Origin: Bacteroidales bacterium
Lineage (GTDB): Bacteria; Bacteroidota; Bacteroidia; Bacteroidales; UBA932
NCBI GenBank assembly: GCA_017615435.1
Contig: JAGAAF010000053.1
Location: 1-35,881 of the forward strand
Direction: 5' to 3'
DNA: 35,881 bases
Shown: piece by piece, positions 1-35,881 of the stretch
Numbering within the stretch: the first letter of the stretch is position 1
How the letters are laid out: every line of letters starts with the position of its first letter
The notes under the pieces: model-generated
Seen by the model: only the letters and a program-made list of their open reading frames with translations
Told to the model about the DNA's origin: nothing
Databases searched by the model: none
Program-made: the position numbers and the translations under genes

Positions 1-387
1 ACTTACAACGATATCGTTCCTGCAGGGTCCAATCTAACGGACGGCGATATGGTTTACGACGATTTTATCTTAGGAATCGGTTATCGCTTCAAGATATCTG
101 ATGCGTTCTGTGTCGCTGCTTGCCTCCACGGGGGACTCTCAAACGGAGAGTACCACACCATCAATCCGTCTGCGACCTACCCGGGCAGCTATTCCCACGA
201 AAGCATTTTCGTGAACCTTCCCGTTTCCAAGGCTAGCGCAATTTTCGAGTACTACATCGATCCAAAATTCTGCATCTTCGTGGTGGGCACTTACACCCAG
301 CAGCTTTCCGTAAGTCCCTTGGCCGACAATTTAGGCGAAGAAGGCACACTGGGTTTCTCGCTGGGCTTCAACGCAACGTTATTCTAG
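1..387 (+). CDS. Outer-membrane beta-barrel-like protein, C-terminal part
   Basis: The frame is open from the first base of the window, so the start lies upstream; about 128 residues are visible. The sequence alternates polar and aromatic/hydrophobic residues in short strand-like stretches (for example ILGIGYRFKI, AIFEYYID, FCIFVVGTYT, GFSLGFNATLF) and ends in Phe, the usual C-terminal residue recognised when outer-membrane barrels are assembled. This suggests the last strands of a small or medium OmpA/OmpW-like barrel. No specific family can be named from the fragment. It is followed by a tRNA gene with its own promoter. Confidence 0.6.
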   Translation, partial: TYNDIVPAGSNLTDGDMVYDDFILGIGYRFKISDAFCVAACLHGGLSNGEYHTINPSATYPGSYSHESIFVNLPVSKASAIFEYYIDPKFCIFVVGTYTQQLSVSPLADNLGEEGTLGFSLGFNATLF

Positions 388-396
388 GAAAATAAC

Positions 397-404
397 TATA
401 TTTG
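397..404 (+). promoter_or_regulatory. -7 box (TATATTTG) of the tRNA-Leu gene
   Basis: TATATTTG matches the Bacteroidota -7 consensus TAnnTTTG and ends 10 nt before the first base of the tRNA, which suits transcription starting just upstream of the mature 5' end. I see no good -33 TTTG. Confidence 0.6.
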
Positions 405-414
405 CCCCACCTAT

Positions 415-495
415 GCGGGTGTGTTGAAATTGGTAGACAAGCCAGACTTAGGATCTGGTGCTTCCAGCGTATGGGTTCGAGTCCCTTCACCCGCA
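415..495 (+). tRNA. tRNA-Leu (anticodon UAG)
   Basis: The acceptor arms GCGGGTG (415-421) and CACCCGC (488-494) pair perfectly, with discriminator A at 495. The anticodon stem CCAGA/TCTGG (442-446/454-458) encloses loop CTTAGGA, giving anticodon TAG at 449-451, which reads CUA and other CUN leucine codons. The T arm carries GGTTCGAGTCC. The long variable arm (about 459-470) is as expected for a class II tRNA-Leu. The 3' CCA is not encoded and must be added after transcription. Confidence 0.95.
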
Positions 496-519
496 CTCGG
501 ACGAACGAGGTGGCGCGGC

Positions 520-1104
520 CTACATTCTACCCCCAAGATTATCGACAACAGGGGTGTCCCCGTCGTAGACTATCCGAATTTCCCGATTGAGCTTCAGGGT
601 CATATCTAATTGCAGGACAGAGCCTTTTTTGTTGTAGACCAATTTATGGAAGACAAGGGTGCCTTCCAAGAAGGAAGAGTTATATTTATGATTCTCCAAA
701 CGCTCGATATAGTTCGCCTCGCTGACTTTATATGTGTTCTCACCCGTTTTCTCAAACTTTCCTTTGTGGTAGTCGTGCCGGCCACAGACATATAATTCTC
801 CATAGCCGGGTACATTAAGTTCCAACTCCACGATTTCCCCCGAATCTGAAAGACTAATTACGGCAGCCTGTTGATTAATATCGATCAATCGCTCTTTCAC
901 GTTCTGTTCTTCAGTGAATAAACACCAATTGTGGTTTCCAAGGCCAAATTCACGGATGTCGTCATTGTAGCCAATCTTGATGTCCACGGCACGTTTCCCG
1001 TCCACATTGATGAACCCTTGATATCCATTACTGATCCTATCCTTGCTACAGGAAACGCAGGCGAGGAAGGAGATCATTATTAACAGGTAGCGTAAACTTC
1101 TCAT
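520..1104 (-). CDS. Putative lipoprotein of unknown function
   Basis: A 194-residue protein with a short charged N-terminus (MRSLRY), a hydrophobic core and Cys residues in FLACVSCSKD, a lipoprotein-type signal; cleavage could be before either Cys. The mature part is mixed alpha/beta with several charged beta-like stretches and ends in VVDNLGGRM. I do not recognise a family. The gene has its own promoter: a minus-strand TAnnTTTG box lies about 38 nt upstream of the ATG. Its 3' end stops 24 nt from the end of tRNA-Leu on the other strand. It is likely an envelope protein exposed to periplasm or surface; function unknown. Confidence 0.75.
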   Translation of the reverse strand: MRSLRYLLIMISFLACVSCSKDRISNGYQGFINVDGKRAVDIKIGYNDDIREFGLGNHNWCLFTEEQNVKERLIDINQQAAVISLSDSGEIVELELNVPGYGELYVCGRHDYHKGKFEKTGENTYKVSEANYIERLENHKYNSSFLEGTLVFHKLVYNKKGSVLQLDMTLKLNREIRIVYDGDTPVVDNLGGRM

Positions 1105-1142
1105 ATAATTTTAATTTTTAGAAATAATATCTATCTGAATTC

Positions 1143-1173
1143 CAAACATATATACAGTCTCAAAGTCCTCAAA
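1143..1173 (-). promoter_or_regulatory. Promoter of the lipoprotein gene
   Basis: On the minus strand TATGTTTG (plus-strand CAAACATA, 1143-1150) fits TAnnTTTG, and a TTTG -33 element (plus CAAA, 1170-1173) lies 19 bp further upstream, the expected Bacteroidota spacing. The predicted 5' UTR is about 33-38 nt. Confidence 0.65.
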
Positions 1174-1186
1174 AGTGGTTACGGTC

Positions 1187-1241
1187 AATCCGCAAAACGC
1201 TGATAATCACTCATTTGTGTTTTACGATGGTTCTGCGGATT
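1187..1241. repeat. Inverted repeat downstream of the aldo/keto reductase
   Basis: AATCCGCA (1187-1194) is the exact inverse complement of TGCGGATT (1234-1241), the second arm touching the reductase stop codon. The 39-nt loop is long and there is no clear T-tract, so a role as terminator for the minus-strand operon is only a guess. Confidence 0.3.
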
Positions 1242-2254
1242 TATAGCCAGACGGGGCTGGAGAGGGAGTCGATCAGGCGGAGTTCTTCCTCCGAGAAGGA
1301 AGTGTTGCCCAAAGAATGGAGATTGTCCTCGATTTGCGCGACTGAGCTGGCGCCGATGATCACGGAAGTCACGCGCTGGTCGGCGAGCAGCCAGGCGAGG
1401 GCCATCTGCGCGAGGCTCTGGCCACGCGATGTGGCGAGCGAGTTGAGGCTGCGAAGCGCCTCGAGCATCTCGGGCGTGAGCAGTTCGGGACGAAGCGAGG
1501 TGCGGCCGGTGGCCATACGAGAATCGGCTGGAATGCCGTTCAGGTAACGGTCGCTCAGCAGGCCCTGCTGCAAGGGGGAAAAGGAGATGAAGCCGCTTCC
1601 CGCCTCGGCGCTGAGGTCTATGAGGCCGCTGCGCTGAGGGGCGCGGTCGATGATGTTGTATCGGTCCTGATACAGGAGGCAGGGGACGTCGTGCGCCGCC
1701 AGATAGCGGTAAGCCTCGCGGGCTTTCTCCAGCGGATAACGGGACAGTCCCACGTAAAGCGCCTTTCCCTGGCGGACGATGTCCACGAGCGCCTGCATAG
1801 TCTCTTCCAGCGGGGTCTCGGGATCCCAGCGATGGGAGTAGAATATATCCACATAGTCCAGTTTCATACGCCTGAGGCTTTGGTCCAGGCTGGCCATCAG
1901 ATACTTCCGGGAGCCCCAGTTGCCGTACGGACCGGGCCACATATCCCATCCGGCCTTGGTGCTGATGAAGAGTTCATCCCTGTAAGGGCGGAAAGAACTG
2001 TCCATAAGTCTGCCGAAATTCTCTTCTGCAGTGCCGTATTCCGGACCGTAGTTGTTGGCAAGGTCGAAGTGGCATATGCCCTTGTCAAAGGCATAATGCG
2101 CCATAGCCTTAATTTCCTGCATCGGCTTGTGGGAGCCGAAGTTGTGCCACAGGCCCAATGCCAATACGGGAAGTTTCACGCCTGAGCGGCCGCTGCGGCG
2201 GTACTCCATACTTTCGTACCGATTCTCAGATGGGGAGTAAACTGGTTCTACCAT
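1241..2254 (-). CDS. yghZ: Aldo/keto reductase, YghZ/L-glyceraldehyde 3-phosphate reductase type
   Basis: A 337-residue cytosolic NADPH-dependent aldo/keto reductase. It closely resembles the E. coli YghZ (Gpr) subfamily, which reduces L-glyceraldehyde 3-phosphate and other aldehydes such as methylglyoxal. Family motifs seen: GLWHNFG near residue 35, FDLANNYGP (63-71), STKAGWDMWPGPYG (98-111), FYSHRWD (138-144) and the cofactor-binding VIIGASS near residue 300. The catalytic tetrad is D64, Y69, K100 and H141. Length is close to the E. coli protein (346). The N-terminal extension before MEYRRSG also matches YghZ, supporting this start. It begins 10 nt after the stop of the preceding secreted-protein gene and is the last gene of the minus-strand operon. 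Substrate in this organism is inferred. Confidence 0.9.
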   Translation of the reverse strand: MVEPVYSPSENRYESMEYRRSGRSGVKLPVLALGLWHNFGSHKPMQEIKAMAHYAFDKGICHFDLANNYGPEYGTAEENFGRLMDSSFRPYRDELFISTKAGWDMWPGPYGNWGSRKYLMASLDQSLRRMKLDYVDIFYSHRWDPETPLEETMQALVDIVRQGKALYVGLSRYPLEKAREAYRYLAAHDVPCLLYQDRYNIIDRAPQRSGLIDLSAEAGSGFISFSPLQQGLLSDRYLNGIPADSRMATGRTSLRPELLTPEMLEALRSLNSLATSRGQSLAQMALAWLLADQRVTSVIIGASSVAQIEDNLHSLGNTSFSEEELRLIDSLSSPVWL

Positions 2255-2264
2255 ATAAGCCGAA

Positions 2265-3956
2265 TTATTTCTCTTTGCGGAGGGTTAAGGTACCGGAGAT
2301 TTTCATCCAGGAGGTGTCGCCGCCGGGGCCGGCTTTCTTGCCCTCCTCTATCCAGTTGCCGAAGTGGGGCAGTATGAGTTGGGTGAGATCGGGTATAACG
2401 AGGCAGTGATGCTCCTTGATATAAGCTATTTGCTCCGCCTTGGCCGCCTCCTGCTCTGGGGTGTAGGCGGTGGCGCCCAAAGTCGACTTGCCTGAAAAGT
2501 CTATGCCGGACAGTTTGTCACCGACTTCGTCAAGGGCTTTCATACCGTCGCGGATCCCCTTTATCAGGCCTTTCTTCTTGGGCTTCTTATTGCTCTGCTC
2601 CTGTGCCTGGTGTTTCGCTTCCAACTCTTTTCCGGCAGCTTCAAGAGCATAAATATCATTTCCGGAGACGCTGGATCCGGCTAGTTGTTCCATCATCTGG
2701 ACATTGAAAAGATAAGGCCAACTGCCCTCTTCAAGTATCATCAGCGCGCCAGTGACCACATTCTTGGAATCAGTGGTCTGGGCACCAGTCTGGCCTCCTG
2801 AAAAAGCGTAGGCTATTCCTTCGAGCGCCGTACCGAGATTTGCTGCGACCGCGCCGTCGGTACGGTTAAGTATTCCCATTATATCGAAGCCGAGCACTAT
2901 GCCGTCTTCGCGGACTGTTGGAGTGAGGAATTCACCCTGAGTGGTGAAAGTGCCGCCTCCGGAACGGCTGACGGGGGTCGGTTCAAGCACTACCCAGTGC
3001 GGCTGGTCTTCCTCGTCGAGGGAGCCGGCGACGGAGAATTCGCCGTGCATAGAGTAGTCGTGGGCCGGGAGGGTGAACTGGTCGTGGACGGACATACTGT
3101 AGCTCCACTTTTCAGCTTCCAGCACCTCCACATCGAAATATTCCTCCACCTGCACATAGCAATTGTTTTCAGGCTGGGCGAGGTAGAGGTAGACGCGCAG
3201 GCGCCCCTTGCCCTTCTCTACGCCGTGGAGGCGGATATGGGCCTTGCCCTCGGCGTCCGTGGTGACCTCCGGCTGCTCGACCGTGAAGATGTCGGTGTTC
3301 ATAGACGTTACCTTGAAGGTGTAGCCGTCTATGGCCCAGCGGTCCTGGAGATCGGACAGATAAAAGTCCATCGCTCCGGTGCAGCCCTCGTACACGGGGA
3401 ACACATTTTCCGCGCTCTTTATATGAACTTTGAGCGGTGTATACCAGACTTCGATATTGCCTTCGCCGCTCATAGATTTGTCTTTGTTAATCTCGTTTTT
3501 ATGGCTGGAATCGAACGACTGCGCCAGAGCCCAGATGCTGACGAATCCTTCGTCCATAAAATCCGTGCGCTCGAAGTAAGATATGCCGTCGTTGGTATCG
3601 CGCGTTTTATATGAGTAGCCGGTATGACGTGCCGCGCCTTCCGTGAAGATATCCTGCGCTTCGGTGCTGTCTGCCCTGTGGACTATTATCGACGAGTGCA
3701 GCGCATAGTGCTCCCAGTAGACAGTCTGGCCCTTGAGTTCCTTCTTCACAAGGCCCTCGCGAAGGTTGGCCCTGCCGTCGAAGGCGTCGAACATACGGCG
3801 GGCGGAACCGGCCGCATCGCCGCTTGCGTTCCATTCCGCCTCCACGAACGGACTCAGTTCGGATGCGGAGAAAGCACCCCTTAGCGGAGGGGTCCCCTGC
3901 GCTGCGGCAGAGAAACCTATTGCGACCATCGCCGCGACCAGAAACAATCTTCTCAT
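2265..3956 (-). CDS. Secreted protein of unknown function
   Basis: A protein of about 563 residues. The ATG at 3954-3956 is chosen because it gives a clean signal peptide (MRRLFLVAAMVAIGFSAAAQ, cleavage after Gln) and starts 7 nt after the preceding stop; an upstream ATG at 3995 would overlap that gene and bury the signal peptide. The middle (about residues 190-290) has beta-rich, Ig-like stretches with one aromatic-rich segment. The region around 450-480 is Lys/Gln-rich (QSNKKPKKKGLIKG) and may be a flexible or coiled linker. I do not recognise a domain. It sits between a CarboxypepD-like secreted protein and an aldo/keto reductase, probably in one operon. Confidence 0.75.
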   Translation of the reverse strand: MRRLFLVAAMVAIGFSAAAQGTPPLRGAFSASELSPFVEAEWNASGDAAGSARRMFDAFDGRANLREGLVKKELKGQTVYWEHYALHSSIIVHRADSTEAQDIFTEGAARHTGYSYKTRDTNDGISYFERTDFMDEGFVSIWALAQSFDSSHKNEINKDKSMSGEGNIEVWYTPLKVHIKSAENVFPVYEGCTGAMDFYLSDLQDRWAIDGYTFKVTSMNTDIFTVEQPEVTTDAEGKAHIRLHGVEKGKGRLRVYLYLAQPENNCYVQVEEYFDVEVLEAEKWSYSMSVHDQFTLPAHDYSMHGEFSVAGSLDEEDQPHWVVLEPTPVSRSGGGTFTTQGEFLTPTVREDGIVLGFDIMGILNRTDGAVAANLGTALEGIAYAFSGGQTGAQTTDSKNVVTGALMILEEGSWPYLFNVQMMEQLAGSSVSGNDIYALEAAGKELEAKHQAQEQSNKKPKKKGLIKGIRDGMKALDEVGDKLSGIDFSGKSTLGATAYTPEQEAAKAEQIAYIKEHHCLVIPDLTQLILPHFGNWIEEGKKAGPGGDTSWMKISGTLTLRKEK

Positions 3957-3963
3957 ATACTGT

Positions 3964-5187
3964 TTATTTGTGCAGACGTTTGGCTGCGTGTTCAAGGGAT
4001 TCGGTGGGTTCGATAATGTTGTAACCAGTCCAGAATTCGGGGTCGAGGAACTCGGCTGCTTTGTCGGACATAGAGTCCGTGCTGCGGAACTGCTCGGAGC
4101 GGGGGATAGGCACGACCGGCTGGATGACGTCGGTAACGACAGTCTCGTTCACGATGGCATAATTGGTCGCCAGCATACGCTTCTTCCAGTCGCAGTTGAA
4201 ACGGCAGACGGTGCGGTAGTATTCCATACGGCAGGCGGTGCCGTCGTAGCGGTAGGATATCACGAAGGACATCTCCTTCGGAGTAAAGCGGAGTCCCAAC
4301 GGTTTTTTCTGGAGTATCTGGCGGGTCGCCAGCGCCGGATCCGAAACGTCGAGCGACATTTCCACTCTCGTGAAGAAGAGCTTCTCCCTGTCGATGTAGA
4401 GAGTGCCGTAGAAGAGGGCGTAGTCGGTGTACTCGGCCGGCTCGAAATGGATGACGAACTGCAGGCGGTCGCCTATGTAGGCCGGCGCTCCCATCTTCAG
4501 GGTGTACATCCCGGCGAGCATATCGTCCAGAAGCAGTTCCCTGTTGCCCACCACGTCGGCGGAGATGGGGAGTGTGGGGCCGCCCTGGACTTTCACGCTC
4601 AGGGTGTCGCGGCTGCGCGGGCTGACGAGGATGCGGCTCTTGTCCAGGGCGACGCGGTCGCCGTAGTCCAGACCGTAGTACGATGATTTATAGACGCGCG
4701 TGACCGCTTCGGCCACGGAGATGAAACGGCCGCGCTTCTGCAGCGTCTCACGGTAGAAGCACTTCAGGAGCTCGGAGCGGTCGGGGTAGTTCTCTATGAT
4801 CATCCTGTCGGCTGCGCGGACTATTTCTATCGGCTCGCCCGTGACTATGGACGAGGGATCGAGAAGGTAGCGCTCCTGGGCCATACGGGCTACCACATCC
4901 GGGCCCGTGACGGGCATAGTGAGGGTCTTGTAACCCAGGGAGGAGAAAGTCAGCTCGACTATGGGCTCGTCCGACTTGATCACGAACACGCCGTCCGAAT
5001 TGGAAACCGTCGCATAGTCCTTCCCGGAAACGCGGATATTGACGGAGGGCAGACGTGAGCCGGAACGCGCATCCAGCACGGTGCCCCTGACGGAGTGCGC
5101 CAAATTCAAAGAATCGGGCCTGGCGCTTGCGGCGAAGGCCGGAATGGTCAGGAGGGCAAGAGCCAATATGAGCTTGAAGTAACGCAT
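3964..5187 (-). CDS. Secreted protein with N-terminal carboxypeptidase-regulatory-like domain
   Basis: A 407-residue protein with signal peptide MRYFKLILALALLTIPAFA. Residues about 30-105 form a CarboxypepD_reg-like beta-sandwich: SVRGTVLDARSGSRLPSVNI, then NSDGVFVIKSDEP and FSSLGYKTLTM, the typical G-x-V-x-D, DG-x-F and S-x-x-GY pattern. In Bacteroidota this domain is common at the start of outer-membrane and periplasmic proteins. The remaining 300 residues are not a TonB-dependent barrel; they resemble the soluble long-form companions often called carboxypeptidase-like regulatory domain proteins, with many beta-strand-like segments. It starts 3 nt after the ATPase stop codon, so the two are co-transcribed. 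Function unknown; probably envelope-associated. Confidence 0.8.
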   Translation of the reverse strand: MRYFKLILALALLTIPAFAASARPDSLNLAHSVRGTVLDARSGSRLPSVNIRVSGKDYATVSNSDGVFVIKSDEPIVELTFSSLGYKTLTMPVTGPDVVARMAQERYLLDPSSIVTGEPIEIVRAADRMIIENYPDRSELLKCFYRETLQKRGRFISVAEAVTRVYKSSYYGLDYGDRVALDKSRILVSPRSRDTLSVKVQGGPTLPISADVVGNRELLLDDMLAGMYTLKMGAPAYIGDRLQFVIHFEPAEYTDYALFYGTLYIDREKLFFTRVEMSLDVSDPALATRQILQKKPLGLRFTPKEMSFVISYRYDGTACRMEYYRTVCRFNCDWKKRMLATNYAIVNETVVTDVIQPVVPIPRSEQFRSTDSMSDKAAEFLDPEFWTGYNIIEPTESLEHAAKRLHK

Positions 5188-5190
5188 AAC

Positions 5191-6330
5191 TTACATTTCG
5201 AAAAAGTATTTCCTGACCCAGTATTCGAACAGAGGGTCGAGAATGACGGCGCTGCCGTTAGGGAGGAAGGTGACTATCTCCTTCTTGGAGAGGGCGTCTT
5301 TGAGACGGCCGACATTGGCCGAGGAATTCAAACCGTAACGGGCGATGACCTCCGAAGAACTGAACTTCGTTTCACCGTCCAGGATGGCGCGAAGCAGGAA
5401 CACCTGGAAGTTGGTCAGACCGTTCATCAGGGCCATAAAGCGCGGCTCGTGCATCGCGATAAGCGAAAGCATACTCTCGTCCACCACTGCCTGGGTAATG
5501 TATCCGCGGCTCAGGCCGTCGCAGATGGCGGCGAAATGGTTGACATAATAAATATTGCAGCGGAGTTTCGCGCAGACTTCGCGGATAAGCTCCTTCTCGA
5601 TCACTTTTCCGCTCACCAGAAAACCGCGGTTGACGTGGTTCTCGATGTCCTTCACGCTGATGGGTGCAATCTTCACGCGCTCCACCATATGGTAAAAGTA
5701 CTTGCGCTGCTCGAAGATGTCCTTCATCGCGTTGACCATACTTCCCGTCCACACCCAGCTGCACAACCCGCGAGGCGCTTTGCGCACGATCTCTTCGAAA
5801 ATCTGAAGGGTATGGTCGGGGTCGTCAGTGAGGAGTATGTTCTGGAACTCGAAAACGCACACGAATAGTTTTTCGCGCTTCTCGGCGGCGAGGCGGTACG
5901 GCAGACTCAGGGCGACCCGCAGATCGGCATCGGTCAGACGCCCCTTGAGGGAGATGAAGCCGCCCCCGCGTGCGTAGGACTCCCGGTCGAAACGCAGCCC
6001 GCCCGAACCGAGATACCGGCCGCACATTTCCTCTATCTCCTCCGGAGTGCCGGCGTACAGTCCGATCACGGCTGATGCCAGCCGAATGGCGAAGGATTCC
6101 GGTGTGCGGACGCTGAGCAGCGAAAGGTCGACCGTCCGAAAAGAGGTGCCCGCGGCTCGAAGTCCGAGGAAGGTCTCGCGCAGCAGGGAAGTCTTGCCCG
6201 TCTTCGGCGGTTCGTAGATCACCACATTCTCGCCGCGGGTCAGCAGCTCCGCCAGTTGATCCTGCTCGGAACGGCGTCCGATGAAGCTTTTGCCGGTGAC
6301 GTAACGGTCGTATGTAAAGACAGTGTCCAT
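5191..6330 (-). CDS. P-loop ATPase of the archaeal-ATPase-like (AAA) family
   Basis: A 379-residue cytosolic ATPase. The N-terminus has YVTGKSFIGRRSEQDQL, the FxGR motif that precedes the P-loop in this family, then YEPPKTGKTSLL (Walker A, with Glu in place of the first Gly). A Walker B-like strand KLFVCVFEFQNIL follows near residue 160. The C-terminal 90 residues look like a winged helix and end in LFEYWVRKYFF, a pattern typical of these ATPases. The ATG at 6328-6330 is preferred over the one at 6346-6348, because the only promoter box (6351-6358) would place the mRNA start at or downstream of the latter. It heads an operon with two secreted proteins and a reductase. Role unknown; related proteins have been linked to signalling and toxin-like systems, without direct evidence here. 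Confidence 0.8.
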   Translation of the reverse strand: MDTVFTYDRYVTGKSFIGRRSEQDQLAELLTRGENVVIYEPPKTGKTSLLRETFLGLRAAGTSFRTVDLSLLSVRTPESFAIRLASAVIGLYAGTPEEIEEMCGRYLGSGGLRFDRESYARGGGFISLKGRLTDADLRVALSLPYRLAAEKREKLFVCVFEFQNILLTDDPDHTLQIFEEIVRKAPRGLCSWVWTGSMVNAMKDIFEQRKYFYHMVERVKIAPISVKDIENHVNRGFLVSGKVIEKELIREVCAKLRCNIYYVNHFAAICDGLSRGYITQAVVDESMLSLIAMHEPRFMALMNGLTNFQVFLLRAILDGETKFSSSEVIARYGLNSSANVGRLKDALSKKEIVTFLPNGSAVILDPLFEYWVRKYFFEM

Positions 6331-6350
6331 ACCTCGAAAAGTGGTCATTA

Positions 6351-6358
6351 CAAAATTA
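6351..6358 (-). promoter_or_regulatory. -7 box of the ATPase operon
   Basis: On the minus strand this reads TAATTTTG, matching TAnnTTTG. With transcription starting about 4 nt after the box, the ATG at 6346-6348 would be at or before the mRNA 5' end, so the ATG at 6328-6330 is the likely start. Confidence 0.6.
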
Positions 6359-6367
6359 GCAAAATAT

Positions 6368-6399
6368 TTTGCAGATGAAAGAAATAATTCCTACTTTTG
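6368..6399 (+). promoter_or_regulatory. Promoter of the rplU operon
   Basis: TTTG at 6368-6371 and TACTTTTG at 6392-6399 form a -33/-7 pair with 20 bp between them, close to the Bacteroidota consensus. The 5' UTR to rplU would be about 86 nt. Confidence 0.7.
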
Positions 6400-6403
6400 T
6401 CGC

Positions 6404-6489
6404 CCGTTTTTATAGATGACCGCTGAGCAGGTAAAGAGCAGCCGCGAGGGCTGACGCTTACGGCCGAAACTTTTAAATAAAGTTTTACA
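6404..6489 (+). promoter_or_regulatory. 5' leader of rplU-rpmA, possible autoregulatory structure
   Basis: The leader is long compared with the near-leaderless genes elsewhere in the window. It holds a small hairpin CAGCC-GCGAG-GGCTG (439-453 of the 6 kb block) and an A/T-rich end before the ATG. L21 leaders that bind ribosomal protein are known in other phyla; I cannot show that this one is homologous. Confidence 0.3.
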
Positions 6490-6810
6490 ATGTACGCAAT
6501 CGTTGATATTGCAGGCCAGCAGTTTAAAGTTGAGGCTGGCAACGAAATCTTCTGCAACCGTCTTCCGGAAGCAAAAGGTGCTGATGTGGAGTTCGACAAG
6601 GTCCTCCTTCTGGACAATGAAGGTAAGGTTAAGGTCGGCGCTCCCTATGTGAAGGGCGTTACCGTCAAGGCAACCGTTCTCGCAGACGACGCAAGGGCTG
6701 ACAAGGTCCTCGTATTCAAGAAGATCCGTCGCAAAGGATTCCAGAAGTGCAACGGACACCGTCAGAAACTCTCCAAAATCCGTATCGCAGAGATCGCAAT
6801 CGCTGCTTAA
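6490..6810 (+). CDS. rplU: 50S ribosomal protein L21 (bL21)
   Basis: A 106-residue protein starting [17 protein letters not shown], the signature of bL21, followed by [18 protein letters not shown] and the C-terminal RNA-binding stretch [16 protein letters not shown]. It binds 23S rRNA in the large subunit. Length is normal. It lies 13 nt upstream of rpmA, the nearly universal bacterial pairing, and both are probably transcribed from the promoter at 6368-6399. Confidence 0.98.
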
Positions 6811-6823
6811 AACTAGTTGAATT

Positions 6824-7084
6824 ATGGCACACAAGAAAGGACAATCAAGTTCGAAGAACGGTCGTGAATCACAAAGCAAGCGACTTGGTCTCAAGAAGTT
6901 CGGTGGAGAAACCGTGAAGGCTGGCAACATCATCGTCCGCCAGAGAGGAACGGTCCACAACCCTGACAAGAACGTCGGAATGGGTAAGGATCACACCCTG
7001 TATGCCCTCGTGGATGGAACTGTCAAGTTCACCCGCAAGCGCCAGGACAAGTCTTACGTTTCCGTAGTCCCCTTCGAGAACTAA
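6824..7084 (+). CDS. rpmA: 50S ribosomal protein L27 (bL27)
   Basis: An 86-residue protein with N-terminus [20 protein letters not shown], then [22 protein letters not shown] and the conserved [12 protein letters not shown]. bL27 reaches the peptidyl-transferase centre with its N-terminal tail and stabilises tRNA there. The tail starts right at residue 2, without the cleaved extension seen in Firmicutes. It sits between rplU and serS. Confidence 0.98.
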
Positions 7085-7100
7085 TCTCAGGGGTTTAATT

Positions 7101-8372
7101 ATGCTTACACTCAAGACGCTGCGCGAAGACCGTGACAAGGTCATCGCAAAACTCAAGATCAAGAATTTCGACGCCGCGCCGCTCGTAGACAAAATCATCG
7201 AGCTGGACGCTAAGCGTCGTGCCCTGCAGACAGAGAGCGACGCTCTCCTGTCCGAGCAGAAGCAGAAGGCGGCCGAAATCGGCGCGCTGATGAAGCAGGG
7301 TCTCAAGGAGCAGGCCGAGAAGGCGAAAGCCGCAGTGGCAGCCCTGAAGGCGAAGAGCAACGAGCTCCTCGACCAGATGGACCAGGCCGCGAAGGACATC
7401 GAAGCCAGTCTCGTGCTGATCCCGAATATGCCCTGCGACCTCGTCGCGCCCGGTAAGGGAGCCGAAGACAACCAGGTGGTGAAGATGGGCGGCCCGGAGG
7501 TGAATCTTCCGGAAGGCGCCCTCCCTCACTGGGAACTCGCCAAGAAGTACGATATCATCGACTTCGACCTGGGCGTCAAGATCACGGGAGCAGGTTTCCC
7601 TGTCTACAAAGGCAAGGGAGCGAAGCTCCAGAGGGCTCTGATCAACTTCTTCCTGGACTGCAACACCGCAGCCGGGTACAAGGAAGTGGAGCCGCCGGTG
7701 ATGGTGAACAAAGACTCGGGCTTCGGCACGGGTCAGCTTCCGGACAAGGAAGGCCAGATGTACCACGCAGAGGTGGACGATTTCTATATGGTCCCCACCG
7801 CCGAGGTGCCCGTCACCAACATCTTCCGTGACGTGATCCTTGCTGAGAACGAAATTCCGCAGCGTCTTACCGCTTACACTCCCTGCTTCCGCCGCGAAGC
7901 CGGCTCCTACGGCAAGGATGTAAGAGGATTGAATCGCCTCCACCAGTTCGACAAAGTCGAGATAGTGCGCGTGGAGAAGCCCGAGGACAGTTACAAGGCC
8001 TTGGACGATATGGTAGCGCACGTGGAGTCTCTGGTGAACAAGCTGGGTCTGAAGTACAGGATCCTTCGCCTCTGCGGCGGGGATATGTCCTTCACCTCGG
8101 CCATCACCTACGACTTCGAGCTATGGAGCGCAGCGCAGGGACGCTGGCTCGAAATCTCCTCGGTGAGCAACTTCGAGACCTACCAGGCGAACCGCCTGCA
8201 CCTCCGTTACCGCGACGAGAATGGGAAGACCCAGCTCGCGCACACTCTCAACGGCAGCTCACTCGCGCTTCCGCGCGTGGTGGCGGCGCTTCTTGAAGAC
8301 AACCAGACACCGGATGGTATAGTCATCCCCGAGGTCCTGCGCCCTTACACAGGCTTCGACAAGATTGACTAA
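7101..8372 (+). CDS. serS: Seryl-tRNA synthetase
   Basis: A 423-residue class II synthetase that charges tRNA-Ser (and tRNA-Sec where present) with serine in the cytosol. Residues 1-110 are Lys/Glu/Ala-rich and form the long antiparallel coiled coil that grips the tRNA variable arm. The catalytic part shows PVMVNKDSGFGTGQLP, TAEVPVTNIF, the motif 2 region CFRREAGSYGKDVRG and the motif 3 region NGSSLALPRVVAALLEDNQ. Length matches bacterial SerRS. The start is 16 nt after rpmA. Its last 8 nt overlap ruvC, so the two are translationally linked. Confidence 0.98.
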   Translation: MLTLKTLREDRDKVIAKLKIKNFDAAPLVDKIIELDAKRRALQTESDALLSEQKQKAAEIGALMKQGLKEQAEKAKAAVAALKAKSNELLDQMDQAAKDIEASLVLIPNMPCDLVAPGKGAEDNQVVKMGGPEVNLPEGALPHWELAKKYDIIDFDLGVKITGAGFPVYKGKGAKLQRALINFFLDCNTAAGYKEVEPPVMVNKDSGFGTGQLPDKEGQMYHAEVDDFYMVPTAEVPVTNIFRDVILAENEIPQRLTAYTPCFRREAGSYGKDVRGLNRLHQFDKVEIVRVEKPEDSYKALDDMVAHVESLVNKLGLKYRILRLCGGDMSFTSAITYDFELWSAAQGRWLEISSVSNFETYQANRLHLRYRDENGKTQLAHTLNGSSLALPRVVAALLEDNQTPDGIVIPEVLRPYTGFDKID

Positions 8373-8922
8373 ATCCGGCACCATACTCGGAATCGATCCC
8401 GGAACCAACCTGCTTGGTTTCGGGGTTGTTCGTATAAATGAGAAGGGTAAGCCCGAGTACGTCGCGATGGGCGTGCTGGACATCCGCAAGGAGACCGACC
8501 CTTATGCGAAGCTCGCGCGCATCAGCGAGTTCGTGGGCGGGCTGTGCGACGAGTACAAGCCCGACCATATGGCGATAGAATCGCCTTTCCTCGACAAGAA
8601 CGCCCAGGTCATCTTCAAGCTGGGCAGGGCGCAGGGCGCGGCGATGGTAGCGGCCTCTTCCAGAGGCGTCGCCATCACCGAATACGCGCCCCGAAAAGCC
8701 AAGATAGCCATCTGCGGAAACGGTTCCGCCTCGAAAGAGCAGGTATGCACGATGGTGCAGAAAACTCTTGGCATTAAAATTGATACGAAACACCTCGACG
8801 CGACCGACGCGCTTGCGATAGCTATGTGTCATTACTATCAGCTTTCGAGCCCGCTTACCGGCGGACAGGGCGCAGGATCGTGGGAGAAGTTTATCAAAGA
8901 TAACCCGGAGAGGGTAAAGTAG
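8365..8922 (+). CDS. ruvC: Holliday junction resolvase RuvC
   Basis: A 185-residue endonuclease that cuts Holliday junctions with RuvAB during recombination and fork repair. The acidic catalytic residues are D11 (GIDPGTN), E72 (AIESPF), D145 and D148 (HLDATDALA). It starts with TTG at 8365-8367, overlapping serS by 8 nt: the first in-frame ATG lies after catalytic D11, so a later start would give a dead enzyme. The rest matches RuvC well (GRAQGAA; PRKAKIAICGNGSASKEQV). A 6-nt gap separates it from the next gene. Confidence 0.95.
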   Translation: MTKSGTILGIDPGTNLLGFGVVRINEKGKPEYVAMGVLDIRKETDPYAKLARISEFVGGLCDEYKPDHMAIESPFLDKNAQVIFKLGRAQGAAMVAASSRGVAITEYAPRKAKIAICGNGSASKEQVCTMVQKTLGIKIDTKHLDATDALAIAMCHYYQLSSPLTGGQGAGSWEKFIKDNPERVK

Positions 8923-8928
8923 TTGGTT

Positions 8929-11814
8929 ATGAATCTAAACCTCAAATTAGCAGCGCTCCTGTTTCTCGCAGGCGTCAGCGCGTACGCGCAGTCTTTTACG
9001 GTGAAGGCCGTCCTGAAAGACTCACAGTCTGGAGAAGCCGTCAGTTTTGCCACTGTCTCGCTGCACAACCCCGCAAATGACAAGGGAATCGCCTACGAAC
9101 TAAGCGACGAAGACGGAAAGGCTGTGCTTACCGGCGTAAAGCCTGGCAAGTATGTCTTCAAGGCTGAACTCCTGGGTTACAAAAAGTACGAGCAGAAGAT
9201 TGAGGTGAAGGATGCAGACCTGGATCTCGGAACCGTGAAAATGGCTCCCGACGCACGTATGCTGGAGGCCGCAAAGGTCACCGACCGCGGCAACCCGATC
9301 CAGATGAAGCGCGACACTATCGCCTTCACTGCCAGCACCTTCAAGACGACTGATAACGATATGCTCGAGGACCTTCTGAAGAAGATCCCGGGAATGGATA
9401 TCTCCGAAGACGGAACCATCACCCATAACGGCAAGGAAATCAGCAAGATTACTATCGACGGCAAGACCTTCTTCCTGAACGATCCGCAGATCGCCACCAA
9501 GAACCTTCCCGCGAAGGTGATTGATAAACTCAAAGTCATCGAGAAGAAATCGGATCAGGCCGAGTTTACGGGCATCGACGACGGCGAAGAGGAGACAATC
9601 CTCGACCTCAGCGTGAAACCCGGAATGATGAACGGAGTCTTCGGAAACGTGATGGGCGGCGCGGGCCACGACATCCCCTCGACCGATATCACGGGCGACT
9701 GGCGCTGGCAGACCGGCGGTTTCGTGGGCAATTTCACGGACAAGTACCAGCTCAGCGGCGTGTTCAACGCGAACAACACCAACAACCGCGGCTTCAACGA
9801 CCTCGCCGGCTCTATGATGGGCGGTATGCGCGGAGGCGGCGGCCCGATGGGTATGGGCCAGGGCGGCTGGGGTGGAGGCAACGGTATCACCACCTCCTAT
9901 ATGGCCGGTCTCAACGGCGGAACCAACCTCTTCGACAACAAGATGGAGCTCAGCGGCAACTACGCCTTCAACGGCTCGGAGCGCAGGGTTGAGGAGCAGT
10001 CGGACAAGACTACCCACCTCGAGGATTCCGACCTTATCTACAAGTCCAACGGCAACAGCATCACCGGCACCAATGGCCACCGTTTCGGAATGAGGATGGA
10101 GCATAAGTTCTCCGATAACACATCCCTCATCTTCGAACCCCGCGTGAACTTCGGCGGCGGCAGCTTCGCCGAGAGAGACTCGACCGACACCTACACTTAC
10201 ACTGCCGCGACCGGCAACGTGAAGACCAACGACAGTTTCAAAAAGAACTCCGGCGACAACAAGAACTTGTCCGCCAGCGGCTTTGCCCTCCTTCGCCAGA
10301 AGCTCGGCATTCCCGGCCGTACCCTCACCCTGATGGGCCGTTACTCCGTCAGCCAGAACAAGACCCTCGGCAACAATTACTCCTCCACCAACGTCTACGA
10401 CGAGACAGGCACTCCGACCAATACCCTGGTCAACCAGAACTACTCGCAGATGCAGAACTCCTACAGCGCATTCGCAAGGGCTACCTTTACCCAGCCGCTC
10501 GTGGAGAACCTCTATGTGGAGGCGAACGTTGCGTACAACTGGACCAAATCAATCTCCGACAAGGCGACAACCGATGCAGAGACTGGAGCAGCTATCGCCA
10601 GTTATTCGAACCATATCACCAACGACTTCTCGAGCGAAGAAGCCGGCGCGAACCTTCTCTACCAGACCGGATCGTTCCGCGCCCAGCTCGGATTCGCCGT
10701 GATCCCCAGCAAGACTCACAACTACACACAGAGCGGAGCAGCTTACAAGGTGGACACCACAATCACCCGTCTGAACTGGTCGCCTACCGCGATGCTCTAT
10801 ACCGACCTCGGAGAGAACGGAAGCGCCCGCATCTTCTACCGCGGCCGTTCACAGACTCCTTCGACCAGCCAGCTCATTACCGTGGCCGACAACTCCAATC
10901 CTCTGTCGGTTTCCTTCGGTAACCCTAACCTGGCTCCGTACTTCTCGCACAACATCAACGGCGACATCCGTTACAACAACAAGAAGACCTTCGCTTCAGT
11001 CAACGCCCGTTTCAACGGATCGTACACCCAGGATCCTATCGTGAACGCGCACTGGTACACCAACGGCGTCACATATTCGATGCCCGTCAACGGTCCGTCG
11101 AGCGTCAGCCTGGGAGGCAACATCTTCGCGAACGTGCCTCTCGGAAAGAAATGGACGGTCTTCAATATGCTCCGCGTGAACTGGTCCAACTCCGCAAGCT
11201 ATGTGGGTACCGGCATCAACACTACCAAGTATATGAAGACGGACGGTTCGCTGGACTACGGCCTCTTCTTCGCGGACTACGACGACATTCGCAGCAAACT
11301 CGAGGAGAACAGGACGAAGACCTTCGGTTTCACCGAGCGTTTCAGGCTGACCTACCGCATCGATGCCCTCGAGCTTCAGGCATCTGCCCGCACAAGGATG
11401 AGCCATTCGAATTATCTGCTTGCTGACACTTCTTCAGAGACCACAACCTGGAATAATCTAGTCTCCGGAAGCGCCACCTGGACTGTGGATGAGATAGGCT
11501 TCAGCCTCAAGGGCGATTTGGACTACCGCTGGTACAGGGGTTACACCACCCAGCAGCCTTCAGAGTACGTTTTCAACGCTGAGGTTTCCAAGCAGATCCT
11601 GAATAAGAAGGCCACAGTCTCCCTAAAGGGTTACGATATCTTCGGCCAGGCAAAGAACCTCACGGTGACCGATTCCAGCAACGTGCACACTGAGTCTTTG
11701 AATAATACTCTCGGCCGTTACGTCATCCTTTCGTTCACCTACCGCTTCGGCACCTTCGACAGCAGCAAGATGCGCGGTCCGGGAGGCCGTATGGGCCCTC
11801 CTCCGGGAAGGTAG
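8929..11814 (+). CDS. Outer-membrane beta-barrel protein (OMP_b-brl_3 family) with CarboxypepD_reg domain
   Basis: A 961-residue TonB-dependent-receptor-like protein. The ATG at 8929 gives a clean signal peptide (MNLNLKLAALLFLAGVSAYA); a TTG two codons upstream is less likely. Domains: CarboxypepD_reg-like (about 24-108), plug-like segment (112-230, with KIPGMDISEDGTI and ITIDGKTFFLNDP), then a long barrel typical of the outer membrane beta-barrel family, rich in Asn/Tyr/Ser. A Gly/Met-rich loop lies near residues 296-319. After the last strand (FTYRFGTF) there is an unusual Gly/Pro/Met/Arg tail rather than a terminal aromatic residue. Substrate unknown. It follows ruvC by 6 nt and probably shares its transcript. 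Confidence 0.9.
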   Translation: MNLNLKLAALLFLAGVSAYAQSFTVKAVLKDSQSGEAVSFATVSLHNPANDKGIAYELSDEDGKAVLTGVKPGKYVFKAELLGYKKYEQKIEVKDADLDLGTVKMAPDARMLEAAKVTDRGNPIQMKRDTIAFTASTFKTTDNDMLEDLLKKIPGMDISEDGTITHNGKEISKITIDGKTFFLNDPQIATKNLPAKVIDKLKVIEKKSDQAEFTGIDDGEEETILDLSVKPGMMNGVFGNVMGGAGHDIPSTDITGDWRWQTGGFVGNFTDKYQLSGVFNANNTNNRGFNDLAGSMMGGMRGGGGPMGMGQGGWGGGNGITTSYMAGLNGGTNLFDNKMELSGNYAFNGSERRVEEQSDKTTHLEDSDLIYKSNGNSITGTNGHRFGMRMEHKFSDNTSLIFEPRVNFGGGSFAERDSTDTYTYTAATGNVKTNDSFKKNSGDNKNLSASGFALLRQKLGIPGRTLTLMGRYSVSQNKTLGNNYSSTNVYDETGTPTNTLVNQNYSQMQNSYSAFARATFTQPLVENLYVEANVAYNWTKSISDKATTDAETGAAIASYSNHITNDFSSEEAGANLLYQTGSFRAQLGFAVIPSKTHNYTQSGAAYKVDTTITRLNWSPTAMLYTDLGENGSARIFYRGRSQTPSTSQLITVADNSNPLSVSFGNPNLAPYFSHNINGDIRYNNKKTFASVNARFNGSYTQDPIVNAHWYTNGVTYSMPVNGPSSVSLGGNIFANVPLGKKWTVFNMLRVNWSNSASYVGTGINTTKYMKTDGSLDYGLFFADYDDIRSKLEENRTKTFGFTERFRLTYRIDALELQASARTRMSHSNYLLADTSSETTTWNNLVSGSATWTVDEIGFSLKGDLDYRWYRGYTTQQPSEYVFNAEVSKQILNKKATVSLKGYDIFGQAKNLTVTDSSNVHTESLNNTLGRYVILSFTYRFGTFDSSKMRGPGGRMGPPPGR

Positions 11815-11824
11815 CGGACCTTTT
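11808..11824 (+). terminator. Weak terminator-like hairpin after the barrel gene
   Basis: AAGGT (808-812) pairs with ACCTT (818-822) around loop AGCGG, overlapping the stop codon and followed by TTTT. The stem is only 5 bp, so any termination is probably partial. Confidence 0.35.
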
Positions 11825-11842
11825 AATGCCAAATATATTTCT

Positions 11843-11850
11843 TATATTTG
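11843..11850 (+). promoter_or_regulatory. -7 box of the PASTA-rluD-lnt-coaD operon
   Basis: TATATTTG fits TAnnTTTG and ends only 6 nt before the ATG at 11857. The mRNA would have a 5' UTR of zero to a few nucleotides, so the first gene is probably translated from a near-leaderless message. Confidence 0.65.
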
Positions 11851-11856
11851 CGCATT

Positions 11857-12636
11857 ATGATCAAGCATTTTCTTTACGGCCTAGTTTTTATTCTGGTGAT
11901 AGTGCTTGTGGTGGAAGTGTTCCTTCGCGTCACCACCCAGCATTCCATTTCCGTCACCGTGCCCGACCTGGTGGGTATGCAGCTTTCCGACGCCGAGGCG
12001 CTCGCTGACAAAGACAAACTCGAGCTTTTCGTGACCGACTCCGTGTTCGTGAGCAGTTTCGCCAAGGGCAGCGTGTATGCGCAGAACCCGAAGGCCGGCA
12101 GCAATGTGAAAAGGGGCCGCAAGGTCTATCTCACAGTGAATGCGAAAAAGGAAAAGCAGGCCGAGGTGCCGAGCCTCGTGGGCCTCTCCCTTCGCCAGGC
12201 GAAGGTGGAGCTGACCACAAGAGGCCTTAAGCTCGGCCGGCTTTCGTATGTGGACGATATGGCCACCAACCTCGTGGTGGCGCAGCTTCTCAAGGGCGAA
12301 GAGATCGAACCCGGCACGAGTGTGGATGTGGGCACGGTCATAGACCTCAGGCTCGGCTGGAACAAGGTGGACGGTTACACCACTATGCCCGACTTCGGCC
12401 GTATGCAGTACAAGCGCGCCCTGAGCTATGTGCAGGACAATTCCTTCAACATAGGCAAGATAGTCTTCGACAATTCTGTGAAGACGGCGGAGGATTCCCT
12501 CGCCGCTATGGTCTACCGTCAGGTGCCTGAAGCCGGCGCGGAAGACATAATCCTGGGCACGAAGGTTTCTCTTTATTTCACGGTGGAAGAAAGCAAACTG
12601 CCGGCGCTGCCCGAAGAACCTGAATTCGAAGAATAA
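11857..12636 (+). CDS. PASTA-domain membrane protein
   Basis: A 259-residue protein with one N-terminal membrane segment (residues about 5-26, FLYGLVFILVIVLVVEVFL) and three PASTA repeats outside the membrane: VPDLVGMQLSDAEAL (near 35), VPSLVGLSLRQAKVEL (near 105) and MPDFGRMQYKRALSYV (near 180). PASTA domains bind unlinked peptidoglycan or beta-lactams. Here there is no kinase domain, as is usual for free-standing Bacteroidota PASTA proteins. The C-terminus is acidic (LPALPEEPEFEE). The start at 11857 is set by the promoter box directly upstream. The stop codon overlaps the rluD ATG (TAATG). A cell-wall role is inferred. Confidence 0.9.
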   Translation: MIKHFLYGLVFILVIVLVVEVFLRVTTQHSISVTVPDLVGMQLSDAEALADKDKLELFVTDSVFVSSFAKGSVYAQNPKAGSNVKRGRKVYLTVNAKKEKQAEVPSLVGLSLRQAKVELTTRGLKLGRLSYVDDMATNLVVAQLLKGEEIEPGTSVDVGTVIDLRLGWNKVDGYTTMPDFGRMQYKRALSYVQDNSFNIGKIVFDNSVKTAEDSLAAMVYRQVPEAGAEDIILGTKVSLYFTVEESKLPALPEEPEFEE

Positions 12637-13739
12637 TGGCTGACTGGCTGGACAATGCCTTCGACGTAGAAGACCCCGACCTCCCCGGTGAAGGTGAAGA
12701 AGGACGCGAACAGGAGATGTTCGAGCACTTCCGCCTGACCGTGGACTCCGGCCAGGCCCCTATACGCATCGACAAATATATGTCGGAGCATATGGAGGAC
12801 ACTTCGCGCAACCGCATCCAGCTCGCCATCAAAGAAGGCTACGTCCACGTCCAGGACAAAGCCGTAAAAGCCAACTACATAGTCCGCCCCGGCGATGTGA
12901 TAAAGTTCGTGATGCCTTATCGCCGCCGCGGAGTGGATATCATCCCGCAGGATATACCTCTGAACATAGTCTACGAAGACGACGACGTGCTGGTGGTGAA
13001 CAAACCCGCCGGAATGGTGGTGCACCCTGGCCACGGCCACTTCGAGGGCACGCTCGTGAACGCCCTCGCCTTCCATCTCGGGCTGAAGCCGGGCGAGGCC
13101 GCGGGCGAAGAAGACGGCCGTATGGGCCTTCTGGTGCACCGTATCGACAAAGACACCTCCGGTCTGCTGCTGATCGCGAAGAACGACCAGGCCCAGCTGC
13201 GCCTGGCGAAGCAGTTCTACGAACACACGATAGAGCGCAGGTACAATGCAATTGTCTGGGGTAACATAGCCGAAGATGAGGGCACCATCGACGCTCCCAT
13301 CAGCCGCGACCAGAACGACCGCCTGCGTTTCCGCGTGTGCGACGACCCGGAGAAGGGCAAGCACGCGGTGACGCATTTCCGCGTGCTCGAGCGTTTCGGT
13401 TACGTGACCTTCGTGGAGTGCCGCCTGGAAACCGGCAGGACGCATCAGATACGCGTCCATATGTCGCATATAGGCCACCCGCTTTTCGCCGATGAACGTT
13501 ACGGCGGGATGGAGATCCGCAAGGGAACTATTTATGCTAAATACAAGCAGTTCATACGCAACTGCTTCGAGATATGCCCCCGTCAGGCCCTGCACGCGAA
13601 GACCCTCGGTTTCGTGCATCCGACGAGCGGTAAACTCCTGCAGTTCGACTCGGCGATACCCGAGGATATGAGCCGCCTGCTGGACAAATGGCGCCGCTAC
13701 TGCGGCAATATGCCTCAGGAACCTGAAGATGATGAGTAA
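12636..13739 (+). CDS. rluD: RluA-family 23S rRNA pseudouridine synthase
   Basis: A 367-residue pseudouridine synthase of the RluD type, which in E. coli modifies U1911, U1915 and U1917 in helix 69 of 23S rRNA. An acidic N-terminal tail (about 10-30) is followed by an S4 RNA-binding domain (42-95) and the catalytic domain, with D171 in HRIDKDTSG and the later motif GRTHQIRVHM. Length is slightly above the E. coli enzyme (326), the excess being the N-terminal acidic tail and a C-terminal extension. It overlaps the PASTA gene by 1 nt and lnt by 11 nt. The exact target uridines are inferred from family. Confidence 0.92.
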   Translation: MADWLDNAFDVEDPDLPGEGEEGREQEMFEHFRLTVDSGQAPIRIDKYMSEHMEDTSRNRIQLAIKEGYVHVQDKAVKANYIVRPGDVIKFVMPYRRRGVDIIPQDIPLNIVYEDDDVLVVNKPAGMVVHPGHGHFEGTLVNALAFHLGLKPGEAAGEEDGRMGLLVHRIDKDTSGLLLIAKNDQAQLRLAKQFYEHTIERRYNAIVWGNIAEDEGTIDAPISRDQNDRLRFRVCDDPEKGKHAVTHFRVLERFGYVTFVECRLETGRTHQIRVHMSHIGHPLFADERYGGMEIRKGTIYAKYKQFIRNCFEICPRQALHAKTLGFVHPTSGKLLQFDSAIPEDMSRLLDKWRRYCGNMPQEPEDDE

Positions 13740-15393
13740 AGAAAAGAAAAACATAGCGCTGCTGCTTCTTGCTTTCGCCGTGATGATGAGCCTGCCGTGG
13801 CTCGTTCCGCACCTCGGCGTGCTCGCCCTCGTGGCCCTCGTCCCGCTGCTTTGTGCGGAACGCCTTGCCACGGGCCTCGGAGTGAAGCGTTTCTTCTGGT
13901 GGTATTACGCTGCCTTCGTGCTGTTCAACTTCATAACCACCTGGTGGGTCTGCAAGGCCACGGTCGGCGGCGGCATCTTCGCCAGCCTCGCGAACGCCCT
14001 GCAGATGGCCGTAATCTTCGGCCTGTTCCGCGTGAGCCGCAAGCGCTTCACAGGAGTGCTGCCGTACATCTTCCTCGCCGCGATGTGGGTGGCGTGGGAA
14101 AGATTTTATCTGGTTCAGGCGTCCATCAGCTGGCCCTGGCTGGCGTTCGGCAACGCGTTCGCTCGCTCGACCCGGCTGATCCAGTGGTACGAATGGACGG
14201 GTATGCTCGGCGGTTCGCTGTGGGTATGGGCAGTCAACCTGGGAGTCTTCGGGCTGATGGTAGTGCTTTCGAACGGATGGTGGAACTCGTGGACGCCGAA
14301 GGCGCGCTGGGCTGCCGGGGTCGGCCTGGGCCTTGTCGTGGCTGTGCCTATGCTCACGTCCGCGTGGATCTACCGCCACTACGATGAGCGCTCGGACGCG
14401 GGGACGCTGGATGTGGTGATGGCGCAGTCGAACTTCGACCCCTGGCAGAAGAAGCGCGCCGTGCCGCAGAAGGAGCAGACGGCGCAGGTGGTAGACCTTT
14501 TCGAGAAAGAACTCGGCTCGCGAGAAAACCCCTCGGAGATGGCGCTGATGGTGCTGCCTGAGACTTTCACTTCCGACATCTGGGTAGGGGACGAGGAGTA
14601 TTCCCCCACGTTCAGGACGTTCAGCGAAATGGTCAGGAAGTATCCGGACGTAAACCTTCTTTTCGGAGCTTCGACCCATAAGGCCTACTTCAAGGCCGCA
14701 AGACCGGATATCCTTGCGCGCAAGACCTACGACGGAGTCTGGTACCTCAACTATAATTCGGCATATATGACGGATTCGACCGGCAGGGCGGACCGTGTGG
14801 ACAAGAGCAAACTGGTGGTCGGCACGGAACTCACTCCTTTCCCGAAGATCTTCGTGCCTTTCGACGACTGGCTTGGGAACCTGCTTGGCTCTCCGGGCGG
14901 GTTTATGGGCCGTTGCGTTCCCCAGGGTTACGCGAAGAATCTGGAAGCCCGCGAGTACGATGATGCCGGCAACATTGTCAGGCGTGTGAGCATAGGCGTG
15001 CCCATCTGCTACGAATCGATATACCCCGAATGGTGCAGGGATTACGTTATGAATGGCGCCACTCTGATTTCGGTGATAACCAACGACGGCTGGTGGGGCG
15101 ACACCCCAGGCTACAGGCAGCATTTCAGCTACTCTTGCCTGCGCGCGATAGAGCTGCGGCGCGACATAGCGCGTTGCGCGAACACCGGCATCTCCGCTTT
15201 CATCGACCAGCGCGGAGAGGTGGTGGAGCAGTCGGGATGGTGGGTGCCTTACCTTCTTCACGGCCACGTGAATCTGACGGAACAACAGACTTTCTTCGTC
15301 AGGTATGGTGATATTGTCGGCAGACTTTGTACATTTGTATTCGTGCTGATGCTGCTCGCGCTGCTCGTCAGACTGTTTATCAGGAAGAAATGA
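13729..15393 (+). CDS. lnt: Apolipoprotein N-acyltransferase
   Basis: A 554-residue inner-membrane enzyme that adds the third acyl chain to the N-terminal Cys of lipoproteins. Five or six membrane segments fill residues 8-215, then comes the nitrilase-like periplasmic domain, with a final membrane segment near 525-550. The catalytic triad is E278 (LPETF), K359 (DKSKLVVGTEL) and C427 (GVPICYES). The family loop near 447-458 (ISVITNDGWWGD) is present. Either ATG at 13729 or 13732 could be used; both overlap the rluD end. Its product would mature the several lipoproteins encoded nearby. The stop codon overlaps coaD (ATGA). Confidence 0.95.
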   Translation: MMSKEKKNIALLLLAFAVMMSLPWLVPHLGVLALVALVPLLCAERLATGLGVKRFFWWYYAAFVLFNFITTWWVCKATVGGGIFASLANALQMAVIFGLFRVSRKRFTGVLPYIFLAAMWVAWERFYLVQASISWPWLAFGNAFARSTRLIQWYEWTGMLGGSLWVWAVNLGVFGLMVVLSNGWWNSWTPKARWAAGVGLGLVVAVPMLTSAWIYRHYDERSDAGTLDVVMAQSNFDPWQKKRAVPQKEQTAQVVDLFEKELGSRENPSEMALMVLPETFTSDIWVGDEEYSPTFRTFSEMVRKYPDVNLLFGASTHKAYFKAARPDILARKTYDGVWYLNYNSAYMTDSTGRADRVDKSKLVVGTELTPFPKIFVPFDDWLGNLLGSPGGFMGRCVPQGYAKNLEAREYDDAGNIVRRVSIGVPICYESIYPEWCRDYVMNGATLISVITNDGWWGDTPGYRQHFSYSCLRAIELRRDIARCANTGISAFIDQRGEVVEQSGWWVPYLLHGHVNLTEQQTFFVRYGDIVGRLCTFVFVLMLLALLVRLFIRKK

Positions 15394-15863
15394 AAAGGAT
15401 AGCACTCTTTCCCGGGTCGTTCGACCCCTTCACCGCAGGACACCTCAATATCCTGAAGAGGGCCCTCACTATGTTCGACTCAGTGGTGGTGGCTGTGGGT
15501 GTGAACCAGGATAAACCCGGGTTCTACGACAACGACACCAGGGTGGAGATAATAAAGCAGGCCGTGAAGGGTCTGGAGGGCGTGTCAGTGATCAAGTACG
15601 ACGGCCTTACGATCGACGTCTGTCGTCAGCTTGGCATCAAGTGTGTAGTGAGGGGAGTCAGGAATATGCTCGATTTCGAGACGGAACGCAGCATCGCGGA
15701 CGCTAACCGCAGGCTTGCGCCGGAGATAGAGACCATCATCATCCCCACCGCCCAGGAATTCGCCCACATCTCTTCGAGCGCCGTGCGCGACATCCTCAGG
15801 CATCACGGTGATACCTCGCTCTTCGTCCCGGAAGGAGTAAAACTGCCGCCATTCGATGAATAG
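15390..15863 (+). CDS. coaD: Phosphopantetheine adenylyltransferase
   Basis: A 157-residue enzyme that joins ATP and 4'-phosphopantetheine to dephospho-CoA, the penultimate step of CoA synthesis. The nucleotidyltransferase motif is GSFDPFTAGHLNI (residues about 9-21, TAGH as the T/HxGH motif), with RGVRNMLDFETE in the middle and the ISSSAVRD motif near the C-terminus. The ATG at 15390 overlaps the lnt stop codon by 4 nt and aligns with other CoaD N-termini (MKRIALFPGSFDP); earlier in-frame starts lie inside lnt and are rejected. Length is normal. Confidence 0.96.
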   Translation: MKRIALFPGSFDPFTAGHLNILKRALTMFDSVVVAVGVNQDKPGFYDNDTRVEIIKQAVKGLEGVSVIKYDGLTIDVCRQLGIKCVVRGVRNMLDFETERSIADANRRLAPEIETIIIPTAQEFAHISSSAVRDILRHHGDTSLFVPEGVKLPPFDE

Positions 15864-16677
15864 GATACTTATCATAATCGCATCGCTTCTCCTGAGCGCC
15901 TTCGCCCACGCCCAGCAGCTGGACTCCACCCGCCTTGCGCCGCTGGACTCCCTGCTCGGCGAGTACTACGAAGCGATGATCTACGAATCGATGCCCAACA
16001 AGCTTCAGGAGTGCGACTTCCTTATCGAGTCGTGCCCGGATTCGCTTGTGAGGCAGTGGGTGGCGACCCGTATCCTGGAGCACTATATGGACAACCCGCC
16101 GCTTATGGGCGAGGAGGCCGTTGCCGTGTATATTTACGACAAGTGGTTCGCCAGCGGGAAGCTCAGGATAGCGGACGATTGGCTCGCGTTCTCCGCGCAG
16201 CTGTTCGTGGACTTCAACCGCGCCAGCCTGCTCGGGATGAAAGCCCCTTCGCTTGAGCTGCTGCCGCCCGTGGGACCTGAAAAGGTAAAGGTGCCCGAGA
16301 AGGGAGTCCCGTCCGTGCTATATTTCTATGATGCATCGTGCAGCAAGTGCAAGGCCACCTCGATTATGCTGCCGCGCGTGCTTGAGAGCGTGTCGTTCCC
16401 TCTCGAGCTGGCGATGATTTACACCGGCCAGGACGGCGACGAATGGGCTGAGTTCCGCAGCAGTTTCAGCTGTGCGAACCCTAATGTGAAGATAGTTCAC
16501 GCGTGGGACCCCGAAATCGAGTCGGACTACCAGAAGCAGTACGGAGTGCTCACCACCCCGAAGATGTTCCTCGTGGGTGCGGACGGCAGGATAGAAGGCC
16601 GCCGCCTCGAGGTGGAATCGCTCGCCCAGCTGCTGGGCATCTACGAATCTGTTCTTGAAAACAATAACCGGGAATAA
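15856..16677 (+). CDS. Periplasmic thioredoxin-like protein (DUF5106/TlpA type)
   Basis: A 273-residue protein with signal peptide MNRILIIIASLLLSAFAHAQ. Residues 25-125 are helical and resemble the DUF5106 region found in front of thioredoxin folds in Bacteroidota. Then come MKAPSLELLPP, the TlpA/AhpC-type entry, and the redox motif CSKC (C162, C165) in YFYDASCSKCK. A cis-Pro loop is visible in VLTTPKMFLVG. It probably reduces or shuffles disulfides in the periplasm. It overlaps coaD by 8 nt and the next gene by 1 nt, so expression is tied to the lnt-coaD operon. The partner protein is unknown. Confidence 0.85.
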   Translation: MNRILIIIASLLLSAFAHAQQLDSTRLAPLDSLLGEYYEAMIYESMPNKLQECDFLIESCPDSLVRQWVATRILEHYMDNPPLMGEEAVAVYIYDKWFASGKLRIADDWLAFSAQLFVDFNRASLLGMKAPSLELLPPVGPEKVKVPEKGVPSVLYFYDASCSKCKATSIMLPRVLESVSFPLELAMIYTGQDGDEWAEFRSSFSCANPNVKIVHAWDPEIESDYQKQYGVLTTPKMFLVGADGRIEGRRLEVESLAQLLGIYESVLENNNRE

Positions 16678-16898
16678 TGCAGAAGAATACTAAAATCGAT
16701 CCCCTGTATCTGGCCAAGGAAAGGGCCGCCCTGCGCCATCGCCACCGCAAAACCGTCCTGTTCAACGACAGGGAGATAGCGGCGATTGAGGAGTATTGCA
16801 AGGTTTACAAGATCTCCTCGAAGTCGGCGATGTACCGCCAGGCGATTATGGAAAGGGTGCTCGAAGGATTGGACGAGCTTCACCCGACCCTCTTCTAG
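16677..16898 (+). CDS. Small ribbon-helix-helix-like protein
   Basis: A 73-residue basic protein. The segment KTVLFNDREIAAIEEYCKVY, followed by a second helix beginning ISSKSAMYRQAIMERVLEG, fits a short beta-strand and two helices, as in MetJ/Arc-type (RHH) DNA-binding proteins. The N-terminal tail (AKERAALRHRHRK) is strongly basic. The ATG overlaps the previous stop codon (TAATG), so it is translated as the last gene of the operon. There is no toxin partner beside it. DNA binding is inferred; a small structural or RNA-binding role is also possible. Confidence 0.65.
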   Translation: MQKNTKIDPLYLAKERAALRHRHRKTVLFNDREIAAIEEYCKVYKISSKSAMYRQAIMERVLEGLDELHPTLF

Positions 16899-17563
16899 AG
16901 TTGCCAGTCGACGGGCCCTCTGCCTGTCGCTGTCAGGTATTGGTTGGCCTTTGAGAAGGGCCGGCTGCCGAAGAATGCACCCCTTGCGAGGGGTGACGGA
17001 TGGGCGGCCTCCAGGACCAGGTGCCTGTTATGGTCGATCAGGGCAGCTTTGCTCCTGGCGTAGTTTCCCCACAACATAAAGACAATATTTTCGCAGTTCT
17101 CGCTGAGGTAGCGGATTACTGCGTCCGTGAACTGTTGCCAGCCTATCGCGTCGTGCGAGGAGGGCTCGCCGGCGCGGACGGTCAGCATCGCGTTCAGCAG
17201 AAGGACGCCCTGGCGAGCCCATCCCTCGAGGTTGGGCCTTCCGGACATCCTGATGCCGAGGTCGTCCTGGACTTCCTTGAAGATGTTCTTGAGGCTCGGA
17301 GGAGCGGGCACTCCGTCGGGCACCGAGAACGACAGACCCATAGCCTGACCGGGGCCGTGGTATGGATCCTGGCCGAGGATGACGACCTTGACTTTGTCCA
17401 CGGGCGTCAGCTCGAAGGCCTTGAATATCTGCGGTCCGGGAGGGTAGATTACCTTTCCGGCATTTTTCTCGGCGTGGAGAAAACGGACAAGCTCCGCAAA
17501 GTAAGGTTTGTCGAACTCACTTTGCAGAGCTTCTTTCCAGGATTGTTCTATCTGTACGTTCAA
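16895..17563 (-). CDS. ung: Uracil-DNA glycosylase
   Basis: A 222-residue family 1 UDG that removes uracil from DNA at the start of base-excision repair. The water-activating motif GQDPYHGPGQAMGLSFSV and the DNA-intercalating loop HPSPLARGAFFGSRPFSKAN are both complete, with the uracil-specificity region VLLLNAMLTVRAG between them. The start is TTG at 17561-17563, overlapping the lon stop codon region; no ATG lies nearby upstream, and the N-terminus (NVQIEQSWKEAL) aligns with the family. The stop codon shares the palindrome CTAG with the convergent small gene. Confidence 0.96.
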   Translation of the reverse strand: MNVQIEQSWKEALQSEFDKPYFAELVRFLHAEKNAGKVIYPPGPQIFKAFELTPVDKVKVVILGQDPYHGPGQAMGLSFSVPDGVPAPPSLKNIFKEVQDDLGIRMSGRPNLEGWARQGVLLLNAMLTVRAGEPSSHDAIGWQQFTDAVIRYLSENCENIVFMLWGNYARSKAALIDHNRHLVLEAAHPSPLARGAFFGSRPFSKANQYLTATGRGPVDWQL

Positions 17564-19959
17564 AACACGAAGTCTATTACGTCGTTGATGGTCTTTACGT
17601 AGTGGAAGGTGAGACCCTTGACGTAGATTTCCTTGATATCCTCCACGTCTTTACGGTTCTCCTCGCTGATGACGATGGTCTCCACTCCGGCTCTCTTGGC
17701 CGCAAGGATCTTTTCCTTGATGCCGCCCACCGGCAGGACCTTGCCCCTGAGGGTCATTTCGCCCGTCATAGCGATATGCTTCTTGATGGCTTTGCCGCGC
17801 AGGGCGCTGACCATAGATGTGACCATCGTGATGCCGGCGGAAGGGCCGTCCTTCGGGGTGGCGCCTTCGGGGACGTGGACGTGGAGGTCCTTGGCCGCGA
17901 ATTCCGCGCTGGTCATTCCGGCCATAGCGGGATGCGCCTTGATGTACTGGTAGGCGATGGTGGCGGATTCCTTCATCACGTCGCCGAGGTTGCCGGTCAT
18001 CGACAGCACTCCTTTGCCGTCTGAAACAGAGCTCTCGATAAAGAGGATTTCGCCTCCCATCTGGGTCCAAGCCAGGCCTGTGACCACACCGGGGCCTTCG
18101 TTGCCCTTCTGGAGGTCGTGCGCTGCGGTCGGCAGGCCGAGGTATTCCTTCAGGTGCTCGGGCTCGATGACGGTGGGGTAGTCCTCCTCCATAGCGATTT
18201 TCTTCGCGGTCACGCGCGCGATCTTCGCTATCTGCTTTTCGAGCGTACGCACACCGCTTTCGTGTGTGTACTCGTCGATTATCTTCTTCAGGGCCTTGCC
18301 GCTGATCTTGAGGGTCTTCTTGTCAAGGCCGTGCATCTCCAACTGCTTGGGGATGAGGTACTTCTTGGCGATCTCGATCTTCTCTTCGGCGAGATAACCG
18401 CTGACGTTGATCACCTCCATACGGTCCAGCAGGGCCGCCTGGATGGGGGCGATGCTGTTCGCCGTGGTGATGAAGAGGACGTTCGAGAGGTCGTAGTCGA
18501 TATCCAGATAGTTGTCGTGGAAGGTGCCGTTCTGCTCCGGGTCGAGGGCTTCGAGCAGGGCCGATGACGGATCGCCCTTGAAATCCTGCGAGAGCTTGTC
18601 GATCTCGTCCAGGACTATCACGGGGTTGCTCGTGCCGGCTTTGTTGATGCCGCCGAGGATTCTGCCGGGCAGTGCTCCGACATAGGTCTTGCGGTGCCCG
18701 CGGATCTCCGCTTCGTCGTGCATACCGCCGAGGGCGATGCGCACGTACTTGCGGCCCAGCGCGCGGGCTATGGACTTGCCGAGCGAGGTCTTACCGACAC
18801 CCGGAGGACCATAGAGGCAGAGGATAGGGGATTTCATATTCCCCTTCAGCTTCAGCACGGCGAGGTACTCGATGATACGGTCCTTGATGGTGTCAAGGCC
18901 GTAATGGTCCTCCTCGAGCACTTCCTTCGCGTGCTTGAGGTCCAGGTTGTCCTGGCTCATCTCCAGCCAAGGCAGGCTGAGCATAAACTCCAGGTAATTG
19001 TACTGGACCGAATAATCCGGGGAATTCGGATTGTATTTCTCGAGCTTGCCGAGCTCCTTCTCGAAGAGTTTCGCCACTTCCTCGGGCCACTTCTTCTGGG
19101 CGGCCTTTTCGCGGAATTTCTCGAACTCTTCGTTCTCGTCCATTCCGAGTTCCTCCTGAATGGTTCGGAGCTGATTGTTGAGGTAATACTCCCTCTGCTG
19201 CTGGTCGATTTCGCTCTTGACCTTGCGGTTGATCTCGTTCTTGATGTTCGAGAGTTGGAGCTGCGCGTCCAGTATGACGAGGAGTTTCATAGCCCTCGTG
19301 CGGACGTCGTCGTACTGCAGGAGTTCGGCTTTGTCGGCGAAGTTTTCCACCTCCACCGTCGTGGCGATGAAATTCACCAGGAATGCGAAGCTCTCGATGC
19401 TGCGCATAGCGGAGATAGCTTCCTTGGGGGCGAAATTGCTGGTGGAGATGATCTGGCTGGCCTTGTCTTTCAGCATACTGGCGAGCCCTTTGACGTCCTC
19501 GGAGTTTTCCTTGGTCATCACGTCGCTCAGATAACGCACCTGCGCGGTGATGTACGGGTCGTAATCGATCACGTACTCCATCTCGATGCGTTTGTGTCCC
19601 TGGAGGATGGCGGTGATGGTGCCGTCCGGCATCTCGAGGGTCTTGAGGATTTTGGCCACGGTGCCGTAGTTATACAGATCCACCTCCACGGGATCTTCCA
19701 CGGAAGGGTCGAGCTGGGGCACCGCGCCGATGAAGTAATCGTGCTTCTCGGCGTCCTGGATAAGTTTGATGGATTTCTCGCGGCCTATCGTTATGGGATA
19801 GATCGTCCCCGGGAAAAGAACCGCGCCCCTGAGGGCGAGGATGGGAAGGGTAGGGGGAAGCTCGCTGTCGCTGATCTTCGCCACTCCCTCACCGGAAACC
19901 ACCGGTATTATGTTCACTTCTGCGGCATTCTGCGAGAAGAAGTCCTTGTCTTTTATCAT
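17560..19959 (-). CDS. lon: ATP-dependent Lon protease
   Basis: A 799-residue soluble AAA+ protease that degrades damaged and regulatory proteins. Order: N-terminal substrate-binding domain (about 38-235, starting LPILALRGAVLFPGT), coiled-coil region (240-330), AAA+ module with Walker A GPPGVGKT (384-391) and Walker B VIVLDEIDK (447-455), and C-terminal protease with Ser707 (KDGPSAG) and Lys750 (GGIKEKIL), 43 residues apart as in E. coli Lon. Length is typical. ung follows with a 4-nt overlap, so the two are one transcript. A -7 box lies about 74 nt upstream; no heat-shock element is evident. Confidence 0.98.
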   Translation of the reverse strand: MIKDKDFFSQNAAEVNIIPVVSGEGVAKISDSELPPTLPILALRGAVLFPGTIYPITIGREKSIKLIQDAEKHDYFIGAVPQLDPSVEDPVEVDLYNYGTVAKILKTLEMPDGTITAILQGHKRIEMEYVIDYDPYITAQVRYLSDVMTKENSEDVKGLASMLKDKASQIISTSNFAPKEAISAMRSIESFAFLVNFIATTVEVENFADKAELLQYDDVRTRAMKLLVILDAQLQLSNIKNEINRKVKSEIDQQQREYYLNNQLRTIQEELGMDENEEFEKFREKAAQKKWPEEVAKLFEKELGKLEKYNPNSPDYSVQYNYLEFMLSLPWLEMSQDNLDLKHAKEVLEEDHYGLDTIKDRIIEYLAVLKLKGNMKSPILCLYGPPGVGKTSLGKSIARALGRKYVRIALGGMHDEAEIRGHRKTYVGALPGRILGGINKAGTSNPVIVLDEIDKLSQDFKGDPSSALLEALDPEQNGTFHDNYLDIDYDLSNVLFITTANSIAPIQAALLDRMEVINVSGYLAEEKIEIAKKYLIPKQLEMHGLDKKTLKISGKALKKIIDEYTHESGVRTLEKQIAKIARVTAKKIAMEEDYPTVIEPEHLKEYLGLPTAAHDLQKGNEGPGVVTGLAWTQMGGEILFIESSVSDGKGVLSMTGNLGDVMKESATIAYQYIKAHPAMAGMTSAEFAAKDLHVHVPEGATPKDGPSAGITMVTSMVSALRGKAIKKHIAMTGEMTLRGKVLPVGGIKEKILAAKRAGVETIVISEENRKDVEDIKEIYVKGLTFHYVKTINDVIDFVF

Positions 19960-20032
19960 ATAATTGTCAAAATGTCAGTTAAAATACTCCGCTTGTTATC
20001 GGTCAATCACCGTGCCAACGGAAGTCTGCTGA

Positions 20033-20040
20033 CAAATTTA
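20033..20040 (-). promoter_or_regulatory. -7 box of lon-ung
   Basis: On the minus strand TAAATTTG matches TAnnTTTG. The 5' UTR to the lon ATG would be about 65-70 nt. It lies back to back with the HU promoter, 6 nt from a plus-strand TATATTTG. Confidence 0.6.
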
Positions 20041-20046
20041 CATTAC

Positions 20047-20081
20047 TATATTTGATTTCTAAAAAAATAAGTCTATTTTTG
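20047..20081 (+). promoter_or_regulatory. Promoter region of hup
   Basis: Two TAnnTTTG matches occur: TATATTTG (20047-20054) and TATTTTTG (20074-20081). The TTTG at 20051-20054 is 19 bp upstream of the second box, so the pair may be one promoter (-33 and -7) rather than two tandem promoters. The 5' UTR from the second box is about 48 nt. Confidence 0.65.
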
Positions 20082-20132
20082 CAGTCCGCTTTTCGGTAAA
20101 AGCAATTAGTTAGTTATTAGATATTTAGAGAG

Positions 20133-20408
20133 ATGACAAAAGCAGACATCGTTAACAAGATCGCCAAGAACACCGGTCTCGAGAAGACTGAGGTGCAGAC
20201 TGTTATTGAAGGTTTCATGGAGAGTGTTATTGAGTCACTGGCAAAGGACGAGCCCGTGTACCTCCGTGGCTTCGGCAGCTTCATCATCAAGCACCGCGCA
20301 GAGAAGACAGCCCGCGACATCACAAAGCAGACCACTATCGTGATTCCTGCACACGATATCCCGGCTTTCAAGCCTGCCGACAGCTTTATGGAGAAAGTGA
20401 GCAAATAA
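20133..20408 (+). CDS. hup: HU/IHF-family DNA-binding protein
   Basis: A 91-residue nucleoid protein: MTKADIVNKIAKNTGLEKTE, then VYLRGFGSFIIKHRAEKTARD and the C-terminal PAFKPADSFMEKV. HU-type proteins bend DNA and organise the nucleoid as dimers. The beta-arm region (KHRAEKTARDITKQTTIVIPAHDI) has the expected length, but the usual RNPxTG tip is altered to TIVIPAHD, as often seen in Bacteroidota paralogs. It contains the only CATG found in the window (20216-20219). It precedes a small basic protein gene by 18 nt. Confidence 0.95.
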   Translation: MTKADIVNKIAKNTGLEKTEVQTVIEGFMESVIESLAKDEPVYLRGFGSFIIKHRAEKTARDITKQTTIVIPAHDIPAFKPADSFMEKVSK

Positions 20409-20426
20409 TTTTAAAACCTTAATAAT

Positions 20427-20516
20427 ATGCCCAACGGAAAGAAGCATAAGCGTCACAAGATGGCGACGCACAAGCGTAAAAAACGTTTGCGCAAGAACAG
20501 ACACAAGAAGAAATAA
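20427..20516 (+). CDS. 29-residue basic ribosomal-type protein
   Basis: The ATG at 20427 opens a frame of 29 codons with about 60 percent Lys/Arg/His (MPNGKKHKRHKM, then THKRKKRLRKNRHKKK). The composition and the HKMxTHKRKKR pattern resemble tiny ribosomal proteins of the bS22/mS38 (AURKAIP1/COX24) type and the extra small proteins reported from Bacteroidota ribosomes. It lies between hup and a terminator, 53 nt before rng, in a position that suits constitutive translation-related expression. The call rests on composition and context; binding to ribosome or rRNA is inferred. Confidence 0.75.
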   Translation: MPNGKKHKRHKMATHKRKKRLRKNRHKKK

Positions 20517-20530
20517 TTCAGTGTCGCACT

Positions 20531-20565
20531 AGGTCCTCGGGAGATCCGAAGGGCCTTTTTGTTTT
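20531..20565 (+). terminator. Intrinsic terminator or attenuator upstream of rng
   Basis: AGGTCCTCGG (531-540) pairs with CCGAAGGGCCT (546-556, one bulge), followed by TTTTTGTTTT. The T-tract ends 4 nt before the rng ATG at 20570 and I see no promoter between, so rng must be expressed by readthrough. Confidence 0.75.
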
Positions 20566-20569
20566 GTCT

Positions 20570-22132
20570 ATGGATATCGAAAAATCAGAGAAAGACCTGG
20601 TGGTCTCAGTAGGCCGCACAGAGGTGAAGCTCGCGCTTATGGAGAACCATAAGCTCATCGAGTACAACAGAGAGTCCAGCCAGGGTCACAGCTTCTCGGT
20701 GGGAGACGTCTTCCTCGGAAGAGTGAAGAAGCTCCTTCCCGCCCTGAACGCTGCTTTCGTCGATATCGGTGACAGCAAGGAGGCGTTCATCCACTACCTG
20801 GATCTGGGCCTGTATTTCACGGCGTTCGACAATTTCGTGAAGAAGTCGAACCCGAATACGGACCTCAAGACCCTTTATTCGCACACTCAGATAGGCCCGG
20901 CCCTGGAGAAGGATGGCAAGATAGAGAATGTGCTTTCGGTAGGCCAGATGATCATCTGCCAGATTGTCAAAGAACCGATTTCGACCAAAGGGTCCCGGCT
21001 GACCGCTGAGATTTCGCTGGCAGGACGAAACATTGTACTGCTCCCTTTCGCGCAGAAAGTGAGCGTTTCCCAGAAAATCTCTTCGAAAGAAGAGCGCAAG
21101 AGGCTCGAGACCCTCGTGCGGAGTATCCTCCCGCGCAACTATGGCGCCATCATCCGCACCGCCTCCGAAGGCAACAATGCCGCGGTGCTGGTGGCCGAAG
21201 CGAAGTCGCTGATAGAGAAATGGGAAGAATCGTGGAAGAAGATTGCGAAAGACAAGTCGGTCGGTCTGCTCTTCACTGAGTATTCGAAGACCACCACCAT
21301 CCTTCGCGACTTGCTGAACGATTCCTTCACCAATGTCTATGTGGACGACCCGGCCATCTACGAGGAAACCCGCAAGTACATTTCGCTTATCTCTCCGGAG
21401 CAGGAGAAGATAGTGAAGCTCTACGAAGGCAAGGAGCCAATTTTCGACCATTTCGAGGTCACCCGCCAGATCAAGAGCTCTTTCGGCAAGGTGGTCCCTA
21501 TGAAGCAGGGAGCATACCTTGTGATTGAAAGCACAGAAGCCCTGAATGTGATCGACGTGAACAGCGGCATCCGCGCAAAGACTACCGACCGCGAAGAGAA
21601 CACCTTCGAGGTGAACAAGATAGCTGCGGAAGAAATCGCGCGTCAGCTCAGGCTCAGGGATATGGGCGGCATCATAATCGTGGATTTCATCGATATGGAC
21701 TCCCAGGAGCACCGTAACGAACTCCACAAATATATGATGGACCTTATGGAATCCGACAGGGCGAAGCACAACGTGCTGCCTCTGACGAAGTTCGGTCTGA
21801 TGCAGATCACCCGTCAGAGAATACGCCCCGTAACAGAAATCAACACCACGGAGCAGTGCCCCCTCTGCCACGGCACGGGCAAGATCGCTTCCACGGTGGT
21901 AATCGACGAGCAGGTTGAGCGTCAGCTCGCTTACTACGTCACCGACAAGGGCCTTCACAATCTTACCCTCAGGGTGAGCCCCATTCTGGGAGCATACCTT
22001 ACGAGGGGCTTCAGGTCTTTCGTCGCAAAGTGGAGACGCAAGTACAAATGCAGGTTGAAAGTCGTCGAATCGACCGACAACAGTATCCTCCAGTACGAAT
22101 TTTTAAACGCTGACGGAGAGGTCCTGGAATAA
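20570..22132 (+). CDS. rng: Ribonuclease E/G family endoribonuclease
   Basis: A 520-residue RNase G-type enzyme that cuts single-stranded RNA and takes part in rRNA processing and mRNA decay. An S1 domain with insert covers residues about 40-130 (VGDVFLGRVKKLLPALNAAFVDIG). The DNase I-like catalytic part carries metal-binding D329 (NVIDVNSG) and D372 (IIIVDFIDM), and the zinc-link motif CPLCHGTGKI lies near 440. The C-terminal scaffold of RNase E is absent, as in RNase G. The ATG at 20570 is preferred over a TTG two codons upstream, which lies in the terminator T-tract. Possible autoregulation through the preceding terminator is inferred. Confidence 0.95.
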   Translation: MDIEKSEKDLVVSVGRTEVKLALMENHKLIEYNRESSQGHSFSVGDVFLGRVKKLLPALNAAFVDIGDSKEAFIHYLDLGLYFTAFDNFVKKSNPNTDLKTLYSHTQIGPALEKDGKIENVLSVGQMIICQIVKEPISTKGSRLTAEISLAGRNIVLLPFAQKVSVSQKISSKEERKRLETLVRSILPRNYGAIIRTASEGNNAAVLVAEAKSLIEKWEESWKKIAKDKSVGLLFTEYSKTTTILRDLLNDSFTNVYVDDPAIYEETRKYISLISPEQEKIVKLYEGKEPIFDHFEVTRQIKSSFGKVVPMKQGAYLVIESTEALNVIDVNSGIRAKTTDREENTFEVNKIAAEEIARQLRLRDMGGIIIVDFIDMDSQEHRNELHKYMMDLMESDRAKHNVLPLTKFGLMQITRQRIRPVTEINTTEQCPLCHGTGKIASTVVIDEQVERQLAYYVTDKGLHNLTLRVSPILGAYLTRGFRSFVAKWRRKYKCRLKVVESTDNSILQYEFLNADGEVLE

Positions 22133-22149
22133 GGACCTCTCTTTATTTA
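22116..22149. terminator. Bidirectional terminator between rng and alr
   Basis: GAGAGGTCC (22116-22124) and GGACCTCTC (22133-22141) form a perfect 9-bp stem whose 8-nt loop contains the rng stop codon; TTTATTTA follows on the plus strand. The alr stop codon lies just beyond, so the hairpin may serve both convergent genes. Confidence 0.8.
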
Positions 22150-23259
22150 TCCTCTGACCACCACGCGCTCGATCCTGCGGGGGACGGAGGTGAGGATTTC
22201 GTAGGGGATGGTGCCGAGAATCTGGGCGAGTTCCTCGACCGTGGGGTCTTCGCCGAAGATGGTCACGGTGTCGCCGACTTTCACGCCGAGGCCGGTGACG
22301 TCGATCATACACATATCCATACAGATATTGCCGACGGTCTTTGCGCGGTGACCCGCGACGCTGAAGCTGGCGGTGCCGCAGCCGAGATGCCTGTCGAGGC
22401 CGTCGGCGTAGCCAACAGGGATCGTCGCGATCTCCATACCGGAGGCGGGGATCTGCCCCCGGCGGCTGTAACCTATCGTGCCGTCTTCAGGTCTGAGCGT
22501 TTTCACCTGCAGCACCTTGACCTTCAGCGATGCGACCGGAGTCAACTTGACGCCAGGCAGTGCAGAGATGCCGTAGATACCGATGCCCAGGCGGACCATA
22601 TCGAACTGATACTGCGGGAAACGCTCTATGCCGGCGCTGTTCAAGATGTGCCGCATCGGCTTATATCCCAGCGATTCCGAAAGCGCTGTGAAGCCCTCTT
22701 CGAACAGCGCGACCTGGCCCAGAGTGAATTCATCCTGGGCGGGATCTTCAGCTGCTGCGAGATGAGAGTAAACAGACTTCACGCGAACGGCCTTGCACTC
22801 GCGAAGATAGGCCATCAGCGCCTCGAGTTCGGCGCTCATAAAGCCCAGCCTGTGCATACCCGTGTCCAGTTTGATATGAATGGGGTAATTCTCTATACGG
22901 CGGGCTTCCAGGCAAGCGACAAACTCTCTAAGAGTGTCCAGGTTCGGAATTCCCGGCTCCAGACGATTGTCGATTATCTCCTCGAAGAAGTCCGTTCCGG
23001 CGGTCAAAACCAGAACAGGCAGCGAGATACCGGCCTGCCTGAGTTCGATACCCTCGACCGGCAGCGCCACGGCGAGATAATCCGCGCCGGCCTGCTGCAT
23101 CATCGAGGCGAACTCCACCGCGCCGTGGCCATAGGCATTCGCCTTCAAGAGCACAAGCAGTTTCGTCTCGGGCTTCAGCAATCCGCGGAAGTACGAGTAG
23201 TTTGCAAGGCAGCCCGGCAGATTCAACTCCAGGCGGCTGAAATCATTCTCCCTGGCCAT
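22147..23259 (-). CDS. alr: Alanine racemase
   Basis: A 370-residue PLP enzyme that makes D-alanine for peptidoglycan. Lys39 in LLKANAYGHG binds PLP, and Tyr264 (GTIGYSRRG) is the second catalytic base; both positions match the Geobacillus enzyme. Other motifs: HIKLDTGMHRLGF, RLGIGIYG and ICMDMCMIDVT. There is no fused MurF domain, unlike some Bacteroidota homologues. The start overlaps the upstream ManA-like gene by 17 nt, so the two are co-transcribed from the promoter at 24245-24252. Confidence 0.95.
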   Translation of the reverse strand: MARENDFSRLELNLPGCLANYSYFRGLLKPETKLLVLLKANAYGHGAVEFASMMQQAGADYLAVALPVEGIELRQAGISLPVLVLTAGTDFFEEIIDNRLEPGIPNLDTLREFVACLEARRIENYPIHIKLDTGMHRLGFMSAELEALMAYLRECKAVRVKSVYSHLAAAEDPAQDEFTLGQVALFEEGFTALSESLGYKPMRHILNSAGIERFPQYQFDMVRLGIGIYGISALPGVKLTPVASLKVKVLQVKTLRPEDGTIGYSRRGQIPASGMEIATIPVGYADGLDRHLGCGTASFSVAGHRAKTVGNICMDMCMIDVTGLGVKVGDTVTIFGEDPTVEELAQILGTIPYEILTSVPRRIERVVVRG

Positions 23260-24229
23260 CGATATACGAATCTTTTTCGGGTTTATACTCTGTCATTATC
23301 TCAAGCACGGAGGTCGTCTGCGCGAGGGGTGCGAGGATGAAATCGTCCACTTCCGCAGGCATCAGCAGCGCCTGACCTGCCTCGAGCTGGTAGTCCGCTT
23401 TCACGGGAGCCTGAAGCTGAACGACCGCTTTGCCATAGAGGCACATATACACCGCGTATGAATTGTGGTCGCCACCGGTAATGTGAAGCGGGTCGCGAAG
23501 GTCCATCTTACGGACGGTGAACTGCGGCAGGTCGGCGAGGAACTTCATCCCCTGACGGCCGCTCGTGGGAACTTCCGCCGGTACATAGGCACGGTAGTCG
23601 ATGAAATCCAGCGCATCCACTATGCTCATCGCGGGGTCGAACTCCTCTTCGCTGACCTGCCCGCCCCACGCGTACACGCAGAAATCCAGCGCCGACGATT
23701 CGGAGACCTCCACTATTTCGAGCGAACCCACGGCTCCGTGGACAAGGCCCGGCGCGATGCGGTAGAAATCGCCAGCCTTCGGCGCGACCATATTCACGAC
23801 CGATTCGAGCGCACCGGTCTTGATGCCGTCGATCAGCTCGGATGCGTCCGTAGCTCGCTTCCATCCAAGGCACAGGCGAGCATCCGGGGCCGCTTTGGCG
23901 ACATACCAGATCTTCTCACGCCCGAGCGAGTCGTAGCGCTGACCGGCGATTTCGTCGTCCGGGTGCACCCGCAGCGGCATCTTGCCTTCGCAGCGGATGT
24001 GCTTCACCTGCACGGGGAAGAGACGGCCGTAGGACGCGAAGACGTGGTCGCCCACGACGCGGTCCATATAGGTATCCATCACCTCGCTGAGCGTGTTCGC
24101 GGCCAGCCAGCCGTCTGCAACGACAGTGTCGCGATACCCCAGGTCCGCGACCTTGAAAGAATCGCAGCCCCAGGAATAATTGTCTTCCAGCGGGAGGAAT
24201 CGCAGCGGATACAGTTTCTTCTCTTCCAT
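23243..24229 (-). CDS. Class I mannose-6-phosphate isomerase-like protein
   Basis: A 328-residue type I PMI-like cupin. Start chosen at 24227-24229 (MEEKKLYPLRFLPLEDNYSWG), because the ATG at 24247 lies at or before the predicted mRNA start. Family landmarks: ANTLSEV, LRVHPDDE (86-93), GREKIWYV (103-110), KAGDFYRIAPGLVHGA (151-166) and EVSESSALDFCVYAWG. Predicted metal ligands are H89, E105 and H164; the Gln that normally precedes the first His by two positions (QVHP) is Arg87 here. The enzyme would interconvert mannose-6-P and fructose-6-P, but the altered ligand leaves activity uncertain. Co-transcribed with alr. Confidence 0.8.
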   Translation of the reverse strand: MEEKKLYPLRFLPLEDNYSWGCDSFKVADLGYRDTVVADGWLAANTLSEVMDTYMDRVVGDHVFASYGRLFPVQVKHIRCEGKMPLRVHPDDEIAGQRYDSLGREKIWYVAKAAPDARLCLGWKRATDASELIDGIKTGALESVVNMVAPKAGDFYRIAPGLVHGAVGSLEIVEVSESSALDFCVYAWGGQVSEEEFDPAMSIVDALDFIDYRAYVPAEVPTSGRQGMKFLADLPQFTVRKMDLRDPLHITGGDHNSYAVYMCLYGKAVVQLQAPVKADYQLEAGQALLMPAEVDDFILAPLAQTTSVLEIMTEYKPEKDSYIDGQGE

Positions 24230-24244
24230 AAAAACGAAATCATA

Positions 24245-24252
24245 CAAAAATA
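24245..24252 (-). promoter_or_regulatory. -7 box of the ManA-like/alr operon
   Basis: The minus strand reads TATTTTTG (TAnnTTTG). It lies 15 nt before the ATG at 24229 and excludes the ATG at 24247. It is back to back with the DJ-1 promoter, 12 nt away. Confidence 0.6.
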
Positions 24253-24264
24253 CTCAATATTTCC

Positions 24265-24272
24265 TATATTTG
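24265..24272 (+). promoter_or_regulatory. -7 box of the DJ-1-like/rubrerythrin operon
   Basis: TATATTTG ends 5 nt before the ATG at 24278, so the transcript should be leaderless or nearly so. Confidence 0.65.
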
Positions 24273-24277
24273 AAGAT

Positions 24278-24856
24278 ATGAAAGGAATCAATATTTTTCT
24301 TGCGGACGGCTTCGAGGATATGGAAGCCCTCGCAGTGAACGACGTCCTTCGCAGAGGCGGCCTGGACGTGTGCCTGGTGAGCATAGGCGAAGATCCGTTC
24401 GTGGTATCATCGCACGGAGTGACGGTGGGCCCCGAAGCCTTCCTGTACGACTTCGATGAAGACCACACCGGAACGGGACCCGAAGATTTTATGATCTTCC
24501 CCGGCGGTATGCCCGGCACTAAGAATCTTGCCGCAAGCGAGGCCCTGGTCCGCGCGATGCGCGAGCACTACGCCGAAGGCGGTTCGCTCGCCGCCATCTG
24601 CGCCGCCCCCGGCCTCGTACTCAGCCAGTTGAAGGATGTCCAGGGTCTGGAATTCACCTGCTTCGACGGATTCCAGGACTATTTGATCGAGAAAGGCGCG
24701 AAGTTCGTGAATAAGCCTGCCGTCAAGTCCGGACGCATCATCACCGGCCGCAGCGCCGGACACGCCGTGGCATTCGCACTCGAAATTCTCAAGGCGGTCA
24801 ATGGCGAAGAAGCGGCGGAAAAGGTTCGTTATGCACTTATGTTAGACACCAAATAA
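24278..24856 (+). CDS. DJ-1/PfpI family protein (YajL/ThiJ-like)
   Basis: A 192-residue cytosolic protein: [20 protein letters not shown] at the N-terminus, [14 protein letters not shown] in the middle and the nucleophile elbow [11 protein letters not shown] with Cys108. Glu16 corresponds to the Glu18 that polarises the Cys in human DJ-1. The C-terminus has [19 protein letters not shown]-1/YajL proteins protect against oxidative and carbonyl damage, with chaperone, protease or glyoxalase activity claimed for various members. The start follows the promoter box by 5 nt; in-frame upstream codons lie in the opposite gene. It is 13 nt upstream of rubrerythrin, which fits a stress-defence pair. Confidence 0.92.
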
Positions 24857-24869
24857 ACTGATACCAATT

Positions 24870-25418
24870 ATGAAGAAAAAATTCAGATGCTTAGTATGCG
24901 GATACGTGTACGAAGGCGAAAACCCTCCTGCAGAATGTCCGTTGTGCCACGCCAAGAGCGAGAAATTCGTGGAAGTGCTGGAAGAGAGTGAAAAGTTCGC
25001 TTGCGAGCATAAACTCGGAGACGGCCAGGTGGAGGATGCAGAGATTATGGAAGCCCTTCACAATGATTTCCGCGGTGAATGCACCGAAGTGGGAATGTAT
25101 CTCGCGATGAGCCGCCAGGCGGACCGCGAGGGCTACCCGGAAATAGCTGAAGCTTTCAAACGCTACGCTTTCGAAGAGGCTGAGCACGCCGCCAAGTTCG
25201 CTGAACTTCTCGGGGAACTTGTCTGGGACACCAAGACCAACCTCCAGAAGAGGGCCGAGGCCGAAGCCGGCGCCTGCGAGGGTAAGCTCGCCACCGCCGT
25301 CAAGGCCAAGAAACTCGGCTACGATGCCATCCACGACACCGTCCACGAAATGGCAAAGGATGAAGCCCGTCACGGAGCAGGTTTCCGCGGACTTCTCAAG
25401 AGGTATTTCGGAAAGTAA
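24870..25418 (+). CDS. Rubrerythrin, reverse (N-terminal rubredoxin) type
   Basis: A 182-residue non-haem iron protein. Residues 4-33 form a rubredoxin-like domain ([13 protein letters not shown] and [13 protein letters not shown], two CxxC pairs for one Fe). The ferritin-like four-helix diiron domain follows, with ligands in [21 protein letters not shown] and [12 protein letters not shown]. The rubredoxin-first order is that of reverse rubrerythrins, which reduce hydrogen peroxide (NADH peroxidase systems) in anaerobes. The stop codon abuts the convergent S4-protein stop. The redox partner is not in the window. Confidence 0.93.
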
Positions 25419-25814
25419 TTACTCCTCGTCGGAGTCGAAAGAATCCCAAAGGGCGTCGATGGTTCGGCGCTCTTTTTTCGTGGGACGGCCGGCGCCGCGC
25501 TCGCGCCGTACGAAGAACGTTTCCACAGGGGCGCGCAGTTTGTCGAGCTCGTCCTGCGGGGTGAGGTTTTCGGCATACTCGGCCACCAGCACGGCGCCGA
25601 CGCGTTTCTCCAGAAACGCCAGGACCTTGTACGTGAACACGACCATTCCCTTGCGCACCTCGATTACCTCCCCGATTTTCAGAGGCCTGGAAGGCTTGCA
25701 GTTCGTGCCGTTGATCTTCACCTTTCCGCCGTTGCACGCATCGGTCGCCTCAGTGCGCGTCTTGAACGCCCTGATCGCCCACAGATATTTGTCTATTCTT
25801 ACGCTGTCCGCCAT
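25419..25814 (-). CDS. S4-domain RNA-binding protein (Hsp15/HslR-like)
   Basis: A 131-residue protein. Residues 5-65 are an S4 domain (VRIDKYLWAIRAFKTRTEAT, then GGKVKINGTNCKPSRPLKIGE), as in Hsp15, which in E. coli binds 50S subunits carrying stalled nascent chains. The C-terminal half holds basic (RRERGAGRPTKKERR) and acidic (WDSFDSDEE) stretches as in Hsp15. The ATG at 25812-25814 lies 9 nt from a -7 box; longer in-frame versions would run through the divergent promoter and the DUF4290 gene. Role in ribosome rescue is inferred from family. Confidence 0.88.
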   Translation of the reverse strand: MADSVRIDKYLWAIRAFKTRTEATDACNGGKVKINGTNCKPSRPLKIGEVIEVRKGMVVFTYKVLAFLEKRVGAVLVAEYAENLTPQDELDKLRAPVETFFVRRERGAGRPTKKERRTIDALWDSFDSDEE

Positions 25815-25823
25815 ATTGTTCCC

Positions 25824-25831
25824 CAAAAATA
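25824..25831 (-). promoter_or_regulatory. -7 box of the S4-protein gene
   Basis: The minus strand reads TATTTTTG (TAnnTTTG), 9 nt before the ATG at 25814, giving a 5' UTR of only a few nucleotides. Confidence 0.6.
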
Positions 25832-25841
25832 CAAAAATGAT

Positions 25842-25849
25842 TATATTTG
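25842..25849 (+). promoter_or_regulatory. -7 box of the DUF4290-ftsK operon
   Basis: TATATTTG, 19 nt before the ATG at 25869 and 10 nt from the opposing -7 box of the S4-protein gene. Confidence 0.65.
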
Positions 25850-25868
25850 TGAAATTGCGAATTGAAGT

Positions 25869-26516
25869 ATGGACAGCATAACTCTCGAATACAATACCCA
25901 GCGTGAGCCGCTCAAGATGAGCGAGTACGGACGCAATATCCTGAAGATGGTGGAGCAGCTCCGCGAGATTCCGGACAGGGACAAGCGCACGGAGCAGGCG
26001 CGCGCAATCATCAAGACTATGGAGATTCTGAATCCCCAGGTCCGTCAGCAGGAGAACTGGGAGCAGAAGCTCTGGGATCACCTCTATATGATCGCGGGTT
26101 TCGACCTGGATGTGGATTCACCGTATCCTTGCCCCGTGAAGGAAGATTTCGAGACGAAGCCCGTGCCGCTTCCGATGAAGGGTACGAAGATCCGCGCGAC
26201 TCACTATGGCCGTAACATAGAGAAGATTCTCGACCTTCTGGCCCAGGAACCGGATGGAGAGATGAAAACCCAGATGATCAGGTCTCTGGCGATCTATATG
26301 CGTCAGCAGTATCTGATCTGGAATAAGGACAGCGTGTCGGACGAGACGATTTTCGCCGACATCGAGAAACTCTCCGAGTACAAGATCAAGGTTCCCGAAG
26401 GTATCACCCTCGGAAAGGTTTCCGAAAATGCCGATTTCAGCCGTCCGGGCATCGGCAACCAGGGAGGCCAGGGTAAGAACAAGCGTAAGGGCGGCAAGAA
26501 GAACAGACGCAGATGA
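25869..26516 (+). CDS. DUF4290 family protein
   Basis: A 215-residue protein of a family found essentially only in Bacteroidota. Typical landmarks are LEYNTQREPLKMSEYGRNI near the N-terminus, ENWEQKLWDHLYMIAGFDL in the middle, and a second YGRNIEKILD. The C-terminal 30 residues are Gly/Lys/Arg-rich (GGQGKNKRKGGKKNRRR), which would suit binding nucleic acid or membrane. No signal peptide; probably cytosolic. It overlaps ftsK by 4 nt, so translation is coupled. Biochemical function is unknown. Confidence 0.88.
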   Translation: MDSITLEYNTQREPLKMSEYGRNILKMVEQLREIPDRDKRTEQARAIIKTMEILNPQVRQQENWEQKLWDHLYMIAGFDLDVDSPYPCPVKEDFETKPVPLPMKGTKIRATHYGRNIEKILDLLAQEPDGEMKTQMIRSLAIYMRQQYLIWNKDSVSDETIFADIEKLSEYKIKVPEGITLGKVSENADFSRPGIGNQGGQGKNKRKGGKKNRRR

Positions 26517-28867
26517 AATTCCCCAGACTGAAAATAGAACCCGAAAAGAAGGAAGCGCTTGCCAAGCTCACAGGCTTGGTGATAGCGGTTTTTGCCGTTT
26601 TCACTCTTATCGCGATCGTATCATATCTGCTGCATTGGAAGGCGGATATGACGGCGGACGCGCTTCGCAATGCCGCCGGCTCGCTGGGATACCGCTTCGG
26701 CCGTTTCCTCGTGTGCGATTGCTTCGGTCTTGGCAGCCTTGCGATACTGGTGGTGCTGACGGCCCTTTCCGTGAGGCTGGTTTTCCATAAATGGAATTAT
26801 TCTCTCCTGAAGACGACGGTTATGACTCTCGGCGACGCATTCGTGGCCGCGCTTGTCCTCGCCTACGCCGGTCGGCTCTTCGGCGCCGACACCGTCTTCG
26901 GCGGCGGCCTTGGCGGCCACTGCGGCGCTCTCATCATAGGCTGGGGCATCTCAGCTATGGGCGTCTTGGTCACGGGCCTGGTGCTGCTCGTGCTCGTGGT
27001 GTGCGCCGCGCTGCTCAGCAGCTCCCGCTTCGTGCATTGGCTCGGCACCATAGGCACTAAGGAAGAAGGCAAGGGTTACATCGAGCCCGGGGCCGTGGAC
27101 CTTGGAGTGCAGACGGATCCGAATCCCGCCCCGGCGGTCCCGGAACCGGAACCGGTGGTAGTGGAACCCGAGCCGGTGGACTTGGAACCCGAAGTGGAAG
27201 ACGAACCTGAACCGGAACCGGCGGACGCTCCTGCTGTCCCAGGTGAGCCCCAACTGACGGTTATCGAAGATGATGGTCTTAAGACCAAAGTTCAGGAGGA
27301 ACTTCCGCGTATCGACAACCGTCTGGATCCGCCGTACGGTCTTCCGAACTTCAAGTTCCCTCCGCTCGAGCTGCTCGAGACCTACGAGGACGGCAAGCAC
27401 GTGATGACCACGGAAGAACTGGGGCGTAACAAGAATCAGATCATCGCGACTCTGCGTAACTATAAGATCGAGATCACGGACATCAAGGCAGTCGTGGGCC
27501 CGACCGTCACACTGTACAAAGTGACTCCGGCTCCCGGCATCAAGATTTCCGCAATCAAGAACCTCCAGGACGACATCGCGATGGCGATGAACGCCAAGGG
27601 CGTACGTGTGGTGACACTTCAGGATTCGGTGGGTATCGAAGTGGCGAATGACCAGCCTTCGATAGTGCCTCTGCGCGGATTGCTCAATGACGATGTCTTC
27701 CGCAACACGAAATACGATCTGCCGGTAGCCCTTGGATACACCATCACCCAGCAGGTGAAGGTAGTCGACCTTGCGAAGGCGCCGCACCTCCTCGTGGCTG
27801 GTGCAACCCAGCAGGGTAAGTCTGTCTGCCTGAACGTGATCATCGGTTCACTGCTTTACTCCAAGCACCCGTCCGAGCTGAAACTTGTGTTCATCGACCC
27901 GAAGATGGTCGAGTTCACGGCTTACAACTCGTTGCTGAAGCACTATCTGGCAGTGTTGCCGGATGCTGAGGACGAAGAATCCGAGAAGGCGCACGCCATC
28001 GTCAAGACCGCCAAGGATGCGGAGAAGGTGCTTCGTTCGCTGTGCATCGAGATGGACGACCGTTATCTGCTGATGGCGAAGGCAGGCGTGAACAAACTTT
28101 CGGACTACAACAACAAGTTCAAGGACCGTAAGCTCAACCCCGATCACGGACACAGATATCTGCCGTACCTGGTGACCGTGGTCGATGAGTATGCGGATCT
28201 TACTATGACCACCGGCGCGTCGCCCGAGTCGAAGGCGGCCAGCCGCAGCATTACCAACAGCATCATCCGCCTCGCCCAGAAGGGACGCGCCGCCGGTCTG
28301 CACGTGATACTCGCGACCCAGCGCCCGTCCGTGGACGTGATCAGCGGTATCATCAAGAGCAACTTCCCGATGCGCATCGCGTTCCGCACGTCGTCTCGTA
28401 TCGACTCCCAGACCATCATCGACGCGCCCGGCGCGGAGAAGCTGATCGGACGTGGAGATATGCTCTTCTCCGCCGGAATCGAGAACGAGCGTATCCAGTG
28501 CGGCCTCATCGAGAGCGAGGAGGTCCGCCGTCTGACCGATTACATCGGCGATCAGACGAAGTATGGCCAGAGCTACAACACACCGTATTACCTGCCCGTG
28601 CCGAAGGACGAAAACGGCGGGGGAGACGGCGGGTCCGTGGATGTGGGCGATCTCGACGAGCGCTTCGAGGAGGCCGCGCGGCTTGTGGTCACATCGCAGA
28701 AGGCGTCGACATCGTTCCTGCAGACGAGGCTCGCTATGGGCTTTGCAAAAGCATCGCGAGTGATGAGCCAGCTTGAGGACGCCGGCATCATCGGCCCTCA
28801 GGACGGATCGAAGCCACGCGCGGTTTTGGTATCGGATTTGGAGTCGTTGGATGCGATGTTACACTGA
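26513..28867 (+). CDS. ftsK: DNA translocase FtsK/SpoIIIE
   Basis: A 784-residue septal DNA pump that clears chromosome ends and promotes dimer resolution. Four membrane segments lie within residues 20-170 (about 20-42, 74-92, 106-124, 140-168). A short Pro/Glu-rich linker (205-248) follows, then the alpha/beta motor with Walker A GATQQGKS (430-437), and the winged-helix gamma domain (about 712-784, from DERFEEAARLV to the end), which reads polar KOPS-like sequences. The linker is much shorter than in E. coli, normal for the phylum. Overlaps both neighbours (ATGA with DUF4290, TGATG with the LolA-like gene). Confidence 0.97.
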   Translation: MKFPRLKIEPEKKEALAKLTGLVIAVFAVFTLIAIVSYLLHWKADMTADALRNAAGSLGYRFGRFLVCDCFGLGSLAILVVLTALSVRLVFHKWNYSLLKTTVMTLGDAFVAALVLAYAGRLFGADTVFGGGLGGHCGALIIGWGISAMGVLVTGLVLLVLVVCAALLSSSRFVHWLGTIGTKEEGKGYIEPGAVDLGVQTDPNPAPAVPEPEPVVVEPEPVDLEPEVEDEPEPEPADAPAVPGEPQLTVIEDDGLKTKVQEELPRIDNRLDPPYGLPNFKFPPLELLETYEDGKHVMTTEELGRNKNQIIATLRNYKIEITDIKAVVGPTVTLYKVTPAPGIKISAIKNLQDDIAMAMNAKGVRVVTLQDSVGIEVANDQPSIVPLRGLLNDDVFRNTKYDLPVALGYTITQQVKVVDLAKAPHLLVAGATQQGKSVCLNVIIGSLLYSKHPSELKLVFIDPKMVEFTAYNSLLKHYLAVLPDAEDEESEKAHAIVKTAKDAEKVLRSLCIEMDDRYLLMAKAGVNKLSDYNNKFKDRKLNPDHGHRYLPYLVTVVDEYADLTMTTGASPESKAASRSITNSIIRLAQKGRAAGLHVILATQRPSVDVISGIIKSNFPMRIAFRTSSRIDSQTIIDAPGAEKLIGRGDMLFSAGIENERIQCGLIESEEVRRLTDYIGDQTKYGQSYNTPYYLPVPKDENGGGDGGSVDVGDLDERFEEAARLVVTSQKASTSFLQTRLAMGFAKASRVMSQLEDAGIIGPQDGSKPRAVLVSDLESLDAMLH

Positions 28868-29361
28868 TGAAGAGAATTCTGGTTACCATAGTCTTTTGCC
28901 TGCTGGGGGCTGTCGCGCTCCCGGCTCAGCAGAAGCAGCTTGAGGCCTTCCTCGCACAGGCACAGGGCCATAGGGTTACCGTCGACTACGAATACGTGAT
29001 CGCCGGTATGCCTGACATTACGGTAGAGGGCTCGGCCGTGCTGCAGGACAACTGTTTCAGGATGGAGGGAGCGGGGCTTATGATTCTGTGCGATGCCGTT
29101 AACATTTGGACCCTGGATCTGGACAGCAAGGAGGCATACATCGAGCACGCCGGAAAGATGGATTATATGGACTACATCACCGAGCTGACTCTTGAAGACA
29201 ACGGCTGGCTGTCGGGCCTTTACAACGAACCTCTTTCCGGAAATCTAATTCCGTTCACGATCAAGAACATCCAGTTTTTGCCCCCGAGCGGCGATATGTC
29301 CGCCTTCGCCCCTTCCGAAGACACTTTCACGGGCGACTGGGTAATCACGGATTTGAGATAG
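28867..29361 (+). CDS. LolA-like outer-membrane lipoprotein carrier family protein
   Basis: A 164-residue periplasmic protein with signal peptide MKRILVTIVFCLLGAVALPA. The mature part alternates strand-like stretches as in the LolA/LolB fold: VTVDYEYVIAG, ITVEGSAVLQDN, FRMEGAGLMILCDAVNIWT and LDLDSKEAYIE. In Bacteroidota a LolA-like gene often follows ftsK, supporting the call. LolA proteins carry lipoproteins from inner to outer membrane; this short version could have another lipid-binding role. The ATG overlaps the ftsK stop (TGATG). A palindromic repeat follows 8 nt after the stop. Confidence 0.75.
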   Translation: MKRILVTIVFCLLGAVALPAQQKQLEAFLAQAQGHRVTVDYEYVIAGMPDITVEGSAVLQDNCFRMEGAGLMILCDAVNIWTLDLDSKEAYIEHAGKMDYMDYITELTLEDNGWLSGLYNEPLSGNLIPFTIKNIQFLPPSGDMSAFAPSEDTFTGDWVITDLR

Positions 29362-29369
29362 AGACGTTG

Positions 29370-29476
29370 CGTGGCGCGTAAGTGCCTGATCTTCAGCGTA
29401 TTACTAAAAGTCGACTCCGCGTTTTTCGGAGTCGACTTTTGGTAAGTATCTGGTTATCAGCCTGTTGGGCGCCACG
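29370..29476 (+). repeat. Palindromic intergenic repeat, copy A
   Basis: The ends GCGTGGCGC (29369-29377) and GCGCCACGC (29469-29477) are perfect inverted complements. The centre is a strong hairpin: AAAAGTCGACTCCG (29406-29419) pairs fully with 29427-29440 and extends outward to 18 bp with one G-T pair. The element fills the gap between two convergent genes, and the A-tract/T-tract flanks of the central stem make it a plausible bidirectional terminator. Two diverged copies lie at 31202-31309 and 35727-35833. Confidence 0.85.
29402..29444. terminator. Central hairpin of repeat A, likely bidirectional terminator
   Basis: An 18-bp near-perfect stem with a 7-nt loop (CGTTTTT), bordered by AAAA and TTTT, between the convergent LolA-like and YugP-like genes. 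Confidence 0.65.
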
Positions 29477-29478
29477 CG

Positions 29479-30147
29479 TTATCTGCGTCCGCGGGCGATT
29501 CCGATGTAATAAAGGAGAGTGGCGAGCGAGCCTATGGCTGCGATGACGTAGGTGTACGCAGCCCATTTGAGCGCGTCCTTCGCCATAGGGGACGTTTGGA
29601 AATCGGTGATGCCCGAATGGTCGAGCCACTCGATCGCGCGGGCGCTGGCGTTGACCTCCACCGGCAGCGTTATGAACGAGAAGAGCGTGGTCATTGCGAA
29701 CAGGCCTATGCCTATCCATAGTACGGACGGAGTAAGCTGTATCAGAAGCACGCCGAGAAGCAGCACCCACGACACCGCCATATTGCTGAAGTTCACCACC
29801 GGCACCAGCGCGCTGCGCATCTTGAGCGGGGCATAGCCCATAGCGTGCTGGATCGCGTGCCCCGTCTCGTGCGCCGCGACCGCCTCCGCCGCCACCGACC
29901 TTGACGCGAATACTCCCTCGCTAAGGTTGATGGTCTTGTCCGCTGGGTTATAATGGTCCGTGAGGATGCCCCCGACTGAGGTCACCTTCACGTCATAGAT
30001 TCCATTGTCGTGCAGCATCTTCAGCGCCGTCTCCTCACCCGTCAGCTTCCCCGGCACCTTCAAATACTCGTCAAACTTCGACTGCAGCACCGCCTGGATG
30101 ATCGCGCTCGCAATCATCACGGCAATCAGTATTAACCAAATGCTCAT
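29479..30147 (-). CDS. Membrane zinc metallopeptidase, YugP family
   Basis: A 222-residue membrane protein of the Zn_peptidase_2 (YugP) family. The zinc motif HETGH (H93, E94, H97) lies in AVAAHETGHAIQH, and the likely third ligand is the Glu in LPVEVNASARA. Membrane segments: residues 2-20, about 115-137, 140-160 and 198-216. The family is widespread but its substrates are poorly known. The promoter box ends 4 nt before the ATG, so the message is probably leaderless. The stop codon touches the end of repeat A. Confidence 0.92.
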   Translation of the reverse strand: MSIWLILIAVMIASAIIQAVLQSKFDEYLKVPGKLTGEETALKMLHDNGIYDVKVTSVGGILTDHYNPADKTINLSEGVFASRSVAAEAVAAHETGHAIQHAMGYAPLKMRSALVPVVNFSNMAVSWVLLLGVLLIQLTPSVLWIGIGLFAMTTLFSFITLPVEVNASARAIEWLDHSGITDFQTSPMAKDALKWAAYTYVIAAIGSLATLLYYIGIARGRR

Positions 30148-30151
30148 AACG

Positions 30152-30159
30152 CAAAATTA
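30152..30159 (-). promoter_or_regulatory. -7 box of the YugP-like gene
   Basis: The minus strand reads TAATTTTG (TAnnTTTG), only 4 nt before the ATG at 30147; transcription would begin at about the start codon. Confidence 0.6.
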
Positions 30160-30185
30160 CTGAATATTTATTATCCCTCACCTCC

Positions 30186-30217
30186 CCGTATGCAAAATCG
30201 CCCCTTTTTGCACACGG
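30186..30217. repeat. Inverted repeat between the YugP and DNPH1-like genes
   Basis: CCGTATGCAAAA (30186-30197) pairs with TTTTGCACACGG (30206-30217) with one mismatch around an 8-nt loop. No T-tract follows outside the stem on either strand, so it may be a roadblock terminator for the minus-strand hydrolase gene or a protein site. Confidence 0.5.
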
Positions 30218-30227
30218 AGTACAGGGA

Positions 30228-30647
30228 TTAGCCTTTCAAAATAGTCGTTAGAATAGAGTAGATTGTCTCTTCGGTTTCATACGGATGAATCTGGAAGTAT
30301 TTGTTGCCGGCGAGCATAGCGGAGAGGGAGGTGCGGGTCTTGTTGTAGAAGATGTGCACGGAGATGCCGTGGGCCTCGGCGTAGGCGAGCTCATAACCCA
30401 CACCAAGCGACGGGGTGGTGCATTCGGCGATGACGAGATCGGACTCGCGGAGCCAGGCGGCGTCCTGTTCGTAGATTGCGACGTCACGATCCTTCGCACC
30501 TTCATTTTTGCTCAGAGACAGGTCTCCGACGTGTTCGGTCAGCACGATGTGCTCGCGCTGGATGTATTGGATAATACGTTTATACAGTTCGGCATCTTGC
30601 CGCCCGCCGCGGATGGATCCGGCGAAATATACCTTCATTTGTTTCAT
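30228..30647 (-). CDS. Nucleoside 2-deoxyribosyltransferase-fold protein, DNPH1/Rcl-like
   Basis: A 139-residue protein: KVYFAGSIRGGRQDAELYK at the N-terminus, LTEHVGD, and SDLVIAECTTPSLGVGYELAYAEA with the catalytic Glu of the family. These are the landmarks of 2'-deoxynucleoside 5'-monophosphate N-hydrolases (DNPH1), which split dNMPs or damaged nucleotides such as hydroxymethyl-dUMP. The ATG at 30645-30647 is chosen because the next upstream ATG (30656) overlaps the -7 box; a third ATG at 30638 is also possible. It probably cleans the nucleotide pool. Substrate is inferred. Confidence 0.85.
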   Translation of the reverse strand: MKQMKVYFAGSIRGGRQDAELYKRIIQYIQREHIVLTEHVGDLSLSKNEGAKDRDVAIYEQDAAWLRESDLVIAECTTPSLGVGYELAYAEAHGISVHIFYNKTRTSLSAMLAGNKYFQIHPYETEETIYSILTTILKG

Positions 30648-30653
30648 CTCATC

Positions 30654-30661
30654 CAAATATA
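30654..30661 (-). promoter_or_regulatory. -7 box of the DNPH1-like gene
   Basis: The minus strand reads TATATTTG, 6 nt before the ATG at 30647, and 9 nt from the divergent exonuclease promoter. Confidence 0.65.
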
Positions 30662-30670
30662 CAGAATAAT

Positions 30671-30678
30671 TATCTTTG
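30671..30678 (+). promoter_or_regulatory. -7 box of the exonuclease gene
   Basis: TATCTTTG (TAnnTTTG), 15 nt before the ATG at 30694. An earlier in-frame TTG inside the box is therefore not the start. Confidence 0.6.
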
Positions 30679-30693
30679 CATAAAGATACATTT

Positions 30694-31188
30694 ATGCGTG
30701 ATTTTGCGGCAATAGATTTCGAGACGGCGAATGAGCAGCCGTCGAGCGTGTGCAGCGTGGGGGTGGTAGTGGTGCGCGGAGGGGAGATCGTGGACTCGTT
30801 CTACAGCCTGATCCATCCGGAGCCGGAGTATTATCAATGGTTCTGTCAGCAGGTCCACGGTCTATGCGAGGAGGACACCGACTGCGCGCCCGTGTTCCCG
30901 AAGGTGTGGGCGCAGATTGCGCCTATGGTGGAGGGCCTGCCGTTGGTCGCGCATAACGCCTGCTTCGACGAGGGATGCCTGAAGGCGGCGTTCCGGGTTT
31001 ATCAGATGGACTACCCGGACTACGAGTTCCTCGACACGCTCGCCGCGTCCCGCCGCCACTTCGGCCGTAGCCTCCCGGACCACCAGCTGCAGACCGTGGC
31101 GACAGCCTGCGGCTTCGACCTCCGCAACCACCACCACGCCCTCGCCGACGCCGAAGCCTGCGCACATATCGCCCTGAAACTGCTCTAG
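30694..31188 (+). CDS. DnaQ-like 3'-5' exonuclease (DEDDh)
   Basis: A 164-residue single-domain exonuclease. The DEDDh residues are visible: AAIDFETAN (Asp and Glu), VAHNACFDEGCL (Asp) and the ExoIII motif HHALADAEA (His and Asp). It lacks BRCT, helicase or polymerase domains. Bacteroidota carry several such short proteins, thought to act as proofreading subunits or RNase T/oligonuclease-like enzymes. The start follows the promoter box by 15 nt. Palindromic repeat B follows 13 nt after the stop codon. The exact substrate cannot be told from sequence. Confidence 0.9.
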   Translation: MRDFAAIDFETANEQPSSVCSVGVVVVRGGEIVDSFYSLIHPEPEYYQWFCQQVHGLCEEDTDCAPVFPKVWAQIAPMVEGLPLVAHNACFDEGCLKAAFRVYQMDYPDYEFLDTLAASRRHFGRSLPDHQLQTVATACGFDLRNHHHALADAEACAHIALKLL

Positions 31189-31201
31189 CCTATCCGATGC
31201 C

Positions 31202-31309
31202 CGTGGCGCACAAGTCGTTGTAACACAGTGACTTACTTAAACTGGGCTCCGGAAAATGAGGAGTCGAGTTTCGGGTAAAATGCTGATTATCAATAAGTTG
31301 GCCGCCACG
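31202..31309 (+). repeat. Palindromic intergenic repeat, copy B
   Basis: It begins CGTGGCGCACAAG and ends TTGGCCGCCACG. The central arms AAACTGGGCTCC and GGAGTCGAGTTT pair imperfectly (two non-matching positions). Aligned with copy A, the ends, the TTACT segment before the left arm, the GACTCC/GGAGTCGA core and the TGATTATCA-type block before the right end are shared. It sits between the exonuclease gene and the SPFH operon promoter. Confidence 0.8.
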
Positions 31310-31354
31310 CTTCGGGAGAGGGATCTCGGTGAGGAGCAATCAAACAAATATTGC

Positions 31355-31362
31355 TATATTTG
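31355..31362 (+). promoter_or_regulatory. -7 box of the SPFH-kinase-S26-PqqD-ABC operon
   Basis: TATATTTG, 17 nt before the ATG at 31380. No other promoter-like box is obvious before the next four genes, which overlap or nearly touch, so all five are probably one transcript. Confidence 0.65.
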
Positions 31363-31379
31363 AAAAAACAATTATTGAT

Positions 31380-32222
31380 ATGGTTAGCAAAGCAACAAAA
31401 TCAACTTTTTGGGCACTGGCGATTACCACTCTTACGATTGTGGTGCTGGCATCGTGCTGTACGACTATAGATTCCGCTTCGGTGGGTATCCGCTTCAAGA
31501 AGTGGAGCTCGAACGAGAACCTCAAGGGCGGTGTCGAGGGAACTTGCCGCGGATGGGTGTGGTTCAACCCCATCACGGAGCGCATTTTCGAATACCCGAC
31601 CTACATCCAGCGTGTGACTTACGAACCCTTCACCGTGAACCCGAAGGATGCGGCTATCTTCTCTATGACCCCGACTCTGGCCTACCAGATCGACGAGGGC
31701 AAGGCAACCGACATCTTCATCAAGTATCGTAAACCGGTGCGGGAACTGGAGATGGGCTACATCAAGACCTGTATCTTCGAAGCCTACCGTACCTGCGCGA
31801 ACAATTACACCTCTGACGAGCTGATGGCCAACCGCGCACGCTTCGAGACCGAGGTCCGCGCCCGTCTGGACGAATCGATGAACCAGGAAGGCTTCATCGT
31901 CCGCGAGTTCACGACCAAGATCGACCCGCCGGCATCGCTGACAGCCGCTATCAACGCGAAGAACGAGGCCGTGCAGAATGCTCTCAAGGCTGAGAACAAG
32001 GTGAAGGAAGCCGAGGCGGAGGCGAAGATCGAAATCGCCAAGGCAGAAGGTGAGGCGAAGGCTCTCAAGATCAAGGGCGACGGCGAGGCCTACTACAACC
32101 GTGTCGTGTCCGCTTCGCTCAACAAACTCATCGTCGAGCAGTACGCCATCGAGAAATGGGACGGCAAACTGCCTACGTACAACGGCGGCGGTGCACTCCC
32201 GTTCGTTGACATCCAGAAGTGA
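31380..32222 (+). CDS. SPFH/band 7 domain lipoprotein
   Basis: A 280-residue protein starting at 31380 (an earlier in-frame start at 31329 lies upstream of the promoter). The hydrophobic N-terminus ends in the lipobox LASC (residues 23-26), so it is probably anchored by lipid or by an uncleaved helix. Then come the SPFH/prohibitin core (VGIRFKKW; IQRVTYEPFTVNPKD; VRARLDESM; GFIVREFTTKIDPP) and an Ala/Glu/Lys-rich helix (about 195-245, NKVKEAEAEAKIEIAKAEGE) that makes oligomers. Such proteins organise membrane patches and proteases. Its TGA overlaps the GTG start of the kinase, tying it to the RiPP-like cassette downstream. Confidence 0.9.
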   Translation: MVSKATKSTFWALAITTLTIVVLASCCTTIDSASVGIRFKKWSSNENLKGGVEGTCRGWVWFNPITERIFEYPTYIQRVTYEPFTVNPKDAAIFSMTPTLAYQIDEGKATDIFIKYRKPVRELEMGYIKTCIFEAYRTCANNYTSDELMANRARFETEVRARLDESMNQEGFIVREFTTKIDPPASLTAAINAKNEAVQNALKAENKVKEAEAEAKIEIAKAEGEAKALKIKGDGEAYYNRVVSASLNKLIVEQYAIEKWDGKLPTYNGGGALPFVDIQK

Positions 32223-33112
32223 CGGCTGACTACAAAGTAGCTGAACACCTTTTCAGGGTTATCATCCCGGACGGTTGTACGCTCGGGATGGATAACTATA
32301 CTCCTTTCGCGGTAGCAGAGTGCGATGAGCCGCTGTTTACATTGGAAGTGGCCGCGGGGGAGGCGCCGGAGCTGGCGGGCCTCGAGCTGGTGATCGACCA
32401 GGGGGCGGAGCCGGGGGAGACTGTGCTTTCGCTATGGCGCCAGGGAGGCGGCCACGGCTGGCTCGTGAAGATGGCCCCGTCGCCCGGACGCCAGACTTCC
32501 GGCTTGCTGACGCTGACTGCAGACTTTAAACAATCTGCGCTCTATATCCTAAGGCCCTCGGAAGCCGAATTCGCGCTCAATAACTCCCTGATGCTCCAGT
32601 ATGCTTTCGCGACTGCGACACTCGGAACGCTTGAAATGCACGCATCTACCGTGGTTAACGGCGGCAAGGCGTATCTCTTTCTGGCGAAGAGCGGCACAGG
32701 CAAGAGCACGCACAGCCGTATGTGGCTCAAGGCCATTCCCGGCACGCATCTGATGAATGACGACAACCCCGTCGTGCGAGCATACGCCGACTGTCGTGTG
32801 ATAGCCTATGGCTCGCCGTGGAGCGGAAAAACGCCGTGCTACAAGAACGAAGCGTTCCCGGTCGGGGCGTTCGTGCGTATAGTCAGGGCGCCTGAAAACC
32901 GGCTGGAAAAGTTGTCCGTCGTGGAATCATATGCGAGCGTTTACTCGTCCTGCTCGGGCTTCAAGGCCGACCGCGCAATGGGTGACGGGCTGCACTGCGC
33001 AATATCGGCGGCCGTTCAGGGCGCGCCCTCGTTCGCGATGCACTGCCTGCCGGATGAAGATGCGGCCCGCGTGTGCTTCGCAGGCATCGCCGGGGAGGGC
33101 GCTGCCCTATGA
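32219..33112 (+). CDS. HprK-like kinase (HPr Ser kinase C-terminal fold)
   Basis: A 297-residue protein starting with GTG in the GTGA overlap with the SPFH gene; the next ATG (about residue 24) would remove conserved strands. Features: LEMHASTVV (139-146), P-loop FLAKSGTGKSTHSRMW with K162, NDDNP (180-184, Walker B-like acidic pair) and GSPWSGK (198-204), the pattern of PEP carboxykinase-like HPr kinases. The N-terminal 110 residues are beta-rich and specific to this subfamily. Relatives phosphorylate lasso peptides (paeninodin-type clusters) or sit in ScmC-type cassettes. Together with the peptidase and PqqD genes, a peptide-kinase role is likely; no HPr/PTS gene is nearby. Confidence 0.82.
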   Translation: MTADYKVAEHLFRVIIPDGCTLGMDNYTPFAVAECDEPLFTLEVAAGEAPELAGLELVIDQGAEPGETVLSLWRQGGGHGWLVKMAPSPGRQTSGLLTLTADFKQSALYILRPSEAEFALNNSLMLQYAFATATLGTLEMHASTVVNGGKAYLFLAKSGTGKSTHSRMWLKAIPGTHLMNDDNPVVRAYADCRVIAYGSPWSGKTPCYKNEAFPVGAFVRIVRAPENRLEKLSVVESYASVYSSCSGFKADRAMGDGLHCAISAAVQGAPSFAMHCLPDEDAARVCFAGIAGEGAAL

Positions 33113-33552
33113 ATATGACCTTCCCCAACGAAGTGCTGCTGCCCGAAGTGTCCGAACTGCTCGCCCGTGGGAGCGAAGTCGAAATCCGCACGAAAGGCTC
33201 GAGTATGCTGCCGTTCATCGTGGGCGACCGCGACAGCGTCAGGCTCAAGGCGATGCAGGCCTATGCTGAAGGTGATCCCGTCCTCGCCGAAATTGCGAAG
33301 GGCCGTTTTGTGCTGCACCGTATTGTGCGAATCGAAGGAGATTGCGTAACTTTGAAGGGCGACGGAAATCTGCTGGGCACTGAAAACTGCAGGCTTTCCG
33401 ATATCAAAGGCAAGGCTGTTGCGGTAGTGAAACCCCGTGGTCGGATAAAAGACCTCGCGAGTCCGAAGGCTTTGAGGCGCGCCCGCAGGTGGAATGCGTT
33501 GCCGTACTTTTTCAGGAGATATTATCTGGCTATTCTTAGAAGACTTATATGA
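33109..33552 (+). CDS. S26-family peptidase of the SipW/ER signal-peptidase type
   Basis: A 147-residue S24/S26-fold protein. Ser32 in KGSSMLPFI is the nucleophile. Instead of the bacterial Lys, His70 occurs in VLHRIVRI, and Asp85 in LKGDGN, the Ser-His-Asp arrangement of SipW and eukaryotic/archaeal signal peptidases. There is no N-terminal membrane segment; a basic and aromatic C-terminus (FFRRYYLAILRRLI) could bind the membrane. It overlaps the kinase and PqqD genes by 4 nt each. In this setting it probably cleaves a leader from an exported peptide; that is inference. Confidence 0.82.
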   Translation: MNMTFPNEVLLPEVSELLARGSEVEIRTKGSSMLPFIVGDRDSVRLKAMQAYAEGDPVLAEIAKGRFVLHRIVRIEGDCVTLKGDGNLLGTENCRLSDIKGKAVAVVKPRGRIKDLASPKALRRARRWNALPYFFRRYYLAILRRLI

Positions 33553-33818
33553 AAGTAGTAGAAGGATTCAGACTGAGGGAAATCTGCGGCGAGTTCATTA
33601 TCGTGCCGGAGAGCACCGAACTCGTTAATTTCAATAAGATGATCCATCTGAACGCCACTGCGGCCTATCTCTGGGAGCAGGTGAGCGGCCAGGATGAGTT
33701 CACTGTCGAGGGGCTGGCAAAACTGCTGACCGACAAGTATGACGTTTCAGACGAAACCGCTTTGAAGGATGCCAAGGCAATTGCCGAGAAGTGGGTTGAA
33801 ATAGGAATCGCCGCTTAG
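33549..33818 (+). CDS. PqqD-family peptide-binding protein
   Basis: An 89-residue protein with the PqqD pattern: GFRLREICGEFIIVPEST, then FNKMIHLNATAAYLWEQVSG and VEGLAKLLTDKYDVSDETA. PqqD folds are RiPP recognition elements (winged-helix with a beta-sheet) that hold the leader of a precursor peptide and hand it to a modifying enzyme. It overlaps the peptidase by 4 nt and is 1 nt from the ABC transporter. It ends in AA without an extra domain. Its presence is the best evidence that the operon handles a ribosomal peptide. Confidence 0.88.
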   Translation: MKVVEGFRLREICGEFIIVPESTELVNFNKMIHLNATAAYLWEQVSGQDEFTVEGLAKLLTDKYDVSDETALKDAKAIAEKWVEIGIAA

Positions 33819-33819
33819 G

Positions 33820-35565
33820 ATGAAAGATTTCGGACCGTGTTTGAAAGGTGTCTGGAGGCTGCTCCGGACCGTCAGGTGGAAGGTGCTTTTCAGCGCTTTC
33901 CTTCAGACGGTCGCTGCCGCCGCCTCGCTCGCTTTCGTATGGTTCAGCAAGAGGGTAGTGGACATAGCCACGGGCCACCTTGACGCCCCGCTCGGCGTCG
34001 GCATCGGGCTGCTGATAGGCATTATGGCCCTTCAGGTCCTCACCCGTGTGTTCGTCAAATACTATGAAGGCCGCATAACGGTTCAGGCGAAGAACCGTAT
34101 ACGTTCGGACGTCTTCGACAAGGCCCTCCGCAGCACGTGGACAGGAAAAGACAAGTTCCACAGCGCCGATATGGCAAACCGTATGGAGGAAGATATCCGG
34201 GTCGTGACGGAGTTCATCTGCTGCGACATCCCGGAAGCGTTTGTGACTGGCCTTCAGCTGATTGCGGCGGTCGTGATGCTGTTTATCTTCTCGTCGTCGC
34301 TGGCGTGGATCCTCATTTGGATTATGCCTGTGGCCGTTGTGGGCGCCCGTCTCTATTTCCGCCGTATGCGCGCCCTGACCACAGAAATCCGCACCATCGA
34401 CGGCCACATCAACGGCCACCTCCAGGAAACCCTCCAGCACCGCGTTCTGGTGAAGACCCTCGGCAGCGTGGGCGCTTCGCAGGAAGAGTTGGAGGTGCTT
34501 CAGGAGCAGGAGCTTGACCGCACGGTCTCACGCCTTGGCTACTCGGCCCTTTCGCGCGGCTTTATGTCCGTCGGCTTTTCGGCGGGCTATCTTGTCGCTT
34601 TCATATGGGGCGTCCTGGGCTTGAAAGACGGTACCGTCACGTACGGCCTGATGGTCGCGTTCCTGCAGATGGTCGGCCAGGTTCAGCGTCCCGTCGCGAA
34701 TCTGGCGCTCTACATCCCCGCGTTCATCCGTTCCCTCTCTTCGGAGGAGCGTTTGATGGAGATAGGGGAGATGCCCCAGGAGAGTGCGTGTGCGGATGTG
34801 CTGCTTGAAGGCACGCCCGGCGTACGTGTTTCGGGCCTGTCTTTCTCTTACGAAGAGCGTGGCACCGAGGTCCTGTCCGATTTCTCCTTCGATTTCAAAC
34901 CGGGACAAATGACCGTCATCACCGGCCCCACCGGCGAAGGCAAGAGCACCCTCGCGCAGCTCCTGCTCGCTTTGCTGACCCCGACTTCCGGAACTATTGA
35001 ACTATATTCCGATCGGGCGTCTGTCCCCGCGAGCCCGGCGACGCGGTGCAACTTTATGTATGTTCCGCAGGGAAATTCTTTGCTGAGCGGCTCGGTGCGC
35101 GCGAACCTGCTGATGGCCAAGCCGTCGGCCACGGACGAAGAACTGCGCGAAGTCCTGCACCTCGCCGCGGCCGATTTCGTTTTCGACCTGCCAGACGGTC
35201 TGGACACCTCCTGCGCCGAAATCGGCCGCGGCCTCTCCGAAGGCCAGGCCCAGCGCATCGCCATCGCCCGCACTCTCCTGCGCTCCGGTGGCATTCTGAT
35301 CCTGGACGAAGCCACCTCCGCCCTCGATCCCGACACGGAACAGCTCGTCCTGGGACGTATCCACGACCATTTCTGCCAGTCTCCCGCCCCCGGTTCTTCT
35401 GACACCGTTTCTGGTTCTTCTGATGGCGCCCCCGTTTCCTCTGACACCGTTTCTGGATCCCCGTCTTCCGGTCCAGTTCCCGGTTCAGCCCTATCCAAGA
35501 CCATTATCTGCATCACGCACCGCCCCGCCGCCGCGAAGCTCGCCGATGCGCACTTGGCGCTCTAG
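33820..35565 (+). CDS. ABC exporter (fused membrane and ATPase domains) with low-complexity insert
   Basis: A 581-residue half-transporter. Membrane domain: residues 15-320 with about six segments (21-42, 58-80, 138-158, 161-180, 250-268, 272-300). ATPase domain: Walker A GPTGEGKS (369-376), Q-loop YVPQG (414-418), signature LSEGQ (472-476), Walker B ILILDEATSALD, and H-loop ITHRP with H567. Between the D-loop and the H-loop lies a 39-residue Ser/Gly/Pro/Asp insert (521-559) built on a 14-residue repeat (SDTVSGS occurs twice), unusual for this family. No C39 peptidase domain, so leader cleavage must come from elsewhere, such as the S26 gene upstream. Likely exports the modified peptide. Confidence 0.9.
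   Translation: MKDFGPCLKGVWRLLRTVRWKVLFSAFLQTVAAAASLAFVWFSKRVVDIATGHLDAPLGVGIGLLIGIMALQVLTRVFVKYYEGRITVQAKNRIRSDVFDKALRSTWTGKDKFHSADMANRMEEDIRVVTEFICCDIPEAFVTGLQLIAAVVMLFIFSSSLAWILIWIMPVAVVGARLYFRRMRALTTEIRTIDGHINGHLQETLQHRVLVKTLGSVGASQEELEVLQEQELDRTVSRLGYSALSRGFMSVGFSAGYLVAFIWGVLGLKDGTVTYGLMVAFLQMVGQVQRPVANLALYIPAFIRSLSSEERLMEIGEMPQESACADVLLEGTPGVRVSGLSFSYEERGTEVLSDFSFDFKPGQMTVITGPTGEGKSTLAQLLLALLTPTSGTIELYSDRASVPASPATRCNFMYVPQGNSLLSGSVRANLLMAKPSATDEELREVLHLAAADFVFDLPDGLDTSCAEIGRGLSEGQAQRIAIARTLLRSGGILILDEATSALDPDTEQLVLGRIHDHFCQSPAPGSSDTVSGSSDGAPVSSDTVSGSPSSGPVPGSALSKTIICITHRPAAAKLADAHLAL
35398..35456 (+). repeat. 42-bp period repeat inside the ABC ATPase domain
   Basis: The 17-mer TCTGACACCGTTTCTGG occurs at 35398-35414 and again at 35440-35456, a period of 42 nt (14 codons). 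It lies within the 117-nt insert 35380-35496 that separates the D-loop from the H-loop, and could vary in copy number by slippage. Confidence 0.7.
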
Positions 35566-35575
35566 TACCTGCGGC

Positions 35576-35683
35576 CGTGATCTCCCTCACGTTGCCCACG
35601 TCCGTGACCTTCCTTACATTACCTACTTCCGGGACATTTCTCACTTTGCCCACGGCCGGGACCTTCCGCACGTTGCCAACGGC
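35576..35683 (+). repeat. 27-bp tandem repeat, four copies
   Basis: Four consecutive degenerate 27-bp units (35576, 35603, 35630, 35657). Read in the frame of an ATG at 35546, which overlaps the ABC gene end, they give the 9-residue repeats RDLPHVAHV, RDLPYITYF, RDISHFAHG and RDLPHVANG. Differences between copies fall at first, second and third codon positions, so coding selection is not evident. The rest of 35566-35726 shows no other gene. Confidence 0.7.
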
Positions 35684-35726
35684 CATAAGTTCCTTCGCGT
35701 GAAGCTCGCCTCGCGCTCCAATTCCG

Positions 35727-35833
35727 CGTGGCGCATAACGCCCTGATAATCAGCCCCTTCCTGAAACTCGACTCCCGAAATCTCGGAGTCGAATATTAGT
35801 AATTTGTTGAGAGATAGGGACTTAGCCGCCACG
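35727..35833 (+). repeat. Palindromic intergenic repeat, copy C
   Basis: It begins GCGTGGCGCATAACG and ends TAGCCGCCACG. The central arms CTCGACTCC (767-775) and GGAGTCGA (785-792) form the same core hairpin as in copies A and B. A CTGATAATCAG palindrome lies in the left half. The element follows the 27-bp tandem repeat and runs into a G9 tract. Confidence 0.8.
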
Positions 35834-35881
35834 GGGGGGGGCGAGGGACGTGAGTTGAGGGTTGAGGGTTGAGGGTTGAGG
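35833..35881 (+). repeat. G9 tract and GTTGAGG microsatellite at the window end
   Basis: Nine Gs (35833-35841) are followed by four exact tandem copies of GTTGAGG (35854-35881) that run to the last base. Such low-complexity ends are common where an assembly stops; more copies may follow in the genome. Confidence 0.8.

Follow-up and report, generated by a model that had tools for sequence, protein, structure and literature searches.

Restriction-site avoidance is a known phenomenon, usually mild and thought to be slow to build up. For orthodox Type II restriction-modification (R-M) systems, Rusinov et al. 2015 (PMC4687349) documented such avoidance, and there the reduction of a site is said to take a huge number of generations and its restoration longer still. 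In H. pylori, the tetramer TCGA was reported at observed/expected (O/E) ratios of 0.26 and 0.05 in two data sets, and the same source (PMC3849833) lists CATG as the site of HpyIP in that species. Here we describe a stretch of 35,881 nucleotides (the window) from a rumen Bacteroidales chromosome. Avoidance of CATG in this stretch is almost total; avoidance of this kind arises between relatives at 88-91% DNA identity, and the nearest relatives avoid different palindromes. Literature searches on such avoidance in this bacterial group found nothing. The features referred to below are the following.

1..35881, no strand: nearly CATG-free chromosomal stretch (1 observed, 105.3 expected)
16498..35351, no strand: part aligned to the relative L018 in four pieces, 18,121 bases covered, 87.6% identical
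20133..20408, + strand: gene for a 91-aa protein, labelled hup-like (HU, DNA-binding) on the basis of its sequence; contains the sole CATG
20216..20219, no strand: sole CATG of the window, in the codons TTC-ATG (Phe-Met), from the tetramer count
26513..28867, + strand: ftsK (Pfam FtsK_SpoIIIE, alpha and gamma domains), used for finding relatives and for an 80-row tree

All 256 tetramers of the window were counted. The first-pass annotation, made by eye, had reported a single CATG at 20216-20219 where a hundred or more were expected. The count bears this out, with one CATG against 105.3 expected (order-2 Markov model from trinucleotides; base-composition expectation 135.4), a ratio of 0.010 and the lowest of all 256. 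The second-lowest tetramer is CTAG (10 vs. 37.3 expected, ratio 0.27), for which the ratio is also <=0.45 in the Bacteroidales relatives L001 to L024. Other palindromes were not equally low (GTAC 90/98, TGCA 105/125, GATC 143/199), in agreement with the earlier remark that GTAC and GATC are common. Inside 24 genes CATG was absent (97.1 expected), and the only copy lies outside those genes, where 10.7 were expected. No plasmid gave a megablast match to positions 20001-35881.

Codon usage was analyzed in the 24 window genes (9809 codons), with hup left out. Of the 247 codons preceding ATG none has C in the third position, whereas 4165 of 9538 do elsewhere. Where His is followed by G, the codon is CAC in 56 of 56 cases and CAT in none, and NCA before TG occurs in 0 of 44. 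Depletion at synonymous positions, as looked for in restriction-site avoidance, is thus present in every frame. Phe before Met is TTT in all nine cases, compared with TTC in 346 of 394 elsewhere, and none of the Asp, Asn, Tyr, Gly, and Arg codons that precede Met has a third-position C; the preferences noticed by eye for Phe-Met pairs and for Asn, Asp, and Gly before Met therefore hold across the 24 genes. The avoidance targets the word CATG itself, via whichever synonymous change each frame permits.

The closest relative found, L018 (87.6% DNA identity), has 41 CATG in the aligned part, of which the window retains one; both L018 and L001 have a CATG at the position matching 20216-20219. Under avoidance, relatives without the pressure should retain the word, and this was found in L018 (44 vs. 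66 expected), L001 (118/98), and L002 (69/70), with lower values in L003 (23/34) and L005 (6/18). The window lost 31 of the 32 CATG inferred to be ancestral to it and L018. In the same comparison 15 other palindromes lost 163 of 574 sites (Fisher p = 2e-15), and the hazard of CATG loss was approximately 10 times the background, with a lower bound of approximately 5. Under a simple fixation model, a rate ratio of this size would correspond to 2Ns near 10. Since these losses postdate the split from L018, the purge is recent. Eight CATG of L018 are missing from all covering outgroups and no window-specific new CATG was seen, so the pressure was active until recently. The first-pass annotation had proposed long-term selection; selection is strongly supported, but "long-term" is not supported, as nearly all datable loss followed the split. 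L018 is itself mildly low in CATG, so some loss may predate that event. L018 also lost 33 of 40 ancestral AGCT. In a replicate pair, G068 lost 33 of 33 CATG ancestral to it and its undepleted close relative G045 (controls 131 of 477), and it retains 20 of the 93 CATG of G045 across the whole aligned contig, the second half of which is less depleted (19/58).

A total of 400 genus-mates were scored by their GCATGC counts, and CATG depletion was found in 51. On the 80-row ftsK tree the depleted genomes were not clustered. The depletion that the annotation suggested looking for in related genomes thus recurs within the genus in a patchy manner. Related lineages have lost different palindromes: AGCT in L018, GATC in G064, and both AGCT and ACGT in G033. 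Members of the genus seem to gain and lose an enzyme of the NlaIII kind repeatedly.

An initial search for the ICEA endonuclease family in 71 genomes gave no match, and the controls likewise gave none. The family was found after the 400-genome count and a subsequent search for D12 methylases in 26 depleted and 26 undepleted genomes. One cluster in G185 (L275) holds a D12 methylase (PF02086, 172 bits; PADLOC Type II methylase, 441 bits), an ICEA-family endonuclease (PF05315, 389 bits, cut-off 24), and a second methylase. No NCBIfam or PADLOC model matched the ICEA protein, and inspection by eye revealed a stretch that we take to be HNH-like. The ICEA gene adjoins the same kind of D12 methylase in G334, G123, and G373, and is present in only 4 of the 400 genomes. 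G396 has a gene order in common with G185, to which it is probably close kin; the D12 methylase stands there without any ICEA gene that we could find, and CATG in that stretch is at 0/79. In G153 ICEA is replaced by an unlike protein of 422 aa, which matched EVE and a Type II endonuclease family below their cut-offs.

Carriers of the NlaIII-type methylase were depleted in 5 of 7 cases, compared with 46 of 393 among the remaining genomes (Fisher p = 0.0005, in a test that ignores kinship). Two carriers, G121 and G373, were not strongly depleted (132 and 124 GCATGC per Mb), and carrier G123 had 34 GCATGC per Mb, but its control count was also low (81 vs. 98). The methylase was not found in 46 of the 51 depleted genomes, which are drafts of unstated completeness; draft status does little to account for this number of absences. 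Strongly depleted genomes in which no system was detected include G324, G290, G401, and G148.

With a probability of about 0.7, we attribute the loss of CATG to strong recent selection by an orthodox Type II R-M system, either NlaIII/HpyI-like or an isoschizomer. The enzymes of this type in the relatives would cut CATG, and the window's own genome presumably has such a system or had one until lately. The word would then be lost through self-cutting: the endonuclease would sometimes cut host CATG sites that escaped methylation, each CATG lost would bring a small fitness gain, and where the population is very large a gain as small as this could become fixed. NlaIII-type restriction, one of the agents named in the first-pass annotation, is the best-supported agent, with operons of that type in depleted genus-mates; the 46 depleted genomes lacking a detected methylase qualify this support. 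A widespread phage-borne nuclease, also named there, gains little support for the ICEA family, given no endonuclease match among 50,697 phage records and two relatives in IMG/VR (one scan, reaching close relatives only). IMG/VR gave no relatives of the methylase, plasmids gave one weak endonuclease match (Priestia, 36.8%), and solved structures gave no match for either protein. At E<=1e-10, ICEA had 2024 relatives in a protein set clustered at 90%, and among the best 120 of these the few with names belonged to Bacteroidales groups. Other homologues of the D12 protein, in phages, carry the names FokI or LlaI methylase at 30-32%, so kinship alone does not determine the recognition site.

It is unlikely that an NlaIII-type system purged the sites and then vanished, leaving the window as its footprint. 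Rusinov et al. 2015 (PMC4687349) report traces of this kind, the solitary methylase of G396 with 0/79 CATG in the surrounding stretch would fit, and most depleted genomes are without a detected system; but the aligned part holds no CATG new to the window, against eight in L018, and the system would have to have been lost very recently.

That 4-bp palindrome purges in this group stem mostly from a methylase-less nuclease or from selection on DNA exchanged within communities where CATG enzymes are common is rather unlikely; if true, chromosomes would act like phage genomes, dropping the palindromes that their neighbours currently cut. As the agent here, a nuclease without cognate methylase, or selection during DNA transfer between cells carrying CATG enzymes, is quite unlikely. 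In its favour, G064 is low in both GATC (69/2623) and CATG (225/2780) over approximately 765 kb, and whole-genome searches of this draft, of unstated completeness, for three families found no D12, N6_N4, or C5 methylase. A scan of the same 765 kb for the methylase motif [DNS]PP[YFW] gave no clear R-M gene; when seven motif-bearing frames were compared with PADLOC, two had partial mad2 matches (53 and 72 bits) and five had none. A GATC-rich stretch of G064 was considered as a foreign island and rejected, since it holds ribosomal-protein genes and secY. More GATC is retained where a DpnII-like methylase pair, or the D12 member of one, is present, at ratios from 0.20 (G059) to 0.96 (G035), which also speaks for such an agent. 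However, absence of three methylase families from drafts of unstated completeness weighs little, and the depleted genomes include a raised share of NlaIII-type methylase carriers. In the first genomes searched, the strongest D12 matches were DpnII-like and mostly adjoined a second methylase. None of the D12, N6_N4, C5, and DpnI families tracked depletion across those genomes; the DpnI family was above cut-off in 0 of 45 genomes (with a weak match in G037) and in none of the control genomes.

A mutation bias, through deamination of methylated cytosine or a CATG-converting repair system, is very improbable. Outer transitions are the commonest change (TATG 12 and CATA 11, together 23 of the 40 sites lost relative to L018), but they are explained by the synonymous options open before Met, the 56 CAC codons before G require T to C, and NCA-TG sites change A. 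Relative to L018, the 25 Met-frame losses include 19 TATG and 4 GATG, and 6 of the 9 His-frame losses are CACG; these frame-specific synonymous exits argue against plain cytosine deamination, and with three types of change according to frame no single biased mutation type can explain all, which contradicts the mutational account. The annotation also suggested a protein with CATG as its rare signal. That such a protein acts on the chromosome and surplus copies of the word are removed is equally improbable: the sole remaining copy does sit in a hup-like gene, but related lineages lose other 4-bp palindromes (AGCT, GATC, ACGT) of the kind cut by Type II enzymes.

The genus provides a natural experiment on the host cost of restriction enzymes and on R-M turnover in uncultured gut bacteria, and missing words could predict recently encountered defence systems even when their genes are absent from the assembly. 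Like NlaIII and HpyI (iceA1-hpyIM, recognizing CATG), the G185 cluster has an ICEA-family (PF05315) endonuclease near a D12 methylase; unlike them, it has a second methylase (approximately 264 aa) upstream, and other arrangements replace ICEA (G153) or keep only the methylase (G396). Near-absence of a 4-bp site from a bacterial genome is on record in H. pylori, but CATG is not avoided there, with an O/E of 1.25 in both data sets reported (PMC3849833); as this holds despite HpyIP, avoidance is not an inevitable result of having such a system. The pattern agrees with that reported by Rusinov et al. (PMC4687349), in that certain species, unlike their relatives, show genome-wide depletion of a short palindrome cut by Type II enzymes, and in that this can happen without a detected system. 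Their threshold is Kr<=0.78, and the ratio in the window, by another estimator, is 0.01. Unlike the cases they describe, the purges reported here are almost complete between relatives that are 88-91% identical, and their recurrence shows no clustering on the tree.

All 256 tetramers were counted in the 35,881 bases of the window, with expectations derived from trinucleotides. CATG occurred once against 105.3 expected (ratio 0.010), which confirms the near-absence claimed by the first-pass annotation. The second-lowest tetramer, CTAG, had a ratio of 0.27, and it was also at or below 0.45 in the Bacteroidales relatives L001-L024. The lone remaining CATG, already singled out by the first-pass annotation, lies at the codons TTC-ATG of one gene:

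20133-20408, hup-like gene, holding the sole CATG of the window

Both L018, the nearest relative found, and the relative L001 have CATG at the same place. Its retention would be in keeping with a counteracting selection on codon use where expression is high. The proposal that avoidance of CATG shapes codon choice was borne out in 24 selected genes (9809 codons; hup left out). No codon before ATG ended in C (0/247 vs. 4165/9538 elsewhere), His before a G-starting codon was always CAC (56/56; elsewhere 79 CAC and 58 CAT), and NCN codons for Ser, Pro, Thr and Ala never ended in A before TG (0/44). These genes contained no CATG against 97.1 expected, and the sequence outside them one against 10.7.

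Pfam matches (seryl-tRNA synthetase, Lon, Lnt, RNase E/G, FtsK, alanine racemase and others) show that the window is bacterial chromosome. Long open frames at 2265-3995, 5191-6348 and 32219-33112 had no Pfam match. The closest relatives by FtsK were Bacteroidales genomes, several of ruminant origin, with best-segment protein identities to the window of 93% (L018, red deer), 89% (L003 and L005), 88% (L002) and 86% (L001).

The window and L018 aligned over 18.1 kb at 87.6% identity. A single one of the 41 CATG sites of L018 was kept in the window, and 14 other listed palindromes of L018 were kept at 40-77%. A site counted as ancestral when L018 shares it with one or more of L001, L002, L003 and L005; these outgroups span only part of the alignment, and parsimony from few genomes is rough. 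On this basis the window has lost 31 of 32 ancestral CATG sites, compared with 163 of 574 sites of 15 other palindromes (Fisher p = 2e-15), a loss hazard approximately 10 times background and no lower than about 5 times. CATG sites absent from every covering outgroup numbered eight in L018, and none was private to the window. CATG is partly low in the relatives themselves: mildly in L018 (44 against 66 expected), and also in L003 (23/34) and L005 (6/18). The first-pass annotation had proposed long-term selection against the site, as from a restriction enzyme, a phage-borne nuclease or a protein for which CATG is a rare signal. Restriction-site avoidance remains the best reading, but the long-term part is not supported: nearly all datable losses came after the split from L018. 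In L018, 33 of 40 ancestral AGCT sites were lost vs. 150 of 554 sites of other palindromes (CATG excluded); the two nearest lineages have thus been shedding different palindromes.

A second pair of genus-mates, G068 and its tree neighbour G045, gave the same picture; they aligned at 90.6% identity (approximately 88% over the contig's first half and 93.8% over most of its second). In two stretches, CATG stood at 3/64 and 19/58 of expectation in G068 and at 59/79 and 43/69 in G045. All 33 CATG sites inferred as ancestral were lost in G068 vs. 131 of 477 control sites, a count confined to the first part of the contig, since the outgroup matches displayed stop short of position 15,551. Across the entire alignment of the contig, G068 kept 20 of the 93 CATG sites of G045; 17 or more of these fall in the second stretch, where the high identity may reflect recent exchange.

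Of the 30 best-scoring FtsK loci among genus-mates, 7 were strongly depleted, with a CATG ratio of at most 0.15. A second survey gave ratios below 0.3 in 4 of 31 additional stretches, 30 of them surrounding ftsK and one lying on a methylase contig; the remaining 9 stretches of this second survey were chosen for a depleted genome or a methylase on the contig. Counts of GCATGC were then made for 400 genomes that belong to the same genus as G018, the genome of L018, with genome sizes rounded. The median was 211 per Mb, and 51 genomes fell below 60 per Mb (hereafter depleted); the lowest count was 9 in 2.7 Mb (G306), and G018 had 134 per Mb. A quick single-gene FtsK tree of 80 rows was used, with the short row G040 dropped, four labels following the genome-wide count where the locus disagreed, and three depleted rows on long branches. 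Its 15 depleted rows require 14 changes, at least 11 of them forced by well-supported branches; the mean for shuffled labels was also approximately 14, and there is thus no phylogenetic clustering of depletion. Whether related genomes share the depletion was a check suggested at first pass; 51 of the 400 do.

Several families searched first showed no link to depletion. D12 adenine methylases (PF02086) were then searched in 26 depleted and 26 undepleted genomes. One class that stood apart (168-172 bits; open frames 340-375 aa long) occurred in four depleted genomes (G396, G185, G153, and G334) and in no undepleted one. The neighbourhood of this gene in G185 comprises a 94-aa remnant frame, an ICEA-family endonuclease (PF05315, 389 bits) and another methylase, of 264 aa. 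G373 and G123 share the arrangement second methylase, ICEA, D12, and in G334 the ICEA gene adjoins D12 and is interrupted by the contig end. G153 carries between its two methylases, in place of ICEA, a 422-aa protein (L276:5386-6654) with EVE and RE_Alw26IDE (Type II endonuclease family) matches, both below cut-offs, which makes it a candidate alternative endonuclease; the G185 remnant resembles its C-terminus (63%). In G396 the gene order is as elsewhere but the methylase stands alone, and G121 has the methylase and no ICEA. With carriers defined by at least 61% identity (7 genomes), 5 of 7 were depleted vs. 46 of 393 others (Fisher p = 0.0005, uncorrected for kinship). ICEA relatives are plentiful in sequence collections, with 2024 proteins at E<=1e-10 after clustering at 90%; few of the best 120 are named, and these come from Bacteroidales groups, among them Candidatus Cryptobacteroides and Alistipes.

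Elsewhere, L279:3149-8115 (G306) encodes a D12 methylase and, after it, one protein that weakly matches AAA and a DUF2357/PDDEXK_7 protein. CATG in this stretch is 15/47 of expectation, compared with 0/83 and 3/71 in other G306 stretches and 20/28 in the 3.7-kb contig L280, and the methylase stretch looks like a recent arrival. In CATG-depleted G061, an N6_N4 methylase of 331 aa (L187:272-1267) adjoins a frame identified by eye as DNA polymerase III-like.

In published work iceA1 is an NlaIII homologue; the available text of PMC2749054 gives 52% identity between them and cites the CATG-specific methylase hpyIM. Twelve phage records matched the D12 protein, five named as HpyI-type methylases (36-45% identity) and others as FokI or LlaI methylases (30-32%). 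Kinship and depletion together suggest that the rumen enzymes would be specific for CATG. PMC3261200 gives CTAG in its text as the nlaIIIR site, and its reference list names a CATG-recognizing enzyme.

In the available text of Rusinov et al. 2015 (PMC4687349), avoidance is ascribed to orthodox Type II systems that methylate incompletely and cut the DNA of their own host; with a threshold of Kr<=0.78 it is reported for 47.9% of 1774 cases, and traces of lost R-M systems are described. The same mechanism would fit the CATG loss here. Under a simple fixation model, a rate ratio of about 10 would correspond to 2Ns near 10, so that a small cost per site could suffice in a large population and a lethal cut at each site would be unnecessary.

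Other palindromes are purged in the group. G064 has 69 GATC vs. 2623 expected and 225 CATG vs. 2780 over about 765 kb (L178, L200-L219, L228-L247), and genome searches found no D12, N6_N4 or C5 methylase in it. AGCT and ACGT were 2/43 and 1/40 of expectation in G033 (L171), AGCT was low in L156 of G036 (6/34) and in L018 (21/49), and one stretch of G396 (L278) had AGCT 0/46 plus CATG 0/79. Fourteen of the 69 leftover GATC sites of G064 lie at L203:11683-19225 (contig 4) amid ribosomal-protein genes and secY; recombination, or selection on the codons of strongly expressed genes, may account for them. L228:418-6443 (contig 1) holds 17 CATG and no GATC in approximately 6 kb, together with a BT4734-like/PriCT_2/DnaB_C protein; it looks like DNA of a donor avoiding GATC but not CATG. 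NPPY-motif frames at L208:10058-10747 and L209:16116-16973 of G064 gave partial PADLOC mad2 matches (53 and 72 bits).

Four observations do not fit this reading. The genome search found no NlaIII-type methylase in 46 of the 51 depleted genomes, which could reflect gaps in drafts, isoschizomers not yet known, systems since lost or a different agent. G064 is nearly free of GATC but yielded no methylase of the D12, N6_N4 or C5 families. Strong genome-wide depletion is missing from two carriers of the methylase, G121 and G373, where it is perhaps a recent arrival. In Helicobacter pylori, according to the available text of PMC3849833, CATG is not avoided. The CATG loss in the window is real and striking in degree. 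We found no earlier report of such purges in the genus in the open-licence literature, and what looks new is their speed, their completeness and the missing phylogenetic pattern in a largely uncultured genus. The most likely reading of the CATG loss in the window is restriction-site avoidance, a known phenomenon, in an extreme and recent form.
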